From Alphaproteobacteria bacterium (GTDB lineage Bacteria > Pseudomonadota > Alphaproteobacteria > JAPYRI01): a DNA stretch of 36,309 bases. How positions within the stretch are numbered: position 1 is the stretch's first letter; each line of letters begins with the position of its first letter. The stretch lies in NCBI GenBank assembly GCA_029941135.1, contig JAPYRI010000022.1:1-36309 (forward strand). Direction: 5' to 3'. Under the pieces are notes generated by a model. It saw nothing but the letters and a program-made list of their open reading frames with translations. It was not told the origin of the DNA and did not search any database. This document shows positions 1 through 36,309 of the stretch, one piece after another. The translations under genes were made by a program, and so were the position numbers.

Positions 1-89
1 ACCGGCGTGACCGATAACGCCGCCATTAACATTCCCGCAAAGGGTAACGCCAGACCCAATATGCGTCTTAAACGCTGTAATCGATACAT
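1..89 (-). CDS. N-terminus of a secreted or outer-membrane protein (truncated by window edge)
   Basis: Reading leftwards from the ATG at 89, the first 29 residues begin MYRLQRLRRILGLALPF and continue with a hydrophobic stretch rich in Ala, Leu and Met, which is a typical Sec signal peptide. The rest of the gene lies outside the window. It follows the LolA-like gene on the same strand after a 136-base gap, so it may belong to the same transport operon. RND exporter plus LolA-like genes are often accompanied by a DUF1302-type outer-membrane protein; that identity is inference from context only, since no mature domain is visible. Confidence 0.55.
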   Translation of the reverse strand, partial: MYRLQRLRRILGLALPFAGMLMAALSVTP

Positions 90-153
90 ACTCACGACAC
101 GTCGCTCACTACTTGTGTACGAAGCGCAACTCAGCCGTTAACAGATGCTGCAC

Positions 154-187
154 GGCCCAAAACGCCCGATTCTGCGTTTTTTTGGCC
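154..187. other. Hairpin between LolA-like gene and downstream secreted-protein gene
   Basis: An inverted repeat pairs GGCC plus AAAACGC (154-165) with GCGTTTT plus GGCC (174-187) around an eight-base loop, with some unpaired T residues. It lies in the gap after the LolA-like stop codon. There is no clean U-tract on either strand outside the stem, so it could be an attenuating or mRNA-stabilising hairpin rather than a true terminator. Confidence 0.3.
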
Positions 188-225
188 GCTAAAGCAAATT
201 TCGACCGTTACGGATCCGAAACAAC

Positions 226-1047
226 CTACTTTGAACGCTTCAGGGCGTTCTTGGTGAAGTCAGAGTCTTTGAGGCCCACTTGGAGCTTCATGTCAGACCA
301 GACAATGCTCGAAACCTTGCCGGATTGATGGTTTTGCATCACTAAACTGTGGGGACGCCAATAGCGGTCGAAGTACTGGTGATAGTCTGACAAGACCAAT
401 GTTTTTAGCAGCGCGTTCTTGCGGTCGTAGTATTCGATTTTCTGCGTCCGATACTCGGTTGTGTCCAACCAGCCGATCAATTTGGTGTAGCCCGAATGTT
501 TATAGCGAGGGTAGGACTCGACAACGAAGCACTCCATTTCGCCGCAAGGATCGTTGCGCAAGTACTTGTAGGTGTATTTGCCCACTTCCTGTGACGCCAT
601 GTCTTCGAAGGCGAACTCGCTGCCAACGAACGGACCCGACTTGTTGACCGAGGCAATCCGTTTGACCCTCTTCAGGGCCGGCAGGTATAGCCATTGATCA
701 TCGGGGTCGATGATCTTGGTGAACGACAGCAAGGCGGTGCCTTTCACGTCCCGAGGCTGATCGAACACAATGAGGGCTTTATCGCCGAGCGTCTTGTCCA
801 AGACTTCCTTGGTTTTCATTCGCATTTCGCGACTGCTGCTGTCCCCGTGGCGATTTTTCAATGTCATCTTCATGGTTGCCGTGCTATCGCCGTAGCCGTC
901 GTCGCGGCGATCCGCTTCGGAGATAATGGCAAGGCCCCTCTCTTCGGCGGTTTCGGCAAGTACCTGCGGAGCAGTTAGGGCAAATCCCAAGAGAGTGCCG
1001 AGCGCAAGGTTGGTCAGGTATTTATGCGGTTGCGGTTTGTTGAACAT
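226..1047 (-). CDS. Outer membrane lipoprotein-sorting protein (LolA-like fold)
   Basis: This 273-residue protein has a signal peptide (hydrophobic core about residues 12-28, likely cleavage after VLA before ETAEE). The mature part matches the LolA-like family that accompanies RND exporters: an early basic and acidic segment with RRDDGYGDSTATM, the phrase LYLPALKRVKRIAS near residue 125, and GSEFAFEDM soon after. Family members are periplasmic carriers with a LolA/LolB-type half-barrel thought to bind a lipid or lipoprotein. The start overlaps the end of the upstream RND gene by 26 bases, which suggests translational coupling, and a weak AGGAT lies about 12 bases upstream of the ATG. It probably hands cargo between the two RND exporters and the outer membrane (inference). 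Confidence 0.82.
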   Translation of the reverse strand: MFNKPQPHKYLTNLALGTLLGFALTAPQVLAETAEERGLAIISEADRRDDGYGDSTATMKMTLKNRHGDSSSREMRMKTKEVLDKTLGDKALIVFDQPRDVKGTALLSFTKIIDPDDQWLYLPALKRVKRIASVNKSGPFVGSEFAFEDMASQEVGKYTYKYLRNDPCGEMECFVVESYPRYKHSGYTKLIGWLDTTEYRTQKIEYYDRKNALLKTLVLSDYHQYFDRYWRPHSLVMQNHQSGKVSSIVWSDMKLQVGLKDSDFTKNALKRSK

Positions 1048-3346
1048 CGGAGGTTCTATCCTTCTTATCGAGGGTCATTAAAAGAGCTGGCAATAAAGTG
1101 AAGTCGATAAACAGCGCGACACCGATGGTGACTGCGGTTAACAATCCCATGTCGCCATTCATGCGAAATACTGAAAACGCGAGGACACTGAAGCCGGCAA
1201 TCAGCACCACAGCGCTGATCCAAATGGCGGAACCTACTGTCGAAAAAGCGTGACGGACGGCGTCTTCGGAACTAAGGCCTTGTTCGCGCCGGGCGCGCAT
1301 GTATTTGGTGAGAAAGTGAACCGTCGCATCGACGATGATGCCTAGAGCGGTCACTGTTACAAATGCCACTGACCAGCCCACCTGGGTGCTGAATATCGCC
1401 CATATGCCAAACGCCATAAACGCCGGCACCAGGTTCGGAATTAAACTAATTAGACCCAGGCGCACACTGCGCAGCGCAATCAGCAGGATGCCGGAAATCA
1501 AAGCGAACGCAACCAAGGTGCCGATGAGCATACTGTTCACGTTCTTTTGAGCCAGATAAGTGAACATGACGGTTGCGCTTGCCGCGGTTGAGAACATGTG
1601 GGGTGGCAAATTCGCCCGCTGCCAGTCTTCGGCCCGTTTGAGCAGGTCCTTCGTGTCCCGTGTGTTCATATTCCGCAACAGCACCGCCATCAAAGTGGCT
1701 GATTTGTCGACGTTAATCTGGTTGTTGAGATCAAGCCCGTAGGGCAGGGACATCTCGTAAAGCAATAGATACTGGGCGGCCAGCTCGCGGTCATCGGGAA
1801 GTTTGTACCAATTATCGTCGTCCCCATGCATGTTGCGGTTGAGCCGTTTCATGATGTCGGTCTCAGGTGCCACATGGGCAACACCGGGCTGCTGCCGGAA
1901 CCAGTCGGCAAACTTGTCTAATTCAACCATATATTCAGGGTTGCTGACTCCGCCCTCTTCGCCGGAACTCAACGAATAATTGAGCGAGTACACCCCAGTC
2001 AGGTGTTCGTTTGCAAAATCCGCTCCGTCCCGGAATTCCGTGCCTTTATCCATGTAATGGACAAAAGTCTCATTCATCTCAAGGCGCGGAATCAGTGATA
2101 TGAGGCCGACGGCGATCAGCGAAGTGAGCACTAGCACGGGTTTACGCCGGGCAATGACGGCTTCCGCAAGCCGGTTCAAAGGGTGTATCGCGGCTTCTTT
2201 GATCGGGCGCGCCGAGATCGGTAACAGGCTCAACACTGCCGGTAAAAGTGTCATCGCATAGACCCAGGCGAACATGGTGCCGATAGCTGAAATGTTGCCC
2301 ATTTCACCAAACGGTGGCGCATCGCCGAAATTGAGGCAGGTAAAGCCGATAGCTGTGGTGGCGCTGGTCAGGAATATGGGCTGAGCATTGAGTCGAAAAC
2401 TTTCAATGATCGCATCCCGGCGGTCCTTTCCCGCCCGCATAGCGGTAAACATTGTGATGAGGAAATGGACAGGGTTGGCAACCGCGATGGTCAATATGAT
2501 GGTTGGCGCCATGGCGCTCGGCGGCGTGATCTCAATGCCCAACCAGCCGGCAATCCCCATCGCGGCGGCGGCCGACAGGGCAATGATGAATAAGGTCACC
2601 AGAACGCCCCAAAAAGAGCGCAGGAAAAGCGCCAGGGTGATCGTAAGAAACATATACATCAATGGCGTCAGAACCTGCATATCGTGGAGTGAGGTTTCGA
2701 CAAACGCATTATTCAGCGCCGTAATGCCCGTGAGAACGATGGTCAGATTAGGGTCCAATGCCATATACTTTGCGACCATGGCGCGGGAGTAGGCCATAAC
2801 CGGCTCCTCCGGCGAGTTGGTCCCTTCAGGTATTTGGAGCGTTACGAATATACCCACCGTGGCCCCGTCTTCGGCCACCAGCCGCTTAGCAATGAGGGGG
2901 TCGTTCACGGCGATGTCGCGGATGTAGGCCACGTCCTCAGCCGTCAATGATTTGGGGTTGGGAACCAGATCACGCACGGTTAAGTCATCATCTTCGGCCA
3001 AAGTATGTTGATAGTTGGTAACCGAATCGACCCGGCTTGAAAACGGCATCAGCCACGCCTCTTCAGTCATTTGCTTGATGATGTCGAGCGTTTCGGGATT
3101 AAAAATATTGTTATCATTCGCCTTTACGACGAATAAAATATTGTCGGTCTTGGTGTAAGTGCGCTCAAGCACAACGAATGCTTTCAGCCGTGGATTATCT
3201 TCGCTGAAAAAGATTCGGTAATCGCCATTGAAGACCAAATTGCGGGCGCCTGCGACGGCGAGAATCGTCAAAAATAGCGACAGCATGATGATCAGCCATC
3301 GCCTTTTAATGATCCAACTGCCATAGGCAATACTGTAGCGGTCCAT
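1022..3346 (-). CDS. RND superfamily (MMPL-type) exporter, second copy
   Basis: The protein has 774 residues from the chosen ATG at 3346, which has GGAG eight bases upstream; a longer frame to 3442 lacks such a site. The layout is that of single-chain RND/MMPL exporters: one N-terminal membrane helix (about 16-36), a large periplasmic domain starting with FNGDYRIFF, a helix bundle around 230-390 containing NFGDAPPFGEMG, a second periplasmic domain, and a C-terminal bundle with VTVTALGIIVDATVHFLTKY. It is exactly as long as its upstream neighbour and very similar along its whole length, so the two arose by tandem duplication. These proteins are proton-driven inner-membrane exporters, often of lipids or hydrophobic compounds; the cargo here is unknown. 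Confidence 0.88.
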   Translation of the reverse strand: MDRYSIAYGSWIIKRRWLIIMLSLFLTILAVAGARNLVFNGDYRIFFSEDNPRLKAFVVLERTYTKTDNILFVVKANDNNIFNPETLDIIKQMTEEAWLMPFSSRVDSVTNYQHTLAEDDDLTVRDLVPNPKSLTAEDVAYIRDIAVNDPLIAKRLVAEDGATVGIFVTLQIPEGTNSPEEPVMAYSRAMVAKYMALDPNLTIVLTGITALNNAFVETSLHDMQVLTPLMYMFLTITLALFLRSFWGVLVTLFIIALSAAAAMGIAGWLGIEITPPSAMAPTIILTIAVANPVHFLITMFTAMRAGKDRRDAIIESFRLNAQPIFLTSATTAIGFTCLNFGDAPPFGEMGNISAIGTMFAWVYAMTLLPAVLSLLPISARPIKEAAIHPLNRLAEAVIARRKPVLVLTSLIAVGLISLIPRLEMNETFVHYMDKGTEFRDGADFANEHLTGVYSLNYSLSSGEEGGVSNPEYMVELDKFADWFRQQPGVAHVAPETDIMKRLNRNMHGDDDNWYKLPDDRELAAQYLLLYEMSLPYGLDLNNQINVDKSATLMAVLLRNMNTRDTKDLLKRAEDWQRANLPPHMFSTAASATVMFTYLAQKNVNSMLIGTLVAFALISGILLIALRSVRLGLISLIPNLVPAFMAFGIWAIFSTQVGWSVAFVTVTALGIIVDATVHFLTKYMRARREQGLSSEDAVRHAFSTVGSAIWISAVVLIAGFSVLAFSVFRMNGDMGLLTAVTIGVALFIDFTLLPALLMTLDKKDRTSDVQQTATA

Positions 3347-3419
3347 TATTGATGGCTCCTTTTTCGGTCTTTTTGTGGCCTGCCCAAGGCTTTGGTTAAC
3401 GCTAAATATTGTGATCCGT

Positions 3420-5744
3420 TCATGCCGATACTCCCGTCGCAACTTCTTTTGACCGGTCCTTGCGGTCCAACGTCATCAACAATGTTGGAAGCAGGGTGAA
3501 GTCGATCACCAAAGCAACGGCGATGGTCATAGATGTGAGGAGCCCGAGGTGCTCGTTCATTTTAAAGTCTGAGAACGCGAGAACGCTAAAGCCGACGATC
3601 AACACCAAGGCGCTGATCCATATGGCCGCGCCGACGGTCGAGAACGCATAGCGCACGGCATCTTCAGGGGATTGACCGCGCTCGCGCCGGGCGCGCAAGT
3701 ATTTACTCAGGAAATGAACGGTCGCGTCGACAATTATGCCCAAGGCAGTGACAGTCACAAAAGCAACGGACCAGCCAACTTGGGTGCTGATAAGGGACCA
3801 CAATCCGAAGGCCATAAATGCCGGCACCATGTTGGGTATGATGCTGACCAAGCCAACGCGCACGCTGCGGAGCGCGAACAATAGAATGCCTGAAATCAGC
3901 ATGAACGCGGCCAACGTGCCATACAGCATGCTGTTCACGTTTTTGTCGGCTAAAAATGTGAACATCACGGTCGTGCTGGACGCCGGCGAAAACATATATT
4001 CCGGCAAGTTCTGATGTTGCCACTCTTCTGCCGTAGAGAGGATCTTCTTGGTTTCCTTAGTCGATATATCCCGTAACAGCACAGTCATGCGCGTCGCGGA
4101 TTTATCAACATTAATCTGATTGTTGAGATCCAGCCCATATGGCAGCGACATTTCGTAGAGCAACAGGTATTGAGCGGCGAGCTCGCGGTCATCGGGCAAC
4201 TTGTACCAGGCGTCATCGTCGCCATGCATGTTGCGGTTGAGACGGGTCATGATGTCGGTGAACGGACTGACATGAGTGACGTTGGGTTGTTGCTCAAACC
4301 AATCGGCGAATTTCTCGAGATTAGCCATATACTCGGGCTCGGCAATGCCGCCAGGCTCGATCGCCCGAAGCGAGTATTCGAGCGTGTAGACTCCGGTGAG
4401 GTTATCATTGGCGAAGTCAGCGCTATCTCGGAAATCAGTGCCTTTATCGAAGTAATGCACAAAATTTTCGTTCATCTCGAGCCGCGGAATGAGGGCGATC
4501 AAGGAGACCGCCGCAACCGATGTGAGGCAGAGTATAGGTACCCGGCGAGCAATCACGATTTCGGCCAAGTTATCTAGGAAAGAAGGTTTGCCGCTCTTCT
4601 GCGCCGGCGCGCGGACCGGCACTAAACTGATAACCGCAGGCAGCAAAGTCATGGAATAGGCCCAGGCAAGGATGGTTCCAATGGCCGCAATGTTGCCCAT
4701 GTCGCCGAACGGCGGTGCGTCCCCAAAATTCAGGCATGTGAAGCCAATCGCCGTCGTGAGACTTGTTAAAAAAATCGGCTGAGTATTGAGGCGCATACTT
4801 TCGATGATGGCGTTGTACTTAGGCAAACCTTCACGCATGGCGGCAAACATCGTCACCAGGAAGTGAACCGGATTGGCGACCGCGATGGTAAGGATAATCG
4901 TCGGCGCCATGGCAGACGGTGGCGAGAGTTCAACCCCCATCCACCCCGCAATTCCAATCGCTGTGCCTGCGGATAGGGCGACGATCACCAAGGTAACCGC
5001 AACACCCCAGAATGATCGTAAGAACACCACCATCGTAATTGCCAGAAACAGGTACATCAAAGGGGTGAGAACTTGAAGGTCGTAACTGGACACTTCGACA
5101 AACGCATTGTTATGGGGCGTATTGCCTGTCAATACGATGGTGAGATCGGGGTTTGCGTCACTGTACTTGGCGACCATGGCACGGGCATAAACCATGATCG
5201 GCTGTTCCGGGGATTTGGTGCCTTCGGGGATATTCATGGTGACAAAAATGCCGGTTGTCTTGCCGTCCGGCGATACCAGGCGTTTGGCAATTAACGGATC
5301 AGTCATCGCGACGTTTCGGATATAGGCGGCATCCTGTTCGGAAACTGATTGCGGATCGGGTACCAGATCGCGGACCGTCAGGTCGTCTTCTTCGGCATAG
5401 GTGTGTTGGTAATTGGTCACCGAATCGACCCGGCTGGAAAATGGTGCCAACCAGGCTTCGTCCGTCATTTCTTTGATGGTGCCCAAAACCCTGGGGTTGA
5501 AGATGTCGCCCTCATTGGCTTTGACGACAAACAGAATATTGTCGGTTTTAGTATATGTCCGTTCAATCAGATCGAAGGCTTTTAGATAGGGATTGTCAGG
5601 GCTGAAAAAGATGCGATAATCGCCATTGAAAGTAAGATACCGCGCTCCATTGACCATCCCGGCGGTCATCGCAATGGCGACCAGAATGACCAGCCAGCGG
5701 TAGCGAATTACCCATTTTCCAAATCCTATACTTACGTCGTCCAT
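3420..5744 (-). CDS. RND superfamily (MMPL-type) exporter, first copy
   Basis: This 774-residue RND/MMPL exporter has the same architecture as the next gene: an N-terminal helix, a periplasmic domain beginning FNGDYRIFF, a membrane bundle with NFGDAPPFGDMG, a second periplasmic domain, and a final bundle with VTVTALGIIVDATVHFLSKY. Blocks such as ERTYTKTDNILFVVKAN and PFSSRVDSVTNYQHT are shared with the second copy. The start lies only five bases after the TetR gene, so regulator and exporter are cotranscribed, and a 73-base gap separates it from the second copy. Whether the two copies act as a heteromer or on different substrates cannot be told from sequence. Confidence 0.88.
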   Translation of the reverse strand: MDDVSIGFGKWVIRYRWLVILVAIAMTAGMVNGARYLTFNGDYRIFFSPDNPYLKAFDLIERTYTKTDNILFVVKANEGDIFNPRVLGTIKEMTDEAWLAPFSSRVDSVTNYQHTYAEEDDLTVRDLVPDPQSVSEQDAAYIRNVAMTDPLIAKRLVSPDGKTTGIFVTMNIPEGTKSPEQPIMVYARAMVAKYSDANPDLTIVLTGNTPHNNAFVEVSSYDLQVLTPLMYLFLAITMVVFLRSFWGVAVTLVIVALSAGTAIGIAGWMGVELSPPSAMAPTIILTIAVANPVHFLVTMFAAMREGLPKYNAIIESMRLNTQPIFLTSLTTAIGFTCLNFGDAPPFGDMGNIAAIGTILAWAYSMTLLPAVISLVPVRAPAQKSGKPSFLDNLAEIVIARRVPILCLTSVAAVSLIALIPRLEMNENFVHYFDKGTDFRDSADFANDNLTGVYTLEYSLRAIEPGGIAEPEYMANLEKFADWFEQQPNVTHVSPFTDIMTRLNRNMHGDDDAWYKLPDDRELAAQYLLLYEMSLPYGLDLNNQINVDKSATRMTVLLRDISTKETKKILSTAEEWQHQNLPEYMFSPASSTTVMFTFLADKNVNSMLYGTLAAFMLISGILLFALRSVRVGLVSIIPNMVPAFMAFGLWSLISTQVGWSVAFVTVTALGIIVDATVHFLSKYLRARRERGQSPEDAVRYAFSTVGAAIWISALVLIVGFSVLAFSDFKMNEHLGLLTSMTIAVALVIDFTLLPTLLMTLDRKDRSKEVATGVSA

Positions 5745-5749
5745 ACGCC

Positions 5750-6427
5750 CTAACTTTCAGTTCCAATTTTTGCTTTTCTGCTGGTCCAATCGTCCGGTCG
5801 CAATCGGTCGAGGTAGCTGATGAATGCAGTCATGACGTTTTCCAGCAAGTTGAGGCTCTGTGCGGTTTTGGTGAGCGCGACAGAGCCCTGCCGCGTTGCG
5901 ATCATTAAAGTTGCTTCGGCGATTGGATCAATATCGCTGCGCACATACCCATTTTCCTGACCCCGGCGTAACGCGTCGGCCCAATTGTTGCGCCAAAGAG
6001 TTAGCAACGCGTCAATGCGGGTGCGGAACCCTTCGTCCACCGGCGACATTTCCTGACTGAGGTTTACCAAAGGGCAGCCAAGAGTCACACCTTGCTCGAG
6101 CATTCGATCCCGCTCCATGGTGCCGACGCGATGCATACATTCGATCGGATCTTCAGCGTTCTGAAGCGGTTCAATGAAGGTTTTTACAATGTAGTCGGTT
6201 ATAGGCTGGTCAAATACCGCGTAGCCGAGAGCCAATTTGTTGGGAAAGTGATGGTAGAGGGCGCCTTTGCTCACGCCCGCACCGGCCACAATACGCGACA
6301 AGCTTGCGGCCTGGAAGCCGGCGCCATGAATTTCGGTCAGCGCTGATTGAAGCAATGCCTGCCGCGTCCGATCACGCCGCGGGGCGGAGGATTCAGTGGC
6401 CGAGAAAAAGGGGCTGCCTGCAGACAT
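5750..6427 (-). CDS. TetR family repressor of the RND operon
   Basis: This 225-residue protein has a classical N-terminal TetR helix-turn-helix (about 18-64) reading ALLQSALTEIHGAGFQAASL, then RIVAGAGVSKGALYHHFPNK, followed by a variable C-terminal ligand domain. It is the first gene of the exporter operon and ends five bases before the first RND start. A palindrome overlapping the presumed promoter lies about 35 bases upstream. The arrangement is that of an autorepressor released by an exporter substrate or related ligand (inference). The C-terminal half contains CPLVNLSQEMSP, seen in the AcrR/NemR-like branch of TetR proteins. Confidence 0.87.
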   Translation of the reverse strand: MSAGSPFFSATESSAPRRDRTRQALLQSALTEIHGAGFQAASLSRIVAGAGVSKGALYHHFPNKLALGYAVFDQPITDYIVKTFIEPLQNAEDPIECMHRVGTMERDRMLEQGVTLGCPLVNLSQEMSPVDEGFRTRIDALLTLWRNNWADALRRGQENGYVRSDIDPIAEATLMIATRQGSVALTKTAQSLNLLENVMTAFISYLDRLRPDDWTSRKAKIGTES

Positions 6428-6458
6428 TGCTCTTAATTACATATAATAATGGATATAT

Positions 6459-6476
6459 ATACCGACCGGATGGTAT
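6459..6476. promoter_or_regulatory. Probable operator for the TetR of the RND operon
   Basis: The core TACCGACCGGATGGTA (6460-6475) is an imperfect palindrome of the ACCGACCGG-x-CGGT kind often bound by TetR-family repressors. It sits in the AT-rich leader of the TetR gene, next to a TATTAT-like element on the minus strand that could be the -10 box. The location fits autoregulation; binding is inferred. Confidence 0.55.
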
Positions 6477-6568
6477 GTAGGTGCAATAATGCATTTTGTC
6501 AAGGGAGTGTTCGCACGGGACCTCATGTTCGCAGCATTTTGGGAGGCGATTGCCGGTGAGTGTGGGTG

Positions 6569-6997
6569 TCAGTCGCCCAGCAAATGAACGACGACAGTTC
6601 GCCGAAGGGGCTGTTTTCGATGTTCAAACAAATAGATACCCTGCCAGGTCCCGAGCGCCAACAGGCCATCAAGCACCGGTATAGATAAATGAGTTTGCGT
6701 TAAGGCAGCGCGCAAATGGGCTGGCATGTCGTCCGGGCCTTCACTGCGATGCAAGTAACGACCCGGATCTTCCGGTTCGACTCGGCCGAAGTATACTTCC
6801 AGATTGGTTTGAACGGCTGGATCGGTGTTTTCCTGGACCAGCAATGAGGCTGAGGTATGGCGGACAAACAGCGTTAACAAACCTTCCTTTATGGCGGTAT
6901 CTGTAACCCAGTCTGTGATCTCTGTTGTGATGTGGTGAAGGCCGGGCTTCACAGTTTCGAAGGCAAGAGTGGTCGTATACTGGCGGATGGAGCTCAC
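6569..6997 (-). CDS. yjbQ: YjbQ family (UPF0047) protein
   Basis: This 142-residue protein matches the compact YjbQ/UPF0047 family over its full length, including VRHTSASLLVQEN near residue 45, the DDMPAHLRAAL segment around 88, and GTWQGIYLFEHR near 115. Family members bind metal through conserved His residues, and some show weak thiamin phosphate synthase activity; the true role is unsettled. The start is GTG at 6997, because the in-frame sequence further upstream is closed, and it shares the four bases GTGA with the stop of the FliL-like gene, giving translational coupling to that broken gene. Confidence 0.9.
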   Translation of the reverse strand: MSSIRQYTTTLAFETVKPGLHHITTEITDWVTDTAIKEGLLTLFVRHTSASLLVQENTDPAVQTNLEVYFGRVEPEDPGRYLHRSEGPDDMPAHLRAALTQTHLSIPVLDGLLALGTWQGIYLFEHRKQPLRRTVVVHLLGD

Positions 6998-7457
6998 ATT
7001 CTGGCGCCGGTGACGTGGGCGGAGCCAATAATGACGGTGACAGTGCTGTCGCCCAAAATCCAGTCGGTGGAACGTTGCAATAGTTTTTTCATTAACATAA
7101 TGCTCACTGGCTTGTTCGGGTTCATCTGATTGCTGGCATATCGGGTGAGTGTCCGAATATAGGCGTCGCGCAGCTTTGGCCGGACATTAACGACGCCGTC
7201 TCTCAAGTCCCGGCTGCCGGTCTCGAGAGACATGGATATATAGAGCAAGCCGCGTATTTTGCCATCTTGAATGATCGAGATGTTTAAAGGCTTTACCTTT
7301 ACATGGAGGATCCGACACCCTCGTCTGATTCTGAAGTATCCTCGTCTCCACCGCTGCCATGGCTGTCTGACGCATAGGCGCTGGTTGAAAACCGGCTCCC
7401 CAATGAAGGGATTATTGCAATGAGAATGGCGATAGCAATAACAATACTGCGGAACAT
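6994..7457 (-). pseudogene. FliL-like secreted/membrane protein, frameshifted
   Basis: Two frames together make one plausible protein. From ATG 7457 the first frame gives MFRSIVIAIAILIAIIPSLG (a signal peptide or anchor) and then a Ser-, Asp- and Gly-rich linker, and ends at a stop at 7299-7301. Shifting by -1 there gives VKVKPLNISIIQDGKIRG and a domain ending in DWILGDSTVTVIIGSAHVT. That order of anchor, acidic linker and KPLNISII-type domain resembles the small FliL-like proteins of alphaproteobacteria. A single-base loss next to a GTAAAG tandem repeat explains the break. It may be a recent mutation or a sequencing error. The uninterrupted 165-residue frame has an unnatural Cys- and Arg-rich N-terminus and was not accepted as is. 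Confidence 0.62.
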
Positions 7458-7551
7458 GGAGGCGCCTACACCGAAGATTAAGGGAGTGCACGGTATAGTC
7501 GTCAGGCTATTGAAAGAGTGTTAATTTAGGTGAAAACAGGGGCGTGATTGT

Positions 7552-8796
7552 ATGAAATCCATATTGATCAATGGGTTAGCTGGGGTTGCGTTGGCTGTTA
7601 TTGGGGCCCATTTCGCCCACGCAAAAGCTGCTAAACAGGAACCGCCGCCGGGTCATCGCCACGATCTTCAGGACAAACCATTAGCAAAGCCCTACACCAC
7701 GCCCAGCGCCGTCAATGGTCCGCGCGTCCGGCGCCGGCCAAAAAATATGAAGCCCCGCGCCCCTAAAGGTTTTCGCGTCAAACTGTTCGCCGAAGGGCTG
7801 ATAAGCCCCCGCAATATGGCAGTCGCCAAAAATGGAGATGTTCTGGTGATCGAAACCAGTCGTGGCCGGATCACTGTATTGCGCGACACTGATCGAAATG
7901 GTGTTGCCGACCAGAAAGAACAATTCGCGTCTGGACTGAGACAGCCTTACGGTATCGCGGTTCGCGAACCCTTTCTTTATGTGGCTGACTTGCGCGCCGT
8001 CTGGCGCTATCGCTACGTGGCCGGTCCGGGCGCGAAGGGTAGCCGCCCCCGACAGATCACCGAGGATGGGGCGATTGGTAACAGCAGTGGGCATTGGACA
8101 CGGAATATCGCCCTCGACCCGAATGGAGGTCATTTATACGTCGCCGTTGGCAGCCGCGGGAACGTGGGCGAAGAAGAACCGCCACGCGCGACCGTGCAAC
8201 GCTTTAACCTTGCCGGCAAGGACCAGCAAACATTTGCCTCCGGCTTGCGCAACCCAATCGGCCTCGCGTTTCACCCCACAACCGGAGATCTCTTTACTGT
8301 CGTCAACGAGCGCGATGGTCTGGGCGATGACCTGGTGCCTGACTATTTGGCAAAAATTGAAGAAGGCGATTTTTTTGGCTGGCCCTATAGTTATATTGGC
8401 GCCAATCCCGATCCAACTTTTGGCGACCGCCGGCCGGACCTGGTGTCGACCGCCAAAGTGCCGGAAGTCTTATTCCAATCTCACTCGGCGCCCATCGGCC
8501 TCACCTTCTATACCGGCAAGCAGTTCCCGAAAAGCTATTTGGGGGACGCTTTCGTTGCTTTGCACGGCTCGTGGAATTCATCCGTCGCCCGTGGCTATAC
8601 GGTGGTGCAGGTGCCGTTTCAAGATGGCAAACCAATAGGTTCTTACGATGTTTTCCTCAGCGGTTTTGTCGCCCGCGACAATGGTCGGCCCGAGGTTTAC
8701 GGCCGTCCCACGGGCGTCGCTGTGGCCGCTGACGGCGCCTTGCTGGTGTGTGACGAAGCGGACGGGGTTATTTGGCGGATCAGTTACGAACCCTAA
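7552..8796 (+). CDS. Secreted PQQ-dependent sugar (sorbosone-type) dehydrogenase
   Basis: This 414-residue protein has a signal peptide (about 1-24, ending HFAHA). The mature domain is the six-bladed propeller of the soluble glucose/sorbosone dehydrogenase family: GFRVKLFAEGLISPRNMAV at the first blade, VLRDTDRNGVADQ, then SSGHWTRNIALDPNG, ASGLRNPIGLAFHP, DFFGWPYSYIG and FVALHGSWNSS. Such enzymes oxidise aldoses or similar sugars in the periplasm with PQQ and calcium. The gene stands alone, with AGGGG about nine bases before the ATG, and converges on the biotinyl-carrier gene. The substrate is not determined. Confidence 0.85.
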   Translation: MKSILINGLAGVALAVIGAHFAHAKAAKQEPPPGHRHDLQDKPLAKPYTTPSAVNGPRVRRRPKNMKPRAPKGFRVKLFAEGLISPRNMAVAKNGDVLVIETSRGRITVLRDTDRNGVADQKEQFASGLRQPYGIAVREPFLYVADLRAVWRYRYVAGPGAKGSRPRQITEDGAIGNSSGHWTRNIALDPNGGHLYVAVGSRGNVGEEEPPRATVQRFNLAGKDQQTFASGLRNPIGLAFHPTTGDLFTVVNERDGLGDDLVPDYLAKIEEGDFFGWPYSYIGANPDPTFGDRRPDLVSTAKVPEVLFQSHSAPIGLTFYTGKQFPKSYLGDAFVALHGSWNSSVARGYTVVQVPFQDGKPIGSYDVFLSGFVARDNGRPEVYGRPTGVAVAADGALLVCDEADGVIWRISYEP

Positions 8797-8800
8797 TTGT

Positions 8801-8827
8801 CCTGAGTGGTGGGACCCTGCGCTCAGG
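8801..8827. other. Short hairpin at a convergent gene end
   Basis: CCTGAG (8801-8806) and CTCAGG (8822-8827) form a six-base-pair stem just after the dehydrogenase stop, overlapping the last codons of the opposing biotinyl-carrier gene. No T-run follows, so a role as terminator is only possible. Confidence 0.25.
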
Positions 8828-9041
8828 CGATGATTATGACGAGCTCGCCTTCGTCCAAACCTTCCTGCCCTTCCTCGATGTTGACTTGCTTAACCGTGCC
8901 GCTCGTCGCGGCGGTGTGGGGGACTTCGGTTTTCATTATTTCCATGATGAACAGAGTATCCCCTGCTTTTACCTCATCCCCTGGCTTTACCATCACTTTC
9001 CACATATTCCCCGGCACCTGGGTGACGACGTTTTCGGCCAT
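8823..9041 (-). CDS. Stand-alone biotinyl-domain carrier protein (BCCP-like)
   Basis: The protein has 72 residues from the ATG at 9041, which is preceded by AAGGA. A longer frame to 9146 adds a low-complexity basic leader without a ribosome site and is rejected. The whole protein is one biotinyl/lipoyl hammerhead: PGNMWKVMVKPGDEVKAGD, then MEIMKTE with the modifiable Lys at position 37 flanked by Met, then SGTVKQVNIEEGQ. MKT after the biotinylation Met-Lys points to biotin rather than lipoate. Small proteins like this act as the carrier of acyl-CoA carboxylases or related enzymes, but no biotin carboxylase or carboxyltransferase gene is in the window. Confidence 0.85.
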   Translation of the reverse strand: MAENVVTQVPGNMWKVMVKPGDEVKAGDTLFIMEIMKTEVPHTAATSGTVKQVNIEEGQEGLDEGELVIIIA

Positions 9042-9204
9042 TTTTAAGTCCTTGTTATCGTTCGTCCAAATTCGGCTGGCGCCGCTTGCCACACGCGGGC
9101 GCCGGATTAAAGCAGCAAATGCCCCCGGTGACAAAGGCGTTTCCATAGGTGCGGCGGATCGTTAGGATGCGGGCGCAGCGGGTATTGTTAAAGGAGCGCG
9201 TCCT

Positions 9205-10299
9205 GTGAAAATCGGAAAGTTCATGATGCCGAACCATCCCCCCGGCCGGGACTATGCCGAAGGGCACTACCACAACCTCGACACCCTTGAGTTTCTGGAT
9301 GGGATTGGATTTTCCGAAGCCTGGATCGGCGAGCATTTTACCGTTAAGCGGGAGCCTCTACCCGCTCCTGATCTTCTGATCGCCCAGGCGCTCATGAAAA
9401 CCAAGGACATTGTTCTTGCTCCGGGCGCTCACATCCTGCCGTATCACCATCCGGCCGAACTAGCCCAGCGGGTCGCCTGGCTCGACCATATGGCCCAGGG
9501 CCGGCTCATGCTGGGGGTTGGCTCGGGCGGAGTCAGCACAGACTGGGGCATGTTCAATGTGGACGGTGCGGCGGGGGAAGCGCGCGAGATGACCGCTGAA
9601 GCCCTCGACATTATGATGAAATTTTGGACCAGCGAAGCGCCGTTCAAGTTTGAGGGCAAGTTCTGGACTGTGTCGCGCCCCGAGGATCAACACGGCGGCA
9701 ACTTTGGCTTCCACTTAAAGCCGTTTCAAAAGCCTCATCCGCCGATCGGCATTGCCGGCCTCAGCTCCGGGTCGCCCACTTTGGCGATGGCGGGCACCCG
9801 TGGTTTCCTGCCACTCAGCCTGTGCCTAGGTACGGCGTATTTGGCGGGTCATTGGACGACGTATGCGCAGGCCGCCGAAGCTGCCGGACGTACACCATCG
9901 CGCAACGATTGGCGAATCGGCGTCGATGTTTATATTGCCGAAACCGACGCCGAAGCGCGCGAACAGGCTTTGGACAGCTTAATGGGGGACAGTTATCGCA
10001 ATTACTTATTGCCCCTGCTTAATCACTTTGGATTGATATCCGCATTTAAGCATGATCCAGACGTGGCCGACTCCGACGTCACTGTCGAATACTTGGCGGA
10101 CCACTGCTGGATTACCGGGACAACCGAGACCGTGATCAACAAACTGGGCGAGTTGGAAAAAACCTCCGGCGGGTTCGGCACACTTCTGGTGCTCGGCTAC
10201 GACCACCTGGATAATATGACCAGTTGGCGGGACAGCTTGACCGCTTTGATGACCGAGGTGGCGCCCAAGTTTAAAGACCTCGATCTGGCGGCCGAATAG
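9205..10299 (+). CDS. LLM class flavin-dependent oxidoreductase
   Basis: This 364-residue luciferase-like (F420/FMN TIM-barrel) oxidoreductase shows LDTLEFLDGIGFSEAWIGEH near residue 28, ILPYHHPAELAQRVAWLDHM near 80, then QGRLMLGVGSGG, and FKFEGKFWTV around 152. It is closer to the limonene-monooxygenase-like branch than to the DszA/NtaA proteins of the right half. Such enzymes use reduced FMN from a separate reductase, or F420, to oxygenate a small organic substrate. An AAGGAG lies about ten bases before the ATG. It is monocistronic and converges on the hydrolase gene; no shared operator of the right-hand island lies upstream. Confidence 0.85.
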   Translation: MKIGKFMMPNHPPGRDYAEGHYHNLDTLEFLDGIGFSEAWIGEHFTVKREPLPAPDLLIAQALMKTKDIVLAPGAHILPYHHPAELAQRVAWLDHMAQGRLMLGVGSGGVSTDWGMFNVDGAAGEAREMTAEALDIMMKFWTSEAPFKFEGKFWTVSRPEDQHGGNFGFHLKPFQKPHPPIGIAGLSSGSPTLAMAGTRGFLPLSLCLGTAYLAGHWTTYAQAAEAAGRTPSRNDWRIGVDVYIAETDAEAREQALDSLMGDSYRNYLLPLLNHFGLISAFKHDPDVADSDVTVEYLADHCWITGTTETVINKLGELEKTSGGFGTLLVLGYDHLDNMTSWRDSLTALMTEVAPKFKDLDLAAE

Positions 10300-10316
10300 C
10301 GGAGGCCTTCCCCCGG

Positions 10317-11180
10317 TTAGTCGTTTAGCGGAGCAAAGAATTTAAGTGCTTCGTCGGTCGCGAACTGGGGTTTTTCTTCGGCGATGAAGTGACCACATTC
10401 AGGCACCACGCCGCCTTCCACATTGTCGGCCACCTGTTGCCAGGCGGGCATCATATAATCTTGCAACAAATTACCCGCCCAGGCGAGCACCGGCATTTTC
10501 AGTTTTTTCGTGCACGCCGCCAAATTGATCATGTCTTCGCGAATGCCGGTCGCGTATAGCTGAAAACCTGCTTTCAACGCGCCAGGCGCCGAATAGACCC
10601 GCACGTATTCATCAATATCTTCGGTGGTAAAGACTGCCGGGCTGTAGTTATAAACCGTCGACCGGTAAAAATAAGTGAGATAGCCGCGCACATCGTGAGC
10701 GACCAGCTTGGCCGCCAGATCCGGGTTGCCGCCATGAAAAAACACGTGCCAAAACTTGGTTGCCATCTCGACCGGCATCGGCTCGCCAGCGCGGCCAAGT
10801 CCGGGGATCATGTCGAGGATCATCAAGCGTTCGACCATTTCCGGATGGTCGTAGGAAAGGTAATAACTGACCGCGCCACCCCAATCATGACCCACCAAAC
10901 CGATTTTTGAATACCCAAGCTTATTGACCAGTTGGTAGACATCGTCGGCGAGCGTCCGCTTGTCATACCCGGTGTCGGGGCGCCCGGAGTCGCCGAGGCC
11001 CCGAAGATCAACCGCAATCACCGTGTGTTTTTCCGCGAGCGCCGGAATGATCTTGCGCCACTCGTACCAGCTCTGCGGCCAGCCATGAACAAGCACCACC
11101 GGGCTGCCGGACCCGGCGATCACGTAGTGCATTTTAAATCCGTTAATCAGCGTGTGGTGATGTGTCCATGGCTCGGTCAT
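10317..11180 (-). CDS. Alpha/beta hydrolase, epoxide hydrolase/dehalogenase type
   Basis: This 287-residue protein has the motifs of the Asp-nucleophile alpha/beta hydrolases: HGWPQSW (32-38, oxyanion hole), the nucleophile elbow GHDWGG with Asp99, and the catalytic His264 in ECGHFIAEEKP. A cap domain occupies about 135-215. An Asp in the elbow points to epoxide hydrolase or haloalkane/fluoroacetate dehalogenase chemistry rather than esterase activity, and HGWP fits epoxide hydrolases best. No signal peptide is present, so it acts in the cytoplasm. It converges on the LLM gene with an 18-base gap. Confidence 0.85.
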   Translation of the reverse strand: MTEPWTHHHTLINGFKMHYVIAGSGSPVVLVHGWPQSWYEWRKIIPALAEKHTVIAVDLRGLGDSGRPDTGYDKRTLADDVYQLVNKLGYSKIGLVGHDWGGAVSYYLSYDHPEMVERLMILDMIPGLGRAGEPMPVEMATKFWHVFFHGGNPDLAAKLVAHDVRGYLTYFYRSTVYNYSPAVFTTEDIDEYVRVYSAPGALKAGFQLYATGIREDMINLAACTKKLKMPVLAWAGNLLQDYMMPAWQQVADNVEGGVVPECGHFIAEEKPQFATDEALKFFAPLND

Positions 11181-11213
11181 CGGTCGTCTCTCCCCAGTTA
11201 CATTTGGGGGATA

Positions 11214-12491
11214 CTACTGCATTGCTTCCGCCGGCATCAATCCAAGGCCCGCCAATCCACCCGTCACCAGGACGAGGATCACCACGACCCGGCCACGGCT
11301 AAGGGGCCCATGGCGGAGGGTATAATCGCCGTCCCGATCCCACACGGTTTCACCACTTTTGTTCAAATGGTTAAATGCAAGCAGCATGGTCAGAGGGTTG
11401 AGTACCGGAATCCCCAATCCCAGACCCCGGAAGTAGACGTCAAATCCACGCCACATGGCCTCTGAAAAATCCGGTCGCCTGCCGTCTTTTTTGAGGATGT
11501 TAATTTTAAACAACCACTTTCCGGGCGCTGTGCCACACCGTGACAGAAATGCAGCTTCGATGACCAGCCAGCCAATCAGCAAGGACGTGAGGCCGAGCAC
11601 GCTGGTTGATATTCTGTAGGGCATGAATGCCAGCAGCAAGACGGTCAGGCTGACGCCAAGGACAATGTCGATCCCTTTGGCGAAAGTGCGTATCCACGGC
11701 CGGGGAGGGTTAGGTGCACTATGGGATGGCGCGTTTTTCGTCAGGTCGTCGCGGTGGTTTAGGTTGATGACCGTGGTAGCGGGGGCGTAAGTGACAGTGG
11801 AATGCGCCCGCGCTAAAATCACGACCCGCAGGGTCCACATCAATTCCAGCACCAAGATTAATGTCGTCAGAAACTCGTTTAACTGAGCAAACAGAACAAA
11901 ATCGTAGAGACCATGTAGGGCAAATGGCACGTCAAACGCCATCCCCCAATATAGCGCCGGTGAATTGTTGTTGAACCGCGCTTGGGCCAAATACTAACCC
12001 ATTATAGCCCCGACAAATGCATGTGACGGTATGGCTGAATACAAGCGGGTATATGCCGTCACCAAGCCATCCGGTGCCGCCATCAATACGTACGACACAT
12101 TTTCGATGCAGGCAAAACCCAGCGCGGCAGGGGCGCCACAGGCCACACCATCCAAGGGCCGCTGAAAATGGCTTTGGCGCGCACAGTAGAAAAAGAGGAT
12201 GGTGAATCTGGCCACTTCCTCGGTGAACGCTGCCTCGATGAAAGCCTCTGCTAATTGCAGTTCAATGAATCCGGGAATGGCGGATGAAAAGTATTAGGAC
12301 AAGGTGGTTTCAATGACGCCAACCGGAAAGGCGATCAAAAAACCGAACATAAATGTTCGGTAAATAAATGTTCGATACTGAGCTGAAAGGCCCGTTGAGG
12401 CGGCGCTCAAGCGAGCGACGAGCCATACCAGCGCCACACAAGGTGCAACTGCTGCACTAATAGAAATAAGGGTGTCGAAGCCGAAACTCAT
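11214..12491 (-). pseudogene. PrsW-type intramembrane protease fused to an RDD domain, two in-frame stops
   Basis: One frame from ATG 12491 down to 11214 encodes a polytopic membrane protein interrupted only by TAA (12294-12296) and TAG (11994-11996). The front carries PrsW signatures: TEEVARFTILFF (the EE motif), GFACIENVSYVL, PSHAFVGAIMG, and after the second stop ALHGLYDFVLF. The back half is an RDD domain with RTFAKGIDIVLGV and GTAPGKWLFKINILKKDGR. PrsW proteins are membrane proteases related to site-2/Rce1 enzymes, and RDD proteins are membrane proteins of uncertain role. Each stop sits just before a Tyr codon and could arise from a Tyr or Trp codon by one change. No frameshift is present, which suggests recent inactivation. 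Internal restarts could make fragments, but both catalytic motifs would be split. Confidence 0.75.
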
Positions 12492-12535
12492 ACTCTGTAC
12501 TTGAACACACAAGTACTAATAAAACGCTTGCAGGC

Positions 12536-13021
12536 TCAGGCGGTTTCGTCCATCGCTTGTTCTAGTAATTCTAGTGCCTTGTCGGCAAACACCCACATGT
12601 TGCGCTCGCGGTTATCGTCGGCGGTTTCGAGAATAAGGCTCTTCTCCACCGGGCCAACGACGCACAAGGCCGCGTGGCCGGGGGCATTTTTGTAGGATCC
12701 AGTGGGCCCGGTAGCACCACTTTCGCCGATGCACCAGATCGTGCCCATTTTTGCGTGCAGCGCGCGGGCGAGGGTCAGCACATACTCATCCGTACTTGGT
12801 TTTATGCCTTTCATCGCCTCATCGGGTACTTGTAATAGGGCGCGCCGGGCTTCGTGGGTGTAGATAACGGTCGCGCCTAGGAAATACGCGGACGCGCCCG
12901 GCACCGCCAGCAACTGCGACGAGATCAATCCGCCGGCGGAAGATTCAGCGACGCAGATGGTATCACCGCGCGCTTTCAATCGCTCACCGATGGCGGCGGT
13001 TCTCTCAATCAAACTTTGCAT
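12536..13021 (-). CDS. pncC: CinA family amidohydrolase (nicotinamide-nucleotide amidase type)
   Basis: This 161-residue protein matches the stand-alone CinA C-terminal domain: TICVAESSAGGLISSQLL near residue 22 with the catalytic Ser, then PGASAYFLGATVIYTHEAR, and GESGATGPTGS near 98. The family deamidates nicotinamide mononucleotide in pyridine-nucleotide recycling. Length and motif spacing are normal. It reads towards the broken PrsW gene, and the ATG at 13021 lies 151 bases from the divergent MaoC start, so the two share a promoter region. Confidence 0.87.
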   Translation of the reverse strand: MQSLIERTAAIGERLKARGDTICVAESSAGGLISSQLLAVPGASAYFLGATVIYTHEARRALLQVPDEAMKGIKPSTDEYVLTLARALHAKMGTIWCIGESGATGPTGSYKNAPGHAALCVVGPVEKSLILETADDNRERNMWVFADKALELLEQAMDETA

Positions 13022-13172
13022 ACTTGTTCCTCAATTTTATTTGGGACGATGATAAGGGATCGCTTGCTCCTACGCCAGCGATGCCGCTCGCATTCAAATT
13101 TGATGGCTGATTTTCGTGCTGCCCACGGATAGAGTGGCCGCCCGTCGCAACCACGAACTGAGTTGAATAACG

Positions 13173-13616
13173 ATGCGCTACTTTGAAGATTTTGATCCGG
13201 GCGATGAATTTGAATTCGGCAACTATACGGTGACGGAGGAAGAAATCATTCGTTTCGCCGAGCAGTTCGATCCGCAGTCCTTTCATTTGGACAGCGTGGC
13301 CGCTAAGGAGTCAATATTCGGCGGCTTGATCGCCAGTGGTATGCACACGCTCAGTATCCTCATGCGGATGACAGTGGATGGGTTTTTAAACCAAGTTGCG
13401 GGTCTCGGCTCGCCCGGTATCGACGAGGCCAAATGGCTCGTGCCCGTGCGGCCTGGGGATACTTTGTCGGTGCATTTGACTGTTTTGGCAACGGTGCCGT
13501 CGCGCAGCCGGCCCGAACGCGGCGTGCTCAAGTTATCGACCGATGTGCTCAATCAAAACGGCGAGGTGGTTGCGGTCCAAAAAGGCTTGGTCATGGTGGG
13601 GCGGCGCCCCGCTTGA
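13173..13616 (+). CDS. MaoC-like (R)-enoyl-CoA hydratase
   Basis: This 147-residue single hotdog-fold protein has the hydratase signature FDPQSFHLD with the Asp33/His38 pair, followed by GGLIASGMHTLSILMRM and VRPGDTLSVHLTV. The family hydrates trans-2-enoyl-CoA or related thioesters. It is the first gene of a plus-strand run (MaoC, SDR, HTTM, DCC), and the SDR start follows 73 bases after its stop. MaoC plus SDR is a common pairing for hydration followed by oxidation of the hydroxyl, but both are broad families and the substrate is not evident. Confidence 0.88.
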   Translation: MRYFEDFDPGDEFEFGNYTVTEEEIIRFAEQFDPQSFHLDSVAAKESIFGGLIASGMHTLSILMRMTVDGFLNQVAGLGSPGIDEAKWLVPVRPGDTLSVHLTVLATVPSRSRPERGVLKLSTDVLNQNGEVVAVQKGLVMVGRRPA

Positions 13617-13689
13617 TCTGTTGTTATCGACCCGCACCGAGAAGCAGCCTAAAGTTACGATGAAAAAGCATTTAAGACGGGAGGACACT

Positions 13690-14502
13690 ATGGAAGACTT
13701 GGCCGGCAAGGTCGCGGTCATCACCGGCGGCGCAAGCGGCATTGGGCTCGCGACGGCGCGGGTATTGGCGCGGGAAGGCATGAAGCTCGTACTCGCCGAT
13801 ATCGAAGAAGGCCCGCTCGGCGTGGCGGTTGAAGAGTTCCGCGCTGCCGGCACGGACGTCATCGGGGTTGAGACCGATGTTGCCAACCACGCCAGCGTGA
13901 ACGCGTTGGCCGACCGAACCTTCGACGAATTTGGGGCGGCGCACGTGGTGTTCAACAACGCAGGTGTCGCTGTCACCGGGCCCACACAGGACATGTCCCA
14001 CGCCGATTGGGAATGGTCGATCAACGTCAATTTGTGGGGACCCATTCACGGAGTAGAGGCATTTGCCCAGCGGATGGCTGCGCAAAACCAAGGCGGCCAT
14101 ATCATCAACACGGCATCATTTGCGGGCCTCGTTGCGAACAAAGGGTTGGGCGCCTACTGCGTCACAAAATACGGCGTCGTTGCCTTGTCCGAGTGTTTGC
14201 AGAAAGACCTCAAACAGTATGGCATCGGGGTATCAGTGCTGTGCCCGATGATTGTTCGTACCAACATTCGACAATCCGCCCGCAACCGACCGGTTGAATT
14301 GGGGGGTGAGGATGAACAGGCGCCGGTATGGAGCAAGGAAGAAGAGGAAACATTGGTTGGCGGTACCATCGAAGCGCCCGAAGTTGCCGAGCGGGTTTTG
14401 CGCGCGATCCGCAATAACGAGCTTTACATCATCACCCACGATGCCAGCCGCGAATATGTCCGCCGCCGGTTTGACCGTATCGACAAGTCGTTCGCCATGT
14501 AA
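13690..14502 (+). CDS. Short-chain dehydrogenase/reductase (SDR)
   Basis: The protein has 270 residues from the ATG at 13690, preceded by GGGAGG at ideal spacing; longer frames reach back into the MaoC gene and are rejected. It has the Rossmann motif TGGASGIG (12-19), an Asp after the second strand (LADIEEG), which favours NAD, the NNAG motif, and the catalytic Tyr156-x-x-x-Lys160 in YCVTK with a Ser in NTASFAG. It is a classical SDR oxidising or reducing an alcohol/ketone. Position between a MaoC hydratase and an HTTM membrane protein suggests lipid or acyl-chain metabolism, but this is weak. Confidence 0.9.
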   Translation: MEDLAGKVAVITGGASGIGLATARVLAREGMKLVLADIEEGPLGVAVEEFRAAGTDVIGVETDVANHASVNALADRTFDEFGAAHVVFNNAGVAVTGPTQDMSHADWEWSINVNLWGPIHGVEAFAQRMAAQNQGGHIINTASFAGLVANKGLGAYCVTKYGVVALSECLQKDLKQYGIGVSVLCPMIVRTNIRQSARNRPVELGGEDEQAPVWSKEEEETLVGGTIEAPEVAERVLRAIRNNELYIITHDASREYVRRRFDRIDKSFAM

Positions 14503-14547
14503 CCGCATGTGACCCCGCTTCCCAGTCCGGGATACTGGAGACGAGAT

Positions 14548-15963
14548 ATGACGTTCACCGCATTTCAAGAGCGTATGTTCAGGCCGGTTGACGTGGCGTC
14601 ACTCGCCGTCTTTCGGGTTCTGTTCGGCGCGATCATGCTGTGGGAAGTCGTGCGCTACGCCGCTTACGGCTGGATCGGCAATTTCAGCGCGCGGCCGTTT
14701 CAATTTAAATATTTCGGCTTTGAGTGGATTGAACCCTGGCCGGGCGACGGTTTGTATTGGCATTTTGGCGCGCTCGGCCTGCTAGCCTTCATGATCATGA
14801 TCGGCGTGTTTTACCAGGTGGCCATGATCTTGTTTTTTATCGCCTTCACCTATGTCTTTCTGCTCGATCAAGCGAACTACCTTAATCACCTTTATCTGGT
14901 CTGTCTTGTTGCCGGCCTCATGTGTGTGCTGCCCGCCCATCGTGCGTTTTCGGTCGATGCCCGACTTTGGCCCCAAACCAGATCCGATACCGTGCCCGCG
15001 TGGGCAATATGGGCACTGCGGGTTCAGTTCGAGATTATGCTCGTGTTTGCCGGTCTGGTGAAACTCAATCCCGACTGGTTACAATTGCAGCCGCTAGAGT
15101 TGTGGCTCAGCGCCAAAACCGATTTGCCGGTTCTCGGCTTTCTCTACGGTCAGCGCTGGGTGATCGCGGTAGCGACTTATGGCACGATCGCCATTCATAT
15201 TTTCGGGGCACCGATGCTGTTCTGGCGGCGCGCCCGGATATATGTATTCGCGGTTTACCTGTGTTTTCATCTGGCCAACCATTTCACTTTTTCCATCGGC
15301 ATCTTTCCGTGGTTCACCATCGCCGGCACTTTGATGTTCTTCGAGCCCGATTGGCCGCGGCGGTTGATCGATCAATACGAGCGCTGGCGCCGAGCGGGTA
15401 TCCGACCCTGGATCGAGCGCGCCGATATGTTGGCGGAAGGTCGGTTTCACCGCCGCGAAAGAGAAATGCCTGCCAGTGCTCGCGCCGTGGTGATCGGTTT
15501 TTTTGGCCTGTGGTTTGCAATTCAGATGTTCCTTCCGGTGCGGCATTTTCTGTATCCCGGCAACGTGAACTGGACCGAAGAAGGATACCGCTTTGCCTGG
15601 CGCATGATGTTGCGCAACAAACCGGCAAGCGCAATTTTCTTTGTAACTGATCCAAGAACCGGGCAAGTCTGGCAGGTGAACCCCAAAGCCTATTTGTATC
15701 CGAAGCAGCTCCGTAAAATGCCCATGCAACCGGACATGATTCTCCAGTTTGCGCATTATCTGGCAGCCCAATGGGAGGAGAAATACGATGTCCCCAACGC
15801 TGAAGTGCGGGTGACGGTCACGGCTGCTTTGAACGGACGGACGCCGGCGATGTTGGTAGAGCCAACGCGCGACTTAGCCAAAGAGCTGCGCACTTTAAAA
15901 CATGTGGATTGGATCATGCCCTTCCCCGCGCCCGTGGTTCAGACTGCGGCGCGCCCAAACTAG
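14548..15963 (+). CDS. HTTM domain membrane protein (vitamin K gamma-carboxylase-like)
   Basis: The protein has 471 residues from the ATG at 14548, with GGAG eight bases upstream; an upstream GTG at 14509 lacks a site. It starts with the usual MFRPVDVASLAVFRVLFGA segment, has several membrane helices in the first 280 residues, and keeps the family marks DQANYLNHLY (His114) and FAGLVKLNPDW (Lys172), in line with catalytic residues of vitamin K-dependent carboxylase. The C-terminal part (about 320-471) is a soluble domain as in that family. Bacterial HTTM proteins are common but mostly without known function. The next gene encodes a DCC protein 14 bases downstream, a frequent partner. Confidence 0.87.
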   Translation: MTFTAFQERMFRPVDVASLAVFRVLFGAIMLWEVVRYAAYGWIGNFSARPFQFKYFGFEWIEPWPGDGLYWHFGALGLLAFMIMIGVFYQVAMILFFIAFTYVFLLDQANYLNHLYLVCLVAGLMCVLPAHRAFSVDARLWPQTRSDTVPAWAIWALRVQFEIMLVFAGLVKLNPDWLQLQPLELWLSAKTDLPVLGFLYGQRWVIAVATYGTIAIHIFGAPMLFWRRARIYVFAVYLCFHLANHFTFSIGIFPWFTIAGTLMFFEPDWPRRLIDQYERWRRAGIRPWIERADMLAEGRFHRREREMPASARAVVIGFFGLWFAIQMFLPVRHFLYPGNVNWTEEGYRFAWRMMLRNKPASAIFFVTDPRTGQVWQVNPKAYLYPKQLRKMPMQPDMILQFAHYLAAQWEEKYDVPNAEVRVTVTAALNGRTPAMLVEPTRDLAKELRTLKHVDWIMPFPAPVVQTAARPN

Positions 15964-15977
15964 AGCAAAGGGACCGT

Positions 15978-16406
15978 ATGATTTACTCGCAACGTCGCGA
16001 CGCCATCTCCGCCCCACTGGTGATGCTGTTCGATGGGGTGTGCCACTTGTGCAAAGGCAGCGTTCAGTTTGTTTTAAAACGCGACCCGCAGGCGCGTTTC
16101 CGATTTGCAACCTTGCAGTCCGACTTTGGCGCGGCGCAGCTTGAGCACTACCATATAACCGAGCGATCTCTCAGTTCGGTCCTGCTTGTGGAGGACGGGC
16201 AGGTTTATGAGAAATCGACCGCATTGCTCCGCATCGCCCGTAGTTTGAACGCCGGTTGGCCATTGCTCTATGGATTCCTAATCGTCCCGCGTCCGCTGCG
16301 GGATTGGGTCTATGACTTTATCGGCAACCGGCGTTATCGCTGGTTCGGTAAGATGAACCAGTGCTGGGTGCCCGACCAGGATGTGAGCGACCGATTTCTC
16401 GACTAG
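15978..16406 (+). CDS. DCC family thiol-disulfide oxidoreductase (DUF393)
   Basis: The protein has 142 residues from the ATG at 15978, with AAAGGGA upstream. It has the family start VMLFDGVCHLC with Cys22 and Cys25 in a CxxC redox motif, followed by SVQFVLKRDPQARFRFATLQS and the Ser-Ser-Val-Leu-Leu-Val strand, then the conserved end RYRWFGK. These thioredoxin-fold proteins are presumed thiol-disulfide oxidoreductases and often sit next to or are fused with HTTM proteins, so it probably serves redox chemistry for the preceding gene product. Its TAG stop interlocks with that of the convergent gene in the palindrome CTAG at 16403-16406. Confidence 0.9.
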   Translation: MIYSQRRDAISAPLVMLFDGVCHLCKGSVQFVLKRDPQARFRFATLQSDFGAAQLEHYHITERSLSSVLLVEDGQVYEKSTALLRIARSLNAGWPLLYGFLIVPRPLRDWVYDFIGNRRYRWFGKMNQCWVPDQDVSDRFLD

Positions 16407-16987
16407 GGCTTAAAATTGCCATCCACTTTGGTCCAACCCATTTCGTAACCGGCAAATAGGCTGACCCGCTTGCTCAAGGCCATATTGCCCGACACGCCGG
16501 CAAACGACGTCTGTGCTTCAGACCCAAATCCAAACAACCCGGTCTGGCGAGCGCCAAGTACTGCCCGGTCCTCATCGAGAATGCCGAGGTTTAACGCGAC
16601 TTTGATGCGCTCACCGACTGGGACCGCGGCGCGCAACGTATAGATATGTTGGCGGCGAAACAGCCAGGCATCGGGCCGGGCCCATGCGTATCCAGCCCGA
16701 TCAACGAAGCCTTGAAGGTACATGGTGTTGTGATAGGCGTCTCGCACACCTTGGCTGCGCGCATAGTCACCATTGTGATAACCTGGGAAGTAATCCCGCG
16801 TGGCCGCCGCCTCGGCAACCCAATAGTTCTCGTTGGGGTCCTCGAGCAAGGCGGCGAAGTAGGCAATCTGAGCTTCGTTTACCGAAAAGGGGGCTTCCAT
16901 AATCGACTCTCGCCCAACCCACTTCATGGCGTCTTCAATGGGTCCCTTAACGACATAAAGGGTAGGGTCGGCATAGTTATTGTGCAT
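16403..16987 (-). CDS. Chimeric protein: MaoC-like N-terminus with autotransporter-barrel-like C-terminus
   Basis: The protein has 194 residues from the ATG at 16987, preceded by GGGGG; a longer frame to 17020 is less likely. Residues about 20-120 resemble FAS1-like/MaoC acyl dehydratases: a GRESIMEAPFSVNEAQIAYF start, then DPNENYW and HNTMYLQGFVDRAGYAW. From about residue 140 the sequence changes to the style of an outer-membrane beta-barrel: FGFGSEAQTSFAGVSGNM, then VSLFAGYEMGWTKVDGNF, like strands from S8-type autotransporters. No signal peptide is present, and the barrel portion is too short to fold alone. A rearrangement that joined two unrelated genes, or a decayed dehydratase gene extended into foreign DNA, explains this best. 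The exact junction is not visible. Confidence 0.5.
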   Translation of the reverse strand: MHNNYADPTLYVVKGPIEDAMKWVGRESIMEAPFSVNEAQIAYFAALLEDPNENYWVAEAAATRDYFPGYHNGDYARSQGVRDAYHNTMYLQGFVDRAGYAWARPDAWLFRRQHIYTLRAAVPVGERIKVALNLGILDEDRAVLGARQTGLFGFGSEAQTSFAGVSGNMALSKRVSLFAGYEMGWTKVDGNFKP

Positions 16988-17140
16988 GATTGACCCCCGA
17001 TTTGAACTGTAGCGAGCCAAAGTAATAGTGAGAATTGAAGACTGCGGTCAACGGGTCATTTCAGACCATTATGACTCAATCATATAGTCTCAATATCAAT
17101 CATTCATTGGGTGCATTTTGCTCTTGTTCCTAAATTGAAG

Positions 17141-17287
17141 GCACGGCATTCACGGTGCCTGGGCCGACATAATCGTCAGCCAACTTAAGTTCAGGAGTAT
17201 GGTCGACAGACCCTTACCCTCTTGGGTCTATCGATTGGCCGCGGCGGGCCCCACCGGAGTTGCTCCGGTTCGCCGCGGCTATTTTTT
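17141..17287 (+). ncRNA. Candidate structured small RNA
   Basis: No gene covers 16988-17609. Within it a compact run of hairpins ends in a strong terminator: GGCAC/GTGCC at about 17140-17159, AGACCC/GGGTCT near 17205-17229, and the terminator stem at 17238-17279. A possible promoter precedes it: TTGGGT (17107-17112), an 18-base spacer and TAAATT (17131-17136), which would start the RNA near 17142. There is no good reading frame with a ribosome site in between. I cannot match it to a known family such as 6S, SRP or tmRNA. It could also be the remaining 3' end of a lost gene. Confidence 0.4.
17238..17287 (+). terminator. Strong Rho-independent terminator
   Basis: A nine-base-pair GC stem GCCGCGGCG (17238-17246) pairs with CGCCGCGGC (17271-17279). 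An inner stem ACCGGA/TCCGGT closes a five-base loop, and the run ATTTTTTATTT follows at once. The U-tract is on the plus strand, so it ends a plus-strand transcript, although no plus-strand protein gene lies immediately upstream. Confidence 0.8.
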
Positions 17288-17387
17288 ATTTAGACATTAG
17301 TTGAAATGGCTGCCCGGCGTCGCGCGGGTGGCGGCGCAAAAAACAGAATGGAGGAGGAGGCAGTCCTGAGCGAACTTGTCTCTGATG

Positions 17388-17530
17388 AATTTCCCTGTTA
17401 AGCGCCAAAATACAGGGAATTTATTCCGGTGAACCGGGAATCTTCTGGCAGGATCAGGGAATAATCGAGCGGGCCCGACTCGTCAAATTATGTCCGCTTT
17501 ACCCCCGAAAACTGATATTTACTTGTGTCC
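17388..17530 (+). repeat. Remnant of an alphaproteobacterial intergenic repeat with 21-nt periodicity
   Basis: Three copies of CMGGGAAT occur at 17413, 17434 and 17455, exactly 21 bases apart, and an inverted TTCCCTG at 17391 can pair with the first. One frame reads YREFIPVNRESSGRIRE, followed by a segment starting at 17490 that reads MSALPPKTDI. Short unconnected ORFs of this type, with REF/NRE repeats followed by MSALPPKAD, recur between genes in many alphaproteobacterial genomes and are thought to be translations of a dispersed element rather than genes. The family assignment is from memory. Confidence 0.5.
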
Positions 17531-17609
17531 AAAAGTTGATCCCTCTGCCCAGAATCATGCGCGACCTCAATCTCCGGGATGGCTTGATCGATGCCGCACA
17601 TTGCGCAGG

Positions 17610-18872
17610 CTAAGAGGCGCTCTTCGCCGGATCCCGCGGGTTGTCCCCGGCGGCGCCTCTGTCTCCATCTCGACGAGAGGCCGCTTCGGCAAGTTTCAGG
17701 TGACCGTCGCGTGTTTGTGGCAACTTGCGACCAAGAATTTTTGACGCGACCAACGTGCGGAGAACCCCCACGGTGCCGCCGCCGATGGTAAACATTCGGA
17801 CATCGCGGGCCATACGTTCAAGTGGAAGGTCCCGTCCGTAACCAATGGCCCCAAAGATTTGAAGAGCGTCGTTTACGACCTTGGCACCGCTTTCGGCCGC
17901 GAATATTTTTGCCTGTGCCGCCTCCAGAGCGTCGGGAAAGTCGTTGCCCGCCCGTCCGGCAGCCTTATAAATGAGCGCTTGGGCGGCGGCAATGGCGGTA
18001 CTCATGTCAGCCAGCGTCCACTGCAGTCCCTGAAATTCAGAAATCGGCCTGCCAAACTGTTCGCGTTCATTGGCATAGTCCAACGCCAACCCATAAGCGC
18101 CTTCGGCCAGGCCCAAGGCCACTGTGCCCGCGCCCACTCGCTGGGCGTTGTAAGCATTCATCAGGTCAGCGAAACCACGTCTAAAGCCGCCCGGTGGCAT
18201 AAGTGCCATCGTCGCAGGGACCTCCATACCCTCGAGGATAATTTCGGTCTCCGGGATGCCCCGCAGGCCCATGGCATAAGTCCTTCGCCCTACTTTAAGC
18301 CCCTTGGCTTCGCCACGAACCGCAATGAAGCCGCCAATGCCCAGATTCTCACCGTTCTCGAAGACGCGGGCGAAAATGAGATGCAGCTTGGACACACCAC
18401 CGCCGGTGATCCAATGCTTGCGACCGTTCAAAACATAAGTGTCCCCGTGTTTATCGGCTCGGGTAGTCATTTCCGTAGCCGCACTTCCGGCGCCAGGTTC
18501 GGTTATGCAGATCGCTGGCTTGTCTCCACTCAGCACTAGATCGGCAGCCAAATGCTTTTGTTCTTCAGTGCCGTACGCCATGATGGCGCCGATCGCTCCC
18601 ATGTTGCCCTCAACGGCGATCCGACTTGTGACGCCGCAGACTTGAGCAATTTGCTCAACCACGAGCACAGTATCCAAATAGCTAAGACCACCGCCGCCAT
18701 ATTCCCGCGGAATGGTCATGCCCATAAATCCCGCTTCTTTGAGGTCGGTAGCATTGTCCCACGGGTACTCCTCATCGCGGTCTATGCCGGCCGCCCGCGC
18801 GGCAAAGGTGCCACGTGCCAGTTCTCGGGCGCGATCCTGAAGCGCCTTCTGCTCTCTGCAAAGTTCGAACAT
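17610..18872 (-). CDS. Acyl-CoA dehydrogenase homologue, probable sulfinate-CoA desulfinase
   Basis: The protein has 420 residues from the ATG at 18872, with AAGGGAAAG upstream; the longer frame to 18977 has no site. The acyl-CoA dehydrogenase fold is clear: ITEPGAGSAATEM (124-136), GRKHWITGGG (150-159), EREQFGRPISEFQ, and ALQIFGAIGYGRDLPLER. The usual catalytic Glu of the EGT motif is missing (the site reads TIGGGT), and the alternative isovaleryl-type Glu before an Arg is Gln244 (AQR). An Arg lies at 84. In 3-sulfinopropanoyl-CoA desulfinase (Acd) of Advenella, as I recall, the Glu is likewise absent and Arg84 and Gln246 matter. The likely reaction is release of sulfite from a sulfinoacyl-CoA. 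The last 30 or so residues extend into a hairpin-rich repeat. Confidence 0.8.
   Translation of the reverse strand: MFELCREQKALQDRARELARGTFAARAAGIDRDEEYPWDNATDLKEAGFMGMTIPREYGGGGLSYLDTVLVVEQIAQVCGVTSRIAVEGNMGAIGAIMAYGTEEQKHLAADLVLSGDKPAICITEPGAGSAATEMTTRADKHGDTYVLNGRKHWITGGGVSKLHLIFARVFENGENLGIGGFIAVRGEAKGLKVGRRTYAMGLRGIPETEIILEGMEVPATMALMPPGGFRRGFADLMNAYNAQRVGAGTVALGLAEGAYGLALDYANEREQFGRPISEFQGLQWTLADMSTAIAAAQALIYKAAGRAGNDFPDALEAAQAKIFAAESGAKVVNDALQIFGAIGYGRDLPLERMARDVRMFTIGGGTVGVLRTLVASKILGRKLPQTRDGHLKLAEAASRRDGDRGAAGDNPRDPAKSAS
17614..17659. repeat. Large GC-rich hairpin at the end of the acyl-CoA dehydrogenase gene
   Basis: GAGGCGC (17614-17620) pairs with GCGCCTC (17653-17659), and inside it CGCCGG (17625-17630) pairs with CCGGCG (17647-17652). 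It overlaps the last codons of the dehydrogenase gene, which therefore ends in an unusual Arg/Asp/Gly/Ala-rich tail. It may be part of the adjacent repeat remnant or a transcript-end structure; no U-tract follows on the minus strand. Confidence 0.45.
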
Positions 18873-18970
18873 ATCTTTCCCTTCAATCGCACTGCGCCGG
18901 CAGCGCTCAATCTGTTTTTCGCAAATAAGATACAGCCGGGGGCATTGTAGAGATTTCTGAGTTCTTGACA

Positions 18971-18985
18971 TTGACATAATGCTAA
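18971..18985. promoter_or_regulatory. Island operator site 1 (TTAGCATWATGCTAA family)
   Basis: TTGACATAATGCTAA differs from the consensus at two positions. It lies in the 317-base gap between the divergent desulfinase-like gene (start 18872) and the first DszA-like gene (start 19190), 99 bases upstream of the former. A poorer partner, TTGACATAAATG, starts at 19057. Apart from these sites I see nothing else in the gap. Confidence 0.65.
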
Positions 18986-19189
18986 TTCTATTTTTGGGAT
19001 GTCACCGGGTAAGCGTGATGCGCCCACACAGGGAGCTGTCACTTAGCCAAATGGTATTGACATAAATGGCAGGTCGTTTGAGAGCAACCGTGCGGACAGT
19101 GTTTTGCCTCGCTAAGGAAGAACACGAATGCAACCGGCTTCGGTTCACGTTTTCAAGAACTAGCCGCAACCTAAATTAGAGGCGCAGCA

Positions 19190-20518
19190 ATGCCCAATAA
19201 ATTTCACTTGGCACAATACACCATGCTACCGGTCACGCATCACAGCACGGCGACCTGGAAGCATCCTCGCAACATGAAAGGCGGGTATCAGTTCGACCGG
19301 CCCGAAGTATGGCAGCACATGGCCCAAGTGTGCGAGCGCGCCAAGTTCGATTTTTTCTTCTCGGCTGACACCGAGGGAATATATGAGGAATATCAAGACA
19401 GCTACAAACCCTCGGTCCGGTACGCGGCCCAAGTCCCATGTTTCGACACCGCAACGATTATGTGCTGGATTGCGGCAGCAACATCGAAAATCGGGGTCGT
19501 CCAAACAACCTCGACAGCAGCAATCCCGCCCTACATCGTTGCCCGCCGCATGGCCACTTTCGATCATCTCTCCAATGGCCGCGCGGGAGTTAATATCGTC
19601 ACGGCATTTCACAAAAGCGCAAGCAAGAACCTAGGTGTGCAACTTGACGACTACCATCATAAACACGACTCGCGCTACAACCGGGCGGACGAGTTCATGG
19701 AGGTTTGTTATCAGCTTTGGGACAGTTGGGACAAGGATGCCGTGGTCGAGAATGTTGCTGGAGACATGTTCGCGGACCCGGAGAAAGTTCATGCGATCAA
19801 TTTTAAGGGGGAATATTTTGATGTTGCCGGGCCGCTGAACGTTCATCGTTCGCCGCAGGGACGCCCCTTGATCGTTCAGGCAGGGCAGTCTACCCGGGGA
19901 ATTGAGTTCGCCGCTAAGCACGCCGAAGCCGTTTTTACCATCCAGCGCGACCACGCCGGCATGAAGAGGTATCACGACAAATTAAAAAATAAAATGATCG
20001 AATTTGGGCGCGACCCGGATAGCTGTAAGGTTTTCTATGGTCTACAAGTCTTCGTCGGCGAGACCGAAGAAATTGCCCGAGCCAAGGCCAGTCTTCACAA
20101 TGCGATGGTGACGGACGAAGCCGGGATGACCATGCTTTCGGGCCACTTGAGTCATGATCTGGCAAGGGAAGATCCCGACGCGACCGTCGCAGGAATTGAA
20201 GTTTCGGGTTTACAGGGTCTGATAGACGCATACCGGGACAGCATATCGGAAAGCGATGCCAAACTCCGGGAAATAGCCCATCATCACGGCGTTAGTGTCA
20301 GCGTTCCCCAGGTCGTGGGCGACGCTGAACAAGTCGCGGACTGGATGGCAGAGACCATGGAGGCGGTCGGAGGTGACGGATTTCTTTTGTCGCCCGCCTA
20401 CATTCCCGGATCAACGGAAGAATTTTGTGAACTGGTTATTCCAATTCTTCAAGCACGTGAGTTGGTTCGAGATAAGTATATTGACGGCACTTTGAGGGAC
20501 AATTTGCTCGCATTTTGA
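19190..20518 (+). CDS. DszA/NtaA/SnaA family FMN-dependent monooxygenase, copy 1
   Basis: This 442-residue protein matches the two-component flavin monooxygenases that include DszA (dibenzothiophene sulfone), NtaA (nitrilotriacetate) and SnaA. Visible marks are the N-terminal MPNKFHLAQYTMLPVTHHS, then RPEVWQHMAQVCERAKFDFFF, ATFDHLSNGRAGVNIVT (about 124-140), GEYFDVAGPLNVHRSPQGRP with VQAGQS, and the C-terminal VVGDAEQVADWM. These enzymes need FMNH2 from a separate reductase, and none is in the window. Two more full paralogues (23.1 and 27.4 kb) and a ruined one (34.2-34.7 kb) follow. The gene heads a unit with the CoA-transferase 110 bases downstream. Confidence 0.9.
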   Translation: MPNKFHLAQYTMLPVTHHSTATWKHPRNMKGGYQFDRPEVWQHMAQVCERAKFDFFFSADTEGIYEEYQDSYKPSVRYAAQVPCFDTATIMCWIAAATSKIGVVQTTSTAAIPPYIVARRMATFDHLSNGRAGVNIVTAFHKSASKNLGVQLDDYHHKHDSRYNRADEFMEVCYQLWDSWDKDAVVENVAGDMFADPEKVHAINFKGEYFDVAGPLNVHRSPQGRPLIVQAGQSTRGIEFAAKHAEAVFTIQRDHAGMKRYHDKLKNKMIEFGRDPDSCKVFYGLQVFVGETEEIARAKASLHNAMVTDEAGMTMLSGHLSHDLAREDPDATVAGIEVSGLQGLIDAYRDSISESDAKLREIAHHHGVSVSVPQVVGDAEQVADWMAETMEAVGGDGFLLSPAYIPGSTEEFCELVIPILQARELVRDKYIDGTLRDNLLAF

Positions 20519-20628
20519 TCTACTGGTGCGTCGTCCGATATCTTCACAGTCGTTCACGCATTCGAGTGATACGTAACTATTGCTTAAAAGCCGGATAGTT
20601 TCTGGGAACATTGTAATTGGGGAGTATC

Positions 20629-21855
20629 ATGAAACCCTTGGACGGCATCAGAGTTTTAGATCTCACCCGGTATCTCGCCGGGCCCCACTGCACCATGCTG
20701 CTGGGTGGTCTTGGCGCCGATGTCATTAAGATCGAGCCGCCGGGACGCGGCGATTTTTATCGCGATCGCGCTCCTTACGGCGGACCGCAAGGGTGTTCCA
20801 GCAAGAGACTTACCGAAGAGGATATCGGCATAGGACTGATCCATCGGGCCCGTAACAAAAAGAGCATCACGCTGGACTTGCACTCCGACGAGGGTCGGGC
20901 ATTGTTTGCGCGCCTATGCGAGAAGTCGGATGTCATTGTCGAGAATTACTCCCCCGGTGTCATGGACGAGATGGGGTTTTCGTACGAGAGCTTGAAACAT
21001 CTTAATCCTCGGATCGTTCTGTGCTCGATCTCGGGATTTGGGCAAACCGGTCCCCTGAAGAGCCGACGCGCCTACGATCCAATCATTCAAGCCATGAGTG
21101 GCTTGATGTCAATCACCGGATTCGCCGGGCATCCGCCGCTCCGAACGGGCGCGGCGATCGCCGATACGGCAACGCCGATGATCGCGGTCATCGGGATCCT
21201 CTCGGCATTGATGCAGCGTAAAGCTTCCGGACACGGCGACTGGGTTGACGTTGCCATGCTCGATTCTCTGATGTTTCTGATGCCGGAAGTGATTGAATAT
21301 TTTCAGGGTGGCGCTCTCACGCTCCCCATGGAAAACCGCCACCCGGGTGGAGTTCCCTTCAATTTATTCGAGGCGTCAGACGGTCACGTCTTCATCGCCG
21401 TCGTCACCGACAACGATTGGAATAACTTGCTTAGCGCGATGGATCGGAAAGACCTGGTTGGCGACCCCCAGTTTAGCGGACTGCCAAACCGTCTTGAGCA
21501 CTTGGATGAAATCGAGGCGATGATTAAAGATTGGGTCAAAGAGCACTCACGTGACTACGTGGTCGACGTTCTCCAAGCAAACAAAGTCGCGGTCGGTCCA
21601 GTTCTATCGATGTCTGAATCTTTGGACAGCTCCCAACTTAGAGATCGGGAGATGCTAGTTCCCCTAAAGCACCCCAACAGCGAAAAAATTCCTGATGTTG
21701 TCGGGCTTGGGATGCCGATTCGCTTCACCGAGAATCCGATCCGTTTCGACCGGCGGGCTCCAGCGCAGGGCGAGCACAACGAAGAGATATTTGGAGATCT
21801 GCTTGAAATCGGACCTGGAGAATTGGCCGAACTTAAGGCCCGGGACGTCATCTAG
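20629..21855 (+). CDS. Class III (CaiB/BaiF) CoA-transferase
   Basis: The protein has 408 residues from the ATG at 20629, preceded by GGGGAG; a TTG four codons earlier is rejected. Family marks are LDGIRVLDLTRYLAGPHCTM at the N-terminus, GADVIKIEPPGRGD, ITLDLHSDEGR, the catalytic Asp150 in RAYDPIIQAMSG, and the C-terminal PIRFTENPIRF. These enzymes move CoA between acids through an aspartyl-CoA intermediate. In Variovorax paradoxus TBEA6 a class III CoA-transferase activates 3-sulfinopropionate ahead of the Acd desulfinase (from memory), so this gene next to the desulfinase-like gene is a good candidate to make the sulfinoacyl-CoA. The substrate is inference. Confidence 0.9.
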   Translation: MKPLDGIRVLDLTRYLAGPHCTMLLGGLGADVIKIEPPGRGDFYRDRAPYGGPQGCSSKRLTEEDIGIGLIHRARNKKSITLDLHSDEGRALFARLCEKSDVIVENYSPGVMDEMGFSYESLKHLNPRIVLCSISGFGQTGPLKSRRAYDPIIQAMSGLMSITGFAGHPPLRTGAAIADTATPMIAVIGILSALMQRKASGHGDWVDVAMLDSLMFLMPEVIEYFQGGALTLPMENRHPGGVPFNLFEASDGHVFIAVVTDNDWNNLLSAMDRKDLVGDPQFSGLPNRLEHLDEIEAMIKDWVKEHSRDYVVDVLQANKVAVGPVLSMSESLDSSQLRDREMLVPLKHPNSEKIPDVVGLGMPIRFTENPIRFDRRAPAQGEHNEEIFGDLLEIGPGELAELKARDVI

Positions 21856-21870
21856 ATTCGAAGTCGGGCG

Positions 21871-22953
21871 CTATGCCTGTGCCTCCATCTTCTGATTATT
21901 GTGCTCTAGCAGTAACGGCCGGACCATGCGCCCGAAGCGCTCGGCTTCCGCATCATGTAAATAACCCGAGAGACAGAAGGAATGACAACCAACATCAATG
22001 AACTGTTGGAGAGTAGCCGCACACTGTTCCGGATTGCCCACAACGGCGATACCCGCCCCCGCGCGCACCTTTGTGATGCCGGCCCAGAGGTTGGGCCCCA
22101 ACATACCATCTTCGATCTTCGAAAGCTCCTTCATCCGCGTGTTGGCCACCGAGACATTAAACATGTTTCGGACCATTTCCTTGTGCGCTTCGCTCGCACC
22201 ATCGACCAGGGACCGCGCCGCATCCCAGGCGTCTTTTTCCCGCTCCCGGCAGATAATTTGCAGGCGCATGCCAAATCCTATTTCGTTGCGCCGTTCGCGC
22301 TGGGCGGCGAGCTTGCGGATTTCAGAGATCTGAGCGCCGATCCGCTCGGGTGTGTCGCCCCAAAAAAGATGCACATCCGCGTGCTTTGCCGATAGCTCCC
22401 ACGCCCGCCGCGACCCGCCGCCCAAGTAAAAATCTGGATATGGCTGCTGGAGGATTGGCGGACGAATGAGCGCCTTCTTAAGCCGATAATAGGTCCCGTT
22501 AAAGTCTATTGCGCCCTTGGCCGTCCACAGCTCTTTGAGGATCGTGACCTCTTCGTCCATCACGTCGTAGCGTTCTTCCTTTCTGAATTTAATGCCTTCG
22601 GCTGCGGCTTCCTCGTCGCTGGCGCCCGCGATCAGATTGATACAAATCCGGCCTCCGGACAGACGATCGAAGGTCGAAATCATCTTTGCGAGCAGTACTG
22701 GGTTGATATATCCGGGCCGGGCGGCAACAAGCATTTTGATCGATTTAGAGCGCGCAACCATCATTGCACTGGCGATCCATGCCTCCCAGCACATGGTTTG
22801 AACCGGGATCAGCATATATTCGAAACCCGCTCGCTCCGCCGCCAGGGTTACCCTTTCGAACATATCTACCGACTGTTCGACCTGAGTGGGTTGAATGAAT
22901 GACGTAGTGTCGCCATTGGTCGGAAGAAACCATCCAAATTCTAAAGACCGCAT
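21871..22953 (-). CDS. SsuD-like LLM flavin-dependent monooxygenase
   Basis: The protein has 360 residues from the ATG at 22953, with AGGGGA upstream; the longer frame to 22992 is weaker. The start RSLEFGWFLPTNGDTTSF parallels alkanesulfonate monooxygenase SsuD (FWFLPTHGD), and the body keeps FERVTLAAERAGFEYMLIPV, RPGYINPVLLAKMISTFDRL, SGGRICINLIAG, and DFYLGGGSRRAWELSAKHAD. Members use FMNH2 and oxygen to cleave C-S bonds of sulfonates or perform Baeyer-Villiger-like reactions. It is transcribed away from the second DszA-like gene and shares a promoter region with two palindromes. In this setting C-S bond cleavage is the likeliest role, but sulfonate specificity cannot be claimed. Confidence 0.85.
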   Translation of the reverse strand: MRSLEFGWFLPTNGDTTSFIQPTQVEQSVDMFERVTLAAERAGFEYMLIPVQTMCWEAWIASAMMVARSKSIKMLVAARPGYINPVLLAKMISTFDRLSGGRICINLIAGASDEEAAAEGIKFRKEERYDVMDEEVTILKELWTAKGAIDFNGTYYRLKKALIRPPILQQPYPDFYLGGGSRRAWELSAKHADVHLFWGDTPERIGAQISEIRKLAAQRERRNEIGFGMRLQIICREREKDAWDAARSLVDGASEAHKEMVRNMFNVSVANTRMKELSKIEDGMLGPNLWAGITKVRAGAGIAVVGNPEQCAATLQQFIDVGCHSFCLSGYLHDAEAERFGRMVRPLLLEHNNQKMEAQA

Positions 22954-23030
22954 AACCGGAGTCCCCTGGCTATAGAAGAGATAAATTGGCATCGGATTTC
23001 ATGCGATGCTTTGAGCTGCTTAAAAGTAGT

Positions 23031-23045
23031 TTATCACAATGCTAA
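23031..23045. promoter_or_regulatory. Island operator site 2
   Basis: TTATCACAATGCTAA differs from the consensus at two positions in the left half and has a perfect right half. It lies between the divergent SsuD-like gene (78 bases) and the second DszA-like gene (90 bases) and could control both. Confidence 0.65.
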
Positions 23046-23052
23046 CCTACTG

Positions 23053-23063
23053 ACCATAATGGT
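23053..23063. promoter_or_regulatory. Adjacent 11-base perfect palindrome
   Basis: ACCATAATGGT is a perfect palindrome around a central A and shares the CATAATG core of the island operators but has different outer bases. It begins eight bases after site 2, so it may be a second, weaker binding site or the operator of another regulator. Confidence 0.4.
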
Positions 23064-23134
23064 GCTATCTTGGTTTGGGGAATTCGAATATCGGCTTGAG
23101 CCTTGTCGCTGTCATCTAAACTTGGGGGAGAAAA

Positions 23135-24460
23135 ATGGCTAAGAAGAAAATGCACTTGGTTGGCTTCATGATTAACAGTCCCATGTGCCATTCCATTTCA
23201 AGTTGGACGCACCCACGGGACCGAGTCGGCTACAAATGGACCGAGCCCGAGGTGTGGCAGGAAGTCGCGCGAACCCTGGAGCGGGGGAAGTTTGACGCGC
23301 TGTTCCTGGCGGACGTCATGGCGCCTTTCGGCAAGTATAAAAACCGTATGGATGAAGCCTTGCGGTATGCGCTTCAGTTTCCTACTCACGATCCCTTAGT
23401 CTTAATACCAACAATGTCGGTCGTGACCGAGCATCTGGGTTTCGCGGCCACGGCTTCCACCACTTACAATGACCCCTATACACTCGCGCGCCGTTTTTCG
23501 ACCCTGGACCATCTGACCAAGGGACGCATTGGATGGAACATCGTCACCTCGATCCAGACCAACGAAGCGCGTAATTTCGGCCAACAGGAAATGCCCTCCC
23601 ATGATGTTCGATACGCGCGCGCGCGCGAATTCCTGGAAGTATGCAACAAGCTGTGGTCGAGCTGGGAACCGGACGCGGTGGTCATGGACAAAGAAAACCA
23701 AATTTTCACGGATCCCACCAAAGTAAAAGCCATCAACCATAAAGGTATTTTTTTTGACGTGGCCGGACCGCTATGCTGTGCACCGTCACCCCAGGGACGG
23801 CCCGTGATCATTCAGGCGGGCGCATCCGAGCAGGGGCGCGACTATGCCGCACAGCATGCGGAGTATGTTTTTGGTTTACAACTTAACACTGCGGGGATGA
23901 GGGCCTTTTCAGATGATATCCGGAAGCGGGCAGTCAAAAAATTTGGCCGCAAGCCCGAGGAAGTCAAAATTATGTACGGCATCCAGGTTATTCTGGGCCA
24001 CACCGAAGCCGAGGCTAGGGCAAAGCAAAAAATGATGGCGGATCTTGTACCATTCGAGGGCGCCATGGCGATCCTGTCGGGGCATTTGAATTTTGATTGG
24101 TCGGAATACGATCTGGACGCGCCGCTGGAAAATATCAAAACCGAGGGGGTGCAGGGTATTCTCGATGCGATGATCGGAATGATCGGGGGGGAGAAGGCGC
24201 TTACATTGCGGGAAGCCGCATTGATGCACGGGCGGAGTGTGTCCATGCCGCAGGTCATGGGAACAGCCGAGCAGGTAGCGGATCAGATGGAAACCATGAT
24301 GGACGAAGGTGGCGGGAACGGGTTCCAGATCACACCGACCTACATCCCGGGTTCGTTTCAAGAACTCGTGGACGGCCTGGTACCCGTGCTCCAAAAACGC
24401 GGCCTCCACCGAGAGGAGTACACAGGCAAAACACTGCGCGATCATTTGCGGGAATATTGA
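23135..24460 (+). CDS. DszA/NtaA/SnaA family FMN-dependent monooxygenase, copy 2
   Basis: This 441-residue paralogue of the gene at 19190 shows KMHLVGFMINSPMCHSISSW at the N-terminus, EPEVWQEVARTLERGKFDAL, STLDHLTKGRIGWNIVTSI, GIFFDVAGPLCCAPSPQGRP with IIQAGASEQG, and the C-terminal VMGTAEQVADQME and KTLRDHL. The ATG follows a GGGGGAG site. An MFS transporter gene follows 58 bases downstream, probably in the same transcript, which suggests that the transporter brings in a compound this enzyme acts on. As with its paralogues, a flavin reductase partner must come from elsewhere. Confidence 0.9.
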   Translation: MAKKKMHLVGFMINSPMCHSISSWTHPRDRVGYKWTEPEVWQEVARTLERGKFDALFLADVMAPFGKYKNRMDEALRYALQFPTHDPLVLIPTMSVVTEHLGFAATASTTYNDPYTLARRFSTLDHLTKGRIGWNIVTSIQTNEARNFGQQEMPSHDVRYARAREFLEVCNKLWSSWEPDAVVMDKENQIFTDPTKVKAINHKGIFFDVAGPLCCAPSPQGRPVIIQAGASEQGRDYAAQHAEYVFGLQLNTAGMRAFSDDIRKRAVKKFGRKPEEVKIMYGIQVILGHTEAEARAKQKMMADLVPFEGAMAILSGHLNFDWSEYDLDAPLENIKTEGVQGILDAMIGMIGGEKALTLREAALMHGRSVSMPQVMGTAEQVADQMETMMDEGGGNGFQITPTYIPGSFQELVDGLVPVLQKRGLHREEYTGKTLRDHLREY

Positions 24461-24518
24461 GAGCTGCGGTTTTCGTCGTCATCCGTGACGGCAACTAATT
24501 GTGCCCGGAATAAAAGAA

Positions 24519-25793
24519 ATGACCGAGAGTGACAGTTTTGCACTTGGACCGGACGGCGAGGTCGCGCACGAGCGGAGTTACCTGGCTCATCTCATCATAT
24601 TCGTATGCTGCTGCACCATGTTTGAAGGCTACGACGTTCTTATTCTGAACCTTGCGTTACCGCATCTCGGTGATGATTTTGGCGCAAATTCAGAGCAACT
24701 TGGCTATGCCGTGGGCATAATCAGTGTCGGAACGGTGATGGCCTTCACCCTGGTGCGCCTTGCGGACCGCTACGGACGGCGCGCGGTGTTTTTGGGTTCG
24801 GTGACAGGCTACACGGTATTCACGCTGCTCACCGCCCTCTCGGTGGGCCTGTACGATTTTGTCGCCTACCAATTCGTTGCGCGATTATTCATGGTGACTG
24901 AGATTGGCGTTGCCGCCATTATTCTGACCGAAGAAATGCCGCGCAGATACCGTGGCCTGGCAGTAACGTTGGTTTTTGGACTCGGCTTATTTGGCGGCAT
25001 CGTCGGTTCTTTGATCTATCCGTTTCTGATAGAAATTGATCTTGGATGGCGGGGACTCTATCTCGCCGGCGGCGCCGTGCTGCCGATACTTTTATTTTAC
25101 TGGAACCGTCTAAAAGAAACCCAGCGCTGGCAACTGGCTCAACACCGGACTCCCAAATCACGGACCTCGATGCTCGCAAGTTATAAGGAAATGGCATCCG
25201 TATTTCAGTCAAAATACCGCCGCCGCCTGTTGACCGGCGCCAGCATCTGGTTCGCCGTGAATGCCTGGAGCGCAAGCTGCCTGTTCTTCTTCGCCTACTA
25301 CGTTACCAATGAACGTGGCTGGAGCGCGGCACAGGTCGGCTCGACCCTGACCATCGGTTATATGTTCGCGTTAGCCGGATATTTGTCCGCGGGCCCTTTG
25401 CTCGATTATGCCGGCCGGCGTTTTACGGTCTGCGCTTTTTTTATAGTCGGTGGGATCAGCACTATTACGTGCTTTTTGTCTGATTCGGACCTCGTCATAA
25501 CGGTGTCGTATATCATTCTCCTGAGCACACAAGCGTTGTGGGCCATCGCCGCCACCATAACCAGCGAGATGTTCCCGACGGAACTTCGTGCCACCGGTAA
25601 TGCGGTCGTAAATAATCTGCTGGGGCGTACCGGAATGGTGTTGGCGCCGAGTGTTGTCGGCGCGCTGTCGGCATGGCTCGGGTCGGTCGGACAGGCGGTG
25701 GCCATTGTGGCCGTTGTACCGTTTCTGATTGTCCCGATTGTCCTGTTGCTGCTTACCGAAGCGAAGGGCAAATCGTTGGAAGAGATTTCATAG
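24519..25793 (+). CDS. MFS transporter, aromatic acid/H+ symporter-like
   Basis: The protein has 424 residues from the ATG at 24519; a GTG at 24501 is an alternative without a clear site. Twelve membrane helices are apparent. The family motif after helix 2 is LADRYGRRA, FEGYDVLILNLALP is the helix 1 signature typical of the AAHS (aromatic acid:H+ symporter) and sialate-type branch, and LLDYAGRRF repeats the motif in the second half. FPTELRATGNAVVNNLLGR lies near helix 10. The likely role is proton-coupled uptake of an organic acid that feeds the island. The substrate is unknown. Confidence 0.87.
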   Translation: MTESDSFALGPDGEVAHERSYLAHLIIFVCCCTMFEGYDVLILNLALPHLGDDFGANSEQLGYAVGIISVGTVMAFTLVRLADRYGRRAVFLGSVTGYTVFTLLTALSVGLYDFVAYQFVARLFMVTEIGVAAIILTEEMPRRYRGLAVTLVFGLGLFGGIVGSLIYPFLIEIDLGWRGLYLAGGAVLPILLFYWNRLKETQRWQLAQHRTPKSRTSMLASYKEMASVFQSKYRRRLLTGASIWFAVNAWSASCLFFFAYYVTNERGWSAAQVGSTLTIGYMFALAGYLSAGPLLDYAGRRFTVCAFFIVGGISTITCFLSDSDLVITVSYIILLSTQALWAIAATITSEMFPTELRATGNAVVNNLLGRTGMVLAPSVVGALSAWLGSVGQAVAIVAVVPFLIVPIVLLLLTEAKGKSLEEIS

Positions 25794-25829
25794 TTAAGCT
25801 GGCTGCCCAAAAAATGAATCATAACTGAA

Positions 25830-25844
25830 TTAGCGTTATGCTAA
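25830..25844. promoter_or_regulatory. Island operator site 3
   Basis: TTAGCGTTATGCTAA has perfect outer arms TTAGC/GCTAA. It lies between the MFS stop and the amidohydrolase start, 77 bases ahead of the ATG at 25921, so the amidohydrolase and third DszA-like gene appear to have their own promoter. Confidence 0.72.
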
Positions 25845-25920
25845 TATAACAATGAAAACGCCTGGATCTCGTAAAAGTAACTCAATTCACTTCGCAACCA
25901 CGCACTACATAGGAGGTATC

Positions 25921-27387
25921 ATGTCCGAGACCAAAGCTGCCCGAGTTCGCGCCAAACTTAACCATCCTATGATCGATGGCGACTCCCACATTGTGGAGTA
26001 CATGCCAGTTTTGCGGGATATGCTCCGCGAGGTCGGGGGCGCCAGTGCGGAGAAAAACTTCGTGACCGCAATGGGCCACGGTCTGTTGGATTCCGGGAAA
26101 AAGAGCTGGTACGACATGACTTGGGACGAACGGCGCGATAACCGCGGGATGCGTCCGCCGTGGTGGCCCCTCCCGACCAAAAATACCATTGATCGCTGCA
26201 CCTCGATGATCCCTAAACTTTATCACGAGCGGATGGACGACTTTGGGCTCGATTACGCGGTGCTCTACCCCACGGTCGGTTTGCTTTTTCCGCATATGGC
26301 CAACGATGAGATGCGCGCTCTTAGCTGCCGCGCATTTAACGAATACGCCGCCGCCTATTATGACGAGTACGCTGACCGTATGACGGTGGCGGCCACGATA
26401 CCACTCCACACTCCGGAAGAAGGTATCCGCGAGCTTGAGCACGCAAAAAATTTGGGGCTGAAAGTGGCTGTAATTCCCGCTTACGTAAAACGGCCTGTGG
26501 CGGCATTCGCAAAGCTGCATCCTAAGCTGGCGCATCACGTGACGTGGCTGGACAGCTATGGGATCGACAGCGAGCACGATTACGACCCGTTCTGGGCGAA
26601 ATGCATAGAACTTGGTTTTTCAGTTTCAGTTCACTCGGCGGGAATGGGCCTCGAGGAACGCAGCTCGATGTCGAATTACATGTACAACCATATGGGGCAC
26701 TTCGGCGCCGCCGGAGAAGTCCTAACAAAGTCGCTCTTAATGGGTGGTGTCACGCGGCGCTTTCCGAAGCTCCGCGTTGCACTTCTGGAGGGCGGCGTGG
26801 TTAATGGGTCGCGGTTGTATGCCGACATTGTTTCCCGCTGGAAGAAGCGGCGGTTGGAAAGCCAGGACAACCTTGATCCGGCCTCGCTTGACGTCAAGCT
26901 CGCACAAGACCTTTTCTCGCGATATGGGAATAATGCTATTCTCAACCATCTCGACGAACTGGAAAAGACCATTCACCTCCGGCCGCATGCTATTTCCGAG
27001 GATCTACGGGATGACTTCGCCGCTATGAAGATCACGAGAAAAGAGGAAATAGAGGATATCTTCATCCCCAATTTCTACTTCGGTTGTGAATCCGACGACC
27101 CTCATGCGGCACTTGCATTTAACACCAAGATTAATCCTTTTGGGTCCGAGTTACGCGCGTTCATGACCTTCGATCTCGGTCATTGGGACGTTACGGACAT
27201 GGGGGAGGCGGCTGCCGAAGCTTATGGACTGGTGGAGGAAGAACTCATCACCCCGGAGAACTTCCGCGCCTTCGCCTTCAGCAATGCGGTCCAGCTCTAT
27301 TGCACTGCGAATCCTGACTTTTTCAGGGGAACGGCCATTGAGACGGTAGTTGCCAGCGAATTAGGTCAGCTAAAGGAAGCAGTCTGA
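25921..27387 (+). CDS. Metal-dependent amidohydrolase, ACMSD-like (Amidohydro_2)
   Basis: The protein has 488 residues from the ATG at 25921, which has AGGAGG at good spacing; a longer frame to 25852 is rejected because no site precedes it and operator site 3 lies just in front. The fold is that of the amidohydrolase-2/ACMSD group: MIDGDSHIVEYMP (Asp21-x-His23), ALSCRAFNEYAAAYYDEY, DRMTVAATIPLHTPEEGIREL, the His of SVHSAGMGLEE, and LRVALLEGGVVNGSRLYAD. Members decarboxylate or hydrolyse small ring-derived acids with one metal ion. In this island it may process a ring-opened intermediate. It is followed 37 bases later by the third DszA-like gene. Confidence 0.85.
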   Translation: MSETKAARVRAKLNHPMIDGDSHIVEYMPVLRDMLREVGGASAEKNFVTAMGHGLLDSGKKSWYDMTWDERRDNRGMRPPWWPLPTKNTIDRCTSMIPKLYHERMDDFGLDYAVLYPTVGLLFPHMANDEMRALSCRAFNEYAAAYYDEYADRMTVAATIPLHTPEEGIRELEHAKNLGLKVAVIPAYVKRPVAAFAKLHPKLAHHVTWLDSYGIDSEHDYDPFWAKCIELGFSVSVHSAGMGLEERSSMSNYMYNHMGHFGAAGEVLTKSLLMGGVTRRFPKLRVALLEGGVVNGSRLYADIVSRWKKRRLESQDNLDPASLDVKLAQDLFSRYGNNAILNHLDELEKTIHLRPHAISEDLRDDFAAMKITRKEEIEDIFIPNFYFGCESDDPHAALAFNTKINPFGSELRAFMTFDLGHWDVTDMGEAAAEAYGLVEEELITPENFRAFAFSNAVQLYCTANPDFFRGTAIETVVASELGQLKEAV

Positions 27388-27424
27388 TCGGAACGGCATG
27401 ACCATTCTATAGAGGGTGTAGACG

Positions 27425-28741
27425 GTGAAGAAAAAGAAGATGCACTTCGCGCAGTTCGTGATGCATGGGCCGACCTATCACAGTTTGGCCATGTGGCGGC
27501 ATCCCGAAACCCGTCGGGACCTGCCGTGGGACCGCCCCGAGCTTTATCAACACATCGCGAAGGTCTGCGAGCGCGGCAAGCTCGATATGGTTTTCTTCGC
27601 GGATCTCAGTTTTATTTCAGACGCCTTTCAAAAATCTCTTGCGCCCGCTCTTCGCTGCGCCACCCAGGCCCCCATGCATGATCCCATGCCGCTGCTTTCG
27701 TGGATGGGCGCCGTGACCGACACCATCGGGCTCGCCGCCACCTTTTCCATCAGCCACCATCATCCCTTCTACGCCGCCCGGGTGTGGGCCAGCATCGACC
27801 ACCTGACCCGCGGCCGAGCCGCCTGGAATATCGTTACTTCGGTCAACCACAATGAATCGAACAACTATGGCGAGGACGCTCTTTTGGAGCACGACCTTCG
27901 CTACGACCGGGCCGAAGAGTTCATGGAGGTGTGTAAAAAACTGTGGAATAGTTGGGACGAGGATGCGGTTCGTGCAGACCGGGAAGCAGGTATTTTCGCC
28001 GACCCAGAGAAGGTCCATCGTCTCGACCACGAGGGCCGTTTTTTTCGTTGCCGGGGGCCACTCACAGTAACGCGCTCGCCGCAAGTTGGTCCCGCCCTTA
28101 TCCAGGCCGGGGCTTCACCCAAAGGGCGCGCTTTCGCCGCGAGGCACGCCGAGGCCATCTTCGCCATAAATCACTTTGCCGAAGGCGCCGCCGACTACTA
28201 CGCCGACATCAAAAACAGAATGGAAAACGAGGGGCGAAATCCTGATCACTGCAAAATACTTTTCGGCGTGCAGCCGATCATCGCCAAAACCGAAACCGAA
28301 GCGCGGGATAAACAAGCACTTCATAACGAATTGGTTCCGGACGAAGGCGGACTGGCCATTCTTTCAAGCCATATGGATTACGATCTGTCGAAACTTGAAC
28401 TCGACGATGTAATGCAGCCGATTGCGCTGCCAGGCCTCCAGAGTATGGCGGAAATGTACTCGCGCACAGCGGGCAAGAAGTTGACCCTGCGCGAGGTTGC
28501 CAAGATGCATGGAGAAAGCGTCAGCTTGCCCCAATTCGTGGGCACCTCTGAACAGGTGGCGGACCAACTTGAGGCCTACTTCGACACCGTGGGCGGCGAT
28601 GGCTTTATGCTCTCGGCCACCCACAGCCCGGGCGCGATCGAAGAGTTTGTCGATCTGGTGATTCCGGAACTCCAAAAGCGCGGACGTTTCCGCACGGAGT
28701 ATGCCGGTAAAACACAGCGCGAACACCTGCTTCAGGAGTGA
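27425..28741 (+). CDS. DszA/NtaA/SnaA family FMN-dependent monooxygenase, copy 3
   Basis: This 438-residue paralogue uses GTG 27425 as start, with GAGGGTG upstream. Visible marks are KMHFAQFVMHGPTYHSLAMW, RPELYQHIAKVCERGKLDMV, ASIDHLTRGRAAWNIVTSV, GRFFRCRGPLTVTRSPQVGP with IQAGASPKG, and FVGTSEQVADQLE. One departure is visible: where the paralogues read FFDVAGPL it has FFRCRGPL, followed by QVGP for QGRP. This could be divergence or two compensating small changes. It lies in one transcript with the amidohydrolase and converges on the molybdoenzyme gene with a 32-base gap. Confidence 0.88.
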   Translation: MKKKKMHFAQFVMHGPTYHSLAMWRHPETRRDLPWDRPELYQHIAKVCERGKLDMVFFADLSFISDAFQKSLAPALRCATQAPMHDPMPLLSWMGAVTDTIGLAATFSISHHHPFYAARVWASIDHLTRGRAAWNIVTSVNHNESNNYGEDALLEHDLRYDRAEEFMEVCKKLWNSWDEDAVRADREAGIFADPEKVHRLDHEGRFFRCRGPLTVTRSPQVGPALIQAGASPKGRAFAARHAEAIFAINHFAEGAADYYADIKNRMENEGRNPDHCKILFGVQPIIAKTETEARDKQALHNELVPDEGGLAILSSHMDYDLSKLELDDVMQPIALPGLQSMAEMYSRTAGKKLTLREVAKMHGESVSLPQFVGTSEQVADQLEAYFDTVGGDGFMLSATHSPGAIEEFVDLVIPELQKRGRFRTEYAGKTQREHLLQE

Positions 28742-28773
28742 AGCGACGGACTCCGCGCCCATCCGGGACGCCT

Positions 28774-30018
28774 TTATTCGATAACAATATCCGTGGGGAC
28801 AATGCCGTCGAAATGCTTCCGCTGGTAATTCCACGGGGTCTGGGGTTGTTGCCGGCCCTTCTCGTCGGTCGCCCGCGCCATGATTTGATAAACGCCAGGT
28901 TTCACCGCGTCCCAAACGTAATTCCAGCGCACCCACATCCAACGGTCGTGAGATTCTTCAACATGGGCGTCCTCCCACGTCGTCCCGCCATCGACGCTGA
29001 CCTCGACCCCGACGATCGCCCCTTCTCCGCTCCAAGCCAAGCCGCGCACCGGATGGGTCCCGGCCGGCAGGGGGGAATCCTCGTCGATCGGGTCGAGGAT
29101 AACCGCCTTAACTCCCAGCGCCGTACACATGACTTTATTGGGGTCTTCCGGCGTGTCACCCAGAACGAAATATTCGGTCTGGTGGTAGCAGTCGGGCATG
29201 TGGTCCATGACCTCGATCTGCTCGATCCATTTGACCCACCAATTGCCCGACCAGCCAGGGACTACAAGGCGCAACGGTGCACCATGGATGTGGTGCAAGT
29301 GTTCTCCATTCATAGCCCAAGCGAGGAGCGTGTCTGGGTGCAAGGCCTTCTCCATCGGAAGGCCCTTGTCGTAATTGATTACGCCTGGGTCTTTCACCTC
29401 AATGTCGTCCCGGCCCGAAGAAAGGTATATCAAACTTGGGTCTGGCCGGCCGCGGTCAAAGCCTTGGAAGCGAACAGCAACTGCATTCGACTTGACGCCG
29501 GCCAATTTTAGGACCTCCCGCAGGGGGACGCCGGAAAATTCGCCGGCGCTCGACATGCCCGTCGTGGGCAGCGAGTTTCCGATGGCCTCTATTGACAGCT
29601 TTTTTCCGTCTTTGGGTTTCAGGGCACTAAAATCCATTTCCTTGGGCGACACCAAGGAGGGTTTCTTGCCGTCCTTATGAAGATAATTGAAGAACATGGT
29701 GTCGTTACCTGCACATTCCGTAACTGCCCGCACGGTTTGCGACGGCAACTTCTTCAGGTCCTCCAGCGTAAGCGTGAGCGGCTTTTCGACCTCGCCGCAG
29801 ATTTCCATTTCCCAATCATCCGGGTGGATAGGTTCCGGCATATCGAGTTGAGCCACGATGTAATAGAGATCGGTTGGCGTAATGCGGCCTTCGAGTTCGG
29901 TCATGGGGGTCGTGGCGAAGATTGTCCGCCCTTCCGCGTCGTTAGCTTCCAACGATTCGGGCCGTTTACGATCCGGCCAACCGCGGATCCAACCGCCCTC
30001 AATTTCCCGTCGTGGCAT
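28774..30018 (-). CDS. Sulfite oxidase-fold molybdenum oxidoreductase
   Basis: This 414-residue protein starts at ATG 30018 after GGGAGGAG. It has the sulfite oxidase Mo-cofactor domain (about 40-270), with the molybdenum ligand Cys102 in TECAGN and NGEHLHHIHGAPLRLVVPGW typical of SUOX/SorA/SoxC, followed by the dimerisation domain (about 290-400, with VEVSVDGGTTWEDA). There is no Tat signal, haem domain or membrane segment, so it should be cytoplasmic. The usual CAGNRR is CAGNDT here, so substrate geometry may differ. Its island setting makes oxidation of released sulfite the likeliest role. It shares its promoter region with the divergent TetR gene, and its RNA start is probably under the same operator. 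Confidence 0.85.
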   Translation of the reverse strand: MPRREIEGGWIRGWPDRKRPESLEANDAEGRTIFATTPMTELEGRITPTDLYYIVAQLDMPEPIHPDDWEMEICGEVEKPLTLTLEDLKKLPSQTVRAVTECAGNDTMFFNYLHKDGKKPSLVSPKEMDFSALKPKDGKKLSIEAIGNSLPTTGMSSAGEFSGVPLREVLKLAGVKSNAVAVRFQGFDRGRPDPSLIYLSSGRDDIEVKDPGVINYDKGLPMEKALHPDTLLAWAMNGEHLHHIHGAPLRLVVPGWSGNWWVKWIEQIEVMDHMPDCYHQTEYFVLGDTPEDPNKVMCTALGVKAVILDPIDEDSPLPAGTHPVRGLAWSGEGAIVGVEVSVDGGTTWEDAHVEESHDRWMWVRWNYVWDAVKPGVYQIMARATDEKGRQQPQTPWNYQRKHFDGIVPTDIVIE

Positions 30019-30099
30019 GACTTTATCTCCTCCCCTAAAACGACCGCATCACAGCATGCAACTCATTACTTTTTCGCGTATACTAAGGTTTAACATAAG

Positions 30100-30114
30100 C
30101 TAGCATAATGCTAA
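30100..30114. promoter_or_regulatory. Island operator site 4 (autoregulatory site)
   Basis: CTAGCATAATGCTAA differs from the consensus only at its first base. It lies 51 bases before the TetR start and 82 bases before the divergent molybdoenzyme start, the expected place for an autoregulated TetR operator. Confidence 0.75.
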
Positions 30115-30164
30115 ACTGATTATAAAATCACCTTGAAATCAAAGATATAAAGGCATTGTAGTGC

Positions 30165-30788
30165 ATGCCGCATCAGATTACCCGTACTGGCCAAGATCGA
30201 GCCGCCACCGAAGCCGCCCTTGAGGACGCGGCCATGCGTCTGCTTGATCGCAACGGTGTTCTGGCGGGCCTTAATCTGCGGGAAGTCGCCGCCGAGGCCG
30301 GCGTCAACCGGGGTCTGGTTTATCATTATTTTGGTTCGCGCTCGGCGCTGTTGCAGCGAGCATTGCGGCGAAACGCGCGTGAACGTATCGGCGCCATTTC
30401 AGATGCTGAAAGACTACCGTTTCGCGAACGAATTCTGCGTTACTGGCGAACAATTACAAAATACCGTCGGGAGGTTCGCCTTGTCACTCTGCTGCTACTC
30501 GATTCCAAGGATGCGGTATTTGAATCAGGTGAGGGACCACAGCTTACCCCTATTCGAAAACAAACCATTCAAGCCTTTGTGGAAGATCAGGAAAAAGGTT
30601 TGATCGACGGTGATATCAATCTGGACGGTCTTCATGCGGTAATCATCTCCCTGGTGTCGGGCTATGCAATCTATCGCGACGAATTAGCGAGGTCGGCCAA
30701 GATGCCCGCCGACATCCTGGATGAAAAGGTCGAAGCAATTTTCGGAAAGATGCTAGAGGCTTTACAAACCGGCGGTCAAAAAAAATAA
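30165..30788 (+). CDS. TetR family regulator, probable master of the organosulfur island
   Basis: This 207-residue protein has an N-terminal TetR domain: AALEDAAMRLLDRNG, LNLREVAAEAGVNRGLVYHY and FGSRSALLQRAL (about 15-62), then an all-helical ligand domain. The ATG follows AAAGG at about 11 bases. Site 4 of the shared palindrome is in its promoter, and six more copies stand before other island units, so it is the obvious candidate to bind them. As a TetR protein it probably represses until a pathway compound, perhaps a CoA ester, binds. Binding and ligand are inference. Confidence 0.88.
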   Translation: MPHQITRTGQDRAATEAALEDAAMRLLDRNGVLAGLNLREVAAEAGVNRGLVYHYFGSRSALLQRALRRNARERIGAISDAERLPFRERILRYWRTITKYRREVRLVTLLLLDSKDAVFESGEGPQLTPIRKQTIQAFVEDQEKGLIDGDINLDGLHAVIISLVSGYAIYRDELARSAKMPADILDEKVEAIFGKMLEALQTGGQKK

Positions 30789-30866
30789 AACCGACTATAA
30801 TTTTTCATGATGCGCCTTTTTCCTCAATGACCGGGTGAGGGCGGAAATCTGGGATCGACCTGATGT

Positions 30867-30881
30867 TTATCATTATGCTAA
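30867..30881. promoter_or_regulatory. Island operator site 5
   Basis: TTATCATTATGCTAA differs at one arm position and at the centre. It lies 38 bases before the GTG chosen as the ETF beta start and inside a longer upstream frame, which argues that the longer start is not used. Confidence 0.7.
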
Positions 30882-30918
30882 GTTACAGGCTCCAAAACAA
30901 GAACGGACTGACACAAGC

Positions 30919-31731
30919 GTGATTCACATCGTCGTCTGCGCGAAATGGATTCCAGACCCAGAGGTCACTGCGACCGAGTTCAAGATTGATCCCGAATCCT
31001 TACGGCGGGCTGAAATCGCCGGGCTCGCCCTGGTAATGAGCCCCTATGATGAGCAGTGCTTCGAGGCCGCGTTGCGCATTCGCGAGCAGGCGGACGAAGA
31101 GGTTAAAATCACGGCGCTTTGTCTGGACACGGACCCGATGATCAAGTTGTTCCGGCAGGCTTTCTCGTGGGACGTGGAAGCGGGCTTTTTTCTGTGCGAC
31201 CCGGTCTTTGAAGACAGCGATGGCTACACAACCTCATTCGCCCTGGGAACGGCAATCCAAAAAATTGGCGACGTGGACCTGATTCTGACCGGACGCCAAG
31301 CGGCGGACGGCGACGAGGGCATGGTCGGATTTGGCATAGCCGAGCATCTGGGAATTCCTGTTCTTCCGTGCGCAGCCGAAGTAAAAGTTCAGGATGGCTC
31401 GGTCATAATCGAGCGGGTTCTGGACAATGGGTTTGAAACCCTGGAAACGCCGCTTCCCGCAGTGGTAACCGTTTCCAACGAAATAGGCGAAGCCCGCAGG
31501 CCAAGCATGCGCCAAGTCATGCGCGCCGCGCGACAAAAACCCACCGTATGGTCGGCGGAAGATATCGGGCTCGATGCCGCGCAACTGGACACGTCCGCCA
31601 TGCGCCTCACAGTGGAAGATATCTTTGTCCCGAAAGTTGATCACAGCTGCGAGTTCATCACGGGCGAGACGCCGGGCGATCTGGCGGAAGCTCTGGTCGG
31701 CAAGCTGCGTGAACTGCGGGTGATCCCATGA
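30919..31731 (+). CDS. etfB: Electron transfer flavoprotein, beta subunit
   Basis: The protein has 270 residues from GTG 30919, which gives the canonical start VIHIVVCAKWIPDPE; an in-frame GTG at 30835 would add 28 residues and run through operator site 5. Family marks are MSPYDEQCFEAALRIRE, DLILTGRQAADGDEGMVGFG, PLPAVVTVSNEIGEARRPSM (the recognition-loop region), and a C-terminal helix. ETF beta holds AMP and docks on acyl-CoA dehydrogenases to take their electrons to the quinone pool. The alpha-subunit gene overlaps its stop by four bases. A dedicated ETF inside the regulon is notable because the desulfinase-like reaction should not need one. Confidence 0.92.
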   Translation: MIHIVVCAKWIPDPEVTATEFKIDPESLRRAEIAGLALVMSPYDEQCFEAALRIREQADEEVKITALCLDTDPMIKLFRQAFSWDVEAGFFLCDPVFEDSDGYTTSFALGTAIQKIGDVDLILTGRQAADGDEGMVGFGIAEHLGIPVLPCAAEVKVQDGSVIIERVLDNGFETLETPLPAVVTVSNEIGEARRPSMRQVMRAARQKPTVWSAEDIGLDAAQLDTSAMRLTVEDIFVPKVDHSCEFITGETPGDLAEALVGKLRELRVIP

Positions 31732-32705
31732 GCGCGACGGGGGTCTTGATCTGGGCCGAGATCGCGGATGGCGCCGCCACGGCGTCGAGCTACGAATTAT
31801 TAGGGCTGGGGCGTCGCCTCGCCGATGACATGGGTGGCCCACTCTCGGCCGTCGTCCTGGGGCCGGAAAGCGCAGCCGCGATCGAACAACTCATTTCCCG
31901 CGGCGCGGATAGTGTCTACGTTTTTGACGATCCTGATCAGAGCGAATTTCACACCGATGCCGCGCTCCTGGTTCTTGAAGCTGCCGCAGACAAGGTCGAG
32001 CCGGCTTTATTTTTGTTGCCGCACTCAAGCTACGGCACTGAGCTTGCGCCAAGGCTCGCGTTTCGCAACGAATCAGCGCCGGCAATGGGTTGCGTGGATG
32101 GGCGCGTCGAAGACGGCAAACTACTTCTAACCCGGCCCTGCTACGGCGGACGGGCACGTGCGGTCGTGAGTTTTCGTTCAGCCCCGGCGATTGCCACCCT
32201 ACGGCCAAAATCTCAAGAACCTTTGGCAGCAGAGCCCGGACGGCAGGGTGAAACGATCTCGCTCGATATCAACATTCCTCCCGAAACTATCCGCGTGAAC
32301 GTCAGAGAGAGACGGCAGAATGTCGAACAAGGCGTGCGGCTCGATGAGGCGGAAATCGTGATTTCGGGCGGGCGCGGCCTCGGCGGTCCGGACGGGTTCA
32401 AGATTCTGGAAGAGCTGGCGGACGCGCTTGGCGGCGCGGTGGGCGCCAGCCGGCCAGCCTGTGATCTGGGCTGGTACCCTCAGGCGCACCAGGTTGGCAT
32501 ATCGGGCAAGACCGTAGCGCCGGATCTTTATATCGCGGTCGGCATCTCGGGTGCCGGGCAACATATGGCTGGCTGTGCCGGCGCCAAAGTATTGGTGGCC
32601 ATCAACAAAGACCCCGACGCGTCGATATTCTCGTATGCTCATATTGGCATAGCCTCTGAGTACCAGGAGATACTTCCTGAAATATTGGAACTGATACGCC
32701 GCTAG
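31728..32705 (+). CDS. etfA: Electron transfer flavoprotein, alpha subunit
   Basis: This 325-residue protein starts at the ATG of an ATGA overlap with the beta gene. The C-terminal FAD domain is intact: IVISGGRGLGGPDGF (about 212-226), ASRPACDLGWYPQAHQVG, SGKTVAPDLYIAVGISGAGQH, and VAINKDPDASIF. Length and motif order are those of the common ETF alpha. It forms the heterodimer with the beta subunit and passes electrons to ETF-quinone oxidoreductase, which is not in the window. No gene follows within 254 bases, and I see no clear terminator in that gap. Confidence 0.93.
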   Translation: MSATGVLIWAEIADGAATASSYELLGLGRRLADDMGGPLSAVVLGPESAAAIEQLISRGADSVYVFDDPDQSEFHTDAALLVLEAAADKVEPALFLLPHSSYGTELAPRLAFRNESAPAMGCVDGRVEDGKLLLTRPCYGGRARAVVSFRSAPAIATLRPKSQEPLAAEPGRQGETISLDINIPPETIRVNVRERRQNVEQGVRLDEAEIVISGGRGLGGPDGFKILEELADALGGAVGASRPACDLGWYPQAHQVGISGKTVAPDLYIAVGISGAGQHMAGCAGAKVLVAINKDPDASIFSYAHIGIASEYQEILPEILELIRR

Positions 32706-32959
32706 AGCCGTCGGGATATCGCCGAAATGACAAAGTCACTTTCCGAGATCATTGATTACCGGTTTGGTTATGGACGAACGTCGACACTATTCTTTAGTCA
32801 CCCGATGGAGTCTTTCCAATGTGCGGACTAAGTGTCGGTTATCCGGCATACGGTAGGTACACGTCCATGAGATTACCCCCAAAATTGGTGGTGCGCACAG
32901 AAAGTTATGACGACAGTGAGTTTGAAGCAGAGATCTCCGCCCATGACCCGACTTCGGGA

Positions 32960-34093
32960 CTAAATCATGTAGGGGTGAGCCGCGACACCGGCGTCTTCAT
33001 ACAGGCTGGTTCGGACAACGTTCCCAGGGTTCCTGAATTCGGGGATCACGTATTTTCCGAACATTTCGATGCTTGCCATTATTTTGCTATGGCCATGCCC
33101 ATCCATCCGCAAGATGACCTCATCGACGCCCATGCTTTCGAACACGCGTAGTCTTTTGATAATGTCGTCCGGGGTGCCGATCAGAAACCACGGCAAAGCA
33201 TCGACCAGATAGGGAAGGTCGTCGGCGTGGTTACCGAGCGTCTTTTTTACATCCGCCAGATAGGCGTAATCGGGACTGGTATCGCCGATGGCTCCGTAAA
33301 ACGTCATGAGAAATTTCGCGAACCCAAGAGACGACGGGCGCGCCTCATCGAGCGCTTGCTCCTTTGTTGGCGCACAGTGAACGCCGACAATGCAAAGCGA
33401 CATGTTTTCTGTGATTTGTGTGCCTGCCAGTGGCTCGGCGCTGGCGAGCCCGTCGCGGTAGGCCTTAATGCAGTCGTTCTGGTAATTCCATCCGAAGGGT
33501 GACGCGTTCATGGCGCCGATGCCAAGCTTTCCGGCGGTGGTGTGGGTTTCGATGCTGGTCGCGGACACGTGGATCGGCGGGAAATCGGGCTGGTACAGGC
33601 GGGGCCATACCTCGGTCGGGGATATGTCGTAGAATTTACCGTGGTGCTCGATCTTTTCTTCGGTCAAGGCTTTCACGCAAACTTCGAGCGTCTCACGCCA
33701 CTCGGCTCTGGTCCCTTTTGCATCGATCTCGAAAGTACTGACCACGCCCGCGTTGTTGCCCCGGGCGGTACCAAACTCCATGCGGCCACGGGATAGGATA
33801 TCGAGCGTCGCCAATCGCTCGGCGGTTCGGATCGGATGATTGAAGTGCAGCATCACGATGGACATGGTGCGCAGTTTGATCCGGCTGGTCGAGTAGGCCA
33901 CCGCGCCGTACAAGACCTCGGGTGCGGAAATAGTTGCAGCCGGGCCGGTGAAGTGTTGCTCAGAACTTCCCCAAAAATCAAAGCCCATCTCTTCCAGAAA
34001 TTGTGCTTCCCGAATAACTTCATGGTAACGCTCAGCCACGGATGCCCCTGGAGGCGTATCCCCTTCGGTCAAAAATCCGAATGTCATTGCCAT
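32960..34093 (-). CDS. LLM class flavin-dependent oxidoreductase (luciferase-like)
   Basis: This 377-residue protein starts at ATG 34093, preceded by AGGAGGAG. It is a luciferase-like TIM barrel: FGFLTEGDTPPGASVAERYH, EEMGFDFWGSSEQHF, MLHFNHPIRTAERLATLDIL, SRGRMEFGTARGNN, and a C-terminal VDALPWFLIGTPDDIIKRL. It is unlike the DszA-type paralogues, lacking their long C-terminal extension, and is closest to the general bacterial luciferase group. It likely uses FMNH2. Only a poorly matching version of the island operator precedes it (34187-34202), so its membership of the regulon is less certain. Confidence 0.85.
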   Translation of the reverse strand: MAMTFGFLTEGDTPPGASVAERYHEVIREAQFLEEMGFDFWGSSEQHFTGPAATISAPEVLYGAVAYSTSRIKLRTMSIVMLHFNHPIRTAERLATLDILSRGRMEFGTARGNNAGVVSTFEIDAKGTRAEWRETLEVCVKALTEEKIEHHGKFYDISPTEVWPRLYQPDFPPIHVSATSIETHTTAGKLGIGAMNASPFGWNYQNDCIKAYRDGLASAEPLAGTQITENMSLCIVGVHCAPTKEQALDEARPSSLGFAKFLMTFYGAIGDTSPDYAYLADVKKTLGNHADDLPYLVDALPWFLIGTPDDIIKRLRVFESMGVDEVILRMDGHGHSKIMASIEMFGKYVIPEFRNPGNVVRTSLYEDAGVAAHPYMI

Positions 34094-34186
34094 CTGTCTC
34101 TCCTCCTTTTTTGATCCGGCGAAAGCGGGTCGCTCCCGCGCCTCGAAACCGTCGTATACACTGGCGTTCTTATTGTAGTTTTTTGT

Positions 34187-34202
34187 TCAGCTAATAAGCT
34201 AT
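34187..34202. promoter_or_regulatory. Degenerate island operator-like site
   Basis: TCAGC and GCTAT are separated by six bases instead of five, so both arms resemble the TTAGC/GCTAA arms but the spacing is off. It lies 94 bases upstream of the LLM gene that starts at 34093. It may be a weak or lost site. Confidence 0.25.
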
Positions 34203-34724
34203 CAGATTGTCCCGCCGTCCCCCAGGTGCTCGGTGTGCACCAGCCCCCGCATCGGAAAGACGGGCACGACGAGGTCCGCGAACTCCTCCACCATGCCTGT
34301 CATGCAGGCCAGCCAAATAAGGAAATCTTCTCCGGCCACCGTCTCCAGGGTCTCTTGCATCCAATCCGCTACCTGTTCTGGCGTCCCGACGACCAACGGA
34401 TCACCTCAGTACTCCCGAACACCTTAGCAATCTCGCCGACTGTCATTTGCCACCCTTGATCGGGGTCAGAGAATGGATAAGTTCGGCCCTAGTCCGGGCC
34501 ACGTCTTCGTTCTGGTATGCGTCGCAGACACCGCTGCCTATATCCGCAGAAAAGATGAAATCGAAATTGGCTAACTCGGCCAACCTGGCCATGTATTGCC
34601 ATATCTCCGGCCGGTCGAAGCGATGGCCCCGCTTGATGTTACGCGGCTGCTTCCGGCCGCCGACGGTATGGTGCGTCACAGGCGGACTGGAGAAGAGACC
34701 TAAATGGATTTTTCCCCCATAACT
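34202..34724 (-). pseudogene. Ruined fourth DszA/NtaA-type monooxygenase
   Basis: Pieces of the same family lie in order on the minus strand but in different frames. An N-terminal part runs from about 34724, with GGKIHLGLFSSPPVTHHT and DRPEIWQYMARLAELANFDF; its ATG is put out of frame at a GGGGGAAAAA run. It ends soon after FSADIGSG. A short VGEIAKVFGS piece and a C-terminal part with VVGTPEQVADWMQETL and EEFADLVVPVF follow. About two-thirds of the gene, including the central barrel, is deleted, and at least two frameshifts remain. The N-terminus resembles copy 1 (PVTHHST, RPEVWQHMAQ) most. Confidence 0.8.
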
Positions 34725-34777
34725 CCTATCTCTGCTCGCCCTGCACGTGCCCGCGTGACCAGAGTGGCATGTGTTCC

Positions 34778-36043
34778 CTAAAAGAAACTGTTCTGCGGCA
34801 GATACTCGCCATTAACGATGTAGTCAGCTATGGCGCGTGATTTGTAAGGAGTAGGATTATGCGAGGACAAGGTCCGGATATTGCGCCAATGGCGATCAAG
34901 ATCCGCGCTTTGTTTGATTGCCGACGAACCGCCCACATCGAACAACATGGTCGCGGCGCGAGGCGCAATCTCATCAATCATTACCTTCGCTTGCGCTGCC
35001 AGAAGCGAGCCGCGATGGGTGAGATCGAAGTCTGTCACCCCGTTGACCAGCGTCGCAAGCGCTTCGTCCTGGGCGTCGGCCGCGGCCATAACGACGGCTT
35101 CGGCTGCGATCGCGCTACTCGCGATCCGTCCAATGACGTCTAGCAGCAGCGGATCGGCAGCAGCGGTCTCCGCGCTGCCATGCGAATAAGTGCGTTCGCG
35201 TTTACGTACAAGTTGCACTGCATCATTCAATATGCTCCGCAGTACGCCGACTATAATGGCCGTCAGGATCAGCTGGCAAAGCTGTCCAAGGAGATACGGC
35301 TCAGTGGGAATTTGCGGAGATTCACCATCTACTTCTGTCATGAGTGTCGCCTGCAACAGCTCATCCGCGCTTACAATCGCGTCGTCAAAATTAATGGTCC
35401 CGCTGCCGGTCAGTCGTTGGCCGATCCCATCCCAGTCATCTTTCATGTCGACGCCGTCCCGGTCGGTCGGAATCACGGCCGAGGCTAATTCCCCTTCCGG
35501 ATTCGACGCTATAACCCGGACCCAGTCCGAGTACAGGCTACCCGTGCAGTAGTATTTCGTGCCGTTCAGGACATAGCCGTCGCCCTTCGGCGTGAGTTGA
35601 GTTTGCAAGACAAAAGCGCCGACCGCAGCGCTGCCCCCAATTTCGGTTACAGCGTTGCCGAATATGTCGCCAGCTACGATTCGCTCTAGCCAGCGGTCTC
35701 GGTCCGCAGAGTTGGTCAGGCGCATCAGCTCTTCGACGAACCAGAAGTGTGCGCGCAAGATGTGCGGAATATCGGGGTCCGCTTCGGCCAGGTCGATAAG
35801 GGCCGCGAACAATTCGCGTATGCTGCAGCCTCCACCGCCTTGTGCTTGCGGGACCCGCAGCGCACCCAGGCGGGATTGCCGGACGATGTCGATCGCAGCA
35901 TGCGGGTTAACTCCTTCGAGCTTGCTCTCGGCCGCACTACGCCCAATGTCCTCGATCACCTGGAGATATTCAGGGGTACCGTACCGTACCGGCTGGCAAT
36001 TGTCGGTACGGCATTGCATCTTTGCGGATAATTTACTGCTCAT
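34778..36043 (-). CDS. DszC/SfnB-like flavin monooxygenase (acyl-CoA dehydrogenase superfamily)
   Basis: This 421-residue protein starts at ATG 36043 with AGGGGA upstream. It belongs to the acyl-CoA dehydrogenase superfamily branch of flavin monooxygenases that includes DszC, which oxidises dibenzothiophene to the sulfone, and SfnB. Marks are ALRVPQAQGGGG, IFGNAVTEIGG, GDGYVLNGTKYYCTGSLYSD, and the family-typical end RHWRNIRTLSSHNP (384-397) in place of the dehydrogenase EGT motif. Such enzymes take FMNH2 from a reductase and oxygenate sulfur or activate oxygen for desulfurisation. It faces away from the truncated last gene, with two operator copies between them. Substrate not determined. Confidence 0.85.
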   Translation of the reverse strand: MSSKLSAKMQCRTDNCQPVRYGTPEYLQVIEDIGRSAAESKLEGVNPHAAIDIVRQSRLGALRVPQAQGGGGCSIRELFAALIDLAEADPDIPHILRAHFWFVEELMRLTNSADRDRWLERIVAGDIFGNAVTEIGGSAAVGAFVLQTQLTPKGDGYVLNGTKYYCTGSLYSDWVRVIASNPEGELASAVIPTDRDGVDMKDDWDGIGQRLTGSGTINFDDAIVSADELLQATLMTEVDGESPQIPTEPYLLGQLCQLILTAIIVGVLRSILNDAVQLVRKRERTYSHGSAETAAADPLLLDVIGRIASSAIAAEAVVMAAADAQDEALATLVNGVTDFDLTHRGSLLAAQAKVMIDEIAPRAATMLFDVGGSSAIKQSADLDRHWRNIRTLSSHNPTPYKSRAIADYIVNGEYLPQNSFF

Positions 36044-36110
36044 TTTGGTCCCCTATGAAACCGTGCAGGGATTTTAAGTTTGCCCGGCTTTCTGAATATA
36101 CTTACATTCT

Positions 36111-36125
36111 TTAGCATTATGATAA
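36111..36125. promoter_or_regulatory. Island operator site 6
   Basis: TTAGCATTATGATAA differs from the consensus at one arm position. It lies 68 bases before the DszC-like start on the minus strand. Confidence 0.7.
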
Positions 36126-36177
36126 TCATCGCAACCATAATCAGTATTTATCAGCTTCTTGTATTGGAATGCCGAAT

Positions 36178-36192
36178 TTAGCATACTGCTAA
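36178..36192. promoter_or_regulatory. Island operator site 7
   Basis: TTAGCATACTGCTAA differs at one central position and has perfect outer arms. It lies 72 bases before the last, plus-strand gene. Sites 6 and 7 are 67 bases apart, so each divergent promoter may have its own copy. Confidence 0.75.
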
Positions 36193-36263
36193 ATAAATGC
36201 TACGCTCAGGAAACACGTGAAACACGCCAGCTGGTCACCGGACGCGCACAAGGAGGAAACACC

Positions 36264-36309
36264 ATGAAGAGCAACACTTTTCTCAGCCCGATTAAGGTGC
36301 GTGCCAAGG
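36264..36309 (+). CDS. Start of a further gene, truncated by window edge
   Basis: An ATG at 36264 follows an excellent AAGGAGG site and opens a frame reading MKSNTFLSPIKVRAK to the window end. Site 7 lies just upstream, so it is likely a member of the same regulon. Fifteen residues do not allow a family call; a missing flavin reductase or another monooxygenase would fit the setting. Confidence 0.6.
   Translation, partial: MKSNTFLSPIKVRAK

Follow-up and report, generated by a model that had tools for sequence, protein, structure and literature searches.

PrsW of Bacillus subtilis acts as site-1 protease on the anti-sigma factor RsiW, and bacterial genes broken by nonsense changes are a familiar kind of pseudogene. 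The active site of PrsW is predicted, in an eLife model paper (PMC4602095), to consist of an EExxK motif, a His in TMH5 and an HxxxD motif. For RDD proteins, a second report (PMC5996927) deals with the roles of a hallmark Arg and two hallmark Asp residues, and presents the RDD protein of Halobacillus andaensis as a Na+(Li+,K+)/H+ antiporter. What should be made of a single reading frame in which a PrsW protease precedes an RDD domain and two stop codons interrupt the protease?

Such a frame lies on the minus strand of the window, by which we mean the whole stretch of 36,309 nucleotides that was analysed. From an ATG at 12491 to a final TAG (11214–11216) it runs as one frame of 425 codons with no frameshift, cut by a TAA at codon 66 and a TAG at codon 166. 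The first-pass annotation had described two in-frame stops in an otherwise continuous frame, each followed by a Tyr codon. Both observations hold: the PrsW domain match spans the two stops, and the next codons are TAC after the TAA and TAT after the TAG. We consider the locus to be, very probably, an ordinary nonsense-broken pseudogene of a known protease family, unusual in its C-terminal RDD domain. Its features are the following.

11214–12491, minus strand: whole interrupted frame, the probable PrsW-RDD pseudogene, 425 codons plus the final TAG (reading frame, domain matches)
12297–12491, minus strand: codons 1–65, from the ATG to the first stop, the ordinary translation product; in the alignment it corresponds to the N-terminus of the PrsW relatives
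12348–12377, minus strand: in-frame 15-nt tandem repeat, 13/15 identical, codons 39–48 (repeat scan)
12342–12361, minus strand: terminator-like hairpin of 8 perfect pairs plus a run of T, within the frame and 5' of the first stop (terminator scan, folding)
11853–12368, minus strand: PrsW-protease domain (PF13367), codons 42–213, across both stops; 91.7 bits when read through, cut-off 23.5
12294–12296, minus strand: in-frame TAA at codon 66, where the alignment column is poorly conserved (sequence and alignment)
11997–12293, minus strand: codons 67–165, PrsW core with EExxR (91–95) and His157 (alignment)
11994–11996, minus strand: in-frame TAG, codon 166, in a column that is F or Y in all seven aligned relatives (sequence and alignment)
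11334–11705, minus strand: RDD domain (PF06271), codons 263–386, with hallmark R268, D275 and D385; 53.8 bits, cut-off 24.1, in the same frame as PrsW

Is the interrupted frame more than a chance opening? The domain matches and the codon score say that it is. By codon score it ranks best of six frames in each of three segments. Its values (0.07–0.13) lie below those of five window genes scored alongside (0.16–0.24), a sixth scoring -0.07; all six genes had themselves contributed to the codon table.

A PF13367 search of the genome's own sequence returns 91.3 bits at this locus, with '1 TAG, 1 TAA' inside, and matches nowhere else, so no spare copy accounts for a harmless loss. Scanned singly against the NCBIfam PrsW equivalog model, the two stop-separated fragments reach 53.4 and 24.3 bits (cut-off 225). 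In an alignment with seven relatives of this class or phylum, the frame keeps EE 91–92, LGFA 124–127, EN 130–131, His157 and His193-x3-Asp197, and homology extends to the usual C-terminal region of PrsW. Compared with the active-site set predicted in PMC4602095, EE 91–92, His157 and His193xxxAsp197 are present, and Arg95 replaces the Lys of EExxK, giving EExxR, a variant also seen in two other sequences of the class. None of the seven relatives carries a stop. The TAG column is occupied in all of them and, together with the column of the following Tyr codon, holds F or Y in 7/7, so that a Tyr codon after the TAG is what the family would lead one to expect; the TAA column is a gap in two relatives, and the other five share no residue there. 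No translatable protease is left, since the TAA precedes all motifs and the TAG falls between the two His motifs, with no usable restart. The seven relatives agree completely in 39 columns; of these the interrupted frame keeps 28 and has changed 11. The same count for each relative gives zero or one change in six, three of which share one family and are not independent; the seventh, L014, shows 11/39, two gaps included, and is free of stops. By this count the protein would appear either diverged or starting to decay.

The RDD half combines a profile match above the cut-off with one Arg and two Asp at the hallmark positions, and it retains 12 of the 15 columns invariant in five relatives, whose own values range from 12/12 to 12/17. 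When the RDD half was searched against 58 genomes (its own and 57 of the same class), only its own copy was found; a scan of genome contigs with it gave one locus, a stand-alone RDD gene. The linker that joins the two parts is hydrophilic, contains proline, stays in frame and has no start codon.

Does the fusion occur elsewhere in intact form? A protein search of 385 genomes of the class matched 19, the own genome included, and leaving that one aside, no match covers both domains. With PF13367, the same 385 genomes yielded 26 rows in 22 genomes, again counting the own genome. An RDD profile scan of the frames at the 25 other rows and at three rows from the phylum search revealed no fusion, with some frames cut by contig ends and the doubtful locus L090 kept in the count. 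Using an RDD profile built from five relatives, the window protein scored 125 bits and the next best 3.4 bits (E 0.071). At the level of the phylum 398 genomes were sampled, in part the same as in the class sample; eight matched, the own one included, and no other fusion was present. The plasmid search gave five records, each matching a single half. A phmmer search of solved structures gave no match at E up to 1, and our literature searches returned no paper that pairs PrsW with RDD, or PrsW with 'domain fusion'.

Three loci in these searches called for inspection. A row of the protein search in genome G041 reaches query residue 273, beyond a TGA; it was rejected as a fusion, since the frame up to the TGA (L073) holds no RDD. 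L090 is a weak PF13367 row (29.1 bits, one TAG inside), doubtful as a PrsW, and looks by eye like another transporter. In genome G335 an RDD frame starts at a contig end, so that an upstream fusion part could lie beyond the contig; no PrsW match was found elsewhere in that genome. The domain fusion noted in the first-pass annotation is thus real as sequence, with PF13367 and PF06271 in one frame, and its proposed check for intact fusions in relatives came back empty: none was seen in the samples of 385 class and 398 phylum genomes, where PrsW and RDD frames are found separately. Absence from these samples does not make the architecture unknown elsewhere, and the own genome is the sole representative of its order among those sampled. 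It is possible, though we hold the idea tentatively, that PrsW-RDD represents a genuine but rare architecture, a single chain in which an ion-linked RDD module gates the protease or is acted on by it; the fusion would then be intact in sister species outside the sample and lost only here.

The surroundings gave no help from synteny. Nine window proteins from nearby genes were compared by tblastn (E up to 1e-4) with the loci taken from other genomes, most of these loci spanning only about 1.5 kb per side; no shared neighbourhood emerged, the single hit being an SDR in L003. Scans of the window for tRNAs and for Rfam families at gathering score came up empty. On the plus strand, 14509–15963 encodes a protein with HTTM and vitamin K-dependent gamma-carboxylase lumenal domains, overlapped by a DCC1-like thiol-disulfide oxidoreductase frame at 15909–16406 (plus strand). 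Luciferase-like monooxygenases of PF00296 give 64 matches in the 3.0 Mb genome, six of them in the window (9205–34093).

Ahead of the first stop lie the tandem repeat and the hairpin. Identity of 13/15 between adjacent 15-nt units occurs in the whole window only at 12348–12377; the PrsW alignment has a five-residue insertion nearby, and the second repeat copy forms part of the 8-pair hairpin. A 46-nt stretch around the hairpin is more stably folded than any of 200 shuffled versions (z -3.9). The hairpin could bring about an early end of transcription, and we treat it only as a lead. Terminator-like sites in window positions 1–20000 number 28 against 23.2 expected, near chance. In the remainder of the window (20001–36309) such sites are above chance, 33 against 18.0 expected (sd 4.4, shuffles).

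How recently was the gene lost? Single-base changes that create a stop amount to 131 of the 3,807 possible in the sense codons of the frame (3.4%), from which about 29 further neutral substitutions, with a wide spread, would be expected before a second stop, presuming that the first of the two killed the gene. At indel:substitution ratios of 0.1–0.05, a second stop precedes any frameshift with a probability of 0.34–0.51; over all settings (ratios of 0.02–0.2, two nonsense fractions) this probability is 0.17–0.72, the ratios being assumed values. The intact frame therefore says little about age. Two stops without a frameshift are unremarkable and do not by themselves demonstrate a very recent loss. 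The analysis supports the first-pass annotation as to a PrsW-RDD frame and a loss caused by nonsense; 'very recent loss' is not established, given these stop odds and the 11 of 39 invariant columns that have changed.

Other genes of this genome are broken in the same manner. In-frame stops were found in 4 of 48 PF00106 rows, representing three genes, as two rows on contig C4 adjoin. Two short-chain dehydrogenase genes with near-full profile matches lie on contig C29 (L097 2109–2678 and 5516–6100; G000:C29:19108–19677 and 22515–23099), one with an in-frame TAA and the other with an in-frame TGA. The third, on C4 (L098 887–1449; G000:C4:4886–5448), is a short-chain dehydrogenase pseudogene with several stops, split over two frames. 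Contig C29 also carries a tRNA-SeC, and the TGA in the dehydrogenase may for that reason deserve a look; the protein around it appears degraded by eye. No stops occur in 64 PF00296 or 18 PF07690 rows of the genome, nor in the eight other window genes from the family searches (one PF00106, six PF00296, one PF07690), and the consensus is therefore not generally error-ridden. Stop-broken genes are present elsewhere in the genome as a minor feature.

How, then, do the competing explanations compare? For an ordinary pseudogene speak the two stops within one PrsW match, the lack of any restart that would restore the protease, the lack of a matching suppressor anticodon among the 41 tRNA matches, and the three other stop-broken short-chain dehydrogenase genes. 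A slight addition comes from the stops of 25 window ORFs (12 TAG, 8 TGA, 5 TAA), 17 of which are TAG or TAA; this is weak evidence because ORFs end at stops by construction. The same reading has to accommodate 425 codons without a frameshift, a codon score favouring the frame in all three segments, predicted active-site motifs kept except for the Lys of EExxK, intact RDD hallmarks, the absence of stops from the PF00296 and PF07690 rows, and the lack of a second PrsW. Could the stops instead be base-calling or assembly errors, or the allele of a minority strain, with the gene intact in most cells? The assembly is a draft of 178 contigs with an estimated contamination of 2.81%, which would allow it, but two separate stops in one gene and eight stop-free window rows out of eight make this quite improbable. 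A related proposal concerns the fusion itself: during decay, a deletion may have fused an already decaying PrsW gene with an RDD gene next to it, in which case the fused protein never functioned. That PrsW and RDD frames are separate in the sampled genomes, with no other fusion, agrees with it. Against it, PrsW here reaches its usual C-terminal region and continues into a hydrophilic linker that contains proline, as one would expect of a working fusion, although the proposal still accommodates these features. We regard it as unlikely, although somewhat less so than a sequence error, and as a variant of the pseudogene reading that is compatible with it.

The two remaining alternatives would keep some product of the gene alive. 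Readthrough, programmed or by suppression, would yield the whole protein, for which an otherwise open frame and mostly retained motifs could be adduced. ARAGORN, run on all 41 tRNA places of the own genome, found no UUA or CUA anticodon, in an assembly estimated to be 95.26% complete, from which it is possible that a suppressor tRNA is missing; the one tRNA-SeC (G000:C29:2700–2792) serves UGA, not UAA or UAG. Two different stop codons would both have to be read, and from the tRNA set we judge recoding of the stops unlikely and translation of the whole protein by readthrough barely credible. Splitting of the gene, with a dead protease and an RDD half made from an internal start (for example TTG at codon 168, or ATG at codon 184 or 218), has in its favour that stand-alone RDD proteins exist elsewhere, that the RDD conservation is within the relatives' range, and that an ORF of 258 amino acids opens at TTG 11990. 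On the other hand, the stretch between codons 224 and 285, in which the RDD domain begins, is free of ATG, GTG and TTG. The RDD part thus lacks a nearby start of its own, and a product made from an internal start would have its N-terminus within the PrsW membrane region. Inspection by eye revealed no clear ribosome-binding site for such a start, and the sole promoter-like site in 11000–13400 sits on the opposite strand. We rate a separately made RDD half as very unlikely. A protease cannot be regained by restarting either, because the earliest in-frame ATG, GTG or TTG beyond the TAA sits at codon 93, where the catalytic Glu residues 91–92 have already been passed.

Under the pseudogene reading, the locus would once have encoded a PrsW-type intramembrane protease that carried a C-terminal RDD membrane domain, until nonsense changes killed the gene. 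Translation from the ATG at 12491 would give a 65-residue peptide that lacks catalytic motifs; judging from the positions of the start codons, the rest of the frame would go untranslated or be re-entered only where a complete protease is impossible. What is known of the two families suggests that the protein, if it once worked, may have cleaved, within the membrane, an anti-sigma factor or another membrane-anchored substrate, with the RDD part as a putative membrane partner or ion-linked module. A dead gene is of little importance on its own and adds one pseudogene case for the only genome of its order in the samples. The domain pairing is worth seeking in intact form: if RDD proved to be covalently tied to PrsW, this would hint at a role for RDD in intramembrane proteolysis.

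Like members of the PrsW family (PF13367), the locus has a domain match, here extending over both stops, and EExxK-like, His and HxxxD motifs in the expected places; unlike them, it has two in-frame stops, EExxR for EExxK, and an extra C-terminal RDD domain. It resembles the RDD family (PF06271), including the Halobacillus andaensis protein, in the domain match, the hallmark Arg and the two Asp, and it differs in that the RDD domain follows a dead protease within a single frame, with no start codon of its own near the domain's beginning. In common with bacterial nonsense pseudogenes, homology flanks the in-frame stops and other such genes are found in the genome, whereas here two stops have accumulated without a frameshift and most of the catalytic motifs remain.

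Follow-up and report, generated by a model that had tools for sequence, protein, structure and literature searches.

A candidate organosulfur regulon combining Dsz-type oxygenases with a CoA-dependent desulfinase in an uncultured alphaproteobacterium

Introduction

In bacteria that lack DszB, for example sulfolane-degrading Rhodoferax (PMC6395730), it is an open question how the degradation of aliphatic thioethers and sulfones is completed once a sulfinate has formed. A gene set on a 36-kb contig of an uncultured alphaproteobacterium (genome of 3.02 Mb, 95% complete) bears on this question, as it seems to encode flavin oxygenases that oxidise aliphatic sulfur compounds and open them, followed by a CoA-dependent release of sulfite. 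The window referred to below is the whole analysed stretch of 36,309 nucleotides. The ORF list and profile searches of the interval 17610-36309 found every gene named in the original prediction as an intact ORF where it had been placed. The 14 main ORFs in this interval are all otherwise assigned and include no DszB, so that the claimed lack of this enzyme holds for these ORFs.

A shared operator

The palindrome TTAGCATWATGCTAA was found to precede nearly every gene of the set. Seven sites with up to two mismatches lie between positions 18971 and 36192, namely between the desulfinase gene and that of the first DszA-type oxygenase, LLM1 (18971..18985, TTGACATAATGCTAA, two mismatches), between the SsuD-like gene and that of the second, LLM2 (23031..23045, TTATCACAATGCTAA), before the pair encoding the amidohydrolase and the third, LLM3 (25830..25844, TTAGCGTTATGCTAA, one mismatch), between the sulfite oxidase and TetR genes (30100..30114, CTAGCATAATGCTAA, one mismatch), before etfBA (30867..30881, TTATCATTATGCTAA, one mismatch), and twice before the SfnB-like gene (36111..36125, TTAGCATTATGATAA, and 36178..36192, TTAGCATACTGCTAA, one mismatch each). 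Sites with one or two mismatches thus front oxygenase, desulfinase, sulfite oxidase, ETF and SfnB-like genes. Eight of the ten such sites in the genome are on this contig, and all five of its one-mismatch sites, which are its five best, fall in the window. A looser form of the pattern gave eight matches, compared to a mean of 0.99 in shuffled windows.

By weak evidence, three operators overlap promoter-like hexamers, among them that at 18971..18985 (TTGACA-18-TATTTT) and that at 30100..30114 (promoter-like sequence at 30090-30117). The etfB operator sits within the 5' end of the annotated ORF for the ETF beta subunit (30835..31731, +; PF01012), the true start of which is probably near 30919. 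The TetR-family regulator (30165..30788, +; PF00440), adjacent to an operator, is presumed to be the owner of the palindrome. The shared operator, which had been put forward in the original prediction and is borne out by these counts, marks these genes as a true set under common regulation. It was not conserved in the two other genomes with related genes described below (G385 and G776). No operator stands before a luciferase-like ORF (32960-34093, -), which is probably outside the system.

The desulfinase

The acyl-CoA dehydrogenase homologue (17610..18872, -) had been proposed to be desulfinase-like, with grouping among ordinary dehydrogenases named as a finding that would count against the prediction. 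Its ORF opens at 18977, with the conserved start being the Met at 18872. The protein scored 647.3 bits against NF042439, the curated equivalog model for 3-sulfinopropanoyl-CoA desulfinase (cut-off 600), and its closest solved structure is Acd (5af7, 528 bits, with the next PDB match at 229). The catalytic Glu of acyl-CoA dehydrogenases is replaced by Gly, as in 5af7 (FTIGGGT versus a YEGT-type motif). Its score, structural match and lost Glu rule out an ordinary dehydrogenase, and by these sequence features it is a genuine member of the 3-sulfinopropionyl-CoA desulfinase family.

Identity to counterparts at 80 other loci is 65-73%, and in nearly all of these loci the desulfinase lies without these oxygenases nearby. 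The oxygenases were likewise absent around the desulfinase in all three genomes of the same class that carry it (one locus, G015, being covered in part). As the desulfinase usually occurs without these oxygenases, it can therefore serve other substrates.

The CoA-transferase and the source of the sulfinate

The class III CoA-transferase (20617..21855, +; PF02515, 389 bits) had been paired with the desulfinase by analogy with 3-sulfinopropionate catabolism; the desulfinase half of this pair stood, while the transferase was found not to be of the Act lineage. It is 33-38% identical to desulfinase-linked transferases, and in a tree it formed a fully supported clade with the LLM1-linked transferases of G385 and G776, outside the Act clade, which rules out an Act and Acd pair. 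Its closest relatives adjoin relatives of LLM1. The host genome contains 15 class III CoA-transferase matches, the best Act-like match being 40% identical.

Thiol dioxygenases (CDO_I, PF05995, 3-mercaptopropionate dioxygenase), from which 3-sulfinopropionate usually stems, gave no match in the 95%-complete host genome or in G385, which makes a different origin of the sulfinate probable. The locus thereby departs from the canonical catabolism of 3,3'-thiodipropionate and dithiodipropionate (TDP/DTDP) on two counts, with no Act-type CoA-transferase linked and no CDO_I dioxygenase.

The oxygenases and accessory proteins

Three NtaA/DmoA/DszA-type FMN monooxygenases, LLM1 (19190..20518, +), LLM2 (23135..24460, +) and LLM3 (27425..28741, +), scored 455, 530 and 501 bits against TIGR03860 (cut-off 279.7). 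The genome has four genes above this cut-off, three of them inside 9.5 kb here, and this clustering is non-random. The best PDB match was DszA for LLM1 (5tlc) and LLM3 (374 bits), and LadA for LLM2 (LadA 362, DszA 357, DmoA 317 and EmoA 191 bits); all three were best against DszA, LadA or DmoA, with the NtaA-type structure and EmoA clearly lower. The original prediction had named grouping with the amine oxygenases NtaA and EmoA as evidence against it; that reading has the lower scores for all three proteins, and family alone cannot fix the substrate. Enzymes of the TIGR03860 family act on many substrates.

In a tree with few references, all three fell into a clade excluding DszA 5tlc, with LLM3 the sister of the LLM1 clade and LLM2, whose clade includes LadA, the sister of its G385 copy. 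LadA itself showed activity towards neither alkanes nor dibenzothiophene sulfone (PMC12449030). By sequence the three proteins are DszA-type, yet not DszA orthologues, and the claim of three DszA-like monooxygenases is upheld at the level of the family and not at that of orthology. A fourth oxygenase of the same type is present as a decayed pseudogene (34191..34720, -), its N- and C-terminal remnants being recognised from the translation and ORF list (TIGR03860 40.9 bits, internal stop).

The claims of DszC-like, SsuD-like and sulfite-oxidase-fold proteins were sustained as resemblances of family or fold, all three scoring below equivalog cut-offs. The SfnB/DszC/MsuC-group flavin oxygenase (34778..36043, -), of acyl-CoA dehydrogenase fold, reached 277 bits against SfnB (TIGR04022, cut-off 430.9) and 153 against DszC (NF043015, cut-off 850); its PDB matches are TdsC, DszC and MsuC (6u76), with DszC-type structures outscoring MsuC. 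The SsuD/MsuD-like FMN monooxygenase (21871..22992, -) gave 285 bits to SsuD models (cut-offs 518 for TIGR03565 and 510 for NF001939), with MsuD (7jv3) the best PDB match and SsuD next, and the His of the conserved FGIRLH motif is Gln. The Mo enzyme (28774..30018, -), presumed to be a sulfite dehydrogenase, has the sulfite oxidase fold, with the Mo-cofactor domain (PF00174), the dimerisation domain (PF03404) and a Mo-ligand Cys (in the AVTECAGN motif) that aligns with SorA, and scored 205 bits against SoxC (cut-off 420), 181 against SorA (600) and 148 against SorT (570).

The MFS importer (24501..25793, +; MFS_1), of the aromatic acid/H+ symport type, is in an operon with LLM2. The Amidohydro_2-family protein (25852..27387, +; PF04909, 53 bits) has weak PDB matches to ACMSD, DitZ and PtmU3. 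The ETF beta subunit is followed by the alpha subunit (31728..32705, +; PF00766 and PF01012). To our knowledge the desulfinase reaction is no net oxidation, and the ETF is thus left without an obvious partner. Any roles of the ETF and the amidohydrolase in the system are tentative. No flavin reductase was found within the regulon.

Occurrence in other genomes

The gene set was found again in G385, a distant gammaproteobacterial groundwater genome, as the original prediction had called for; with the results on the desulfinase and the oxygenases, both conditions that the prediction had set for its own refutation thus came out in its favour. A 50-kb island there contains relatives of seven window genes at 54-75% identity (LLM1 75%, SsuD-like 74%, MFS 72%, SfnB-like 70%, desulfinase 67%, CoA-transferase 64%, LLM2 54%), and the genes flanking the set in the window have at most weak superfamily-level matches in it. 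The island holds three LLM1 copies (75%, 69% and 52%), a SoxC above its cut-off (561/420) beside a cytochrome c, two TauD proteins and a YeiH-type exporter, a putative sulfate exporter. In G776, an LLM1 copy (66%) and the CoA-transferase lineage are together, at least 20 kb from any desulfinase, adjoining a zinc alcohol dehydrogenase and an enoyl-CoA hydratase.

The MFS protein was compared with 385 genomes of the class, and LLM1 with 369 genomes from the G385 class, 36 from the G385 order and 399 from the phylum; only G385 and G776 came up. Besides the G385 copy, the MFS protein had no match at E<=1e-80 in those 385 genomes. Plasmids held nothing similar to the MFS protein, and their best matches to the oxygenases and the SfnB-like protein reached at most 41-46%. 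One haloarchaeal plasmid carries similar oxygenases, a more distant CoA-transferase and acyl-CoA dehydrogenases, with no annotated sulfur gene.

Proposed pathway and alternatives

With a probability of about 0.5, these genes form a regulon, repressed by TetR, that is dedicated to the catabolism of an aliphatic thioether or sulfone. The likeliest substrate is a carboxylic acid, for instance a 3-(alkylthio)- or 3-(alkylsulfonyl)propionate or the cyclic counterpart of one. The compound would be imported by the MFS protein, and the SfnB/DszC-type oxygenase would oxygenate its sulfur to give the sulfone, after which at least one of the three DszA-type oxygenases would cleave the C-S bond oxidatively to an aldehyde and a sulfinate, ending as 3-sulfinopropionate. 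A class III CoA-transferase, either the cluster's own or another of the genome's 15, would activate this acid with CoA for the Acd-type desulfinase, which would yield propionyl-CoA and sulfite; the sulfite-oxidase-fold enzyme would then oxidise the sulfite. An alkanesulfinate of shorter chain, released from the other side, may be oxidised to a sulfonate, which the SsuD/MsuD-like enzyme would cleave; this possible second sulfur exit was no part of the original prediction. The analysis itself shows family-level gene identities, the shared operator, co-occurrence in G385, desulfinase family membership and the lack of a detected thiol dioxygenase; we infer the substrate, the step order and the transferase making 3-sulfinopropionyl-CoA. 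Weighing on the other side are the non-Act transferase, the desulfinase occurring elsewhere without the oxygenases, the breadth of TIGR03860, the missing flavin reductase, the partnerless ETF and the sub-cut-off scores of the SfnB-, SsuD- and sulfite dehydrogenase-like proteins.

The sulfonate exit might instead be the main one, as in Pseudomonas growing on dimethylsulfone, with the SfnB/MsuC-like enzyme converting alkanesulfinate to sulfonate, the SsuD/MsuD-like enzyme releasing sulfite and the desulfinase a side branch. The succession SfnG-MsuC-MsuD is already established (PMC8234197). MsuC (6u76) is among the structural matches of the SfnB-like protein, MsuD is the best match of the SsuD-like protein, and the G385 island encodes relatives of both at 70-74% identity. 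This is unlikely, however, as DszC-type structures are preferred to MsuC, the FGIRLH His is lost, and a CoA-transferase and an above-cut-off desulfinase under the same operator are left unexplained. That one regulator governs two modules, LLM1 and the CoA-transferase serving a non-sulfur or general alkyl acid beside a separate 3-sulfinopropionate module, is less probable again: the two genes do travel together, in G776 far from any desulfinase, and the haloarchaeal plasmid combines such genes without annotated sulfur genes, but seven genes from both supposed modules are together in the unrelated G385 island and a single operator covers both in the window.

Assimilatory scavenging, in which the regulon would provide biosynthesis with sulfite when sulfate is limiting, as ssu, sfn and dsz systems do, seems improbable. 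Sulfur starvation typically involves enzymes of the SsuD, SfnB and TauD types, and sfnB, tauD and acyl-CoA dehydrogenase genes are induced on dibenzothiophene in a Gordonia strain that lacks DszB (PMC11852219). The sulfite made would however be wasted if the regulon also oxidised it, the presence of the desulfinase and the CoA-transferase suggests that carbon is recovered, the regulator is a local TetR and not one of sulfur starvation, and the G385 island has SoxC and the putative sulfate exporter.

Comparison with known systems

Returning to the dedicated catabolic regulon, one close parallel is TDP/DTDP catabolism in Variovorax paradoxus TBEA6 and Advenella mimigardefordensis DPN7, which likewise has a desulfinase of the same family, CoA activation and final sulfite oxidation; there 3-sulfinopropionate arises from 3-mercaptopropionate via a cysteine-dioxygenase-like enzyme and is activated by Act or SucCD (PMC6370202, PMC5373536), whereas the window has flavin oxygenases as the front end, another CoA-transferase lineage and no dioxygenase found. 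The 4S (Dsz) pathway resembles it in a DszC-type fold oxygenase, DszA-type FMN oxygenases and an expected sulfinate intermediate, but the window genes lack DszB, include a CoA-dependent desulfinase and sulfite oxidation, and encode no Dsz orthologues among the oxygenases. The MsuC/SfnB-type and MsuD/SsuD-type enzymes recall SfnG-MsuC-MsuD dimethylsulfone assimilation (PMC8234197); here NtaA/DszA-type oxygenases take the place of SfnG, and the set further includes a CoA-dependent desulfinase, a CoA-transferase and a sulfite oxidase.

Sulfolane-degrading Rhodoferax similarly has several DszA homologues and no DszB; its desulfination step is unknown, with Sox and Ssu genes invoked and, in contrast to the window, no desulfinase or CoA-transferase proposed (PMC6395730). 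SAR202 has expansions of flavin monooxygenases along with a sulfite oxidase, and organosulfur use is proposed for it; the text searched makes no mention of a desulfinase, and the window differs in its compact single-operator regulon (PMC5395668). Within the open-licence literature, no work combining a 3-sulfinopropionyl-CoA desulfinase with Dsz-type oxygenases was found.

A further and more tentative suggestion is that the locus represents a complete DszB-independent desulfurisation, in which Dsz/Sfn-type oxygenases feed the CoA-dependent desulfinase, spread horizontally as an island that allows aliphatic thioether acids or sulfone acids to be used for growth; the CoA-transferase would then belong to a new lineage dedicated to sulfinates or sulfonyl acids. 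The candidate answer that the regulon offers to the question of how such breakdown ends is that the sulfinate would be converted to a CoA thioester, from which sulfite would be eliminated by an enzyme of acyl-CoA dehydrogenase fold; LLM1, the MFS importer, the SfnB-like protein and the CoA-transferase may serve as marker genes for this route in other genomes.

Gene content and enzyme families

In the genome carrying the window (3.02 Mb, 178 contigs, 95% complete), the right half of the contig that forms the window (1-36309) was found to encode an intact desulfinase-like acyl-CoA dehydrogenase (ACAD) homologue (17610-18872, reverse strand), three NtaA/DmoA/DszA-type FMN oxygenases (LLM1, 19190-20518; LLM2, 23135-24460; LLM3, 27425-28741; all forward strand) and a class III CoA-transferase. 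Further genes are those of an SsuD-like enzyme, an MFS transporter, an Amidohydro_2 protein (25852-27387; weakly similar in sequence to ACMSD, DitZ and PtmU3), a sulfite-oxidase-fold enzyme, a TetR regulator (30165-30788, forward strand), etfBA (30835-32705) and an SfnB/DszC-like oxygenase. The last adjoins the remnant of a fourth NtaA/DszA-type oxygenase (34191-34720, reverse strand), of which N- and C-terminal pieces persist with stops between them. Outside this gene set, an HTTM/vitamin K-dependent gamma-carboxylase-like gene (14509-15963) adjoins an SDR gene.

The ACAD homologue passed the desulfinase model NF042439 (647 bits, cut-off 600), the next best ACAD model scoring 295, and its top solved structure was the desulfinase 5af7 (528 bits; runner-up 229). 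The catalytic glutamate of the dehydrogenases is absent, as in 5af7, and the YEGT-type motif reads GGGT.

LLM1, LLM2 and LLM3 scored 455, 530 and 501 bits with TIGR03860 (cut-off 279.7), and represent three of the four genes of the genome above this cut-off. The nearest solved structures were DszA for LLM1 and LLM3, and LadA and DszA for LLM2, with the nitrilotriacetate monooxygenase structure and EmoA scoring lower for all three. None of the three was an orthologue of DszA in a tree with DszA and LadA, which unites LLM1 with LLM3 and places LLM2 in a clade including LadA. The SfnB-like protein matched the structures of TdsC, DszC and MsuC and was below both the SfnB and DszC model cut-offs, while the SsuD-like protein was nearest to MsuD and SsuD, yet below cut-off, with Gln replacing a His of its conserved FGIRLH motif. 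The auxiliary enzymes of the regulon score under equivalog cut-offs. No flavin reductase was found in the regulon.

A common operator

The palindrome TTAGCATWATGCTAA occurs at ten sites genome-wide (at most two mismatches), eight of them on this contig, including all five one-mismatch sites of the genome; the pattern read backwards gave four chance matches. Seven sites span 18971-36192, located between the desulfinase and LLM1, between the SsuD-like gene and LLM2, before the amidohydrolase-LLM3 pair, between the sulfite oxidase and TetR, before etfBA and ahead of the SfnB-like gene, which has two. By our own arithmetic, two sites in the remaining 2.99 Mb correspond to an expectation of approximately 0.01 for this stretch. 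These genes share an operator and form a regulon. The eighth site (7092), inside another ORF, is probably due to chance, and a luciferase-like gene (32960-34093) has no site. TetR is the presumed binder, from adjacency. Operators at 18971, 23031 and 30100 overlap promoter-like hexamers, weakly suggesting a repressor site. As the contig ends 117 bases past the last operator, the regulon may be incomplete. The operator is carried by etfBA, though to our knowledge the desulfinase reaction involves no net oxidation; ETF genes were near the desulfinase in two of 80 loci (L087, L095).

Occurrence in other genomes

Among 80 desulfinase loci (65-73% identity to the window ACAD), an Act-type CoA-transferase (at least 45% identity) was present in 14, and oxygenases beside the desulfinase, with the complete set, in one (L103), from the Gammaproteobacteria groundwater MAG G385. 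The relatives available for comparison share only their class with the window's genome. The G385 island covers approximately 50 kb (roughly 16-66 kb of its contig) and holds LLM1 relatives (75, 69 and 52%) and homologues of the SsuD-like protein (74%), MFS transporter (72%), SfnB-like protein (70%), desulfinase (67%), CoA-transferase (64%) and LLM2 (54%), so that the gene set co-occurs in a second genome. Genes of the window's left half had weak superfamily-level matches at most (SDR 31%, LLM5 27%). The island also encodes SoxC (561 bits, cut-off 420) followed by a cytochrome c, two TauD proteins, two soluble diiron monooxygenases, a nitroreductase-family protein, an HsaB-like flavin reductase, extra ACADs, enoyl-CoA hydratases and a YeiH-type putative sulfate exporter, and beyond it lie ParB (ICE type) and AcaB-family genes that belong to an integrative element. 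Further along (10-100 kb read; L112-L115, L121, L133) are HsdM-type methylase and YhcG-type nuclease genes. In a third genome, G776, from the same taxonomic order as G385, LLM1 (66%) adjoins the window-lineage CoA-transferase (61%), and a desulfinase (67%) is on a separate contig. Beyond these genomes the gene set is rare.

Other contexts were also observed. A comparable oxygenase-CoA module on a plasmid of the archaeon Natrinema halophilum (L136), where no sulfur genes are annotated, comprises three LLM oxygenases, two ACADs, an enoyl-CoA hydratase and a class III CoA-transferase that matches the window's at 36%. On Rhodococcus oxybenzonivorans plasmid pRB98 (L134), an SfnB-like relative (45%) lies in a cluster that also contains oxygenases of the NtaA/DmoA and other LLM types, a methionine-type ABC transporter and a TauD-family gene. 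One desulfinase relative (L022) lies with a class III aminotransferase, a carbon-nitrogen hydrolase, an oligopeptide-type ABC transporter and a sigma-54 activator, and another (L023) near a TPP enzyme, which hints at additional sources of sulfinate.

Proposed source and fate of the sulfinate

In published thiodipropionate and dithiodipropionate routes, a dioxygenase makes sulfinopropionate from 3-mercaptopropionate, and Act or SucCD activates it (PMC6370202, PMC5373536). On annotated plasmids the desulfinase adjoins an Act-type CoA-transferase, and a cysteine dioxygenase or putative sulfate exporter is close by. In contrast, the window CoA-transferase fell outside the Act clade, grouping with those of G385 and G776 (support 100, in a rapidly built tree that includes some long branches), and no thiol dioxygenase gene of the CDO_I family was found in the window's whole genome, nor in G385.

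Two modules under a single regulator are possible, and a sulfonate exit of the MsuC/MsuD type (PMC8234197) may operate in parallel. The gene families, the regulon, their co-occurrence in G385 and the missing thiol dioxygenase argue for Dsz/Sfn-type oxygenation as the sulfinate source. The known desulfinase requires a beta-sulfinyl acyl-CoA, which makes a 3-(alkylthio)- or 3-(alkylsulfonyl)propionate a fitting candidate substrate; sulfolane alone fits less well, since by our reasoning its ring opening would yield a C4 gamma-sulfinate. Sulfinate would arise by oxygenation in place of thiol oxidation, and would then undergo CoA activation and desulfination, with the sulfite being oxidized.
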